64,000 bases of DNA from Phorcus lineatus (lineage: Eukaryota; Mollusca; Gastropoda; Trochida; Trochidae). Each line of letters opens with the position of its first letter. Position 1 is the stretch's first letter. Below the pieces are notes generated by a model that searched no databases, was not told where the DNA came from, and saw only the letters and a program-made list of their open reading frames with translations. Below are positions 1-64,000 of the stretch, in pieces. The position numbers were made by a program, and so were the translations under genes. Location: the NCBI GenBank assembly GCA_921293015.1, contig OV121094.1, positions 35,462,054 to 35,526,053 of the forward strand, in the 5' to 3' direction.

Positions 1-51
1 ATCAGACGTTCTAACTACATGAGGAAAAGAAAAGAAACGGGGTGGAAAGTT

Positions 52-2899
52 TCAACCCACGATCTTACCATTGAGACCTTGCGGTTGGAATGATAGGAGC
101 TCAAATATCCACCTGAGTTCTAGCGATCTGCGAGCTTGGGTGGTTCTCTCTACTTCAGGATTTTGTTTAAGTTGAGCGATAATTTTGTATGTAAGATCGC
201 TCTTAGAATAGTCAGATAGATTGAAGTGATGGGATACTGGTTTATCCCTTTTATGGGTTATATCAGCAAAGTGTTCAGACAGACGTGTTTTGAACTCTTT
301 TAGTTTCCCCAACATATTGATTTTTGCATTTTTTGCAAGTGAGTAGATATACTACATTGCGGGATTTGCAATTGTATCTGCGACGTGTGTATCTACGGCC
401 GGTGACAGAGCTATGAACATAGCTGTGTCTGTTGATGTTAATGTAGAGTCTGTATTGTTCATTGTCGTATAGATTGTCGACATATTTCACTTCTCTCCCA
501 CTGATTTGTGGTCGTTTAGGGGGATACGTGATGCTAGCTTTGACTAGCATGTACCGGAGGGTCTTATTCCTCCTGTAGGCAGCAATATGGGGGACTGGGA
601 AGATGTCTTTGCAGATGTCGGAACCTTGGAGTAGGTGCCATCTATTCCTGATAATTTCATTGAGTTCCATATTCATGGGATTGTAATCGCACACCAGTAC
701 AGGGCGCGGTTTGTGTGTGTGTACAGTTGGTGTAGAAGACAGGAGTGTGTTCCTGTCTTTCAAATCTGACTGTTTGTTTGTTCTGTTGTACTATTCTTTT
801 GGGGTATCTTTTTGAGATAGTAGTTAATGAGATTCATGCGATGTTGCTCATATTCGGCCTGTGAGGAACATATGCGCTTCAGGCCCAAAAACTGGTTATA
901 TGGGCCTTTAGTTTTGACATGTCTGGGATGACATGACGTGTACAACAGATATGAATGTGTATCTATGGGTTTGCTGTAGACTGTGAACTCAAGTTTGTTT
1001 TTCTGGTTCGCATTTGAAACCCATGTGTCAAGGAATGATACACGTTCACGTGAGAATTCTGCTGTGAACTTGATGATAGGGTGGGCAGAGTTGAGATATT
1101 GAATAAATGTCTGAAGTTTAGCTTGACCTTTTGACCATATGGGAAGATGTCATCAATGAATCTGACATAGAGGTCAGGTTTATCGGGGGTGTTTTGCAGA
1201 CGTTGTTCTTCGAACTTCATAAATATATTTGCATATGAGGGGGCCAGTTTGGTCCCCATAGCAGTGCCGCCGGTCTGGAGATAGTTATCTCTATTAAAGA
1301 CAAAGTTGTTTTTATGGAGAACTAGTTTGAGTAGATTCAGTAAACCAGTGGTGGATATTTGCCAGTCTGGGTCATACCTTCTGATTGCTTTCGCTACTGA
1401 GTGTAAGCCCTCGCCATAGGGTATATTTGTGTATAAAGAAGTGACATCCATAGTGACTAATAGGAGGTCTTTGTTCTTATCCACGGGATAAAACTCAAGT
1501 TTTTGGATGAAGTGTGTAGTGTCTTTGATGTAGCTGGGATATTTGTTCACGAATGTTTTGATGTGTTCATCAACAAAGCTACTAATTTTTTCAGTAGGTG
1601 TATTGTTGCCGCTTATGATTGGGCGGCCAGGTATTTTTCCCGGCGTGAGACACTTGTGTATTTTGGGTAGGAGATAGAATCTGCCTGCCGAATCCTCCTC
1701 CGGTATAAGGCCGGCGAGACATTTTTGGCTGATCTCTTCTTTGAGGTAGAGATTGGTTAATTCTTTAGTGATTTGTGTAATGAAGTCGGAGGTCGGATCT
1801 TCATTCAATTTGCAGTAAAACCTATCATCAGATAATTGTCTGTGGGCTTCTTTTATATAGTCAGTGGTGTTCTGGATAACTACCGACCCTTTATCAGCCT
1901 TTTTAATGATGATTTCATTATTGTTTTTTAGGCGATTAATAGCTTCACGTTCTAGCTTAGTATTGTTGCTACAGTGGAATTTTTTATCTTCTAATTTGAA
2001 GAAATCATTGGTTACTGCTTTAAAAAACGCTTCAAGACTATGATCGTTAGAGTAAGGTGGATTCCATTTGCTTTTTGGACCAAACTTTTTGTCTAACACC
2101 GGAGTGGTATTGTCATTTGTAAAATCGTGGAAAAAATGAGAGATTTTCATTTTTCTAAAGATTGCTTTGACTTTTATTACCTCTGGCCGGTGTGGGACTA
2201 ATAGTTAGACCCTTTTTGAGCAGGCTAATCTCGTTTTCACTACGTTGATAATCAGAGAGATTAACAACAAACAAATTGTTTAAGATTGACATTTTATTCA
2301 TACAAACTAATTGTTGAGAAATTAGTAGAGAGATCTGCAGAGTTGTTGAGATCGAGAGTGCGGGTGATGATCTGCAATGCGTCCCTGACACTCTTATTTA
2401 TACTTTTTGGTCCCCCACGTGGTCGGCAGAGATCATCGTTGCCGCGGTGGCGGGCCTGTCGCTGCTGTATGGCGGTTGTCTTGTCGGCGGCTGCGACTCC
2501 TGGAGATGGCGTTAGAGCGGGTGCCCTGAACGAATTTCTGCCAATTAAACGGTTGTTGATTGATGTAGAATTGTTTTAACTCACTTAGCGGAGGGCAGAC
2601 TTGGACTCCCTCTCGGTGATTGCATTGATAGCAGCCTGTATGGTTTCCCGGTGTTTCGGATCCATGTCGGCGGGGAAGGTTGACTGGACTTCCTGAATGC
2701 TTTTCTCAATGTACTTTTGTTGCATTTTGAGCAACTCTAAGTGATTTGCTAGTAATACTAGCGAAGTATTCTTTGCAGTGGTAGCCCTGACTTTGGCTAG
2801 ATCTTCACAAAATGTTACCTGGATATTGGGCAGGATCACCTGGTACTGTTCAGGGAGTTGGTCGGTGTGCTGGCACCATTCCAAAAATTTGACATGCAC
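52..2899 (-). pseudogene. PLE reverse transcriptase / GIY-YIG endonuclease, frameshifted
   Basis: The gene would make the single PLE polyprotein that copies the element RNA and nicks the target DNA. Visible blocks: a polar N-terminal stretch with likely coiled coil (2899-2585); the lead-in LSDYQRSENEISLLKKGL (about 2260-2200); RT motifs PKIHK (near 1660), VTMDVTSLYTNIP (near 1450), AMGTKLAPSYAN (near 1240) and the catalytic RFIDDIF (about 1160-1141). After the IDD box a frame change near 1145 moves coding to another frame. The C-terminal block has RNVVYLLTCKKCKNQYVGET (about 365-305), the GIY-YIG signature with its CxxC, then a frame shift, then R-x-x-EH and PVSHHF. Cysteines kept in the plus-strand copy (NEQCRLC, RRYTCRR) are Tyr or Arg here. 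At least four frame breaks mean no active protein. Family assignment is firm; the PLE clade was not resolved. Confidence 0.9.
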
Positions 2900-3099
2900 A
2901 TTAAGTCTGGCAGATTTGGATTGGTCATTACGTAAGTTCGATTTTCCGACGTTCGGTGTTGGGAGCCTCGGCGTGAGTTTCTACATCTATGACGCTAGTG
3001 AAACTAGCACATAACGGCGCCGGCGTTATTCTGGTGGACATCTTGGACGTCTTAGGCAGGAAATAATTAGAGTTAGAAGGACAGGAGGGGCTTTCTATT

Positions 3100-3154
3100 T
3101 TGCTCGAGTGACTAGTTTCGTTCGAGATTCGAACTCATCAGACTGAAGAAGCAA
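3100..3154 (-). ncRNA. Hammerhead ribozyme motif in PLE 5' region
   Basis: Read on the minus strand: CTGATGA (3141-3135), a perfect 5-bp stem II with a 5-nt loop (3134-3120, GTTCG/CGAAC), GAAA (3119-3116), a minimal stem III A-C/G-U with a UA loop, then GUC with the predicted cleavage site after C at 3110. Stem I forms from AGT/ACT, an internal loop, then TTGCT/AGCAA (3154-3150 with 3104-3100). All conserved core bases are present. Hammerheads with very short stem III are a known feature of Penelope-like elements, where they probably process the RNA. The match is to a structural consensus read by eye; cleavage is inferred. Confidence 0.88.
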
Positions 3155-3370
3155 GGGTTGCTCTCTCCTTATATACAACTTTGACAGGTCACGTGACTTG
3201 TTCATCGGCGGAAGTTACTTCCGGTTGGTCTCCGGCGGAACTTTGGGTTGACTTCCGGTTCCGAGAGATTAGCTGGGGAGTCCAGTTTTTTATTTCCGAC
3301 AGTAGTTTTTCGGTTCACACCTGATTTACCAAAATAGGGAATTCTGTTTCTGGTTTGAATTCCTTTATAT

Positions 3371-3980
3371 AAAGACATCTTCCCAGTCCCCCATATTGCT
3401 GCCTACAGGAGGAATAAGACCCTCCGGGACATGGTAGTCAAAGCTAGCATCACGTATACCCCTAAACGACCACAAATCAGTGGGAGAGAAATGAAACATG
3501 TCGACAATCTATGCGACAATGAACAATGCAGACTCTGCATTAACATCAACAGACACAGCTATTTTCATAGCTCTGTCACCGGCCGTAGATACACATGTCG
3601 CAGATACAATTGCAAATCCCGCAATGTAGTATATCTACTCACTTGCAAAAAATGCAAAAATCAATATGTTGGGGAAACTAAAAGAGTTCAAAACACGTCT
3701 GTCTGAACACTTTGCTGATATAACCCATAAAAGGGATAAACCAGTATCCCATCACTTCAATCTATCTGACCATTCTAAGAGCGATCTTACATACAAAATT
3801 ATCGCTCAACTTAAACAAAATCCTGAAGTAGAGAGAACCACCCAAGCTCGCAGATCGCTAGAACTCAGGTGGATATTTGAGCTCCTATCATTCCAACCGC
3901 AAGGTCTCAATGATAAGATCGTGGGTTGAAACTTTCCACCCCGTTTCTTTTCTTTTCCTCATGTAGTTAGAACGTCTGAT
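3371..3980 (+). mobile_element. 5'-truncated PLE copy, inverted relative to copy 1
   Basis: Plus-strand copy of the last ~610 bp of the PLE, nearly identical to the reverse complement of 1-610. It begins inside coding sequence at AAAGACATCTTCCC and contains the GIY-YIG part (3431-3706, then 3666-3929 in another frame). The frame break inside the GIY-YIG domain is the same as in copy 1, so both descend from one already mutated source or arose in one event. This copy keeps cysteines (NEQCRLC, YTCRR) lost in copy 1. It ends with the same terminal bases as copy 1, AACGTCTGAT. Confidence 0.9.
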
Positions 3981-4162
3981 AAATGCGAAAACAAATGGTA
4001 TAATCTCTTTTCCAAATCTCGGCAACCTACAGAAGAGCCTACAGAAGAGAAATAACTTAAACAGATAGACTATTAGATCTTACAAAATAGATTAAAAAAG
4101 ATTGGTATTTTAGACATTGATGGAATCAACCCTGACTGAACAACTATGAATGCTGGGAACGG

Positions 4163-4298
4163 AATCCTGAAGTAGAGAGAAACACCCAAGCTCGCAGATC
4201 GCTAGAACTCAGGTGGATATTTGAGCTCCTATCATTCCAACCGCAAGGTCTCAATGATAAGATCGTGGGTTGAAACTTTCCACCCCGTTTCTTTTCTT
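4163..4298 (+). mobile_element. Short PLE 3' tail fragment
   Basis: Duplicate of 3819-3955: from AATCCTGAAGTAGAGAG through the last codons of the PLE ORF (ending IVG then TGA) to the CCACCCCGTTTCTTTTCTT tail. Only about 135 bp, in the same orientation as the 3371-3980 copy. It is either another 5'-truncated insertion or a local tandem duplication of the tail. The 3981-4162 stretch between them contains a short direct repeat (CCTACAGAAGAG twice) and no recognisable gene. Confidence 0.85.
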
Positions 4299-4513
4299 GT
4301 CTTTACTCTGATAGTTACAACAACGATCTCCTGGACATATCAGGGCTAAGTTCACGTCCATAACCTTATTACTTCAAACTCTAAGTAAATCATATTCGTG
4401 GATTAAAACAATATCCCTATACAAACAATCGCTTACTTATAGTACACATAGTACTATGACGTCATACACACATATACACTACTATGATCACAATCACGTC
4501 CTTCTCATTCACC

Positions 4514-4975
4514 ATGCCCCGAGAAAAACAACACGTCTGTACCACATGTGGGACCCGACTTGCCCGTCGGGACTCCCTAGTACGCCACATTGCAGTCAAT
4601 CATGGCAATACAGTATATTCCTGCAAGATATGTAATATGACATACTCAAGGAAAGATGACACTAGGCGTCATTTGATCCACAAGCATGGGATCATCCCCG
4701 GAGAGGCAAACAAGCTGATCTCCAGCCGGAGCAAACTGTCAAGCCGGCCCCCGACACACCCCGCACAGGACAGCATCCTGGTTACGACCAGGAGGGTAAA
4801 CACAGCGGGAATATTTGATATCCCGATAATCACGGGTATCAACTTTGAGCCTGCCGTCTCGTCACCACCACCCCCACACAAGGGAGCCTCTACGAGTCAA
4901 CCCACCCAACATGTGGAACAGCGACCGGCCCCAACAGAGATAGAGGGGACACGGGAAATGTCCATACATCATTAG
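4514..4975 (+). pseudogene. C2H2 zinc-finger protein, 5' part, interrupted by transposon
   Basis: ORF starting MPREKQHVC. The first in-frame ATG is 4484, but 4514 has the better start context (TTCACCATGC) and begins right before the fingers. Residues about 8-60 hold two C2H2 fingers, C-x2-C-x12-H-x4-H each: CTTCGTRLARRDSLVRH followed by CKICNMTYSRKDDTRRH. The rest is Pro/Ser/Thr-rich. This frame stops at 4975, but the +1 frame is open from about 4944 to the transposon insertion at 5054 and continues in the same frame after the transposon (9459-9600). So one single-base frame change near 4945-4975 and one 4.4-kb insertion break the gene. Probably DNA-binding; host gene or ORF of another element is undecided. 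Confidence 0.7.
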
Positions 4976-5102
4976 GTATGGACCCGTACCTTTCCCGCCA
5001 TTGAGCAATTGGTCGCACGACATCCCCGTGCAAGATCTTGTGACTGAGCCATGCCCAGCTAACACACGACGTACATACGACGTTGTGAGAAGGTCGTATT
5101 TT

Positions 5103-5800
5103 GGTAACGTAATTTCCCGACGTACCTGCGACGTACTAAGTACGAAAAACATAACGTAATTTCTCAACGTTGTTACGACGTTGTGTTATACGTATTTTTT
5201 TACGTTAATGTAACGTAGTTATGTCACGTCCAGTGGTACGTCCTTACAACGTCCTGATTACGTGCCTTTTAGGGGATATAATAGTAGAAAAGTTATCCAG
5301 TAACATGAAAGAAAAATGTAAATTTAATCTGGGAAAACACAAACGAAGCAGCAAAAACAATATCTGATGTTCAAATATTCAAAGAGAGCTTTTTACTGGT
5401 AATGTTATTTCCTGACGTATCTGCGACGTACTAAGTACGAAAAAAATAACGTAATTTCTCAACGTTGTTACGACGTTGTGTTATACGTATTTTTTACGTA
5501 AATGTAACGTAGTTATGTCACGTCCAGTGGTACGTTCTCACAACGTCCTGATTACGTGCCTTTTACGGGATATAATAGTAGAAAAGTTATCCAGTAACAT
5601 GAAAGAAAAATGTACATTTAATCTTGGAATACACAAACGAAGCAGTAAAAACAATATACGATGGTCAAATATTCAACGAGAGCCTTTTACTGGTAATGTT
5701 ATTTCCTGACGTATCTGCGACGTATTAAATACGAAACATATAACGTTATATCTCTAGTTGTAAGTATTACGTATTTAACGTAGTTATGTGATGCCCAGTC
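5103..5800. repeat. 294-bp tandem repeat in transposon left arm
   Basis: Repeat starts at about 5103, 5398 and 5692 (GGTAA[C/T]GT then a TTTCC[C/T]GACGTA block), giving periods of 295 and 294 bp. Two full units and a shorter, diverged third. Each unit carries several ACGT-containing words (GACGTACTAAGTACG, ACGTTGTTACGACGT). A 77-codon ORF within the second unit (5476-5709) only spans the repeat and is not supported as a gene. Confidence 0.85.
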
Positions 5801-6059
5801 TTACATCGTCACAAAGTCTTCATCACGCATCTTTCACCAAACATATAGGCCTAAACAAAAGAAAGTTATTCTGTGATATCAAAAATATATCCACATTAAT
5901 TCATCAGTTCTATGAATTGAAAAAAGAAACAGTAGTAACAGTAAGTTAAAACCATAATGGGATATCTTGGCGTCGCTGCGATGTACTTGTTATTTATCAT
6001 ACATCATAATTTCTCAACTTTGATACGAAATTGTACAAGGCGTACGTTTCGCGCCATTA

Positions 6060-6135
6060 CAAATGCTCATGACGTCATATAAAACATGACGTCGTAACGA
6101 TTACGTCACAAACGAGTACTTGGCCGCCATGTTTG
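6060..6135 (+). promoter_or_regulatory. Candidate promoter inside transposon (CRE, TATA, YY1-like)
   Basis: Within about 70 bp: TGACGTCA at 6070, ATATAAAA (TATA-like) at 6077, ATGACGTC at 6087, TTACGTCA at 6101 and GGCCGCCATGTTTG at 6122, close to the YY1 consensus GCCGCCATNTTG. The cluster sits upstream of an ATG (6129) and a strong splice donor (6215). Motif matches are seen directly; activity is inferred. Confidence 0.45.
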
Positions 6136-6214
6136 ACGTCGCCGTGGGGAATCAATGTTTATTTTGCAAGTTTATTGGCACTGGCGTCTCTTCGATCCTT
6201 CCCAAAGCTCTGAG
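6129..6214 (+). CDS. Candidate first exon of a cryptic gene in the transposon
   Basis: ATG in strong context (GCCGCCATGT), 28 codons and two bases, then GAG/GTAAGT at 6215. The peptide begins MFDVAVGNQCLFCKF. The C-x2-C-K-F-I string loosely recalls the N-terminus of HIT-family (HINT-like) proteins, but that is a weak match. A three-exon model 6129-6214, 8234-8325 and 8533-8594 gives an uninterrupted 79-codon reading frame with consensus donors, ending just before AATAAA at 8629. The exon 2 acceptor is the uncertain part. It could also be chance or a captured host gene fragment. Confidence 0.3.
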
Positions 6215-6734
6215 GTAAGTTGTTTTAGAACTTTTATGCATACTTTGTATCATTGGAGTTTAACACAATTTACGCACTTTTGATTTATGATCATCGTTAC
6301 GATAAATAATTTAGGCCTAGGCCTAGATCTCCTCTCATAGAGGATGATGTGATACAAAATTAGAAGTAAATAGACTACTGCTGTATGTCCTATAGCATTA
6401 TATAACAGCCAATTTACTATCTTAGTTTTCTTTTTAGACATTTTTAGTTATTTCATATCCATTTGACCAACATTATGATTGCTAGGCAGTTTTGTTGTCC
6501 GCCGGCTCGGCTCCGAAAACACGGTCAAACTCCTTACAGTGTTACGGCATAGCATTTCGTGCTTGATGACGCATAGTCTGTCACAAGTGCTGCACGGAGT
6601 TTGAAAAGTATTTCAATCAGCAGTTTGCGAGTTCACCGAGTGCACACTTTGTGTTTGACATTCAGTTCCATTGATTATTAGATGGATGCAGTACGTCTTT
6701 TAAACCTAACTATTTATAATATTCGAATAAATGA

Positions 6735-7700
6735 TTCTTTATCTCGCGGGTAAGTAGCTTTACCCGCGATCACTGTGTTAACATTACACAATATATTTAT
6801 TTGTGTTTCATATAAACAATGCAAACATGTTGGTGAAGTAAAAATCATTTAGTAGGTAACCAGCAGAAAGTGAAGGTGAATAATAAATCTAAATCAATAA
6901 ACGTGAGGAAACGTCGATGAATGTCAAGATATTTCAAATATATGTACAGCCGTGACGGGTAAAGACACGCGGAGGGTAAAGATACGCACTCGCACAAAAC
7001 TAGGCCTAAACCTAGTAAATTAGATGAGTGTTAGCTTGTAATTGATTTATGTCTATGAATCTTTAGGCAATTAAGATGATATCATGAAGTTTTTGAAAAG
7101 GTAAAAAAGATTTTATGTTGATTATTGGCACAAAACTGGGAAAAACTGACAAAATTCCTAGCTAACATGTAGTCATCAAACAGTTTGCCTTCCCACATAA
7201 CAACTGTCATTGGAAACCAAAATATTGTTCTGATTATCGGTTTATCCTTACCTAGACCTAAGGAAACAGTTTTAAAATCTAACGACGTCATTAAATTGGA
7301 AATGTTAGGTGTAGTCAAACCTTGCGTGCGTATCTTTAGCCGACACATGTCGACTTACGGGAATAGGGGAGTAGTCGTTGGCAAACTTTCACTGTCACTG
7401 ACAAACACATTTCAACATGTATATTTTACATTAATGTTATCAGTGAAGCTCTAAACTTTTAACAGTGACATGGTTATTATCCCATATACTGTATTTTTTC
7501 TGAAGCATGAACATGTATCTCTTAGGTGCGTAGCTTTACCCGACAACACTGTATGGTTAGTGTACAGTGATAGATTGTAGGCCGAATGTACAGCCGTGTC
7601 GGGTAAAGTTACGCACTTGCACAAACTTATTAACCTTGTAAATCAGGATGAGTGTGAGCTTGTAATACATTGACGTCTTTGCATCTTTAGGCAAATTGAA
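6735..7700. repeat. Dispersed direct repeats around GGGTAAAG/ACGCAC in transposon
   Basis: Two blocks, about 6740-7060 and 7520-7690, share the order [GTA]GTAGCTTTACCCG, then GTACAGCCGTG[A/T]CGGGTAAAG, then ACGCACT[C/T]GCACAAA, then a GATGAGTGT[T/G]AGCTTGTAAT segment. This is an old internal duplication of roughly 300 bp separated by about 600 bp. No credible ORF is seen here. Confidence 0.6.
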
Positions 7701-8233
7701 AGGTTAAATGGTGATAAGACCGAAAGTTCTGTCGCCGAATGCTCTATTCTCGCAATGGAACCGCATGCTAACTATCTAATGGGGTTGCAGGTAGAGCCTC
7801 TCTAACTAAATAGTGATAAGAGGCAAAAAAGACCTAGAAATTGGTAAGAACTGACTGAAATTCATGATTGCCCCGTCAAGTGCTGAATATTCCGAACATC
7901 TGAAATTATGCAATTATTTGAGTAGCGTAAAATGAGCATAAATCTATTTCCAAAGGATTAGGACCATTCTGATTCATATCAATTATTAGTTAAATGTCAG
8001 GCATTCATATAAAATTTAACTTCTATGTTTATGAAACATATTTGAAGTCAACGGGAATCGCTACCTTAACACGACTTTTTCATGAAGTCACCAATCTTTC
8101 GTAAGTATGCACACTATAGTGCCCATCAGTCAGTTGTATCTTTACGAACAACTATCAAATTGTGTTGTCAGTATTATGAAATACTCAATTTTCTTTTTCT
8201 TTTCTTGGGCTGCTCGAGGTAGACGAAGCGGAG

Positions 8234-8325
8234 GACCGGAGAGACAGGGAAGAGTAAGAAAGCCAACATGAATCTTAATGTTCTAGCTGGCTCCATCTAC
8301 ACAGGGGAACTCATCTTACTCTCAG
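8234..8325 (+). CDS. Candidate second exon of the cryptic transposon gene
   Basis: Follows a pyrimidine tract (TTTTCTTTTTCTTTTCTT near 8189-8206). The first AG (8217-8218) would give an immediate stop, while an acceptor at 8232-8233 keeps the frame open. It contains an internal ATG (MNLNVLAGSIY) and ends at CTCAG/GTACCC (8326). Peptide has no recognised domain. Confidence 0.25.
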
Positions 8326-8532
8326 GTACCCACTAATGATAAATATTATGATGAACGCTTAAAGCTTTATATGTATATATAAGCAGAACTAAAACTAATT
8401 GAAATACTTGAAAGGATACAACATGATATATTTAGATAATAAAAAATAGGCTCCATAAATAAAACCATCGATTTACAGTGTTTTATTTATTATATGGAAC
8501 GGTTTATTCTGTTTATCATTTTTATTTTACAG

Positions 8533-8594
8533 AACGTTCCTGGGTTCCTGAACAGTGCTGTGAAGAAACATGTACAATGAAGCGAGAAAAATGA
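8533..8594 (+). CDS. Candidate last exon of the cryptic transposon gene, with poly(A) signal
   Basis: Good acceptor TTTATTTTACAG at 8521-8532, then 20 codons ending in TGA at 8592. Peptide is Cys-rich (ERSWVPEQCCEETC). AATAAA lies at 8629-8634, 35 bp after the stop, as expected for a terminal exon. The three signals in order are suggestive, but no homologue is recognised. Confidence 0.3.
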
Positions 8595-9039
8595 AGAAAC
8601 GCGTTTTCCCTTATATATTCTAAGGCTGAATAAACAATTTTGTATAGTTTATCCCTGTCTGATTTTTACCTTGTAATAGTATCGCTTATCCGAATATTGC
8701 AATACCATATTTGTTTTAATAGAAACTCGACGCCTTTAATTCGCAATCTTGACTCCATGTTCAATAATTAGAAAAAATCTGAGTGCGAAGAGAATGTGCA
8801 TAATTCACTACCCACCATTCGTTTTTATTAGTGACCACCGTCTACTAAAACAAATATGGTACGTGCAGCCTAACAAAGTATTCCTTTAAACTTCCAGTGT
8901 TATTTGGAAGTCGTGTGCGTTGTAGGAACGTTATTGTTAGGTCGCGTTAAAGTCCAAAATTTCGTTGTTGGGACTTATCGACTCCACAAGAGGGACGTTC
9001 CGAGGATGTTTCATGCTGATGTCCCTGGGACGTAAACGT

Positions 9040-9450
9040 AACGTTGTAACAATGTTCTCACAACGTAATTTTGTTATCTAGGGAAATACCACGTTGTGAC
9101 AACGTGTTTGGGAGTCTACAAAATAACGTTGTGACAACGTTTGGAATTTACCTTAGGACAACGTAAATAAGAACGTCGTTACAACGTCGCCACGACGTCT
9201 TATTTAGGTAAAAATGCCACGTTGTGACAACGTGAACGGGAGTCTACAAAATCACGTTGTGACAACGTCAGGACTCAACCTTAGGACAACGTAAATAAGA
9301 ACGTCGTTACAACGTCTTATTTAGGTAGAAATACCACGTTGTCACAACGTGAACGGGAGTCTACAAAATCACGTTGTGACAACGTCATGAATCTACGTTA
9401 TGACAACGTAAAGTGGACGTTGTGACAACGTCATTACAACGTAGATTTGT
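9040..9450. repeat. ACGTTGTGACAACGT palindrome array, transposon right arm
   Basis: About a dozen copies of the palindrome ACGTTGT(G/C/T)ACAACGT or half-sites. They are organised in units starting at about 9086, 9215 and 9329 with the shared text CCACGTTGTGACAACGTG and GGGAGTCTACAAAAT. Unit spacing is 129 then 114 bp. Each palindrome can form a short hairpin. Such subterminal motifs are typical transposase-binding sites in some TIR families; here that role is inferred. Confidence 0.85.
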
Positions 9451-9458
9451 TAGCTGGG

Positions 9459-9600
9459 TGGCCTGTGCTACCAAGCGCTATCATATACCCAGTCCCAGAG
9501 GAGCTCGTGATGCCCCCCTACGGGCCAGAATATACCCCAGTGCATCATAATCCCTTATCAGATGCGATGCGTGCAACTCTGGACATCCCCATTTTGTGAA
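9459..9600 (+). pseudogene. C2H2 zinc-finger protein, 3' part after transposon
   Basis: Open frame continuing that of 4944-5053 once the transposon is removed: the join reads ...TEPWPVLPS.... The downstream peptide is Pro-rich (VPEELVMPPYGPEY) and ends in TGA at 9598-9600. A candidate poly(A) signal AATAAA lies at about 9716. In-frame continuity across the insertion, with the TG duplication, is the main evidence that both halves were once one gene. Confidence 0.65.
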
Positions 9601-9761
9601 CTTTTTTATTCTTCAGTCAAAACTATACTGTCGCTCTGCTCCTTGTTAATTTATATTTAGAATACCATTCAGTATTCTTTCTTTTCACAAATTCTGTATA
9701 AGTTATTACCTATGTAATAAACTCGCATTATTTTTGGCACACTGGTGTCGTGTCTTAACTG

Positions 9762-9798
9762 CCCCTATATATTCTAATCTTTTTTAGTATATAAGGGG
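9762..9798. other. Imperfect hairpin CCCCTATATA / TATATAAGGGG
   Basis: CCCCTATATATTCT and AGTATATAAGGGG form an imperfect stem around a T-rich loop, downstream of the zinc-finger gene. It could be the end of a small element or an RNA 3' structure; no function is assigned. Confidence 0.35.
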
Positions 9799-10206
9799 CG
9801 CCCGAGCCTATGATCCCATCGGGTTACTAGGCAAACCTAAGTGTGTGTATTAATCTATACATATCTGATTTATCTTTATACTGTATCTCATTCCAACTCT
9901 ATGGAATTATAGAAATAAACACAATTACGTCTCATTTCCTAAATGTAGTCATCTTCAATTTAAGTTACTCATTTCTCATGTATCAAAATCTACTCAAAGA
10001 AAATAACGCCCGTCTTCTTTCCCTCAGTGGACAGCCCTAAAAAATCTTTTTATTGTCTGCATAAGATACAAAAAACGATACAGCCATCACCTGTAAACAT
10101 ATACAGATTATGTTCACACATCATAAATATTAAAGACAAAATACACCTGTCACATCAATAATTTTCTTAAATCTTAGAAAATGAAATTCCACATTATTAC
10201 TCTAAT

Positions 10207-10505
10207 AGAAAGGGATTAAAACCAAAAACGGAATTCCCTATTTTGATAAATCAGGTGTGAACCGAAAAACTACTGTCGGAAATAAAAAACTGGACTCTCC
10301 AGCTAATCTCTCGGAACCGGAAGTCAACCCAAAGTTCCGCCGGAGACCAACCGGAAGTAACTTCCGCCGATGAACAAGTCACGTGACCTGTCAAAATTGT
10401 ATATAAGGAGAGACCAACCCTTGCTTCTTCAGTCTGATGAGTTCGAATCTCGAACTAGTCACTCAAGCAAAATAGAAAGCCCCTTAGACGTTATTAGGCC
10501 AATCT
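10207..10505 (+). mobile_element. Solo PLE 5' region
   Basis: About 300 bp matching the reverse complement of 3070-3345, from GGAATTCCCTATTTTG through CGGAAGTAACTTCCGCCG to AATAGAAAGCCCC, with no coding part. It contains a hammerhead relic. It is followed by CCTAACTCTACATGAGGAAAAG, whose last 13 bases also occur at 18-30 in the PLE end. Confidence 0.85.
10423..10470 (+). ncRNA. Degenerate hammerhead ribozyme lacking the GAAA core
   Basis: CTGATGA (10434-10440) and the same perfect stem II (10441-10455) are present, but TAGTC follows directly. The five bases GAAAC found in the 3100-3154 copy are missing. The GAAA block is part of the catalytic core, so this copy should not cleave. Confidence 0.85.
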
Positions 10506-10691
10506 GTCCTAACTCTACATGAGGAAAAGCCACAGGGAGCCGTGTTGCAATAGTTTGCCAAATGGATCTCTTCGTTGTTGACGAAATTATTTACCTCGCA
10601 ATAAGTTTTTATTTTCTTCTATATGTTGAACAAGTAAAAGAGTTTCGTCCGTGGACCAGTTTGGCTTTCGCCTTTTCTTTTGTACATACTT

Positions 10692-10990
10692 GAGGGGGCG
10701 GGATAGCGCAGTGGTTAGCGCGTTCGGCTACGGATCAGGAGGTCCGTGGTTCGAATCGCGCCAGGGGCTCGGCAACTTTGTCTGCAGTAGAGAGCTGTTC
10801 TACACGCAGTCAGGTTTTGGTGCAATGCTACACTGAACATCAGCGTAGTACCACCCATGGCTCGCTAGTTCCAGTCGATGCTCGCAGGTTTCACCGCAAT
10901 GCATAGCCACAATGGTGTTGTGGGCTTTCTCCCTGCAATAATACTAGCAGCCGCGATATAAGTGAAATAATCTTGAAAGCGGCGTTAAAC
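10692..10990 (+). mobile_element. tRNA-derived SINE (family 1)
   Basis: Head GGGGGCGGGATAGCGCAGTG with A box (TAGCGCAGTGGTTAGCGCG) and B box (GGTTCGAATCG). The CTACGGATCAGGAGG part resembles the anticodon arm of tRNA-Arg(TCG) in related copies that have CTTCGGATCAG. The body runs through CCACCCATGG, CCGATGCTCGCAGG and GCAATAATACTAGCAG to GCGGCGTTAAAC, where the (ACTC)n tail is missing. A 61-codon ORF here is spurious. Confidence 0.9.
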
Positions 10991-10998
10991 ATGCGAGC

Positions 10999-11919
10999 AT
11001 CGGCTGGAACTATCCTGCATTTTACTCTCATCCAACCAGGCTGTGTGCCGTTATACGATTGCGCCACTAAGCTGCTATAAATAACATGGGCTTTCCCCAG
11101 GAATGTGGGGATTCCGCATTCCTTTTTTTAGAAACAATCAGGTACGCGAAATAACGATTGAGTCTATAATTGATAGTTCCATTTCTATTGCCGTATGCCG
11201 TGTTCTTTAAAATTTTCATTTGTATTATTTTGATTGTCGTGTTTTTCCCAGTCGTAAAATACATGTATCATCAATAGAGCAAAAAAGTACATGGTTTTGT
11301 GAAACGTTTTTCTGCAGCAAGTGCTTGTTAGATCACAAGACTATCACGTGATGAAATATATAACCTCACAAATAAAAGAGTTCTATTGGTACTATAAATA
11401 GTTCGTTATCCTTAGTCACCAAACTTAAGTACTTTCTAAGCGTTGACAGACTTCGCTTATTAAAGTTAAGCTAAGAGTATTTCTTGATACACTTTTAAGA
11501 GTAACTTTTATCTAAGCGCAACTTTTAAGATTCTTAGTTTTTTTTCTAGGAATATTCTTATAATCTTTATTAATGCGGCTCCAGAACTCAAAAACTTTTA
11601 GACCTAGCCCAATGGTACTTGGTAAATTGAACAATGTACATACTCAGATGTGCCTTTAAGATTTTCAACTTCTTTGATTATTTGGTGGTTAGATCGAAAA
11701 GTGAACTATGTTGAATATTTCATTTTGAATGAACTTTTGATTTTAATGGGAAATAAAAACTATCAAAACTAGAAATGCTTGAAAATAAATATATAATTTT
11801 TGGTTTGAATTAGTTGGATAGAGGCAACTCTGTCTAATGGTTAATGTTATGTTGGTTTTAAAAAGTAATTGTTAGTCATTGAAATCTGTATGGATATGCC
11901 TTTTCTGATGACTTTTGAT
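10999..11919. other. Intergenic, no gene recognised
   Basis: An 18-bp reverse-strand SINE scrap (GCGAGCATCGGCTGGAAC, 11002-11019) follows the SINE. The rest is AT-rich. A segment near 11650 (ATGTGCCTTTAAGATTTTCA) looks like a decayed unit of the array at 45290. Confidence 0.5.
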
Positions 11920-12482
11920 AACAAGTAAAGAAGTGAGCACAGCTCACATACCCCCGCTTCAAACTATAGTCTGACTTTCTTTGTTGGTCTAACCCTCAAA
12001 AAGCTCACTTAGGGAACATGGTTGACAAGTGTATGACGTTTGGTGAAGATAGCATGTACGGTTTAGAAGATATACTCCGGACAAAGGACTTAGTCATAAA
12101 TTCACTGTTTTAGTCATGTTTCTATGGAAACCGCAAAAAATAATAATCATTTGTTGATCTAACCCTCAAAGGGCACATCTAGGGATTATGGTTGATAAGA
12201 GTAACAAGTTTGGTGAAGATAGCATGTATAGTTTAGGAGATATGCTCCGGACAAAGAACTTGGTCATAGATTCTCTGTTTAAGACATGTTTCCATGGAAA
12301 CCGAAAAAAATAAAAATCTTTTGTTGATCCAACCCTCAAAAGGCACATCAAGGGATCATGGTTGATAAGTGCAAGAAGTTTGTTAAAGATAGCATGTATA
12401 GTTAAGAAGATATACTCCGTACAAAAAACTTTGTCACTGTTTAAGTTATGTTTCCATGGAAACTGCAAAAAATAAAAATCAA
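11920..12482. repeat. Pearl-like tandem array, three units, no microsatellite
   Basis: Starts with AACAAGTAAAGAAGTGAGCA and CATACCCCCGCTTC, exactly as the element at 62128, then three units of about 160-170 bp starting near 11996, 12156 and 12326 (GTTGRTCTAACCCTCAAA to TTTCCATGGAAAC and CAAAAAATAAAAATC). It lacks the tetranucleotide microsatellite and terminal hairpin, so it is a truncated copy. Minus-strand ORFs across it merely reflect the repeat. Confidence 0.8.
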
Positions 12483-12599
12483 GATCTTTCAAGCATATCT
12501 CAACTGCACACACAATGAGAGATTCACCTGAGGATGACATCATTTCATGCATGCTAAGCCTCCTGAAAGCACCAAAAGAACCTTTGTCATCTCCTGAGA

Positions 12600-12876
12600 C
12601 GTGCTTTGCTTTGCGTGCTTCAGAGACCCTGAGAGCTATGCCAGAAGGAGCTTACGTGCTCCTGTTAGGGGCACCCACGCTGGACAGGTCGACAGGGTAG
12701 AAGCCAGACCAAATTTGAGTCGTTCTAAAACCTGTTCATCTCTTACTATGCCTTTCTTTCCCCTCATCCTGACGATCCCTTCCTCCCTTATCTGTCCACC
12801 CTCTTTTGGATGCTTGACATCCAAGTGTTTAATAACTGAAATATTTATATAAAATACGTTAAACCCCAACTCACTG
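12600..12876 (+). mobile_element. SINE family 2 copy
   Basis: Shares with 13640-13960 and 25637-25916 the blocks GCGTGCTTCAGA, GAGAGCTATGC, GGGGCACCCACGCTGGACAG, TCGACNGG, AAATTTGAGT and a CTTTC-rich part. It ends in ACGTTAAACCCCAACTCAC, the same tail as SINE family 1 and the LINE. No clear tRNA B box is visible, so the origin of the head is unknown. Confidence 0.75.
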
Positions 12877-13639
12877 TAATAAATACTGTTGTAAAAGTAT
12901 ATTCTTGGTTAATAATAATGCGTAGTGTAGTGAATCTCCCCCGCCCTTTTTTGAAGTGAAAAATGGATAGAAATAAATTGATTATTTTATTTAACTATTT
13001 GTACTTTAGGTCAATACTTGTTCAACTTGAATGTTAAAGTTTGTCGTCACCAATCAAAATGCAAGTAAGACTAGCGTTTGAACTAATACATTAACCAAAA
13101 TCCAGGTACATTTCTGAAAGCTTTTACGATAAAATGTCCAATATCGTAATGAAAAATATCAGTTCGTCTGTCTAAAATTTATTTCAATCATTTTCAGTTA
13201 TTCACGGGCCTGCCAGCAACGTCTTTGATCGTGGAATCTATGATTATTATAGCCTATTTCTCAATTCTGTCCTGTGAAGTTTCTAAAAAAAACTTTTGAC
13301 ACAGGCTTGAAGGACAATGTGAGTGAAAAGCTTTCTTTTCTAACGCAAACTCAAATGGTCTTCAAGAGGATTGAGGCGCGAATGTAAATCATTGATCTAC
13401 TGCTATTTGTTCATAAGCATTTGTCAGGTGTAATGACAAGAATTTGATGATATACCCTCTAGTCATCAAAATAACATAGAGAAAAAAGTTAGAAGAGTAA
13501 GAGCAATAATTTTCAAAAAGTTTATTTGCTACAATGTGAATGAGTTTGGATTTAACGTGCTTTGAACAATATTTCAGTCATTAAACACGTAGATGACAAT
13601 CATCAAAAAGGGAGTGGACATATTATGGAGGAATCGATC

Positions 13640-13748
13640 GAAAGGATGAGAGGAAAGCAGGACCCAAATTTGGTCTGGCTACCCGTTGACCTGTCCAGCT
13701 TGGGTGCCCCTACCAGGAGTAAGTAATTAAGCTGGCATAGCTGTTTTA
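13640..13748 (-). mobile_element. Truncated SINE family 2 copy
   Basis: Minus-strand fragment with CCAAATTTGGTCTGGCT, GACCTGTCCAGC, GGGTGCCCCTACCAGGAG and GGCATAGCT; lacks the tail. It directly abuts the fuller copy at 13749. Confidence 0.75.
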
Positions 13749-13960
13749 GTGAGATGAGTGGGGTTTAAAGGGATCAAAAGGATAAGGGAAAAGACGGAAA
13801 GAAAGGCATAGTGCAGATAGAAAGCAGGTTTAAGAAGGACTCAAATTTGGTTTGGCTTCTACCCGTCGACCTGTCCAGCGTGGGTGCCCCTACCAGGAGC
13901 ATGTTAGCTCAAGCTAGCATAGCTCTCTGGTTATCTGAAGCACGCAAACCACCACACCAT
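13749..13960 (-). mobile_element. SINE family 2 copy with LINE-type tail
   Basis: Minus-strand copy. Its tail reads (on plus) GTGAGATGAGTGGGGTTTAAAG at 13749, the complement of the TTAAACCCCACTCATCTCAC tail. The body contains GTCGACCTGTCCAGCGTGGG and ends near GCACGCAAACCACCACAC. Confidence 0.78.
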
Positions 13961-14412
13961 AAATTTTATTAATGCAGATGTTGATGATGATGATGACGTA
14001 ACGAAGCCTGGTGTTTGAAACTCAAGTCCACACACTTGGTGGGTTTAACTTTTATATCATCACTCATTATCTTCTATTGTATATATGTGATCTATTTATG
14101 TGGCATAGATGCATCGCATATGTGTAATTTATTTCATGATATTCTTTCCATATGAACTTATCCCATGCATAACACGTATGTGTGAATTGTTGCAATGCTC
14201 AAATGTAATCTTGTTTACATATAAGTACATATCTATTCAGTATGTGCATGTATTGGCGCACAGCCGATTGTGATATGATATTCTAAAATATTGTTATTAT
14301 TGTTTCAAGGTTTATTTATTATAGTTGCATTGTTTTGCAATAAACTATTGCTGGCCATATTGCGACCTTCGTCTGTGTTTGTTTCCACCGCACACTCGAC
14401 CCGGTTTCCCCA

Positions 14413-14670
14413 AATCCCTCGGATGGCTGGTGCGGCTTGATGTTTGTGGCTGTGCTCACCTGTTATTGTTAAAGTCAATTAAATGTATTTATCTAAGGAG
14501 CTTGAAGCTACTCTTTTGAAAGTTCCATCCGGGTTGTGCCGCTGTTGCTGGATGCGAGTCGTCTCATTGGCTGGTTAGATAGCTAGCAATAGAAGGTTTT
14601 TGGTCTAAAGGATATCAGGGTATATGGAAGGATCTGGATCAGCGATTTCAATTACGCTGAAGTAGCAGGT
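14413..14670. mobile_element. MITE family 1, partial copy
   Basis: Core TCCATCCGGGTTGTGCCGCT and GGATGCGAGTCGTCTCATTG is shared with copies at 19911, 41359, 42107 and 59312. The right terminal repeat (AATTACGCTGAAGTAGCAGG) is present; the left terminal repeat is not. Confidence 0.78.
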
Positions 14671-15748
14671 CGATGCACGCAAGGCAAAACGTTAAAAGAG
14701 TTACCTCCCTATAAATGATACCACTTGAAATTAAATCATTTCTTGAAAAACATAATAAAGTAATATAGTCTTACAAACCAAAAAAGTATGATACTTTTCA
14801 TTCTATTGTTTTCAACATTGAAAGCCCATTGCCTTAGTTTAACAGCCATTCCACAAGATATTTTATTTTGAATTGTTTGCCTTCTTTGAGCATTTTTGGA
14901 TCCTTTTGCAGATTGAGTCTCTGTCGATATCATGATCTCTCATGCAACAATTTCGTGGACATTAAATCTTTTGTTACATTGAAACATAACAGAATGATAC
15001 TCTTGTCATGTGGCTGTCTATATTTTTCAATTTAGTTTGTTCCTAATATTTAAATGATAATTTGCTTTGGTAGATAATGTAACCTAAATTGTATTTGTTA
15101 GTATGAATCGTAAATTGTTTCTTAAGAACATGTAGTTTCAAAACAAAACACTGGTTGCATAGTATCGTTTTTTGTTTAAACATAAATGCAGGTTCTTTGT
15201 AATAAAACAGCATTTACATTGTGTGTTTAATATGGGAAGTTGTGTCATAGTAATATATGTACAGGTATGAAAAATCCATATATTTCAAGAATTTAAATGC
15301 AGTTTCACTGCATGCATTCAGCGAAACACTTAACACAGATAAATTAATCCCATGAGGTTTTTGATCGCGGAAGTTTTCCTGGGCATTTATCTGTAGGTTT
15401 GTCTTGTAGGAAGTTGTCTTGTAGGCTTGTCACTTCTGACGACTAATGTCCATTAGTTTTGGGAGATCTCAGTTGGGAAATTATTGGTAATAATGAGTAA
15501 ACTAATTTGTATTTCATTTACAAACGGGGACATGGTTTTTATCCAATGTCTCTGACAAGAAACGCACTGGGGCGAAAATAAAAGTTTAGAATACGGCTGG
15601 ATTCGACGTCCAAGCACCTATCATTATAATAAAAAGTAAAGGGGTGTAACAGGATCAAAATTCCGTCTCTTTGAAAACTATTTTTATAAAGGTTGTCGTC
15701 ATGGTTGAAATACTTTATTTTGTGAGTTTGTCTTGATAACATGAAATG
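14671..15748. other. Intergenic, no gene recognised
   Basis: AT-rich sequence with only short, unsupported ORFs on both strands; no repeat family recognised. Confidence 0.5.
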
Positions 15749-16386
15749 TACGAGTGTAAGTCAAAAAGTTCGAACAAGGACATAGATAACATCGAAAGTA
15801 TCAATTTTTGCCTATGTATTTTCGACAGTCTCCACTGACATCAACACATACCAGCGATATTGCAGCTTCATTATGTCATTCAACTCCTGGGTCTCTAGAA
15901 ATCTTCCCACGACAGCAATCAGGCTGATATTACCAGCAAAAACACGGCCACATTAATGGTTCGTCAGATCGGGGAAGAGGAAGAAGTCTGATGGTGCCAA
16001 TTTGGAGAGTTTGCATGCTTTGTTTCCTCTAGTGTTTGGTTTCAGGGGTCAAATTGATTAGCTCACTGGGACTGGGTGAGTAATCGTTTTAGGAAATCAT
16101 ACCTGTCTCCCCTGTCCAGGCGTTTCTGTTTCTGGTCACCAGTTAACATTCTTGGCACCGATTTTGCAGAGAGCTTGCTCATGTGAAGAACATTTGTCGG
16201 TATTGTGTATACCAACACTAAACTAATGCCCAGTGTCTCAGCTATATGCTGAATGGTCGCACATCTGTCTGCAAGCACCATGTAGTGAATAGCATCAACT
16301 TCAACATCTTTGGTGGAAGTTCTTGCCAGACTAGACTTGGCATCATCTTTGACGGTCACGTTTAAATTTAACAGCCTACTTGGCAA
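15749..16386 (-). pseudogene. Mariner transposase remnant, internally deleted
   Basis: Minus strand. The N-terminal helix-turn-helix part lies at 16386-16063 (ATIQHIAETLGISL, then VLHMSKLSAKSVPRMLTGDQ, typical of mariner). It is followed after a short decayed stretch by the C-terminal block with the third catalytic Asp, LAPSDFFLFPDL (about 15998-15960), a GRVFAG stretch, GRFLETQE, and a final RW...CVDVSGDC block (about 15860-15810) in a shifted frame. The central catalytic region with the first two Asp residues is gone. The end at 15749 starts at TA with CGAGTGTAAGTCAAAAAGTT, like a mariner terminal repeat. Clearly inactive. Confidence 0.85.
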
Positions 16387-17734
16387 CTGTGGAGAACGCT
16401 AGGGAGTCATCACTCAATGTATAGGCTGTCTTCGAGGATTTCAAAGATGTAATAACGAAATGGGTAGTAATAAAATTTTCATGGATATGATTGAGAGAAT
16501 CCGTAATAATTGTTTTGCATGCATGTTTATTTCAGAAGTACACTTAGTGTTCCTCATTTAGCTGAAATTTATCTGTTTACTTCCCTTTGTAGTGGTTTCT
16601 GTGTATGAAAAATACAATGCCGTTTGGATATGTAATTACTGAAATAGGTATCTGATGAAAATGCATGTACGTTGCTGACTGTCAATAACAGGCTATTGAT
16701 GTACCTGTATATGTGAATACACCGAAAACGTGTTTGATAATTACAGTTGATACTTCTAGGAAATAGAAACAGAGTGTCCTGAACAGGCTGATAAACATCT
16801 CTAGTGATAACATCATAACCGATAGTCAACAGCAATGCACGCATCCAAAGGAGTAAACAAGTGCGCCATAGGTATGTGAAGGTTATTAATCATCAAGAAA
16901 CGACACATTAACGGGTCCGACTTCAAAATTACCGCGCTAAATGCTATATAATGCTTCTTCCTGCTACCATTTAACATTGGCTCTTTGATGGCTGTAATGT
17001 TGAATTAAATAAAATCCGTTTTTTAACACGCAGTCTGGCATGATTATATAAGAACTTATATTTAAAGGTTAATGTAAAATAAATTTTAAGGATATTGAGA
17101 TGTATCATGACTGACATTTAAAAAGCAATGATGACGGAAAATGAAAAAATCTTTTTAATAGCTGTGGAAATTTCAATGACTCATTGATAAAACAAATTCA
17201 GAAGATATTATTCATCATATTTGTCTCTTTAAGGAAAATGTGTGGAGAAAAACACTGGCATTTCATAAACAGGTAATTGCAAATTATGTTAATGCGTGAT
17301 AAGTATCTTTTAATTTTAAAATTTTTCCGATTTATGATTTCTAATAGCAAATCTATTGCACAAAAAAAAGATACTTATTTTCATAGAAGATTATTGAAAA
17401 GGAACTTTTTATACGTTGTCGATTGAGTGCAATATATTTAGGAACGGTATTGAAAATGAAGTAATGTTCATTTAGTTTCCGTATGTATATATTTCTGCAT
17501 TATTTTTCCAAAATTTTAGAATGAGAAATACAAATAAATAAAGATGTTTTTAAACTGTTACTTACTTAATTGAAGATTGTGTTCTGGGTAAATTTTGACC
17601 CTAAACATCCTACATGGGTTAACTGTTATCCTGTGGGCGTTTCAAGTATCCTTTTCAATTCAGTTATACTTAGAGAATCACTTAAAGGTGATATAATGTG
17701 TTCAACTTTTCGTCAGTTTAACAGATTTTTAAGT
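16387..17734. other. Intergenic, no gene recognised
   Basis: AT-rich. A 91-codon minus ORF (16844-16569) has no recognisable domain and no coding context. Confidence 0.5.
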
Positions 17735-17965
17735 TATCAAACTTTACAAGGTGAAACTGAACTGTACTGGAGCAATGAGATGTCTTTAAAGTTATTTCTG
17801 TTATCAAACTTAAATACGTGAAACTGAACTGTACTGGAGCAATGAGATGTCATTGCGAGACCCTACAAACAAATTGTGACAGGGAATGTTATCAAACTTA
17901 AATACGTGAAATTGATGTCATTGAGATGTCATTGCGAGACCCTACAAACACATTGTGACAGGGAA
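17735..17965. repeat. ~90-bp tandem repeat, three diverged units
   Basis: Units begin GTTATCAAACTT at about 17735, 17801 and 17889 and share CTGTACTGGAGCAATGAGAT, CATTGCGAGACCCTACAAAC and ATTGTGACAGGGAA. The first unit is shortened. Local duplication; no ORF. Confidence 0.75.
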
Positions 17966-18137
17966 CAGTTTACAACGGGAACGATTTAATTTCATATTGA
18001 AATGAAATATCTTAAAATCAAATAAACAAATTTAGTGAGGATAGAAATATTCAAATGTCAAATAGGATGTGAAAAAAAGAGGGAATGATTTGGTGTTTTA
18101 ATTGTCCATTGGATTATTGATTTCATTTACAGTGGTT

Positions 18138-18310
18138 CCAATTAATTCGCAAATAATACATATCCTGCTTTAGGCAAATTTATGAAATACGTTTTTATAG
18201 TTCTTCCATTTAGCTGTGCTGGTTATTGTTTTCAATGTCAGTGGTCGCAAATAATACATATCCTGCTTTTGGCAAATTTATTAAATACGTGTTTATAGTT
18301 CTTCCATTCA
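18138..18310. repeat. ~117-bp direct duplication
   Basis: CGCAAATAATACATATCCTG, GGCAAATTTAT and TTATAGTTCTTCCATT occur twice, near 18150-18212 and 18247-18310, within AT-rich DNA. Confidence 0.75.
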
Positions 18311-19102
18311 TCTGTCCTGTGTATTGATCACTCCAGAATGAAGCAGTGACAATATGAAAGGTGGAGGGACACCATGATGAAATCAATTCTCGATGATTGA
18401 AACTGCCCGTTATGTCAGATCAATTGAACTTTCAGAGATAATTGCAATGAATTCGAGACGCTATAGGAAAATATCATCTTTCATTTTATTAACCTGGAAT
18501 AGAGTTACGATTGGCTTATAGAGTTAGAACCTTCAATGTATCAACCTTCATTGAATGATTAAAACGACGAAGAAAAGAGCGATTATGGATCTTTTAGATT
18601 ACTAAAAAAATCTAATTTTTAATGAGTGATTGTTTTAAAAAGCAGTTTCACAAATGATTGTGTTCCTCAACATTTACATTTTTATGACATCGATTTGATT
18701 TATGCCCTTTTGAAATTCAATTGCCTACATTTTGCAACTTCGTTTGAATAACATTCATATAAGAGGCACCATAAGTTCAAAGTGAAATTTACAGGATATT
18801 GGAAGAACTTTTAAAGGATACATTTGTAAAAACTCGATTGCCACTATCCTGTTGTAAATAAATAATATGAACTTTAACTGCATATGGCAAATATTAATGG
18901 GTTATTATAAATTCGTCATGATAAATCTAAAATAGTAGAAACGAAACATAGAAAACTTTTAATTTGCTTTTATTCATTGAAATTTGTATATCCTTTGTTT
19001 TAACGTATTTCTTGTTATCATTGTTCCTCTGAAAATTGGAAGGAGACCGTTCTATCTGTTTGGTTGAGTGTGAAATAAGATCTAGTATTAAAAGCCAATT
19101 AC

Positions 19103-19198
19103 CTCTGAGCAAGATTTATGCGTCTTTTGAGGGGCTCGCCGGTCAAATCGACGTAGCAGTTTCGCCATAAAGGGCGGGTAACTCAAGTACAGATTTTC
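19103..19198 (-). CDS. Candidate host gene, exon 3: basic segment with dibasic sites
   Basis: Minus strand. Acceptor GGACTCTTTATCAG, 96 nt (32 codons, phase 0 to 0), donor TCAGAG/GTAATT. Reads ENLYLSYPPFMAKLLRRFDR then RAPQKTHKSCSE. Two Arg-Arg pairs flank FD, as prohormone cleavage sites might. The exon is much more GC-rich than its surroundings. Joining to exon 2 is in phase, but the 20-kb distance means other exons could lie between. No later exon or stop was found. Resemblance of the combined peptide to the neuropeptide F/Y family (E-x-Y-x-D-P-x-E then a C-terminal RRF) is faint and not claimed. Confidence 0.5.
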
Positions 19199-19910
19199 CT
19201 GATAAAGAGTCCAAGGGAGGATAAAGTGAAGATACAGCCCTGACTACAAAGGATACTTACTATAGTATATACAGTAGTCACATTGCCCATAAGAATAGCA
19301 TAAAATAGCTCTTTTATTTTTCAGATGTTAACTAATACAACACAGATAAAGGTACATATAGGCTTTCTCTTAATGAGGTTTAAAGTATATATGAAAGAAC
19401 ATCCTTTATCAAACGGCTGAGACTCGCGCCATAATGTAGTGGATAGAGTCAATAAAATTTACTCTGGACGTCGTTTTATGGATTTTATCACCTGTGTTCT
19501 AAAGCAGTCACCTTTCTCAGACAGCGTAAGTAGTCTGCAAGGGAATTAAACGACCAATTTATTTCAGTTGCAAGAATATTGCATCTTTTGTGAGGAGAAA
19601 TAAAGGATAGAATTCTCACTCTTAATTCCAAATATCGCGCAGTGAAATTACCTTGCCTCATCAGTTCAGTTTAGCCATAGATTGTTCGAAGTGTGTGTGT
19701 GTGTTTTGTCAGATGCCGATGACCATAGCGGGAACATTCGATTCTGTTAATTTCGTGCACAATATAGTATGATGTTACCAATATAAAGGGAGTGAGCATG
19801 TGTACGTGTGTAAACGTGGCAAAGTCTGACCAGACGGTCATGGAAAGAAATTCCTGACCTGACCTTAAAGCCCATACAATCTCAAATGGGTGCATATGTA
19901 AAACAGTTGA
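19199..19910. other. Intergenic, no gene recognised
   Basis: No supported ORF or repeat family; contains a short (GT)n tract at about 19691-19704. Confidence 0.5.
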
Positions 19911-20531
19911 CATCTTGCTAAATCAGCGTATATGAATCCGCTCCCGCTCTTTCCTAATGCATTGATCTCTTTCAAGGGGGGCGGGATAGCGCAGTGGTAA
20001 GCGCGTTCGGCTTCGGATCAGGGGGTCCGTGGTTCGAATCCCGCCAGGGGCTCGGCAACTTTGTCTGCAGTAGAGAACTGTTCTACACGCAGTCAGGTTT
20101 GGGTGCAATGCTACACTGGAATTCAGTGCAGTACCACCCATGGTTCGCTAGTTCCAGCCGATGCTCGCAGGTTTCACCGCAATGTATAGCCACAATGGTG
20201 TTGCGGGCTTTCTCCCTGCAATAATACTAGCAGCGCGATATAAGTGAAATAATCTTGAAAGCGGCGTTAAACAACAACTCACCTTACTCACCTCTTTCAA
20301 GCCTAAAGCCTCCTATAGCTGGCGGCTCGATATTCCTGGCTATACTCACCTGTATTCTGTCTGCCAATTAAATGTCGTTAATTAAGGAGCTTGAAGCTAC
20401 TATCTTTAACTCAACGGATTTTTCTATCCGGGTTGTGCCGCTGTTGCTGAATGCGAGTCGTCTCATTGGCTGGTAAGATAGCTAGTGATACGAGGGTTTT
20501 GGCTTGAAAGAGATCAGGGTATTAGGAAGCA
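19911..20531. mobile_element. MITE family 1 copy split by a SINE
   Basis: Left terminal repeat CATCTTGCTAAATCAGCGTA at 19911, then GATCTCTTTCAAG, where a SINE is inserted (19977-20291), then the MITE resumes at 20292 with CTCTTTCAAGCCTAAAGCC and continues through CCGGGTTGTGCCGCTGTTGC to AGATCAGGGTATTAGGAAGC. The right terminal repeat is shortened. Confidence 0.82.
19977..20291 (+). mobile_element. tRNA-derived SINE (family 1) with 10-bp target duplication
   Basis: Complete copy with A box, B box (GGTTCGAATCC) and CTTCGGATCAG as in tRNA-Arg(TCG), ending GCGGCGTTAAACAACAACTC and CACCTTACTCAC. Flanked by CTCTTTCAAG at 19967-19976 and 20292-20301, so insertion into the MITE is directly shown. 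Confidence 0.93.
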
Positions 20532-23500
20532 GTACAAAAAAATTTAAGATTCTAAAAATTACGTCACATGGATAGCCCTCGTGTAGAGAGGTGTTCTCTA
20601 CGTTGTGAATATATATTTTTTTACAAACTAATACATTATGTCTCTGAATGATACATTTAAAAAAAAAATATTTTCATTATTTCTTCTTATTTATGATATT
20701 ATTTTTCAAAAGAAACTTTTATTTCCACTTGGTGAATTGAATGAAAATGTACTAACTTGTCAAAATCGGATTTTCTTGTCAATTATCAATTTAGAACAAA
20801 TTGTTTTCACCATTTTGTTATTAAATGTTGTACCAGAAAAAAGTAAGCTGCATGAAAAGGAGTTCGTTCCAGCAAGCAAGCACTTGTTTTTAACGATATT
20901 CATTAAAATGTGGGGAAATCTTCATAATTCGCAGCTAAAGAAATTTCTCAATAGAACAATGCAATTTACTTCCGTGCTGAAAATTACGTCATTATCATAT
21001 TAACACCAAAGTTGAGGAAATCTATTCATCTTTCTGTGTTCCATTTATGAGTACATAATATCACCTATATCCAGTATTTGAACTTCCATCTTTCATTGTA
21101 ATCGCCAAGTAAGTTGGATCATAAAGTCTCAACTACCTCGTTATAACGCGCAGTTAGTCACGCCGATGAGAGAGTTCTTCAAATTAAAATACTGAGAAAT
21201 AATGTTCTTGTAGAAATTCCATTTAAAACCAAAATTAGAATATATTGTTGAACCTCATTGTTGAAGGATATGTATATCCTATCTTCAAAACTTGTGAAAT
21301 ACAATCTAACATCAGCTACGGAACACATCGGGGACAGTGTCAATAAAGTCACATGATGTCAGAGCCGACCATCACACCACTTTTTAGTATTGTTTTGTCA
21401 TTTTCGCAGTAATTTCGGATAATTGAGCTCAAATAAAACCTAGTTTGATGTTTGAATTTTATTTCTTTCTAATTCTTCACGGATGTATAACGCGTCTTAT
21501 TCACATAATATAAACAAATTGTTTGAGATGGTCCCCTTTACATACAGTGTCACTGTGTGCCTTCCATTTCCAATCCCCATTTTAAATTGACATCTGGGAT
21601 TTGTTAGAAAAAGGACAAATAGTCAGTGAAATATTCGAAAAATTCGAAACTTAATAAATAAAAAATTGAACTGATAATATTTTCATGTGAATGCCAATTG
21701 AATAGTGATTAAGAACATGTTAACTTTTTTACGATTTACGAAACTTCGTCACACTCGTTTTTCAAATGTATTTCAAAAGGACAAATAACAATGACGTGTC
21801 AATAATCAGTAACATTGGGCTGGTCGTCCAATTGATATGTTTGTGTCTCAATACTGCCTGTTACATTTTCAAAAGTTATGTCCCCCATCTTCTATGTATG
21901 CCGTCACAATCTATCTATTTTTTGTAAGTCCCGTAAAAGGCTGTCTCATCCAGCAGCCAAAAACCTGCGCACTTCAAACATAATGTTTTGTTTTTATTAG
22001 AGGACCCTTCGAAAAAAATGATGGTGGTTTATGTTTTTTAAAGTATTGTCTTCAAAAATAAACTACTTCATATCGGAAAACACGATGAAGTTACTTGTCG
22101 TTTTAGATAGCAGAGAAGGAAGCCGTCGAGTAGTAGCTGAAGGTGATGTACATGTACATAATTCGGTCGGTTTCTTCCTCTTAAATAATCTAACATAGAA
22201 TCTTTCAGCCTAATCGACCTTATACTCATGCATTCCCTCTCCTCTAGATACCATCAACTTTATGATTTTTTGCTGCCAACCTGATAAGAAGGTAGCAAAT
22301 TACAATTATCTCACTCTTTTCACATGAATTCAAAGCTCTGAAAAAGTAGTGGCAACATATTGTGCATAGAACTATGTTAAACTCGCTCCTTATGACAACA
22401 AACTGGCTCATTTTATATTGTTATATTATTTTGTCTTGCGAATGTACTTAAATTTCTCCTGTTCTGTAAAACTGTTGAAATTGCTTTCTGCCAGACATAC
22501 TAAACTCTTCTCTTCCTTGGCAGAATACTTTTTCCTTTTCCATCATATAAGTTCTGTAAATGAAGTAGTGTATCGACTTAACAGCTTTGGGTGGTCACTA
22601 AGTCATTTTATTAATTGCTTAATCATAAATGAGTGCTGAATCCTGTTTCAGAAAGTTGCAAGAGACAGGACACAGCTGTAGATTTGGTACTTCCTTATCG
22701 AATTATCTACTACATACATTTGCAGTTATCGGCTTTGATTTCAAGGTTGACTTTTCTCGTGTACAAGCCATTTTGATTTTGTCACAGTGTGGTCATGCTA
22801 GATTAATAAAATCATCATAGCATAAACTTTCAAATATTTCCAAGTTAACGTTAAACACAATGTAAGACAAATTTAATGAAATAGGTGGAAGTGTCATAGC
22901 TTGTCTATATTTTATGACGGTATGAATCGTGCTATAATCATAAATTTAATTCTATTTCCCTCTAACTGAGAGTATTCTTTGTTTCTGACTTTTACCCTTG
23001 CGAGTGACATGAATTAAAGTAAAATAAGCTCTGGCAAATTTCTTTAATGACTATACAAATCATATCTGAAAGGGGCTATTGATAATTTATTTGACTACAC
23101 CAATGGGGAAATAGACGCATTCCCAATTAGATACATGGTTATGGATTCCAGGAAATGATGTAAACAACACAAGCAAAGAACACGTTTGACACTCATGATG
23201 TTCATATGCTTGTTGTATATACTTTTTAATCCATTACTCATTGGATGAGATTGTATTTGCTCCTTTAGAGACACTGTTGCTGTTTTTACTATCCCTACAA
23301 AGAATGAATAATATTGGTGCCATACCTGAATCATCAGTTTTGCTAGTTACAACACATTGCAACTCATTGCTTCCTTATATAGTTCCCTTAGTTAATGTTC
23401 ATTTGAAATTAATCATAAAATAAATAATAAAATTTCAACATAAATCACAACTTATATCTAAAACAAGGGTAAAAGTTGTTTTAATCTCTCTTCATAGATA

Positions 23501-24600
23501 ATCATACGTTAATTAAAATTCATGAAGAAAAAACATTATCTTTACTTATTCTTAGATTTTACTCCAAGAGTGATAACTGTTAAATCATGTCTGAAGCTTC
23601 TGGAATGATTCTAAGAATGGATATTCGTCATCGGTTTTTATGTCTAAGATAAAAGTTGCAATGAAAAGTCACAGTATGGAATTAAATGCTTAGAGACGGA
23701 ATAGAATACGTGTTGTTTAACGAGTTGTTTTCAACATCTCATGGCGTGTCTTTCAACCCTTAGGCATATGAACCATAACATCCATTTGGATGAAAAATAT
23801 CTACTATCCGAACTTTTACGAGTTTTAGTGTATTGCTTCATTTTCTATTTAATACTACTTTCGGAACTTCATTTTACAAACCGTTTTTTAATTATGAAAT
23901 AATTAGCTTTTGTATATTTTCTATTTTAGTAATGCATTTTGTTCGTGTTTAATAATGATTTGTGAGAAAATATGTAATGCACCTTTTCTTGTCATAAGTA
24001 AGTAGGTACACATAAACTTGAAACATGCAGTCATAAGCGTGTAAATTCAGATTCTCTTAAATGTGATCATCCAATATTTATCCACTGAAAATCACAATAT
24101 GATATCAATTCATTCTTTATAGATGAATATTAGATCGATTTAGTTTATCAATAACAATATATATATTTCATTTAAGTTTAATTTTTTTCTTGGGTTAAAA
24201 ATTTCCGACAAATTTCATGTTTGAAGAGTAACAATAAAAAAAACTTGCTGGTAGCTCCAATGTCGAAAGCTTAAGGTCGTTGAAGTAGGAATCAGATGGT
24301 TCAAACTTAAGTCCAAGAAGCTTTATTTTACAGTGTTGTGGTGCCTTTAACTGTGATCGTTTAATTCATATTTATAATTGTTTATAAAGTCACAAATGAC
24401 ATATACATATATATGATACTGACTAGTTTTCAATGAAAATTGAAACATTAAGCTTTATGGCAGAAGTTGATATCAAATTTACACAAATGCTACTTCTTCA
24501 AACTATGAAGCATTTTCAACAACAAAATAATCCTCTATCTGTTTTCGATTAGTTTCCAAAATTACGTTTGACAAGCGTAATTGACCAGTTTTCGGCCATA
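20532..24600. other. Long AT-rich stretch without recognised genes
   Basis: Several ORFs of 60-121 codons (the longest 20638-21003) have AT-driven composition and no recognisable motif. No repeat family was recognised. Confidence 0.5.
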
Positions 24601-24617
24601 GTCGTGACCATATTGTC

Positions 24618-24652
24618 ACTTAATCAATAAAATAATATTTTATTGATTAAGT
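24618..24652. repeat. 35-bp near-perfect palindrome
   Basis: ACTTAATCAATAAAATA, a one-base centre, then the exact complement TATTTTATTGATTAAGT. It can form a 17-bp hairpin or cruciform. No element boundary is visible nearby. Confidence 0.85.
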
Positions 24653-25636
24653 TTTGCATTTATGAACCCATTAATTAACAATGTGCCTCTATGTGAGATG
24701 TGTATTGTAATGAATATTATTGTAGCCAGGTACAGTCAAAGATGCTTGAGAACATAAAGGGCGGACAGCACTCAATCACTGCATTGGAATTTCATTAGTT
24801 AATAATAAAGATAAATTAATTATCTCTACATTTACAGTATATAACATTTTCACCGAAAGAAAAAACTACTTAGCATATTATCGAAAACTTTTCATATGTA
24901 AGATGTTAAAATCTAATACTTATAGTAATTGTTTAATGTAAATGTTATAAATGTAAGACATACATTAGAAATATTTATGCATTTGAACATTTGATTATGT
25001 CCATGGTGTTATATTACTTGCTTGATAACGACGTTGGTATCTACACTGAACGTCGCAATCCTGCAATAAAGAAGTTGTAAATCCATAGAACTTGTTCTCT
25101 GTTCATCTCACCAACTTCTAAATGCCTCTCAAAATATGGTGTTATATTAGTTTGGAAATGTCGTCATTTCTTGTTTCATAGACGATGAATAAATTCAAGA
25201 ATTTATTAGACTGATATTCATTAAGTTAATTAAGTAATTGATTTCTTAAATCCTTTTTATGTCATGAGTATTAGTATATTTCTATCTCTTCCAACATTAA
25301 AAACATATTTAGACTAATAATCGTTCATAAAAGATCCATTTATTAATTGATTTAGAATTGACTACAATGGCTTTGTAAATATTCCAGTGTTAAATGTGAT
25401 TCAAGACAAAATATATTTTATGTTGTATCTGGTAAAAACAAAATCCAATATTTTCGGACTGCTGTGTAAGTAGTGAGTAAAGGAATGGTACATATGTATG
25501 ATGACAAAGACAACTAATAAAAGCAATTGAGAATGAGGCATGATTTACATAGTGTTACGCTGGAAGCACACAGCTGGCCAAATATTACTATTATACCCTT
25601 TAAAGATTATTGTTGGTTCTCCAAGACCTCGCCACA
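24653..25636. other. AT-rich intergenic
   Basis: No supported gene or repeat seen. Confidence 0.5.
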
Positions 25637-25916
25637 TGACCGTATAGTAGCGTGGTGGTTTGGTTGCTTCAGTTACACTTAGGGCTATGCCCGCCAGAGC
25701 TTACATGCTTCAAGTAGATTTCACTCAAACTGGACAAGTCGAAATATAGAAGTCAAATTTGAGTAATTCTAAAACTGCTGTATCTCTCATTCAGCGTTTG
25801 TTCCTTCTGTTTCCTCAACTTATTGACCCGTCTTCTCCCTGTTCTGTCCGCTCTCTTTTGAATGATTTTCATCCACATACACAAAAACTGAGGTATTTGT
25901 GTAAGCAAGTTCATCC
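25637..25916 (+). mobile_element. SINE family 2, diverged copy
   Basis: Blocks GCGTGGTGGTTTGGTTGCTT, GGGCTATGCC, AAACTGGACAAGTCGA, GTCAAATTTGAGT and CTCTTTTGAATGA match the 12600 copy in order. The tail (AGCAAGTTCATCCCAATTAC) is a decayed version of the GTTAAACCCCAACTCAC tail. Confidence 0.65.
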
Positions 25917-26129
25917 CAATTACCCACTCTACTAATCAACAACCTATGGAAACATCGCAGGTAAAACGCGTTTTTCAGTAAAATAAAAATCTGTGGATCC
26001 AATTCACCCCCATTTCACATTAAGAATCAACTCCAAATCACAGCTCACCTTTAAAACTTGTTGCGGCATGACTAGTAGTCGTCCCTATTTCATTTGATTC
26101 CAATAAGGTGATATCAGCTGATTGGTTTG

Positions 26130-26910
26130 GTATTCGATGATGGACATGCATCTAAAGTTTGCCTGTTGGCGGGTTCATAGTTACTGTGGGAAGATCGTAT
26201 CCAGAAATTCTTAAAAGACTAATCCATCATGTCATGTGTATCCTTGCCTAATGGTAGGTTTTTTAAATTAGTGTATTCCTCGATATGAATACGAGACCAA
26301 TGTTGATGGAGAAAGTTTACACCCATGAAAATCGCACGCTCCTGCTTTTCTGGCAGTGCAATTTATCATTAAGCTCTTTATCAATAGAAAATGTGGACTT
26401 ATTCATGACAAAAAGCATACATCGACATTTTAGATCATAGTTGATGTGAGGATCAGAACCTTATCATTAAGTGTAATATCATAATACTGAAAAAAAAGTT
26501 ATATATTTCTATGAAATTCTAGGAAGTGCTCATTTTACAATGCGCTATTAATGGAATATTACTTAGAATACCGAGAATACTGTTCTTTTAACAATACTTG
26601 AGGTTAGTAAAAAAATACTATTAATACACTAATGTGTCATTATATCAGTTTAAGGACCGATTACACAAACACAGGCCCCAGGGGCGAGCACCGACACCGA
26701 TTTCCCCACTCAACCTTTTTTTTTTAAAAACGTTTTAAAATGTAATAAACAAGGCAAGGTCTCTTCCAAATTATAAAAACTACTTGGTTCAAAGGTGTTA
26801 CATTAGCTGATGTGTCGAGTGGTGATCGATGTCATGCAAACTGAAACTGCCTGTGGGTGTAAACATAGAGATTACTGTGGGAAGATCACATTCAGTGGTT
26901 GAAATAGAAG
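26130..26910. repeat. Pair of old ~90-bp repeats
   Basis: About 26130-26215 and 26812-26905 share GATGATGGACATGCA/GATCGATGTCATGCA, CTGCCTGT, ACTGTGGGAAGATC and the spacing between them. Diverged; family unknown. Confidence 0.45.
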
Positions 26911-27436
26911 GACTCCTTTCACTGGCATCATTCCTCCCGGGTATTCTTTGAAAAAGTGAAAAACATTTGATCTTCACCGCTAAAATCCCCGTTGCTTCAG
27001 AATATTTACTTTCTAGACAATTACATATGTTTGCAAATAGTTTGATCCAACGTAGATTCATAGATATACATTGTTAATAAATCATATTTAAGAAATGTTA
27101 AATTTATTTTGGAATAGGAAAATGTTTAAATGTGTAGTCTTTCTGAATAGAAGATATTTTGTCAATGAGACAACGAATTAAATAACACACACAATAATAC
27201 AGTTTAACCGATTCTTACCTGAATTCCGTTGACCATATTTTTATTGAAATTATTAGTTTAAATCGTTTTTTGTATTATTGGTAATATCTGATATTAGTAA
27301 GAACATTTTTGAGACAGAAATGGAATTTCATTTTTTCTGTATCCTTTAATTATGTGAACTTTAAAGGGTCCTATGGTAGGACAACTTTCTTAATATGCCA
27401 TTCCAAGTTACATTGTTGTTTAAAGTACTCATTTAG

Positions 27437-29850
27437 TTAGGTCTTCAAGACATAGTCTGGAAGACCTATTGTTATTATCCGAGTTATTATTATTTGTACT
27501 TTTTGTGTGAATCGGATTCAGCCAAAACGGCTGCTTCAAATTCGACAAAATTTGGTACGCTGATAGCCCTTACTGAGGAATAGTCGTGCGAAGCTTTTGG
27601 GCTTAATCGGATTATGCGTTAAAGGCACAGTACCACTCAAAGTTTCAAAAATTAACATTGGAAAAATTTTCAAAATGCACTTAGAGACTTGCAACTTGTT
27701 TTAAACGATAGGCAATTACATTTGGAGCAAAAAAGTAAATCATGGCAATTTCGTAGCGTTACTACTTTCGCCGCCATATTTCTTTTTTTGACTTTTTTAA
27801 ATTTCCGGACCCCATGCATCTTTGACAATCTTCTTCTCTGAAGATACATGCAATTAAAAGCTGAAACTCACATATATCATAGCTGAAGGAGTGGGGAGAA
27901 AAGTAATAGAGCAACATTTGCAAATTTGTTAATACTTTTTTTTCTGCAACCCTTCAAAATCGGGCGACTTAGCTCCTGTGACCATGTTCAAGGGGCGATA
28001 ACTCAAAAACTTAGACTCACAATTGCACCATTTTTTCAGGAATGTAAGAACAGTATGTGGACTTCAAGAAACTGTTAAAACATTGATCGCGAACATGGTC
28101 AAGTTTGTCACAATTAAGGCTCAAAATCGGGAAAAATAATTTCAACAAATTTAACATGGTGTAATTTTTCAAAATGCCCCTAGAGACTTGAAACTTGATT
28201 TCAATGATACGTCATAACAGTACCAACAAAAAAGTCAATCATGACGATTTCATAAGTATTATAGTTTTTTCGCATTTTCAACTTATTTGTTCCAGAAATA
28301 GGTTTTCATTATTCCACGATTCTTGTGAACGCGATTCAACCAAAACCACTAAAGCGATTGCAGCCAACCTTTCAGGTCTGATAGAGCGTTATGAGAAGAA
28401 GCCACAATAAGCTTTGGGGCTTAATCGGATTAAGCGTTAAAGGCACAGTAGGATCCAAATTTCGAAAAATTAACATGGGAAAATTTTTCAAAATGCACAT
28501 AGAGACTTGAAATTAAATTGAAACGATAGGCAATTACATTTGGAGCAAAAAAGTAAACCATGGCGAATTCCTAGCATGAATAGTTTGGCCGCCATATTGC
28601 GTTTTTGGGATTTTTGCAATTTTCTGACCCCACGCATCTTCGAGAATCTGCTTCTCTGAAGATACTTGCATCGAAGAGCTGAAAATCTCCAATAATGTAG
28701 CTTAGGCATTGGGAATTTCAGGGTGATTCTAAGTTTTATGAAAGTCGAATACGTCTTTAAGAATCAAGAATAAAATCGATCGCGAACAGTCATTTCAGTT
28801 CACAAGAGAGAGTCAAATTTTGCATCATACTATATGTCAATTAAGTGCGTTAGCAAGGGTTAAATCGCAAACAGTTGAAGGAAAACGTGATGAAATGCAG
28901 ATATGCACCCCCCATTTGCCCTCCCCCCTGTTTAAAGGCAAATCTGAACGTGCGCAGAACTCTACATTGCTCTTGTAGTAAGATTCGTCAAGTGCGTTAG
29001 CAAGGGTTAGATTGCATAAAATTGGAGGAAAACATCAATATTGAAGACGGTCAAGACGTGTGACATGTCCAAACCAGGTACATGCGCCCTTGTATGTGTG
29101 AAAGGGCAAAAGTTGACAGAAATACTCTACATTGCTCTTGTATCAAGATTTTCTAAATGCGTTAGAAAGGGGTAATTTGAAAAGTTGAAGGAAAACACCC
29201 TTCCTGTCAAGGTATGCGGACATGGGACAAAGTCTGAGAGAAATACTCTCCGATGTCTCATAAAGAAGCACGTAATCGACAGTCTACAGAAGGACAAAAT
29301 AGCTCTTTGAAGCAGAAGTCCGTACGACTGCACGTATGGTCGACGTGTGCGAGAGGAGTAAATACACACAAGTGCGTCAAGCACTGTCAAATTCTGACTA
29401 GGCAGGCAGGGAAACGAGCAAATAAGCTTCCGTGCCTTGCCTGGCCTGACCGATTGACATAGTCTTGATTATTTATATATAACAAGACCCTCAACCTATG
29501 TACCAGCATTCGGCAACTATATTCCGGTGTCGGCAAACCACTTGATCTCGCTAAAGGAAAACACTAGCCCTTTTTCAACTTTCAAACCTCTACTGCCTCC
29601 CCTCCGGATACCCCTTACATTTTGATCTTGTTGCTTTCTTGCCTCAACTGCCAGCAGGCCATGTACATTGAGTAAACCTCACTTCCGCTCATATGTCTCG
29701 CTACGTACTGAAAACGTATACAAAACAAAGATTTGGTCACATAGGCAAGTTACTGTTTACCACTAAGACAAAAAAAAACATGTGAAGGTCAAACACCGTG
29801 TGAAGGTCAAACACTATGCGAAGGTCAAAGAGGAAGTCTTGAAGACCTAA
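27437..29850. mobile_element. 2.4-kb composite repeat with 15-bp terminal inverted repeat
   Basis: TTAGGTCTTCAAGAC at 27437-27451 and its exact complement at 29836-29850 bracket the region. Inside, a ~400-bp block is repeated at about 27500-27890 and 28300-28720 (GGCTTAATCGGATTA, GCGTTAAAGGCACAGTA, CGATAGGCAATTACATTTGG, CCGCCATATT), with a partial third at about 28140. Three units near 28845, 28990 and 29155 share TGCGTTAGCAAGGGTTA and GGAAAAC. No transposase ORF is seen. Confidence 0.6.
29779..29832. repeat. 18-bp tandem repeat, three copies
   Basis: TGTGAAGGTCAAACACCG repeated three times with small changes, just inside the right end of the composite repeat. Confidence 0.8.
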
Positions 29851-31973
29851 GTACTGCCTCGGCAGTCCTAGTTTGTCATTATTATTGTTATTCTTAAAGA
29901 TCATAATGTTTCACAAGACCTGAAGAAATCTGAATCATCTATTTAGAGATTCTCCATCTTTTTCAAGTGAAAGAAGGACTACCGACGAGACAAAGAGATT
30001 ATCAAACGAGTGTGTTTCTGCATTATTAATATCATACTTTAGGAATACAATTTATGTTATTCGAGCCACCAACCCTTCACTGACAAATATCATATGTATG
30101 AATATGTAAGTGATCAATGATGCGTAACAACTTTAAGATTTGTATGCTGTATGAAGTTTAGACCTAATTTGAATGTTTATCAGATTTGAATACCAAATTT
30201 ATCCGATAGCGTTATTGCAGCGATAACACGCTCCATTATATAATTAAACTAATTATGTCATATTTATATTAGTTACCTTGCATATTAGTTTTATGTTTTA
30301 GTTTAAATGTCTTATATTCATGATTATTATACTTAAAACCTTTTAAAAAATAAAGTGGATTTGTTAAAAATGAAATATCACTGACAATGACTTTCAAAAT
30401 ATTTAATCTAACTCAAAACTTTTTATCATAACGATGATTCATGTTTGGACAAAACAATTTAATTAAAAAATGAACTTTTCTGAAATACTTCAGTCGCTAA
30501 AATTTTTGACAAATGTTACAGACTCATACCTTGCTGTTGTGAGTGCAAACACCATTTTTAAATCCTATTTGGCATCATCTACGGACAAACGCTCATTTAA
30601 TTGGTCTTACGTAAAGAGATATCCTAGAATTATTTATGGTTTGCACAAAATGGTTATTGTTTTTGCCAAAGGTTCTGAGCTATATGATACTTTATTTGTT
30701 CATAAATATAAAGTCAGATATTTTGAAAACTTTATGCGAGGAGGATGCTATGGTAAATACATATGTTTTTGCAAATGGATCGTCAAACTTTCGAAAATAT
30801 TAGTTATATTCTCCATTTGATCATGAAATCTATGATCTCGGAAAAATACGACTGATTGTTCAATTCCCTCCAAAAGACAAACTTTTGTTGGTATCCATTA
30901 ATCATTAAGACACAAAAGATTAAATTCTATATCACTCAATTTACAAGCTGAAGACACATTGAAAGACTTTCTGAAATATTCTTCGAAGGCTAGTCTGAAG
31001 CAAGATCGATTGATAATCGATAACCAATCCTTCATTATGAATGCAAGAATCGCCATGGGAAAGTCTGTATTGAAGATGAAGTTGTAGCAATATTGTTAGA
31101 ATATTGGTGTTATTCCCTCGTTTTTATTCCATATAATTCTAATGATCATTTTATTGTCTTATTAGTTAGTCTCGTATGTATCTGATATCTCTCATTTTAT
31201 ACTAAGCTATGATTTTGCTTACAAATTGTTAATTGACTTTATCCTTATCTCAATAAACAAACTATTTCTATGCGAATCTGTGACTATTAACATCTTTTTG
31301 TCCATGAGGAGACTTAAAATAGGCAGATTGTCGGTGATTTATATTCATCAACTTTACCATTAGTGACTTGACAAGATGTCACGTGTGGAGAAGACGTCTT
31401 CTTATGAAATCAAAGCATTTAAGTGAGGAATCTTAAATCTTTATCTTGCAGGTTTGCTACTTGAATTCCTATGCCATTACATTTGGCCATATATTGTCAT
31501 TAAACTAAAATCACTAACATATCTTCTTACAGAAAGTGTAATGTGAATGTGAAGTGAATAATCAAACACAATCAACAGAAAAAGGTTAGTTAACAAAGGC
31601 ATTAGAAGCTTATGTTTCTACATATTTATTTTCAATCCCTTGATTCTCTGGGAAATCATGGCTTTGAAGTTAAAAGAGTAAGATTTATTGTTTCTAAGTC
31701 ACTTTAAGCAGCAATATGATTATCTGTACGTAAACACGAAAGCAGGCGATTGACAATTTATTTTGAATGTTCCATGTAAACTGAAGCCATTTTTAAAAGA
31801 ATGTATCGCTATTAAATTCTGACATTAGAAGATGGCAAGGTGTTTGACTATGACACATGCTGATGGACAACGATGCGTGAGGTACGTTCATAAGTGTTAT
31901 CAAGCTCCCTCTGTAGGTCAAAACTGTAAGATTCCGTGAAATTACCCAAAACTAAATAAGATTATAGGTGATA
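29851..31973. other. AT-rich intergenic with one weak repeat pair
   Basis: No supported gene. A 116-codon ORF (30470-30820) has no recognised motif. About 31080-31290 resembles 49640-49850 (TTTGCTTACAAATNGTTA, CAATAAAC, TATGCG), suggesting an old dispersed repeat. Confidence 0.4.
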
Positions 31974-31985
31974 TCAACAACAGGA

Positions 31986-32423
31986 GGTGAGGTGAGGTGA
32001 GTTGGGGTTTAACGCCGCTTTCAAGAGTAGTTCACTTATATCGCGGCTGCTAGTATTATTGCAAGGGGAAAGCCCGCAACACCATTGAGAAAACTTGCAA
32101 AAGACATATCTACATATGATTGTTATTAAATGAGTGAAGTTTCTTTTCATACCAAGGACTGAAATTTTAACAGAAGAAACGAGAAAATTTAATTACATTT
32201 TGCAATTTAGGGATTGAGGTGAGGTGAGGTGATATATGGTTTAACGCCGCTTTCAATAGTATTTCACTTATTACGCGGATGCTAGTATTATTGCAGGGCG
32301 AAAGCCCGTAACACCATTGTGGCTAGACATTGCGGTGAAACCTGCAAGCATCGGCTGGAGCCCCTGGCGGGATTCGAATCACGGACCTCTTGATCTCGAA
32401 GACGAACGCGCTATCTCGCCCCC
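31986..32423 (-). mobile_element. Composite SINE with internal second tail (possible 3' transduction)
   Basis: Minus strand. Head near 32423 with the tRNA-like part (CGCTATCTCGCCCCC on plus; GATTCGAATCACGG is the B-box region), shortened body, tail at about 32214-32240 ((TCACC)n), then about 110 bp of unrelated DNA, then the 3' third of another SINE with its own GCGGCGTTAAACC and (TCACC)n tail at 31986. A 12-bp duplication TCAACAACAGGA flanks the whole at 31974-31985 and 32424-32435. Confidence 0.8.
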
Positions 32424-32435
32424 TCAACAACAGGA

Positions 32436-33295
32436 ACAAACCATATTAAGATATATTGCACTTATTTACAAACATTTTCCTTAGCATAAGTATCTATCTC
32501 CTTGAAAATATACAGTAATTGTATGGAGACAATAGTTATAAGCATTTTTGAAAATACGTATGATCACATCTGTCGGTATGATAACAACAATAATAATCAA
32601 ATCGCCATGGCAAATAAATATTTGTCTACAAAATAATAACGAACCAGCAATGTGTGATAAAAGTTCTCATTTCACATTTAATGTGTAGCACGTTATATAC
32701 CAGGTCTATAAAAGTATTGTACTATTCAAAATATACATGAAAGAAGTTTTTAATCAAAGGGAAAGGAGATACGTGATTGTTAATCGAAATAGAATAATTA
32801 TTATTAGTCTCGTAATCTGTCAGGAATATTTGTTTTCAGCTACAAGAGTGCAAAGAAAATGATAATGTTAATGTCGGCAAAATCATTTCGTTGATCACCG
32901 AGATTTAAGGGGAAAAATAAATGTGTTGTTTAGTTGAAAGGCTTATGAGGGGAAACTCCGAAGAGAAAACACACGTACTCAGTAGGTTAGGATCTTGGAT
33001 AGAACCCTCCTTTTAATTTGTAGCTTCTGCTTATGTTGTGTAATAGCACGACCTGGACAGATTAGTCATAAATTCCCCACTCAATGAAGAAGTAAAATTT
33101 TCGACTGTAACTGGTAGCATGTCCTCTTCAACCAAAACCCCAAGAAGATTGATTTTAACATTGATATTCATTTCAAGCCTTGTTGATTAAAACATATTTT
33201 GTTCTTTATTAAACGGATTGGGAACAAGTTTTCTAAATTTGGATGTACTTTCCATATTATCATCAAAATATACATTATCATATTATACATTTCGT
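32436..33295. other. Intergenic, no gene recognised
   Basis: AT-rich sequence up to the LINE target site; nothing recognised. Confidence 0.5.
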
Positions 33296-33874
33296 TCATA
33301 AAGGGGAGCCGCACAGGGCTCTCGGGTTAGAATAGGGCCTCGGTATCTCCATGCCTGTCGTATAAGGCGACTAAAATGGGGCGGTCTGTTTGCCGTGGAC
33401 TGCGACCTGTGTTGATGGAGAAAGGGATTCTGGTGGTTGAGGTTGGTGTATGCCTGGGGGTGTGCCCTCCAACACATCACTTTGACCCTAACTTCTTCTA
33501 GACAGGTGGTCAGATGGGCCCGATCTGATCAATCGGCTGGTCATGCCGAGCCCTTGGTGTTATTTTCTTCAAATTGTTTCCTATTCTTCAAATTTAGCTT
33601 CTCAATCAATTCTTCTCCTCTTTTTCAAACCCATTTATTCTTATCTCCTTCCTATCTTTTCTTCAAAAACAAATTTCAGCGCAATTTTCCCTTACTACAC
33701 CAAGTAGGCGGTGGCCAATGGGTCAATCCAGTAAAGCATTGGCAACGCTTGTATTGGAGTATGCCAGTGCTGTAGCCCTGGTGTTGGTTTGTGGAGGCCC
33801 CCAGACATTAAGCATCCCCTTTTTTGACTCCGTGGTGGGTGGGGAGCAGCACTGGCGAGACACCTGAAACCAAT

Positions 33875-35177
33875 ATGACGACCCAAAAAAAGCGGAAAAC
33901 TGAGGCATATCAACATTCCTCATCTTCGGATGAGGAAACATGTTTCAAGTCATGGCCAAGCTTCGTTGTGATGGAGGGAGGCAGCAATGGTGGTCAGCCA
34001 CTAAAGCTCAATCCCTTTGCCATCGAAAAAGGAATCAAAGGAGTTGCTGGTACAGTAAAAAACATCACTAAACTTCGCACTGGCTCACTTCTCATCGAGT
34101 GTTCAACTCAACAGCAATCGACCAATCTACTAAAACTTACCACTTTTGCTGGGGTGGCTGTCAAAGTCGCCCCTCACCGTTCACTCAACACCTGCAAGGG
34201 CATTGTTCGAGACAGGGATAGAGTACTATCTGACATGTCCGAGGACGAGCTTGTGGCTGAGCTCAAATCACAAGGCGTAACACATGTGAAGATATTCACA
34301 TTCAAGGATAAGGAAAAGAACAAGACCTTTCCATCAAATACATATTTGGTGGAATTTGCTACATCGTCACTTCCTCCTAACATCAAGGCAGGGTATCTTC
34401 TCATCAAGGTGGAATTATACATTCCAAACCCACTTCGGTGCTTCAAGTGCCAAAAGTTTGGACATGGTTCCAACTCTTGCCGTCTGCTAGAAATGTGGCA
34501 AGGGGGACCATGATAGTTCCACCTGTGAAGCTCCTCACATGTGTCCTAATTGCAAAGGGCCCCACATGGCGTCCTCTAAACAATGCCCTACTTTCATCAA
34601 GGAAAGTAAAATAATCAAATTCAAACCTGAAAACAATGTTTCATTTGCTGAGGCCAGGAAACAGGTCTCCGCAAATGATAAAGCTTCCTATGCTGCTGCA
34701 GCAGCTTCAACATCAACATCTTCAACACCTGTTCATAAGGTGTCCATTGCAATCCAGTCAGACTACACCTGGCTTGACAGACCACAAGCAGTTAAATATA
34801 AACCCCAACTGGATAAACCCAAAACAACTCAAACTCAAACTTACAATAACATTTCCATCACTCACTCAGATAAAAAATCAATCTATGATCCTAACAAACC
34901 AACAACTCCTTTACCTAAAAAAACTCCACATTCACCATCTTCTTCTCAATCGAAGCGTTCCAAAAAACGGCAATTGAAAAAGCCCCAATCCTCTGACAGG
35001 GTCACAAAAGCTGACAAGGACCCTGTCAGTGTTGCAAACAGGTTCCAGGACCTTGACTTGGATGTGGACATGGATGATTCCCTTTGTCCATCCAGGTCCA
35101 CAAGACGCTCTCCATCGCGGCAAAGGGCATCCTCAGAGGATCCTGGGGGGCAAAGGCTCTCAAGGCTCCTAGAATAA
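33875..35177 (+). pseudogene. LINE ORF1, gag-like RNA-binding protein, frameshifted
   Basis: The protein would coat LINE RNA. I chose the ATG at 33875 (MTTQKKRKTEAYQH); an in-frame ATG at 33824 would add 17 residues. An RRM-like region (about 33980-34430) precedes CFKCQKFGHGSNSC (about 34438-34480), then a frame break near 34490, a second knuckle remnant ending GDHDSSTC, and CPNCKGPHMASSKQC (34542-34586). The C-terminal third is Ser/Pro/Lys-rich with a basic RSKKRQLKK stretch. Stop TAA at 35175. ORF2 begins 7 bp downstream. The single frame break sits between the first and second knuckles. Confidence 0.88.
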
Positions 35178-35184
35178 TTTTAAA

Positions 35185-38100
35185 ATGTATATTTTCCCTC
35201 CGTTTTTATTAATTATGGCAATTCTTCAGTGGAATTCTCGTGGTTTTAAAGCCAACTTTAATGAGCTTGCTTTACTGGCTCAAACATATAATCTACAGGC
35301 AATATGTCTGCAGGAAACCCATTTTAAACAATCAGATAACACCACCATGCGTGGTTTCACTTTGTATAATGCCTTTTCACCAGACTTGGAAAGAGCCAAG
35401 GGGGGTGCATCAATTCTTGTTAGACAAGGAGTGATTCACAGTCAAATTCCCCTTAAAACTAAACTTCAAGCTGTAGCTGTACAGCTTAGCTTATTTAAAA
35501 CAATAACATTATCTTATATTTATGTTCCACCTTCAGATAAACTTATACTTCAAGATCTTGTTCAGCAACTCCCTAAACCTTTTCTTATTCTTGGGGACTT
35601 TAACAGCCATAATCCCTTGTGGGGAAGTAATTCTACCAATGACAAGGGTAAAAAGTTAGAAGATTTTCTTGGCAATAATGGTCTTTCATTATTTAATGAT
35701 GGGACCAATACGTATTTACATCCTGCTTCAGGAACATATTCTGCAATTGACTTATCTATAACTGACCCATCATTTCTTAATGACTTTATTTGGTCAGTCC
35801 ATGAGGATATGTGTGGCAGTGATCACTTTCCAATAGTATTGGAAGCTGCCCTATCTTCTCCTGAAGAACACAATCCTCATTGGAAGTTTTCCAAAGCAGA
35901 TTGGGACACTTTCTTCCCTCTGCATGGAAAACATAAAATATGAATCAATATTACAATCTGAAGACCCTAGCCAAACATTTTTAGATACATTAATCGAAAT
36001 TGCTGAGGAAACCATTCCTAAAGCAACCTCTAATTCACGTATTGTTAAACCATGGTTTAATGATACATGCAGACAAGACATTCGAGCACGTAAAAAGGCT
36101 GAACGAATGTTCAACAAACATCCTACCCCAGGCAATCTTGATGGCTGTCGCAAAGCTCGGGCTAAGGCTCGCCGCACTGTCAATCAAGAAAAACGCAAAT
36201 TTTGGAGAGGCTATGTCTCTAAAATTAATTCCAGAACGCCTATGAGCAAAGTCTGGAATATGATTAGTAAAATTAAAGGCAAAGGTTCCAAATCATCAAT
36301 AAAGCATCTTAAGGTTAAAGGTGACCTTCTTACATCTAAAACTGATATTGCAAATAAGTTGGCTGAAACAATCTCCAAAAACTCTTCATCAGCAAATTAT
36401 GTACCTGAATTCCAAAAATATCAAAAAGGTACAGGAAAAACAACCACTTAATTTTAATTCTGATAATGGAGAAGATTATAATGAACACTTCTCCCTTTCA
36501 GAACTTAAAACAGCACTTTCTAAAGCACATGATACTGCAACTGGCCCTGATGATATCCATTATCAGCTTTTAAAACATCTACCAGAATCTTGCCTTAAAG
36601 TTTTACTCGAGGTATACATGTATAATCATATATGGGAATCTGGTGATTTTCCACCTTGTTGGCATAATGCCACCATAGTCCCCATTCCTAAACCCGGGAA
36701 GGATCACACAGATCCTTCTAACTATCGCCCGATAGCCTTAACAAGTTGTGTTTGTAAAACTATGGAACGGATTATCAAAGATCGTCTGGTTTGGTACTTG
36801 GAAACCAACAAATTACTAACAGATATCCAATGTGGCTTCCGTAAACAACGTAGTACCACTGATCATCTTGTTCGTTTAGAATCTTTTATTAGAGATGCAT
36901 TTATCAACAAACAACATGCCGTGTCTATCTTTTTTGATTTAGAAAAAGCATACGACACGACTTGGAATCATGGCATCTTAAAGGATCTATTTAATTTTGG
37001 TATGCGAGGTCGTATGCCAGAATTTATGTCCAACTTTTTACATGATCGCCAATTTAAAGTCCGGGTGGGTTTTACCCTATCTGATTTCTTTAATCAGGAA
37101 ATGGGTGTTCCACAAGGAAGCATTTTATCGGTCACATTATTTAGCATTAAAATAAATAGTTTGGCCAAAGTTTTAAATGATCATACTGATGGTTCTCTTT
37201 TTGTTGACGACTTTGGAGTCTCTTGTCGAAGCAAGAATATGCCCTCAATTGAGCGGCAGTTGCAGCTTTGTTTAAATAAAATTCATAAATGGTCGTTAGA
37301 AAACGGCTTTAAATTTTCAAAAGCTAAAACATCTTGTGTGCATTTCTGCAGTATGCGCAAAATGCACAAAGATCCGGAGCTTTTTCTGAATAAGACTCCA
37401 ATCAAAGTCGTGCCTGAGGCCAAATTTCTTGGTCTAACTTTTGACAGTAAACTATCCTTCATTCCACATATTAAAAACCTTAAAGCTAAATGTCTAAAGG
37501 CATTAGATCTTTTGAAGGTCGTGTCAAATGCTAAATGGGGTGGAGATGAAGAAACTCTTCATCATCTCTATCGATCACTTATCCGCTCTAAACTTGATTA
37601 TGGATCCATTATTTATGGATCCGCCCGCCACTCGTACATCAAAATGCTAGATACAATCCACCACCAGGGTCTCAGACTTTGTCTTGGGGCCTTCAGAACA
37701 TCTCCTGTTGAAAGCCTTTACGTCGAGGCTGATGAGCCATCCCTTGGAGATCGATGAGTCATCCCTTGGAGATCGGCTCATCAAGTTAGCACTTCAATAT
37801 ATAACTAAACGCAAATCCAATCTTTCAAATCCAGCTTACAACTGCATATTTAATCCTGGATACCATCAGTTGTATACTTCAAACCCAAAGCAATTCAACC
37901 TCTCGGTATCCGTATTCAACAACATGTTGAAAATTCGGATATCGACCTCACAACTATAGCAGAACATGGTTTGCTGGCCACTCCACCTTGGCAGTTGGTC
38001 AAGCCCCGTGTTGATCTCAGCTTAACCACAAATAAAAAATCAGAAACCAATCAGTTAATATTTCTACAGGCTTTCAATGAACTCCGTGATTTTTATTCTG

Positions 38101-38900
38101 ATTACAAACCAATTTATACTGATGGTTCTAAGGATGGCGGAACAGTTGCAGCAGCAACGGTTACACCTTCAACAACTTATGCTTCAAGGCTGCATGATGG
38201 CAGCAGCATTTTCACAGCTGAAGCAAAGGCCATTCTCAAGGCCATTCGGCATATCAAAAACTCTACTGCTAATAATTACATTATCTTTTCTGACTCTCTA
38301 TCATGCCTTCAGGCTATCAAAAACTGCAAAAGTGATTACCCCATTATTAGGGAAATTTTAACCATTCACAATACATTTCTCGAATGCGACATCGTCTTTT
38401 GCTGGCTTCCTAGCCATATGGGAATAAGAGGCAACAATAAAGCTGACTCAGCAGCTAAGTCAGCTCTTAACTTCAAACATGTCTCACAAACGAAAGTTCC
38501 ATATACAGATTCCAAACCTGCAATAAGAACTTATATAAAACAGCGTTGGCGGTCCCAATGGGACCGACAACAACACAATAAACTTCATGTAATACAACCT
38601 TATTTAGGTTATAAATCTTTATGTTCTTTTACCCGTCAGGAAGCGTGTGTCTTGCGACGATGTCGCATTGGACACACCTATGTCACTCATTCATAACTTT
38701 TAAAGGGGGAAGACCCCCCTGTGTGTATTCCATGTCAGTGTCCCCTCACAGTTAAGCACATCCTGTGCGAGTGCTGGGACACTGCACAAGTAAGGGAAAC
38801 ATTTTATCCAAATGTTTCAATTTCACAACTTTTTAATCAATTCGGTGAACACCGTATTTTATCCTATCTAAAGGAAATCAATCTATTTGATAAGTTGTAG
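35185..38900 (+). pseudogene. LINE ORF2: endonuclease, reverse transcriptase, RNase H; multiple frameshifts
   Basis: Start is 35185, or 35215 (MAILQWNSRG, the usual EN beginning). EN: LQWNSRG, CLQETHF, LGDFNSHNPLWGS, DLSITDP and CGSDHFPIV (to about 35840). RT: NYRPIALTS (36720), FFDLEKAYDTTW (36930), GVPQGSILS (37104) and FVDDFG (37200). RNase H: YTDGSK (38117), FTAEAKAI (38212), FSDSLS (38287) and SHMGIRGNNKAD (38411). A C-terminal C-x2-C...H...C (VCIPC...TVKHILCEC, 38720-38780) precedes TAG at 38898. Frame changes fall near 35935, 36410, 37745, 37900 and 38697. The one at 37745 is caused by a 22-bp tandem duplication (GATGAGCCATCCCTTGGAG...). Dead copy but nearly full length. Confidence 0.92.
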
Positions 38901-39088
38901 AATTTTAAACTTTCTATATCAGCTTTTAACCAACTTTGTGATATTGTGCTGATGTTTTTACAGCCTTCGTGCTGTATCACGTTTTTGCTTTTGCAATCTA
39001 TTTCATTTCATTAAATCTCACGCCGCTAATGGCTGTAATATTGCCCAAGCGGCGTTAAACAATAACTCACTCACTCACTCATAAAGGG

Positions 39089-39486
39089 ATGGCCGATTCT
39101 AAAGAAGACTGATCTTGGTTAGAAGAAATGTTGAAAGAAAAGAATGGTGGCATGGAATATTAATGTCTTAAACAAATCTTATAGATTGTAAATTGAACGA
39201 CCTAAAATATTTTTACATTTTCAAAATGACAGTTCTCGACAAAAAAGGTTATGGTTTATTGTAACACCAGTTGTATGATGTTTGTACTTCAAAATCAGGT
39301 CAATGTATTTCATTTCACATTAAAAACTAGGAAAGTAATACATCGAAATAAAACAGTAGAGCAGCTGGAAACTAAAACAATAAACATGCAGAGAACAGAT
39401 AATGCTTAACGTTGATTTAATTTAAAAGATATTTGAGTTTGATAGGAAAAAAAATGTTTTTGGAATTATATATACACAAGACTTAC
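39089..39486. other. Intronic or intergenic, no feature recognised
   Basis: AT-rich sequence between the LINE target duplication and the candidate host exon 2. Confidence 0.5.
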
Positions 39487-39569
39487 CAATTTAATCAGTG
39501 TTGATATCTCCTCTGAGGGATCGGTGTATACTTCTCGATCTTCCTCTGTAAGTTGAGGCTTTGCTGTAC
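39487..39569 (-). CDS. Candidate host gene, exon 2: acidic segment
   Basis: Minus strand. Acceptor CCCTATTGTCCCAG, 83 nt open, donor AAATTG/GTAAGT. Reads (G)TAKPQLTEEDREVYTDP followed by SEEISTLIKL, ending in phase 0. The other two frames contain stops. Amino-acid composition is polar and protein-like, unlike the AT-rich background. It lies about 400 bp to the right of a LINE insertion. The upstream intron (39570-43798) contains two MITE copies, a poly-C tract and a second MITE family. Confidence 0.55.
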
Positions 39570-39658
39570 CTGGGACAATAGGGCTTCATTCTATCCTGAA
39601 ACAATATATTTTCTCATCAATGTTGTGTTTCTGTGTTGTTGACAGCCTGATATTCTTC

Positions 39659-39692
39659 TCCCCCTCCCCCCCCCCCCCCCCCCCCCCCCCCC
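39659..39692. repeat. Poly-C tract
   Basis: CCCCCTCCCC followed by an uninterrupted run of more than 20 C, then an A-rich stretch. A glycine-rich 64-codon ORF on the minus strand is an artefact of this tract. Confidence 0.95.
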
Positions 39693-41358
39693 AAAAATAA
39701 ATAAGATAAAAACGAATATTTTTTTTTTTGTGGGATATTACGTGAACTCAATTCGTACCAATGGTGTATTCTCTTCATGTAGATGCTAAGCACATCTCTA
39801 GATTTGCACAATTTGTGTAGTTTTTATATGCTCAAAACTGACACAGATGAGCAAGGACACACTTTGTGGTTTAATCAGCTTTATAATGTACGTATATGTA
39901 TTCGGAAAATGCCTGCTTATTGATATCAACACTTTTAGTGGTCTTAGGGTGAGATAAGGAGTATCATTCATAATTTAAGTTTAGGAAAAGAATCGGTTAT
40001 AAACTTGATGATTGGTGCAGCTTCATGAACTGCAGGTCAGACTTTTTCATGTTCTAAAAGGTTCCGTCACCTTCGTTAATGCAACGGTTTTAAAAAATAA
40101 TAAAAAAATGTAGACCTACATGCTACCCTTTGAGACGATGAGTTTATCACGTTTCAGTTTGGACGCTACTTGAATATTACCATGATTTAGCAATATTAAC
40201 TTTATAATCAATCTGATATATTATATACAACAGAAAATATTATTTTAAAACAGGGCCTTTTTAACATCTAGCGTATGAATATAAAGCCTTATAAATCCCC
40301 AAAAACTTTCCTTTGTGAACCAAAATTGAACACAGGTCATGCCTCATAATGTGCAACTAGCAAAGTTAAAGCAATTTCTGGAATATGTAGAAAGACCTTA
40401 TGTTAGTTCATCTGCAGGTCAAGCGCTATTTAACAGAATCAAATCACTTCAGTCAACAGCTACTCCTCTTCCTCTCTGTCATAAGACAGAATACAAGCCT
40501 GCAAGGTTAATTATCCTTTAGCATCAATTTTTCATCCTTATTCTGATATACAAACCCAGCTCTAACTTCAGTTTACAGTGTACAGAACTTATATATTGAG
40601 AAACAAGAGTGGTGCCATGTGCTTTTGATAATGTAAGAACAAATTTAAACTGTCAGTTAACCAATACCAAAACAATAACGTGAATCTGATATCCTACAAC
40701 CAAGTATGCCAAAATGCAAGTATTACTCTTGACATTAGATGGCATATGTTAAATTGGTTGATTAGTATCATAAAACTTTTGATGTAGATTTAAACTTCAA
40801 ATACTGAATAATGAAATTTCAAATCCCATGGTCATATTCAAAGATAGTGAATTATCATATCAAATTTATTCAATCAATTTATTTACTTTTATTGCATAGT
40901 AGTATATAGACATAACTACCAAAATTTAAAAGCATGAAAATGGAGGTGACATGTCATAAACTGTATTAGGGACTGAAGGCTTATGTATGTTATGTCTGGT
41001 CGCTTTCTCACATTTACCTGACACATTGGCTGACTAATGTGTCAAGATGTTTGTAGATTTTGCGGGAAATATCTATTCAGTAAATGGATTGGAAGCCAAT
41101 TTTGTATGACAAATAATTTTTACAGATTAGCAAACTCTATAACCCTTAGAAATAACACACGGAAAACATCTTATTAGTATTTAAAATAAATTTAAATGTT
41201 GTATTTGTTTTCAAAAATAAATGTCAAAGAGAGGGAAAACTTCATTAAATGGCGAATAAAATTGTTGATGTGTAAAGGTAATGGGCGATTTAACTTTGGA
41301 TTGATATTTTAAAGCTATTCCTATGCTGTATCAGACCTATGAAAATACTAAATTAGGT
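39693..41358. other. AT-rich, no gene recognised
   Basis: A 60-codon ORF at 40339-40521 has protein-like composition but no recognised motif or splice context. Otherwise nothing supported. Confidence 0.45.
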
Positions 41359-41649
41359 CATTCTGCTGCATCAGCGTAATTGAATCCCCTGTTTGAGCTC
41401 CTTCCATATACCCTGATCTCCTTTAGGCCAAAAGCCTCGTATAGCTAGCTATCTAACCAGCCAATGAGACGATTCGCATCCAGCAACAGCGGCACAACCC
41501 GGATGGAAAATTTGGAAAAGTAGCTTCAAGCTCCTTGGATAACTACATTTCAAGCCGCGAAAGCCGTACGGGGCTTTTGGCTCGAAAGTGATCAGGGTAT
41601 ATGGAAGGAGATCGATCAGCGGATTCAAATACGCGGTTAAAGCAGGATG
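41359..41649. mobile_element. MITE family 1 copy
   Basis: Terminal repeats CATTCTGCTGCATCAGCGTA and TACGCGGTTAAAGCAGGATG; core GCCAATGAGACGATTCGCAT and GCGGCACAACCCGGATGGAA, reverse orientation to the 14413 copy. Slightly shortened in the middle. Confidence 0.85.
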
Positions 41650-42106
41650 AAATTAGGATGGATGAGTATTGAACTGCAATGTAACAATTAGTACATGGAC
41701 GTCCTGCCAAAGTTGGATGCAAACTAATCAACATCTATATAGTTAAATCATTTCCAAATAATAACGTGATTGGATCACCCATTATATATCTGCGAAACAT
41801 ACAGTGTGGCATGTTAAATTCTTGTTAGCGTGTCATCTTTCTCTTTATCGATTCCTTGGCATAACATGAATCTATTATACCCTATGCTTATCTGCACAGT
41901 ATCAAAAGGAACTAACTAATTGCTGATGTTCATGCTGAACTGGTGTAAATTACCTTTATTCTCATAATCACATCCATAACTTATTTTAAATTCATTGTCA
42001 TTTCATTTATACATAGAAAACGTGAAATTGGATTAAAGTTGTCCAATCTTTCATATGGTATCATCGCCAGGGTTGTTAGTAAATGTTATTGGGGAACAAG
42101 ACCATA

Positions 42107-42436
42107 CATCCTGCTTCATCAGCGTACTTGAATCCGCTGATCAAGCTCCTTCCATATACCCTGCAACCTTTAGGCCAAAAGCCTCGTATCGCTAGCTATC
42201 TAACTAGCCAATGAGACGACTCGCATCCAGCAACATCGGCACAACCAGGATGGAAAATTCAAAAGAGTAGCTTCAAGCTCCCAGGATAACGACATTTCAT
42301 TGGCTTAAAAACCACAGGTGAGCACAGCCACGTACACCAAGCCGAGCCAGATGTACGAGGGATTTGGCTCGAAAGAGATCAGGGTATATTGAAGGAGCTC
42401 GATTAGCGGATTCAAATACGCTGATGCAGCAGGATG
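42107..42436. mobile_element. MITE family 1, best-preserved copy
   Basis: CATCCTGCTTCATCAGCGTA at the left and TACGCTGATGCAGCAGGATG at the right; the inverted repeat continues inward for at least 60 bp (GAATCCGCTGATCAAGCTCC / GGAGCTCGATTAGCGGATTC). The central part is the conserved CCAGCAACATCGGCACAACC segment. About 330 bp, no ORF. Confidence 0.9.
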
Positions 42437-42770
42437 AAGACGATACTGTGAAAACAAGGTCAATGATATTTACATTTTAGGACAACATTCTTCTCTGTTA
42501 AAATCTTTATTCGATTAAGTGATCATATATAACAGTAAGGGTTATTATTTTTTTTATAAAGAATTATTGTTGGATGCATAAGACCGTGCTATGTGATAAT
42601 GATTTATTGATATAATTCTATATTTAATCATCTATAGTCTTTATGACGGATTAAAACTATGCAATTTGCGGAGTCCGATGATAAATCAATGATCTTTCTT
42701 CAAAGGTTGCTTTATTAAAAACATGAACTTAGGCGGGTTTTGTAAATAAATTTAATTTATTAATTTCCCT

Positions 42771-43214
42771 CAGTCTGATTAAAATCGACCCTGTTCCGAG
42801 GAATAAAAGTTTCAAAATATTGACACTATCGAGATTCGAACTCTATCTGTCCAGGCCATCCTCTCCACTAGGTCTGACCGCACCCTACTGTAGCGCACGT
42901 TCTTGCGTAAACTAAGCTAACCAATCACAATGCGTGCGGCAAAAGCATTCGGTATCAGTAGCTAGGGGCAAGTAACTCCCATTTACCATTCGTTAACCTT
43001 GATCGCCGCTATCTTTATTTTAAACGCCATGATGTGATTGGTTCGCTATTGACTAGATTTTGTCTGCGCTAAACTGGTGTCGGCACTTGCGAGCAGTGAG
43101 GCTGCCTTCAGACCTAGTGGAGAGGAAAGCCTAGACAGATAGAGTTCGAATCTCGAAAGAGTCAATATTTTGAAACTTTTATTCCTCGGAACAGGGTCGA
43201 TTTTAATCAGACTG
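42771..43214. mobile_element. MITE family 2 with ~110-bp inverted repeats and 10-bp target duplication
   Basis: CAGTCTGATTAAAATCGACC begins at 42771 and its complement ends at 43214. The arms match for about 110 bp, including ACAGGGTCGATTTTAATCAG and GTTCGAATCTCGA. TAATTTCCCT at 42761-42770 and 43215-43224 is the target duplication. A 9-10 bp duplication with long arms fits Mutator-like MITEs. No ORF inside. Confidence 0.9.
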
Positions 43215-43225
43215 TAATTTCCCTC

Positions 43226-43253
43226 TACACTACACTACACTATACTACACAAG
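43226..43253. repeat. (CTACA)n microsatellite
   Basis: CTACACTACACTACACTATA and CTACAC, directly after the MITE target duplication. Confidence 0.85.
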
Positions 43254-43798
43254 TTGCCTCATTTTTAAACATCGTTGTGTTGTAACAAGGATATTGTAGC
43301 AGATTAAGAAGAAAAAAGACTATGTTAATGGAGTGCATCATAATAATCATAATTATGGAAATAAGTTTTTCTTTCTTAAATGTTTATCCTGAAAACAACT
43401 TCCGAAAAATATGGAAAGGGATAAATATTAACTGAAATATGAGCTAAAATAATATTATCCCGTCAATAAGTATTGTTTTCAGAAAAGAGCAAACAGGCGA
43501 GGCTCTTAATATTAAACAAGTCATTCTCTAGCCTTTATCAATATGTAAAGGCAAGTGAAAATGACCAATATTTATAAACAAAACAAAGTTCTAAGTATGT
43601 TTTACAAAACCCAATTCAGTCGTCAGATAAACATGTTTTCAAGTTCCTCATGAACTCGTTGACATTCTCCTAAAAGTATGTTCTCTCTGCTACGTACCTT
43701 CCAACAAGATCATAATTATTGAAATCTTTGATAACCATAGCCATCACATTCAAAACAATGACCTTTGGAAAACAGAATTTCAAGAACTTAGTACTTAC
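43254..43798. other. AT-rich, nothing recognised
   Basis: Stretch between the MITE and candidate host exon 1, within the proposed first intron. Confidence 0.5.
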
Positions 43799-43871
43799 CA
43801 AGATGAAGGAAACCTAACAGTAACATTAAAGAAAGGTCAGGGATGATGTAAAGACTTCGTACTCTTCGAAC
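43799..43871 (-). CDS. Candidate host gene, exon 1: leader of a small secreted protein
   Basis: Minus strand. Acceptor GACGTTTCCAG, then 73 nt open in one frame, then CTTG/GTAAGTAC. The frame reads ...SLYIIPDLSLMLLLGFLHL and ends one base into a Gly codon. The internal ATG (43826-43824) would give a short hydrophobic leader; an upstream exon could add more, because the frame is open to the acceptor. The phase-1 end fits the exon at 39569-39487 exactly, giving ...FLHL-G-TAKPQL.... A hydrophobic leader followed by polar acidic sequence suggests secretion. No family is identified. Confidence comes from the splice signals and matching phases across three exons. Confidence 0.5.
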
Positions 43872-44377
43872 CTGGAAACGTCAAACAAGTTTTATCTTTT
43901 GTAATCTTAATAAGCTGGAATAAAGCCATTTAAATACATGTGAGAAAATAAAATGTCCTAGATATCAATAATTGTCCAATGCTATATTGAACGGAAGGTA
44001 GTAAGTATTATTCAAAGACTCTTATGAATCCGGCGGTTATTGATTACAAGAAAAAAACCCATTTATTTCATTTATGACAGAAACGAAGATACGCCAATAT
44101 AAAGATAATATTAGAAACAACCAAAATATATTATTAACAATTTAAGACGTCTAGGAATCAATTAATCTCTGAAATGTTTGTTTCATTGAATACGATTCTG
44201 TTTGACCGGACGGTCCATCAGACCTTCAATATCAGAAGAAAAAAATCCTAAAGTGCAGACTACTAACTTCTTCGAAGTACTATAAAATTGAAATTGTGTA
44301 TGGAAAGGTCATGAAATGACAAGAAATGTATGACACGACACATTCACGTTACAAAACAAGCCATCTAAGGTGATTGT

Positions 44378-44613
44378 GATGGGATTTGGGGTTTTACGCC
44401 GCTTTCAAGAGTATTTCACTAAATCGCGGCTGCTAGTTTTAGTGCAAGGATATAGGCCGTAACACCAGTGTGGCTATGCGATGGGGTGAAACCTACGAGC
44501 ATCGGCTGGAACTAGCGAACTATGGGTTAAACCATACTGCAGATTAAGTTGCCGAACCCCTGGCGAGATTCAAAACACGTACCTCTTGCTAACCACTGCG
44601 CTATCTCGCCCCC
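44378..44613 (-). mobile_element. tRNA-derived SINE (family 1), shortened
   Basis: Minus strand. On plus it runs from GATGGGATTTGGGGTTTTAC and GCCGCTTTCAAGAGTATTTC through CGAGCATCGGCTGGAACTAG to the head GCGCTATCTCGCCCCC. The (ACTC)n tail is lost and the A-box region is shortened. Confidence 0.88.
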
Positions 44614-45290
44614 AAACCACTCAATGTTTGCTAAAACAATTGACTATGTATGCGCATACCAAATGTTACAATAAAGATGCATTATTTACTTTAAAATATC
44701 TGGCCGTGTTTTCATTACCTGGCATTCATATCTTACTTACTAAATCATCGTAGAAAGAACACTGCAGCCTTAAACATTTATGCCAAATGGCAAAGTATCC
44801 ATTTTAAATAAGACAAAAAAGATTATTGATAAGTTTATGATTTTTACTTTTAATTAAATCATTCCCTGCTCTGATAAATCAAGCTTTGCTGTTGAATGAG
44901 TCAGTTTTTGTTAGATTATTCATTATCAATTTTAAGAAAATCAGTGTGTATGTGCCTTTCAAATATTTTCTTTAAAAAATTCCATGCTTTTGATGAACAC
45001 GTGTTAAGTATTCATTACAAAAAAATAATGTTTCGTAGAGAAAAGACTTCAACCATGAACGTATTGCTGACATCCCTCAAATGTTTTGTTTGCGATCATG
45101 AACCTACAAAAGTAATTTAAATCCAGTGGAGACAAACTTAACAATTGTATATTTGAATATTAAAGAAAGGATGTTCTAAAACAATATATGTATAAACCAG
45201 ACGGATTTTTTTCAGTATTTTAGATTAATTGATCTGTGACCTTTATTAATGTGCGATCTAGACAGTAAAGATTTCTCAAGTATAGGCCTA
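44614..45290. other. AT-rich, no gene recognised
   Basis: One 74-codon ORF (44896-45120) without recognised motifs. Confidence 0.45.
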
Positions 45291-45845
45291 GTGAGACCTA
45301 GCTCGACGAAACTTGGTATGTGCAACGGGCATCATGCGGAGATGTGCCTTTTGGGGTTTTCAACTTCTTTGCATTTTTATTTTTACCCGTACGTAACATA
45401 GGATTTTGTTTCCGGAGCACAACTCCAAAATGGTGAGACCTAGCTCGACGAAACTTGGTATGTGCAACGGGCATCATGCGGAGATGTGCCTTTTGGGGTT
45501 TTCAACTTCTTTGCATTTTTATTTTTACCCGTTTCCATGAAAACGTAATATAGGATTTCGTTTCCGGACCACAACTCCAAAACTGTGAGACCTAGCTCGA
45601 CGAAACTTGGTATGTGCAATGGGCATCATGAGGAGATGTGCCTTTTGGGGTTTTCAACTTCTTTGCATTTTTATTTTTACCCGTTAATGTTTCCGGAGCA
45701 CAACTCCAAAACGTTGAGATCTAGCTCGACGAAACTTGGTATGTGCAACGGGCATCATGCGGAGATGTGCCTTTTGGGGTTTTCAACTTCTTTGCATTTT
45801 TATTTTTACCCGTTTCCATGGAAACGTAACATAGGATTTCTTAAA
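45291..45845. repeat. ~143-151 bp tandem array, four units
   Basis: Units start near 45291, 45434, 45585 and 45714 with GTGAGACCTAGCTCGACGAA, then CTTGGTATGTGCAACGGGCA, GGAGATGTGCCTTTTGGGGT, TTTTATTTTTACCCGT and CCGGAGCACAACTCCAAAA. Complete units carry TTTCCATGGAAACGTAA. It looks like the core array of another Helitron-type or pearl-like element. Confidence 0.85.
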
Positions 45846-48800
45846 GGTTGTTTGTAGAAAAACAACATGATCACTGTTCAATATTCCACAACTAGTATCC
45901 TTAACTACCCTTTCCCTTTGGCGGGGGATATAGCTGACTCTGTCTGCTTGTTATATTTGGAAAATTAGATCATGTGTAGCCAGAATTGCAATTAAGGCAT
46001 ATGTTCGACCCCAAACGACACAGCTGACATACTCTGTATTGCATGGTAACTTAAGAGAAACAGTTGCAAACACATTACGTCAGTTTAACATCAATTTAGT
46101 TCTCATGGATCTGTGTCAAAGCCTACGGAGACCATTAAACATAACTACGTAACAATTGAACACAGCTGTATACTTCACTTGTTTCATAAAAACCTTAACT
46201 TGTTATATTGAAACATAAGATTGTATTTCCCATGTAACACGTCAACCTGATTGGCTTCATTATTTGCTTAACTGCATACATTTTCACATTATATATTGTC
46301 CCCAGCAAATAGGTAGTTAGTAAAAAATAAAGAGTGTCTTTTAGTTGGAATGATAGATACGTTTGTCCATTACATCTTATAGCGAAAATGAACATTAACA
46401 AAGATTCTCAAATCCAATGATGAGATACTGCTAAGTCACTGTTTGTTTTGTCCGTTTGTGATGTGATTAGTCATCTGCCTATATGTGATCAGAATATGTT
46501 TATTTCATAATAATTGTCTCTGAAATATCATTTACAACCCTGATAATCTCATCTTCAGAAGCGAAGTCATTTAACGTATAACTGCAACTCTTGTAATCGA
46601 GTTTCTAAGTAGAGAAATATGCCCTGTGCTCTACATTTAAATGATGTAAATAAGTATTGGGGAAATGAAGAAGGTTGGGGTGGTAAATAAATATAGTGAT
46701 CAGAGGACATAATATGAGTATTTTAAAAGTAATAATGCAATATTTGAGATAAAGACAATTACACAAGATGAAAACAGCTCATTTAATGATATCTTACTTT
46801 CAGGGTGAAGTCAGTGTGGGTTATATGTTATTTATCTCTGTGCACAAAAGTATATTTCTGCATGAATATTGAAATAAGAATTTTCGTTTAATTTTCTGGG
46901 CCAGGTCTTACCAAAGGAGTTAAAGGAATAATCATTCTAAGCTTAGTAAAACCCTCCATTGACAAAGTATTATTTATCTCAGTCATTGCATTAATGTTTT
47001 ATCCATGACCATGTTCTAATTTCGTCCTCTAATCACATATATTTAACTTTACAGGGAAGCTATGTCAATAGGCGACTTTCCTAAAAATACTTAATCGGGT
47101 TTGCAGATACTTATTTAATTAGAGAATCAAAATACATGTCAGTCCTAATTTTGATGGTTTTGGCTATGCTTGACACGTGACAGTTTCATTGTTTTCTTAT
47201 CAAAATCTGACAAGTAATGTGATGAAACGTAACTGGCTCTGACAACATTAATAAGTGATCATTGCATAAGCATTTTCTATGAGTTTTTCCTGTTTATTAT
47301 TATCTCAACTTTCTCATTCAAATGAAGATAATGAAACTATCATTGTAGCAAATTAAAAACTCATTATTTACATGGTAACATGTGACAGCACCGAGCCATT
47401 TTAGTCTAAATGACTTTCTTCAGTTGCATGCTGTTTCCAATAATGGTATTGCTAAACATCCCCCAGCCATTGTCATCCATCAAGTAGCTCGTTATACATC
47501 AAAATGAATAAACATTGGGTATCATTTTGGTTCATGATAATTATAGATTCCCATTACACAAACGCATTAATCAGTATTCTTACCATAACGGACACAAATC
47601 TGAGAGGTATTGAATTTTCAACAGGGTGTTGAAATTACAATTTTTATTAAAAAAAAGCTCGGGAACTGATTGTTTACAAAAGCTACTAATGATTAATTCA
47701 TTCAGTTAGTCGAGCATTTGCGTGTCAACAACAACTTTTTTAAAAATCTCGCATGGAATAACATGATCGTGTTTATATGTGGTTTGTTTTTACTATTTCG
47801 TTCATTCAAGAATGCTGTGCTTAATGTATGATCTATAAACATGTGTTTTAAATTGCTGGAACTACATTTGACCGCGCGAGAAAGACCATGACATAAGCGT
47901 TGTTTAGCGTTCATCGGTACAAGACGGTAAACTTTCCAGAAGTAGCCATGTTAAAGCTCGAAATGTGTGACAAGAATGCAATCGCGACAGAATAACAATA
48001 ATTCCTAGGATCTTGTTGATTATTCTTATAGTAGATCCATACAGCACAATGTTAAAGCCCTTGACGTCCTGATGGGTAATTGTTGACAATATTGAGGCAT
48101 TGATCATCAACATTCTATGTGTATAAATACATCAGCATTTCTTCAGTCAATATGTGTCATGTAGAAATTTGCAAACAATAGATCGTTGATCAAGTGACCG
48201 AATTTCAGCATTTGACAGGCTTTTGATGATGATTTGATCTTTGGAAAAAAAAATTACAGTTTCTTTTGAAATTTGTTTGAGAGATTTCAGTTTTCTTTAG
48301 ACTGTTAATGGGTAACTAATATTTGATGAAACTATCATTTCAAAGAAAAAAAATCATTTTTAAAGAAAGCGCCTGAATATTGCCCGTGTGAATTATTACT
48401 ACAGAGGAGAAAGATAAATGACAATAGAATTATCTAAAATGTTCTTCCTCACCATAAATGTATATTGGTTATTCATTGGGTCGTGCAGCAAGAGTAGTTT
48501 AAAGGAATACCAGTACGAAATCACCTCTCACGGCGTCAATATATACTTCATTGAATACTGTAATCTTTGAAAAACCTGAAAATTACATTCAAGGTAATCA
48601 AAGTACATTCAAATATTGAGACACTGCCTCGTTCCTCTTACAAGGTATTAGAAGTGTAAGTGGTATATTGTATGGAGATATGTATAAGTACTTCTCAATC
48701 TCAACCGGGTGTCTTCTGATATCAAATATATAACTTGAAAAAATAAACTTTGATATACCCAAGGATGACTGAGAATAACTGTCAGTGGACTTTGATTTAA

Positions 48801-50269
48801 GATATTTGAAGACAAAAGGCTGAAATTATATCCATCCACAAAATCATATTATTGTTCCTGCCATTGCTGGAAGTGTAAAAATGTGACAAAGGGTTATGTC
48901 ATGGCATGACATTGTAACAGTATTAAAGACGATTGAAAAGCATTGGGATCTTGGTATTGGATATTGGAATAGAATTGGCATTAACAGGACGTCGTGCAAA
49001 TTATACTCTCTCAAAAATGTAGTGACTAATTTCACACGAACGTATCCAGTGCACCAGATTTTTCAGAATGACATTCCAATGATACCACTGTCCTTTTCTG
49101 ATGGATCCATCGTCATATTCAGCGGTTTTAACATGGCTGCTCATACTTTTCAAGGTTATATTTTCATTTTTTTATGTTTCTTCACGTAGATATGTGTTAC
49201 GACTACTTGCTTTGACAGTCTGATACCAAATATAAAGGTAAGGATAAAGGAAATATTCTGCATTCATTGGTTCCTAAATTTTTTTTTAAATTCTCAAATC
49301 GCATGATTAACATCATCAATAGAACAAAATGATCAGATGGAAAATATCTATTTCATGCCTTCATGGCAATGATGCTGATAAGATAATATTTTCAGCAATA
49401 TGTTCCAGTGGTTTTGTGTTTATGACATTAAAAGATCGATGTTAGACAAATAGCACTAAATATCATTCGCCTAATTTAACTGTTAAGATACCAATAAATG
49501 GAAATTTTAAACCATGGAAGTGACAAACTGAAGATGGACGTAACAATATTTTTCTAAAAACTTGTCTGAATACACTGATTGATAATCCCTCTTACAATCC
49601 ATGATTACATCTCAGTGCAGGACAGTATTGGAGGTCAAATGATAACAATATTTTGTTCTAATATTGATGTAAATCTCTCGATTTTACTCAGTAAAACTGT
49701 TACAGTTATTCCATCGTGTCCTTTGTAAGACTCTAATGCATCTAATACTTTTGTGGTGTTCTCCTTAGCTATACCTTTGCTTACAAATCGTTATTTAAAG
49801 TGATCCCTATCACAATAAACCAAGCATTTGTATGCGGACTCGGAGGCTATCTACTCATAAACAGGTTATTTTTATCATGTTGGTGAACGTAATATCCGAC
49901 GTATAAAGCCATTTGGTGACTAAAGAGAAACATAAGGATTTTATTTTTTAGTCTAAGCATTTTGTACGTGAATTGAAGTGATTGTTGTCACGGAGATTGT
50001 TAATACTTTTCCATTACTAGAAAGAGATTTGACAAATTGTCAGTTTTATAACTAACCATAAGAGCTGTCATTCAAATGACGAATTTTCGTACTTGTATCT
50101 GTGTACGATTGATGTTGAATCCATATACAACTACGATTGACCTTTTACTTTCATAATACTAAAATTACTAATGAATACAGACAGTGCCCAGTGATTTGGA
50201 AGTTGATGGTCATGTCAAGGGGAAACATCAAAGCTACAAGAGCAGTATGGTTTCCAATTCTTTTGGACA
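45846..50269. other. Long AT-rich stretch without recognised genes
   Basis: ORFs up to 97 codons on both strands lack motifs. The 49640-49850 part weakly matches 31080-31290. Nothing else supported. Confidence 0.5.
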
Positions 50270-50861
50270 CTCTCTTAATTCTGTAAGTTATCATGACTTT
50301 GAGGCACTGATGCAGATTTTCTTAAGGTAATAAAGTGACTTTACGAAATGGCGAAATGTGACCACCCTGTCTACAACCCCTTTCATTATCAAGGAATTCA
50401 GATAAATGGCCAGGGTGTGTGATAGGTCAGTATGATTATCCATTGTATAATATGTGGGCCAAACCCTTATAAACTGTGTCAAAGGCCTTTTCAAAATAAA
50501 AAAAATCAATTATAAGTAATCCTGATTTTTTCTTTCTTTTGTTTCAAACACGAGGTCATATAAAGTCTTGTCTTTTCACTGATGGTTCTACCATGATTAA
50601 AGCCTGTTTGGTTATCATGTATGGGTAAACCTATAGTCTATTTTAGGCGATTTGTAAAACATGAACTAATTATTAAATAAAGGGCATATAGAGATCAATG
50701 TCATTATTAAAGAGAATTGTAACACCCCTGGCATTTGATCTGAAAGGTGCAATAATTGATTGCAGACCCAATTCATTTCGCTTAAAATTAACATCATCTT
50801 TAGCTAGATGGATGTCTTGTAAACACATAATTGAGTAACCTTTTTGTCTATACAAATTCAT
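50270..50861 (-). pseudogene. L1-like LINE remnant (endonuclease and RT scraps)
   Basis: Minus strand. 50861-50673 encodes GYSIMCLQDIHLAKDD then SNARGVTILFNN, typical of an APE endonuclease of L1-type elements. Just downstream, frames near 50620-50280 give TGFNHGRTISEKTRL, FEKAFDTV and RGCRQGGHISP (usually RGCRQGDPISP), RT motifs with several stops and frame changes. Most of the sequence between EN and RT is missing. Distinct from the I-type LINE at 33306. Confidence 0.75.
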
Positions 50862-51279
50862 TACTTCCCTTCCCCCCCTTCTTTAAGGGGTTCTTTATAG
50901 GTGATGTACAAGTCGACCTATTTAAGTTGGAGTTCCAATGACTTTATGATCAGCTGATTGGACAGGCTGTTAGTCGATTCAGACGTTATAACTTGAAAAT
51001 TAATAGACCATGATACATGCTGTATTATCCTTATACCTTGTGTGTTATCATGCGGTAATAATGTGGGAACAGTGTTAAAGACAATATATCCCAGTTTTGT
51101 ATCCGACTTCAATCCACATTTTCATAAAGACAATACATTCAAGTAAATAAAACACCAAACAGAGTTTCGATGCGTCCTTTACTTGAAAATATCTAACGGT
51201 TCAAAGTGCGTAGAAATTGGCCGCCTCGAAAGCCCAATTAAAAAGGTACCTAGAGTGACCTGAGCTCTCCTTCGGCGGA
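50862..51279. other. Intergenic, nothing recognised
   Basis: No supported gene or repeat. Confidence 0.45.
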
Positions 51280-51302
51280 TGTGACGTCATAGACAGGACT
51301 CG
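51280..51302 (+). repeat. Left half of a 23-bp inverted repeat bracketing the THAP exon
   Basis: TGTGACGTCATAGACAGGAC plus TCG; the complement with one mismatch lies at 53328-53350. It contains a CRE-like GTGACGTCA and lies 80 bp before the THAP ATG. Confidence 0.7.
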
Positions 51303-51381
51303 CTCCGCGTTTGTTTGTAAACAAGTACATATCAATGCAGATATGGGTCGCATTCGTCTACGTTTTCATTGCGAAAGAGAC

Positions 51382-51765
51382 ATGCCTTCTTCCTGCTTTG
51401 CTGCCAACTGTACTGATAAGAAATCAGGAGACATTCAACTGCATCGGTTTCCGAAGGATCTTGTCCAATTCGCGAATTGGACAAAGTTTGTTAGTCAGTA
51501 AAGAGCGAAGTGGAGTCCCAATGACAGGTCCGTCATCTGCTCCGATCATTTCACAGAGGACTGTTATGATCTTTCCTACGATTTCAAAACGGCTTTTGGA
51601 CTTGCCCCACAATGGAAAAGACTAGTCACAAATGCGGTACCAACACTTAATAAACAGATGAAGATGATAACAGGCCCGCTACCCGTCTGTCAAGCGAGAT
51701 ATGACAGTCAATCATATCGGAAGAGAAAACGGAAGGAATACTTTGAGAAGAGGGAACGAAAGAGG
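51382..51765 (+). pseudogene. THAP-domain exon with an in-frame stop
   Basis: THAP domains are zinc-dependent DNA-binding modules found in host regulators and in P-element or Kolobok transposases. ATG at 51382: MPSSCFAANC gives the first Cys pair, HRFP and NWTKFV carry the conserved aromatic/Trp positions, CSDHF gives C-x2-H, and TNAVPTL is the AVPT box. So a full ~90-residue domain is present, but codon 40 is TAA (51499-51501), right after FVSQ. A basic stretch (RKRKRKEYFEKRERKR) follows and the exon could end at AGAGG/GTAAGA (51766). Either a decayed gene or an assembly or allelic nonsense change. The rest of the gene was not found. Confidence 0.82.
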
Positions 51766-53327
51766 GTAAGAAATTTGAAAGATAGGCTAATTGAAAATTC
51801 TATTCCGGGGGAGGTGGGATAAATAATCATGAAACTTTTGAGGAGTTAACTATTATTGCTGATTCTGCAGACGAATGTTGAATTTTTATCTGCAGTATGA
51901 ATTTTATGTCTCTTTAGATTAATCGCAGACATAATTAATTCAAACCCCAACAATTGTTTGAATTTTTAGTATTTGACTGCATATGGGGTTGACACTACAA
52001 TGTTGGTAATAACATTTATGAAAAATTAAAATTTCATGCTACAGCGTCATTTTAAAAGCAACAAAAAGTAAAATTAAAGTCATAAAGCTGCCCCGGACAA
52101 ACATTTACCATTTTTTGTAGCCTTACAGTGGATAATTTATAACCTATTTGATATTGATAAACATTGCAGTATTAAATAAGATATTTAGTTATACAGATTT
52201 GTTAATATATTGTCATGTGTCACGTGTATTGACAAAGCTAATTACCTATATCAAGTTTCAATAAAGGCTGTTGATCATGTGTGAGGATAAAGTTTAGATA
52301 ACTAATCAGTGCTTTGTGTATTACCTATTGGAAATGTGCCAGGTGCTGAGGACATTAAGTTTATTGCTTAATTGCCATAATGTACAGGTGTGTGGCATTT
52401 CATGTAGACTGTTAGGTAATAACTTTATGACTATAGGCCTATTGTCTGGTGTGAAAAAGTAGTGTTAGGTAACTAAAAACCTCTCTCTGGTAAAATATCG
52501 GTACTAAAGTACTGAAGGAAATGGAAATAATATGCTTTTCAGCCTTAATATATTTATTTGGTTGAAATAGTTAAAACTGAAAAAGACTCACATTTACAAT
52601 ACATTTCGAAGCAGGCTTTAACTTACATCACAATCAACAATAAATGTTGTGTTATTATTAACAGTATTGGCCTACGTCACTCTAGATTAGTACCACACTC
52701 TTTATCTCAAACACTGACCATTAACTCACACAAAACAACAATAATCTGTATTCTTACTATGCAAAATACATCAGTACGTAACTCGCGAATCAAGAGGTAC
52801 ATTTACTAAACACATCAAAGATTTGATCTTCATTTTCACTAATAACTGGTTAATAAGGCAAAAAACAGCTGCTCGGAACCGTCGTATCCCAATGACGAGA
52901 TCCGGAAGTTGCCGAGAAGCAGTCCATCAAAAGCGAGATCTCATTGTTACAGTCATGCAAAGCAGAACCACTGAGTTACGATATTGAGTTGACACTTTAA
53001 AATGGCACAAAGTAGTAACAAATATTCTACATATACAATGGTCAATCAATAACACAGGGGGATATTCGATTTGTCTAGGTGTTCAAACGAAAAACAGTCA
53101 CAATGGCGGCAGATATCAGTTTGGGTTCACTCGATCGGCATTATCGGAGATTATCAACCCAAACAAATATAAAGTTAATTAATGTAAAACAGAATATGTC
53201 GATGTATTGATATTAATAGCTTTGGTGACTTAGGGGCTTTTTTATAAGTACACTCAATGAAAATATATACGTTCACGACCGCTGGAATCTATAATGTAAA
53301 CAATGACACAGATCAGCCAGTCGTTAA
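51766..53327. other. No further exon recognised downstream of the THAP exon
   Basis: AT-rich. Contains CACAATGGCGGCAGATATC (about 53099, YY1-like on minus) and a partly self-complementary GC-richer patch at about 52870-52960. No transposase core seen. Confidence 0.4.
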
Positions 53328-53350
53328 CGAGTCCTGTCTATGTCGTCACA
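53328..53350 (-). repeat. Right half of the 23-bp inverted repeat
   Basis: CGAGTCCTGTCTATGTCGTC plus ACA; the complement of 51280-51302 with one mismatch, about 2 kb apart. Confidence 0.7.
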
Positions 53351-53593
53351 ACCCCCCTAGCACCTGATTGGCTAATAAAACGTTTGGCGTCTGTTTTCCG
53401 GAAGTGTTTATAAAACACGTTTTTCTATTTTCTGGTGGATGTGAACCTAATTAGTTGTTGATATTAATTCTTAACTGTGTTATGAAGTATTTCCGCTAAT
53501 CGTACCCCCTATGTTGATATATTATCTTTAATGTTTTAGTTGTACAATTTCCCTGAACAACAACTAAAAAAGGTGTTAGGTTCAGTTCCTCAG

Positions 53594-53866
53594 AGGGGCG
53601 GGATAACGCAGTGGTTAGCGCGTTCGGCTTTGGATCAAGAGGTCCGTAGTTCGAATCCCGCCAGGGGCTCGGCAACTTTTTCTGCAGTAGAGAGTTTCAA
53701 CGCAGTATCACCCATGGTTCGCTACTTCCAGCCGATGCTCGAAGGTTTCACCGCAATGCATAGCCACAATAGTGTTGCGGGCTTTCTCCGTGCTATAATA
53801 CTAGCAGCTGCGATAGAAGTGAAATAATCTTGAAAGCGGCGTTAAACCCCAACTCACTCACTCACT
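53594..53866 (+). mobile_element. tRNA-derived SINE (family 1) with target duplication
   Basis: A box (TAACGCAGTGGTTAGCGCG), B box (AGTTCGAATCC), a body lacking about 35 bp after GAGAGTTTCA, and a complete tail GCGGCGTTAAACCCCAACTC with (ACTC)n. Flanks CAGTTCCTCAG (53583-53593) and CAGTTCGTCAG (53867-53877) are an 11-bp target duplication with one difference. Confidence 0.92.
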
Positions 53867-53877
53867 CAGTTCGTCAG

Positions 53878-56800
53878 CATGCTGTCTCAAACGAATTAGC
53901 GAATTTTTATATGAAATAATAAGCTACATGTTCAATTTCGTAGGGTGAACGTTACTTTAGGTTATATTCTATTTTCTTCTTGAAACGATTGTAAATCATC
54001 AGTGAATGGGACATCCCGAAAGGTTCAATGGTCCAGGGCCTAAGTCACAAAGCCCCTTTAGACTTAGATGATCGTAACTCAATGTTATTGGTTGAAACTG
54101 GGCCTTGTTCTACATTTTAAAACACCACTGTTTGACAATTTGCAATTGGAAGTCCATCAGAACAGGATTGACTGCCCTTGTAAGTGAAATATCCACTTCA
54201 CTCAAAATGTGTTGTTGGAAATTTGTCTATAATCAGAAATCTGTTCTTTAGTCTCTATGATAGTGAAAAGACGATTGCACAAGTAATTCGCCCGCATGTA
54301 GAGTTGATGGGTATCTGTAGATAGAATATAAAATTGGAATCTGAAACAGGCGAGGTTTCCATTTTCGCCATTCTTATGTGGCAAGATGATAGCCCTTTTT
54401 AAAAATCTCGTTTTCATTTTGTCATTGCCAGTACAATGGGACCGTGATGTTACTTTTGCAGTGTTTTTGCGGCACATGTTTTCTAAATAACGTGGAAAAA
54501 TATTCATATGACTCTTGAACAAAGGAAACGGTTGAAATTGCCCCGTATTTGCGCTGAATCTTATATCTTCTATAGTAGTATTGCTCTTACAGCTTCGACG
54601 CTAGTTCAACATTCAAATCATTTCCTAATACGTTTCTCGTTTTCAGTAGTCTCTTACCTTCAATATTTGTTTAGAGAAGGAAACACCCCTTGTAAGATAT
54701 TTCACAATCATATGATCAAAAGCTTAATTCTGCATTTAACAGCTACCACGTTATATGTAAGCTATCGTCAAACTTTCTTTTATGATTCTAAGGTGATTTT
54801 GGTTTTAATAAACAAATACCAAACTGTTATAGCGATACTTAATGTGCCATTTACAGATTATATTTATACTATCAGTTTCAGAATAATTGCTTTTCCGTTA
54901 TCATTATTGCTATATATTCTATCTACATGAAAGAAACGAAATTTCTGGTTGTTAACCGAAAAAAAACTTAAGTAGACGACCTATCCATAATGAATAGTCT
55001 CGACAAATGTTAGCATTAAATTAATCGGTAATAGTAGTACACATAAAATTAAAATGTTAATGTGAAGAAGCTTATTTCCTTGTCGACTGAGATGTAAAAA
55101 ATAATGTTATTTAACATTGGACGGGATACGTGACAGAGACAACATTGTAGTGATTAGATGATGATCTTAAATTTAACCTTAATTTCTATCGCTGAAGGTT
55201 ATCTTGTAAATTGAACATGATTGAATCGTGGAAGAAATAATTGACCTTCTTCAGTATGTTTAAACACGTATCTGACAATCCATGGTAGTAACTTTAAAGT
55301 ATACACATCAAGAGAGACTTTGCATTGATTCATTCCATTATAATTTACTAGCCATGAGATAGGAATGTGCCCTTATGCTCCTTCAATGACATTTTGCTAG
55401 TTGCTCTTCTGCATTATGATTTAATTGTCGCAGTATTTCAAGATGTAAACTTGGCAAACTGATAAGTTCAATGTATCTGCGTAAAGGTTAATGTATCTTT
55501 GACTTTTGTTGTTTCGTTTTTATGTGGTCATTACTGATTAGTCATGTCTCAAAATTCTATTCTTGAAATCCATATGTAACTTAATTGAAAATGTCTTTGT
55601 CGTGTGTTTTAGTTGCCTGAATTTGGATTAAATGTTTAGATATGAAATTAGGATGCAATCATGATTTGATGGAATTCAGAGGCATAAAACAAAAGAAAAT
55701 TATTCAAAACTTGTGAACAATTAAGTTTTTTTCACTGAAATTTCAAGAATGTGCATGTTTGTTCAAACTTGCATTAGATTCCTTTTGGTTAAATTATTAC
55801 ATGGATAGCATCTTCAGATACTTCCGCTTAACATTCCAAATGAAAAAAATCATTTTTGAGTTAATTTAAGGTATATGTTGATGTTGAATAAATTTCATAA
55901 TATCTTAATTACCTTGAATGTAAAGGGGAGATTAAATCCGTCTGTTATTATACAGACTCCAAAAAAAAATCGTTTTGAGGATTTTGTAAAGGTCACGGCT
56001 TGACCTTTGGGATTTAAAATCATGACATCTCAAGTAGAGTTTAGCAGTTTAATTTCATAAAGCAAATTATCCCATGATATTTATCTTTTAACAAGTTGAC
56101 AAAGTGATTTTGGTTATTTAAAGGTACTAGCGCACACCAATATTTTGTAATGTCCGTCCAACTAATGCACTGATAATGCATATGTAACTAACTGCATAAG
56201 CTTAAGGAAAGTTCAATATGAGTTATTTTCCAAATACGCTCGTATTCAGGTTATGTATTTATGAAGTTTGCTTACAGCAAGAAAATAAAAAATGGCAGAC
56301 TGCTGTTTATAATGAACATCAATAATGGAACCGCGTGTATGGAATCGGTTTAATTTAAGGATTGCCTGAATAAACACTATTTCCTTTGTTCTCAATTCAG
56401 AGATTCAGTTTGATTCAAAAGCTGCAAAAATGTTATTTACAATATTTATTACAGATTTGGAAGAAGATATTTTCAAAATTTAATACGAATTAAAGATTAT
56501 ATATATATTTCATTCACTCATGGGATATAAGTGTTACGTTGATCAAAGAATAAACGATAATATTTGGTATATAACCATCACGTACTTTACTACTATCAAA
56601 GTACTATCATTGTTCATTTTAACCTATCTTTAATTATAACATATCGAGTATGGCATATTGTATATGTATGCCTGAAACAGTTTGTGTAAGTCTGTGTAAT
56701 GACCTTTATTTCAAGGCTGAAAATATGTTCAGTACAAATACCAATGTCAATTTGAGTTTCTCGTGTAATCGGTGATAAAAACAAATGGTTATTTACCGTT

Positions 56801-57090
56801 TCTCATGTATAGGAAGAGGACGGTTAGCAAAGTGATCATGGCTGTTGTTGTAACAGAGATTTATTAAATAACTGCGGCTTTGAAAAATGTCTTAAAGAAT
56901 ATCTTGACGATGTTTATTTAAACTATTTGCAATTCGTCATTCTTCGCGGAGCATGGGCAATTTACTTTTTAAACAGAAATTCTGAATTTTTTTTAAAAGT
57001 GGGACTATTTTATCATATACACATGATGAGTTAGATGAAGGTTGGAGGATAAATAATGTTTTACTTCTGTGGAAGTACATAGGCAGATGT
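53878..57090. other. AT-rich, no gene recognised
   Basis: The longest ORFs (54508-54930 plus, 54522-54202 minus) overlap head-to-head, have AT-biased composition and no motif. Confidence 0.5.
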
Positions 57091-57129
57091 CAGTCTGATT
57101 AAGATCGAACGTGTTCCGAGGAATAAAAG
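57091..57129 (+). mobile_element. Solo terminal fragment of MITE family 2
   Basis: CAGTCTGATTAAGATCGAAC then GTGTTCCGAGGAATAAAAG matches the first 39 bp of the element at 42771 with a few changes. Confidence 0.8.
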
Positions 57130-59311
57130 GTTGATTTATACCGTTAGGGAAGGAAAGCCCTTGATAGAATACGTTCAAATCCAGCTAGAGTTAAAATTCA
57201 AAAGTTTTTATCCACCACACCATGATAAGGTATCGAGTCTAGTGATTGATCTACAAGGATATCTCAAATTTGGCGACATATTTACAACAAAAAATGGTGG
57301 TTATTGTACATTTAAGATCACTGCAAGATTGATATTTGTGAGCTGCATGTTATTTATAATACAGACCTCTCATCATGTTCCATATATGCAGATTCCGGTA
57401 ACCAGTTATAGATTAAATCACCAAATACAATCACTAACAGAATATAATACATATACATATACATATTAGTACTCATTATGAATATGTAGCAATATTCTAA
57501 GAATATGTCGATGGGCTTCTGCTAATACAATCTCAATTATCAACTCTCCAAACGTCACATTTTGAATGAAAAAGTTGAAATCTATGAAATCCATAAAAAA
57601 TAGTTCATATCTGATCCATGCAAAGAATCTTCTTTAAACCTATTTGTATCTTCTTAAATTTATCTACATTCAAGCTTTGTAAGAAAACTGAGACAGAATC
57701 ATCATAATATAGAAACTCATACAAATTGTAATTAACAATTATAATAAAATCCTTATTCATTATGCCTTATTATAACACTCCAAATAACAAAAAAATGTTT
57801 TGTATTGATTCGTCAAGTTATTGGAATCGAGGAAATTTAATAAAAAAAATTAACAAATTTTATGGAAATGCTTGACGTACGCGTTTCTTTGTGTAATATA
57901 TACTGCTCTAAATTTGGAACACGTCAGCAAACGTAAACCTAAAGGCCTCCCATTCTTTCCGCGGTAACACCAACTGTTCCATCCTTCATTACAGGTTATT
58001 ATAAGGCATATTGACGCCTAAAATTGTCGGCTCTCTTTACATACCACAGAGGCAGATGACGTGAATCATTAATCTTTCCAGATACCTTCATGGATACCGT
58101 GTCTAAATATCACCTTCATTAAAATGAACTGACGACAACAGATTAATTAGTTTGCATAACAGAAAAAACTGTTACGTAAATAAAATTAACTCCTATTTAG
58201 CCACGTACCAGATCAACTGTAGTGTTATTTGGAAACTTCGAACAGGAAATGACCCCGAGTCAAACCAGGATTTTTTTTTAAACTGAGCCTATTTGTATTT
58301 TCTACTCAGGGGATTGACATTAAATTTGTTATATTGTTTTTCAATTATATCGTTTATATAATTTCAAACGTTTGGTTTAGTATCTAGAATCATCTAATCC
58401 TATGAATGACCATGACTATTTGTGTTTTTCAGTGCATTAAAATTGGTTCAATTTACACTTTCAAATCCTCGCCCAATTATAACTATCATTGTATAGGTAG
58501 TCGGATATCATAACGACACACCGAGAACTATGGCAGCTTAAAAGGGCAACATAGTTCCTTCTAATATGACACTGTATCTGTCCCTTTGTTAGTTTTATCT
58601 CATTAGCGTGTCCTTATTTGAAACTTAATATTCAACATAAGACGATATAAAATCTACACTAATGACCAAGTATTAACCTTCGTAAGTGATATTTGTTATC
58701 AAATGCTTTAAGATGTACCCTAGGAGAAGAAAGAAGGCCAGATAATGTATGTGAATTATTTGCCTTTTTTTCCTTTTGCAATTTGTTAAACACCACTTTA
58801 TACTACAGAACATTTATTCATCCATAAGGTGCAAACATTGATATGTGCGATATAGATACGTCAACAGTCTTATAAAGAGATAAAAAGGTTCTTAGTCATC
58901 CTTATGTTGTTACTCAGTATTGCAAAATTCTAATTTGTTCAATTATGAACATACATTCTCATAAAGCTTCCTCATAATAATCAGTGGAAACCTGAAACGT
59001 GAACGTTTCGACTTGGCAGATATTTGAAAATAATCCATTTCTTATCGTATTTACGATGTGCTCAAAATAATAACCAACATGTACACCTTCAAGCGCGGTT
59101 TTCTAATGATGTCAACATGTATGGATTAAAGTTATATTACCCTGAAACTTTTAACTCTGAAGATGCACAGCATGAGAGGGGGAAGCCCTTCGATTTCTTT
59201 GGTATAGTGATTATCATAAGTTAAATCATAAATATTTTGCCATTTCAATGTTTTACTTTTCACTGTTAAATATAAACACAAAACTTAAAACAACACTAAC
59301 CTTTGATGAAG
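57130..59311. other. AT-rich, no gene recognised
   Basis: No supported ORF, repeat or RNA. Confidence 0.5.
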
Positions 59312-59637
59312 CATCCTGCTACATCAGCGTATTTGAATCGCCTGAGGCTCCTTCGGTATACCCTGATTTCTTTCGGGCCAAATCCCTCGTATGGCTGGCG
59401 GATTGTAGCTGTGCTCAGCGTTTTTTTTCTGCCATTGAAACTTCGTTATCTAAAGAGCTTGAGGCTACATCTCGAACTCAATGGATTTTCCATCCGGCTT
59501 CTGCCGCTGTTGCTGGATGCGAGCCGTTTCATTGGCTGGATAGATAACTAGTGATACGAGGCTTTTGGCCCGAAAGAGATCAGGGTATTTTGGAGGAACC
59601 TCAGCGGAATCAAATACGCTGATTTAGCATGTAGATG
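59312..59637. mobile_element. MITE family 1 copy
   Basis: CATCCTGCTACATCAGCGTA at the left, AATACGCTGATTTAGCATG and GATG at the right, with the CCATCCGGCTTCTGCCGCTG and GGATGCGAGCCGTTTCATTG core. Two overlapping ORFs of 99 and 82 codons across it are fortuitous. Confidence 0.87.
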
Positions 59638-60198
59638 AAGTTCCGACAGCAGAAACAAAAAGGTGGCTATGGTCAATCTGAACAAAATGTATGCATATCT
59701 AAATGTATATCAAAGATTTGCCCATATACAAGTCATTACTCCCATGGTGTGAAGAAGTAAACTTTGTCATGTTAAAGCATGCATAACTTCATTCAGCATT
59801 TTAGTCAGCCTTACTCAACACCAAACATGATGGCTTATCTTTAGCACCCATCATTGATTGATCATTGTCGTTGTCTACAATCAGGGAATATGAAAGACAA
59901 AATGTGTTTCCAGATAAAAGTCAACATGGTAGAGCACTCATACCCAGTTCATTTTCTTCCAATGTGTTGATTATCTATAATGAAGTTCTATTGATTTGGC
60001 ATAAAGCTAGCTTTGATCATTTGTATTTTATAGCTGCTATTTCGCAATAGACATGTTCATGTTATTTGGCAAATAGAATGGCAATTAGTTGCAAATTAAT
60101 ATGTTGCCGTCCATTTATATGACATAACAAAAACTTAACCCTTCATCATTATTAACAAAAAATGATCTCATTATGTTGAAAGTTATTACTTTTAACAC

Positions 60199-60262
60199 AA
60201 TACTAGTAGCCGCGATGTAAGTGAAATGTTTTTTTTTAAATCGGCGCTAAACCCCAAATCAC
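60199..60262 (+). mobile_element. SINE family 1, 3' fragment
   Basis: CAATACTAGTAGCCGCGATG, TAAGTGAAATG, then TCGGCGCTAAACCCCAAATC matches the end of the SINE. 5' truncated. Confidence 0.8.
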
Positions 60263-62127
60263 AATGTCTGTATGAGGATGCCGAATACATGAATGTGTTC
60301 CATATTTAACAAACTGTAGTGAGTCATGTGTAGCTCATACATTGTTCTCTTCATTAGCTTGTTGATGGTCAACTTCAACACAGAAATTCTAACATACATG
60401 AAGGTTGACTTTTAGAAAAATTATCTAAGATATTCAATTTTTGGTCCCGAATAGTTACAGAATGAAATGATTCTGTCTTTGTATGTATGTGTAAAGTGAT
60501 CACAAAAAGTTTTTGAAAATATTTCTTTTAAATTGTGTGAGTTTGTCCCTTATATACTGAATTCATTTTGTTTATGGATGTACAGTTTTCATTTTTATTC
60601 TTACGCCGTTGCAAGGGAGATATAATTCAGCAAATTGATCAGAAACGTTGATTTTTAACACAGTTACAGAAAAGTTATGAAATGTAACATGTGGGGCCGG
60701 GGGATAAAACTCGACCATGTCAGCACCTTGTTTTTATTCCTAGACAGTTTATTATCAATTACATAACATCCGTTTTGAATCTCCTGTTGGAAAAATGGAA
60801 CAGATAAATATATAAATATTAAAAAGTGTGATAAAAGAAAACACTATGACAAATATAGTGTTACATGTTGATGTAACAATATCTACAAAGAAATTTTTTT
60901 TAAAATTTGAAGTACCTCATCACCGATACCCTTATCTTGTGAAATCCAAACAATATGTTATGTTATTAAGATCAACCCGAAATATTAATTCCTTCAGGAA
61001 ACCTTTCAAATAAGTAAATTGAATTTTGAAACGTTTTAGACTCACAAGTATATGATGTTGCAATGAAGAACAAGGATTGAGCAATGCAAACAATTCATGT
61101 CCTAAATATTAACTATCTAAAATTGGTAAAGTGCTGAGGTGTTGGTGCATGCTTTTGAACGGCTCTGTGTTATTGAAATTAAATTGGATATGACAGCTGT
61201 GAAATCATTAATATATATGACGAATATAGAGTATTTTATTTCATGAGGTAAAACGATAGACATCCCTCTGTAACCCATGAGAAAAAAACTTAATTTCACA
61301 AGTGATTAGATGAACAAGGTCTACATCAACAGATGATAAATCTATTTCAACCATATGCTATTACTTGCACAATCATTTTACAACCATACCGTAACTTAAA
61401 AAGCGAAAACTTAGTCTTAAATTTTTCTGAGTTGTATTTTTAAAGTTGGTCCTGATTGCTGAAATGTGATGATATTAAATTTTAAAAATCGGTATCGGTA
61501 TAATAAGATATGCGAGATTTTTAAAGCAGTGTTTACATTTCTTTATGCATTGCTTAAAATCGGTTACTGAAAACCTACTTATTTCCGAAAATGTGCCCTC
61601 ATATTTACACAAATTAACAATTGTGCAGCAGGTTTGTTAAGTTAAATAACTTAAACTGTGGAAATGATGTTTGTCTTTTTCTCTGGAAAAGGTGATGCAA
61701 AACGTGTAAAGTCGTTAATTGCCAGTTACGGCCTAAGTATATGTGCACCCAACGCTATGATTTTTTGCTCCGAATAGCAAGCGTGCGTGTAACCTAATTA
61801 ATTTGTTTTTTTAACGATAGCTACGACTTTATCGTCCTAAAAATACCTCAAATTCAGCCTCTTATGTAAATAATCATGAGATACTGTAATGTATTTCTAA
61901 TATAAATTATCAATTTGGTGTAAAAGCAGCTTAGTAGTATGTAATAAAGAGTATGTCTCCTAAGTGATTCCGTATTTTATGTTAACATTAAAGTATCATA
62001 TATATATAATGATGGTGATTCGGGAACATAACTCTCTATTTTTTCTTGTCTTGAGATCATGTAGTCTGCACTCAAGATTTACGATTTTATTTTCTAAACC
62101 AGTTAATTACAGGTCATTAGAGATAAA
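60263..62127. other. AT-rich, no gene recognised
   Basis: Nothing supported. Confidence 0.5.
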
Positions 62128-63476
62128 AACAAGTAAAGAAGTGAGCACAGCTCACATACCCCCGCTTCAAACTATAGTCTGGCTTTCTTTGTTGGTCTTA
62201 CCCTCAAAAAGCTCACTTAGGGATCATGGTTGATAAGTGTATTAAGTTTGTTGAAGCTAGCATGTATAGTTTAGGAGATATGCTCAGGAAAAAGCACTTT
62301 GTCAGATAGTCATTGTTTTGGTAACGTTTCCATGTAAAACGCAAAAAATAAAAATAATTTTTTGGTCTTACCCTCAAGAGACGCACCAATATGGATAAGT
62401 GTATGAAGTTTGGTGATGATAGCATGTACGGTTTAGAAGATATACTCCGGACAAAGAACTTAGTCATAAATTCACTGTTTTAGTCATTTTTCCATGGAAA
62501 GCGCAAAAAAAATAAAAATCATTTGTTGGTCTAACCCTCAAAAGGCACATCAATGGATCATGGTTGATAAGTGTATGAAGTTTGGTAAAGATAGCATGTA
62601 TAGTTATGAAGATATACTCCGTACAAAGGACTTTGTCACTGTTTAAGTCATGTTTCCATGGAAACCGCAAAAAATAAAAATCATTTGTTGGTCTAACCCT
62701 CAAAATCACATCTAGGGATCATGTTGTATAAGTGTATGAAGTTTGATGAAGATAGCATGTATAGTTTAGGATAAATGCTCCGGACAAAGGACTTGGTCAT
62801 AGAGTCACTGTTTTAGTCATGTTTCCATGGAAACCTCAAAAAATAAAAATCATTTGGTGGTCTAACCTTTCAAAAGGCACATCTAGGGATCATGGTTGAT
62901 AAGTGTATGAAGTTTGGTGAAGCTAGCATGTATAGTTTAGGAGATATGCTCCGGACAAAGGACTTGGTCATAGAGTCACTGTTTTAGTCATGTTTCCATG
63001 GAAACTGCAACAAATAAAAACCATTTGTTGGTCTAACCCTCAAAAGGCACATCTAGGGATCATGGTTGATAAGTGTATGAAGTTTGGTGAAGCTAGCATG
63101 TATAGTTTAGGAGATATGCTCCGGACAAAGGACTTGGTCATAGAGTCACTGTTTTAGTCATATTTCCATGGAAACTGCAAAAAATAAAAATCATTTGTTG
63201 GTCTAACCCTCAAAAGGCACATCTAGGGATCATGGTTGATAAGTGTATGAAGTTTGGTGAAGCTAGCATGTATAGTTTAGGAGATATGCTCCGGACAAAG
63301 GACTTGGTCAGAGAGTCACTGTTTTAGTCATGTTTCCATGGAAACCGCAAAAAATAAAAATCATTTGTTGGTCTAACCCTCAAAAGGCACATCTAGGGAT
63401 CATGGTTGATAAGTGTATGAAGTTTGGTGAAGCTAGCATGTATAGTTTAGGAGATATGCTCCGGACAAAGATTTGT

Positions 63477-63545
63477 GACGGACGGACAGACGGACAGACG
63501 GACAGACGGACAGACAGACAGACAGACGGACAGACGGACGGACAG
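63477..63545. repeat. Tetranucleotide microsatellite (GGAC/AGAC)n
   Basis: GACGGACGGACAGACGGACA and so on, about 17 imperfect units, inside the pearl-like element. Confidence 0.95.
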
Positions 63546-63556
63546 AATGAACGCTA

Positions 63557-63590
63557 TATACCCCCGCTTACGCTGTAAGGCGGGGGTATA
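63557..63590. other. GC-rich terminal hairpin of pearl-like element
   Basis: TATACCCCCGC, TTAC, GCT loop, GTAA, GGCGGGGGTATA: a stem of about 15 bp with one bulged G. The same CATACCCCCGC sequence opens the element. Helitron 3' ends carry a hairpin; no clear CTRR end is seen after it. Confidence 0.75.
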
Positions 63591-63754
63591 AAAATGAACA
63601 AGTATCTTGTGATATTTTGTTTCAAACAAAGAAGTCACGAATATTTGTATCTATACTGAAACGATAGCACACATACTTTAAACCCTTATCTTACATTTTC
63701 CTAACATAATATTGACATTAAAGTTGCAGTTTTAGTATATCCTCTCTATTCAGG

Positions 63755-64000
63755 GAAGAGGGAAGAGGAAGAAGTCTGAGGGGGCTAGGTCTGGAGAATA
63801 GACAGGGTGGGGGAGAATCCTGAAACCACAATCCTGTGCTGTACTGACCGCAATTTGGGCGGTGTGAACGGGAGCATTGTCCTATAACAGCCACACACCT
63901 TTGCGCAGTTTACCACTTCGTGTCTCTTTGATTTTTTTATCGTAATTGTCGTAGTTCATTTGCGTAATAAGTGCCATTGATTGTAGAACCTTTCCTTAAA
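63755..64000 (-). pseudogene. Mariner transposase fragment (DD34D), window edge
   Basis: Minus strand, starting at or beyond the window edge. Reads KETRSGKLRKGVWLL, stop, DNAPVHTA, then TAQDCGFRILPHPVYSPDL and APSDFFLFP. The two Asp residues (DNAPVH and SDFF) are 34 residues apart, the DD34D hallmark of mariner. A TAG (63884-63882) replaces the usual codon before DN, so the copy is inactive, and the C-terminus is lost. Confidence 0.88.

What the first reader, a model, noticed from the sequence alone, without database searches (positions are those of the whole stretch)
19103..43871. Hidden host gene: three in-phase exons of a small secreted protein
Exons at 43871-43799, 39569-39487 and 19198-19103 on the minus strand each have consensus splice borders, open frames and compatible phases (1, then 0). 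The conceptual product has a hydrophobic leader, an acidic stretch and a basic stretch with Arg-Arg pairs. It would make most of this 'empty' window intron, and may be an undescribed peptide precursor.
Basis: inference. Interest (0 to 1): 0.75.

Follow-up and report, generated by a model that had tools for sequence, protein, structure and literature searches.

The report
Three splice-like exons, gene unproven
Three short stretches of an animal genome can be strung together on paper into a small secreted protein, but shuffled sequence does as well about one time in six and no relative was found, so the gene is unproven and more likely a chance alignment.

Summary
The sites exist as described. 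Minus-strand blocks 43871-43799, 39569-39487 and 19198-19103 have AG/GT borders, one open frame each and phases 1 then 0, joining into 84 residues. This is not clearly beyond chance. With looser thresholds, 22 of 150 and 25 of 150 did, and both reversed real sequences scored higher. Exons 2 and 3 look moderately coding (likelihood ratio about 5 on a weak measure); exon 1 does not. Exon 2's acceptor has AGs 14, 21 and 26 bases upstream. No start codon is fixed. Exon 3 can read past its weak donor to a TAA at 19090-19088 and may be terminal. No relative was found in Pfam, PDB, viral or prokaryote contigs, or paper text; the sequence collections searched were not mollusc genomes or transcriptomes. 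Pfam's hits elsewhere are to a retrotransposon, an RT fragment, a zinc-finger ORF and a broken THAP frame. Most likely: chance splice-like sites in repeat-rich non-coding DNA (0.62). A real gene is not excluded.

The parts
43799..43871 (-). Candidate exon 1 (73 nt), frame VRRVRSLYIIPDLSLMLLLGFLHL(G)
   Evidence: Acceptor rank 4 of 3414 AGs, donor rank 32 of 3427 GTs on the minus strand; coding score -3.7, reached by 45% of same-length open frames
39487..39569 (-). Candidate exon 2 (83 nt), frame TAKPQLTEEDREVYTDPSEEISTLIKL
   Evidence: Donor gtaagt rank 32 of 3427; acceptor rank 105 of 3414 with AGs at -14, -21, -26; coding score reached by 3.5% of same-length open frames
19103..19198 (-). Candidate exon 3 (96 nt), frame ENLYLSYPPFMAKLLRRFDRRAPQKTHKSCSE
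   Evidence: Acceptor rank 25 of 3414 with the next AG 41 nt upstream; donor gtaatt rank 65 of 3427; coding score reached by 4.2%, GC by 3.0%, CpG count by 1.6% of comparison stretches
19088..19198 (-). Alternative terminal-exon reading of exon 3: the frame continues VIGF and stops at TAA 19090-19088
   Evidence: AATAAA begins at 18974, but 23% of sampled points have a poly(A) hexamer within 120 nt
33815..38693 (+). Non-LTR retrotransposon with EN, RT and RNase H ORFs (and a gag-like ORF by eye), inside the proposed second intron in the opposite orientation; not part of the gene model
   Evidence: Pfam Exo_endo_phos_2 7.6e-24, RVT_1 9.6e-35, RNase_H 2.4e-10

Best explanation
The three blocks are most likely splice-like sites that happen to line up in repeat-rich non-coding DNA of an animal genome. 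The minus strand alone holds 3414 AG and 3427 GT, short frames are often open, and about one in three exon pairs should be in phase, so a reader choosing the best-looking sites can fairly often assemble such a chain. On this reading the blocks are not spliced and make no protein. Shown: the sites exist, and shuffles reach the same total score in 15-17% of trials when thresholds are not tuned to the chain. Inferred: absence of transcription, splicing and translation.
For: Shuffled windows reach the chain's score in 22 of 150 and 25 of 150 trials. At least one in-phase three-exon chain above the fixed thresholds occurs in 129 of 400 single-strand shuffles, 14 of them at least as good (repeats not masked). 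Both reversed real sequences give higher chains at looser thresholds, 50.1 and 32.9 against 30.07. Exon 1's coding score is ordinary and of a level seen in 17.5% of coding but 65.8% of non-coding segments. Exon 2's acceptor has an AG 14 nt upstream, where real acceptors usually have none (recalled). No relative in Pfam or PDB, viral or prokaryote contigs or paper text.
Against: In the first, unmasked count with the stricter donor cut-off the minus strand had 7 candidate exons against 1 on the plus strand, 1 reversed and 0-4 in ten shuffles, although some of these overlap each other or lie in repeats. Exons 2 and 3 each have coding scores reached by about 2-4% of open frames, and their exon scores (11.5, 12.0) resemble that of the THAP-bearing ORF 51557-51813 (12.2). 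The acidity of exon 2 is reached by 1.1% of open frames. Missing homologues carry little weight because no mollusc data were searched.
Confidence: 0.62

Rival explanations
1. Exons 2 and 3 are real exons of an undescribed host gene on the minus strand, with exon 3 perhaps the terminal exon (stop at 19090-19088). Exon 1 may be wrong, and the product need not be secreted; it may be part of a larger intracellular or membrane protein with long, transposon-filled introns.
For: Both frames carry coding signal on a measure with AUC 0.82 and a likelihood ratio of about 5 for a score of 4 or more; exon 3 is GC- and CpG-rich for its surroundings and has a clean acceptor; the 2-to-3 junction is in phase.
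Against: No family hit; exon 2 acceptor poor; a single exon at least as good occurs in 75 of 300 strand-shuffles for exon 2 and 60 of 300 for exon 3. The coding measure is weak: none of 8 segments of the THAP ORF reaches 4.
Confidence: 0.25
2. One reading: a three-exon (or longer) gene for a small secreted peptide precursor. A signal peptide spanning the exon 1/2 junction would be removed, and convertases would cut at the Arg-Arg pairs of exon 3 to free a peptide of about 40 residues.
For: Phases fit. The hydrophobicity of exon 1 is reached by 4.8% of open 24-mers, the net acidity of exon 2 by 1.1% of open 27-mers and two or more dibasic sites by 8.4% of open 32-mers; these features were chosen after the fact.
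Against: No Met within the three exons gives a normal-length signal peptide, and upstream start exons are only candidates; no Gly before either Arg-Arg; only one Cys; no Pfam match; NPY/NPF and NKY features not met; the chain is within shuffle range.
Confidence: 0.12

Closest known systems
Molluscan NPY/NPF precursors
   Same: By eye, a PSE...RRFxRR spacing like PSEF...RPRFGRR (recalled)
   Different: No significant alignment to recalled Lymnaea and Aplysia peptides (370 and 959 of 1000 shuffles score as high); no Gly for amidation; no intron in the Arg codon of the RF/Y motif, which PMC4200219 (passage) reports for the family
Lophotrochozoan NKY precursors
   Same: Long single peptide in a short precursor
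   Different: Lacks the FW[RQ]P[LM]G[YG] and G[YF]WIWMPAQG motifs given for NKY-1 and NKY-2 in PMC6425005 (passage)
Single-copy proneuropeptides in general
   Same: Hydrophobic stretch first, dibasic sites later
   Different: No confirmed signal peptide, no family match, no transcript evidence available

Membership tests
Spliced protein-coding gene | Consensus splice borders, open frames, matching phases | tested here: met
   the exon 2 acceptor and exon 3 donor are weak
Spliced protein-coding gene | Exon chain better than chance | tested here: inconclusive
   7 of 500 with fixed thresholds; 22 of 150 and 25 of 150 with looser ones, where reversed sequence scores higher
Spliced protein-coding gene | Transcript across the junctions | not testable with these tools
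   No RNA-seq among the tools; no whole genome held
Spliced protein-coding gene | Frame conserved in relatives | not testable with these tools
   No animal genome collection among the tools; no relative in PDB, viral or prokaryote contigs
Secreted peptide precursor | N-terminal signal peptide with a start Met | tested here: inconclusive
   The only in-frame Met in exon 1 leaves about 12 residues; 19 start readings lie upstream (nested ATGs counted apart), two exons of them with good donors (54711-54658 and 48476-48453), none singled out. No signal-peptide predictor was available
Secreted peptide precursor | Dibasic cleavage sites | tested here: met
   Two Arg-Arg pairs in exon 3; 8.4% of open 32-mers have two or more dibasic sites (RR, KR, RK or KK)
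NPY/NPF | C-terminal RxRF/Y-amide with Gly, and an intron in its Arg codon | tested here: not met
   RRF is followed by Asp and the nearest junction is at Leu|Glu; intron rule from a passage of PMC4200219
NKY | NKY-1 or NKY-2 core motif | tested here: not met
   Motifs from a passage of PMC6425005 are absent from the product

The most novel reading that the evidence does not exclude
An undescribed, lineage-restricted secreted peptide precursor of a mollusc, coded by at least three tiny exons spread over 25 kb, with a non-LTR retrotransposon in its second intron, ending at TAA 19090-19088 and releasing a roughly 40-residue acidic peptide at the first Arg-Arg.
Probability: 0.1. Interest if true: 0.5.

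Novelty: not a real feature. Interest (0 to 1): 0.2.

Why it matters
If real, it would be a new peptide precursor overlooked because its exons are tiny and its introns long, a known blind spot of gene finders (recalled). If not, it shows how readily a three-exon gene can be read out of repeat-rich non-coding DNA.

Tried and rejected
Homology. The joined product (88 aa with the four-codon read-through) and the three exons apart: 0 Pfam families at E up to 10 for all 4 queries. Joined product against PDB: best E 0.61, leucine-rich repeat proteins, taken as chance. Exon 3 in its full open frame against PDB: best E 1.3; exon 2: none up to E 10. Viral contigs: 12 stretches matched a pattern, 0 confirmed. 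Prokaryote genome contigs: 419 matched, 0 confirmed. Six peptide words in paper full text: 0 papers.

Known peptide families. An NPY/NPF resemblance seen by eye was tested and rejected. NKY was considered from paper passages and rejected. Paper search was seen as a listing (10 papers), of which I saw passages of three (PMC4200219, PMC6425005, PMC8557429). Paper search was seen as a listing only (8 of 22). Paper search 41, on tRNA-derived SINEs in gastropods, returned 0 papers.

Other readings. No Rfam family at gathering score and no tRNA gene. The exons with 30-nt flanks have no second copy in the window beyond matches of 15-17 bases for exon 1 (blastn). Structure prediction was not run: the joined product is not contiguous DNA and had no relatives to align.

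Other host exons. 255 stop-to-stop ORFs of 50 aa or more lie outside the main RT-element cores; the 149 with the highest coding score were printed. Of these I gave 125 to Pfam; of the 24 left out, 3 had been scanned and 21 were not scanned, nor were the 106 unprinted ones, nor shorter frames. Two families came out, each in one member: THAP, and YchF-GTPase_C at E 0.009, which I take as chance among 125 proteins.

Limits. The splice matrices and amino-acid frequencies were recalled generic animal values. 'Shuffles' are random sequences drawn from the dinucleotide steps of each 2-kb block, not exact shuffles. The repeat mask was drawn by hand. The coding measure is weak (AUC 0.82) and was calibrated mostly on transposon ORFs.
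Full report
What is there. Their lengths are 73, 83 and 96 nt. Each is preceded by AG and followed by GT, each has one open frame, and joined they read VRRVRSLYIIPDLSLMLLLGFLHLG-TAKPQLTEEDREVYTDPSEEISTLIKL-ENLYLSYPPFMAKLLRRFDRRAPQKTHKSCSE without a stop. The phases are 1 then 0, as claimed. The first two donors are GTAAGT; the third is GTAATT.

Quality of the sites. With generic animal matrices (recalled, not trained on this species), exon 1 has the 4th best acceptor of 3414 AGs on the strand and a donor ranked 32 of 3427 GTs. Exon 3 has the 25th acceptor and the 65th donor. Exon 2 has a donor ranked 32 but only the 105th acceptor. Exon 2's acceptor also has AGs 14, 21 and 26 bases upstream, where real acceptors usually have none (recalled); for exon 3 the next AG is 41 bases upstream. 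Exon 3 is open past its weak donor for four codons and then meets TAA at 19090-19088, with AATAAA starting at 18974. It could therefore be a terminal exon, though 23% of sampled points on this strand have a poly(A) hexamer within 120 nt, and 77 in-phase terminal exons could also be proposed downstream.

Chance. Those thresholds were fitted to the chain. With two looser settings the figures are 22 of 150 and 25 of 150. The real minus strand then gives 30.1 or 33.2 (the second using exons 2 and 3 with a third block at 4990-5058), the plus strand 25.1 or 32.0, and the two reversed sequences 50.1 and 32.9. Overall the chain is at best marginally unusual.

Coding signal. Exon 1 is ordinary: 45% of same-length open frames score as high, and a score that low is seen in 17.5% of coding against 65.8% of non-coding segments. 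Exons 2 and 3 have scores reached by 3.5% and 4.2% of open frames; exon 3's GC is reached by 3.0% and its CpG count by 1.6% of stretches of its length. Calibrated on reading frames in the window (212 30-codon segments, mostly transposon, against 2366 unmasked open ones), the measure has AUC 0.82 and a score of 4 or more has a likelihood ratio of about 5; none of the 8 THAP segments reaches 4. As exons with their splice sites, exon 2 (11.5) and exon 3 (12.0) score like the THAP-bearing block 51557-51813 (12.2). This is the best evidence that something real may lie in exons 2 and 3.

The protein reading. The hydrophobicity of exon 1 is reached by 4.8% of open 24-mers, the net acidity of exon 2 by 1.1% of open 27-mers, and two or more dibasic sites by 8.4% of open 32-mers. 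All three were chosen after the fact. The only in-frame Met in exon 1 would leave a leader of about 12 residues, short for a signal peptide. Upstream, 19 in-phase start readings exist (nested ATGs counted apart), two exons of them with good donors, 54711-54658 and 48476-48453, but nothing singles one out. Neither Arg-Arg pair follows a Gly, so neither would give an amidated end.

Relatives. There was no Pfam family at E up to 10, no PDB match better than E 0.61, nothing confirmed in viral contigs or prokaryote genomes, and no paper containing any of six of its peptide words. No collection of mollusc genomes or transcriptomes was available, and no whole genome is held for the window, so absence says little. 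A spacing that resembles NPY/NPF was tested: the alignment to two recalled peptides is no better than shuffles (370 and 959 of 1000), the Gly is missing, and the family's intron in the RF/Y arginine codon (PMC4200219, passage) is not at this place. The NKY motifs quoted in PMC6425005 (passage) are absent.

Surroundings. Between exons 2 and 3 lies a plus-strand non-LTR retrotransposon with endonuclease, reverse transcriptase and RNase H. It appears to end in an ACTC run near 39080, about 400 bases from exon 2, so exon 2 does not look like its tail. The exons have no second copy in the window beyond 15-17-base matches for exon 1, though without the rest of the genome a repeat origin is not excluded. 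The rest holds an inverted pair of RT-element ends at 1-3980, 170-base and other tandem arrays, and dispersed repeats. In the 135 ORF queries scanned with Pfam, the credible hits were to transposon domains, zinc fingers and THAP; short exons would escape such a scan.

Verdict. The question is cheap to settle with RNA-seq of the right species.

Noticed in passing
window 51259-51819 (+): A THAP-domain reading frame (MPSSCFAANC... through HFTEDC... to VPTLNK) interrupted by one in-frame stop near 51500: a broken host gene copy or transposon remnant. Pfam THAP 2.7e-06 on the downstream part; one ORF of the set also matches THAP, probably the upstream part (the table does not name it); frames.
   Followed up: partly
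window 33815-38693 (+): Non-LTR retrotransposon whose coding region is split over several overlapping frames (gag-like with CCHC-type stretches by eye, EN, RT, RNase H), with an ACTC run near 39080.
   Followed up: partly
window 1-3980: Two 610-nt arms, 98% complementary, 2760 nt apart (1-610 and 3371-3980), at the ends of RT-element sequence that resembles Penelope-like elements from memory; RVT_1 match 7.3e-06 at 966-2204 (-), below the Pfam cut-off.
   Followed up: no
window 10692-10990, 19975-20287, 32229-32359, 44376-44620, 53592-53857: Dispersed repeat in both orientations. The copies near 20.0 and 44.6 kb, read by eye, have a tRNA-like head (GCGCAGTGGT...; TTCGAATCCCGCC on one strand), like a tRNA-derived SINE; ARAGORN calls no tRNA.
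   Followed up: no
window 11980-12481 and 62188-63470: The same 170-base tandem unit in two arrays 50 kb apart.
   Followed up: no
window 4460-4972 (+): 171-codon ORF with C2H2 zinc fingers (Pfam zf-C2H2 1.1e-07), possibly part of a transposon.
   Followed up: no
window 16066-16398 (-): 111-codon ORF that resembles a mariner-type transposase from memory; no Pfam hit at E up to 0.1.
   Followed up: no
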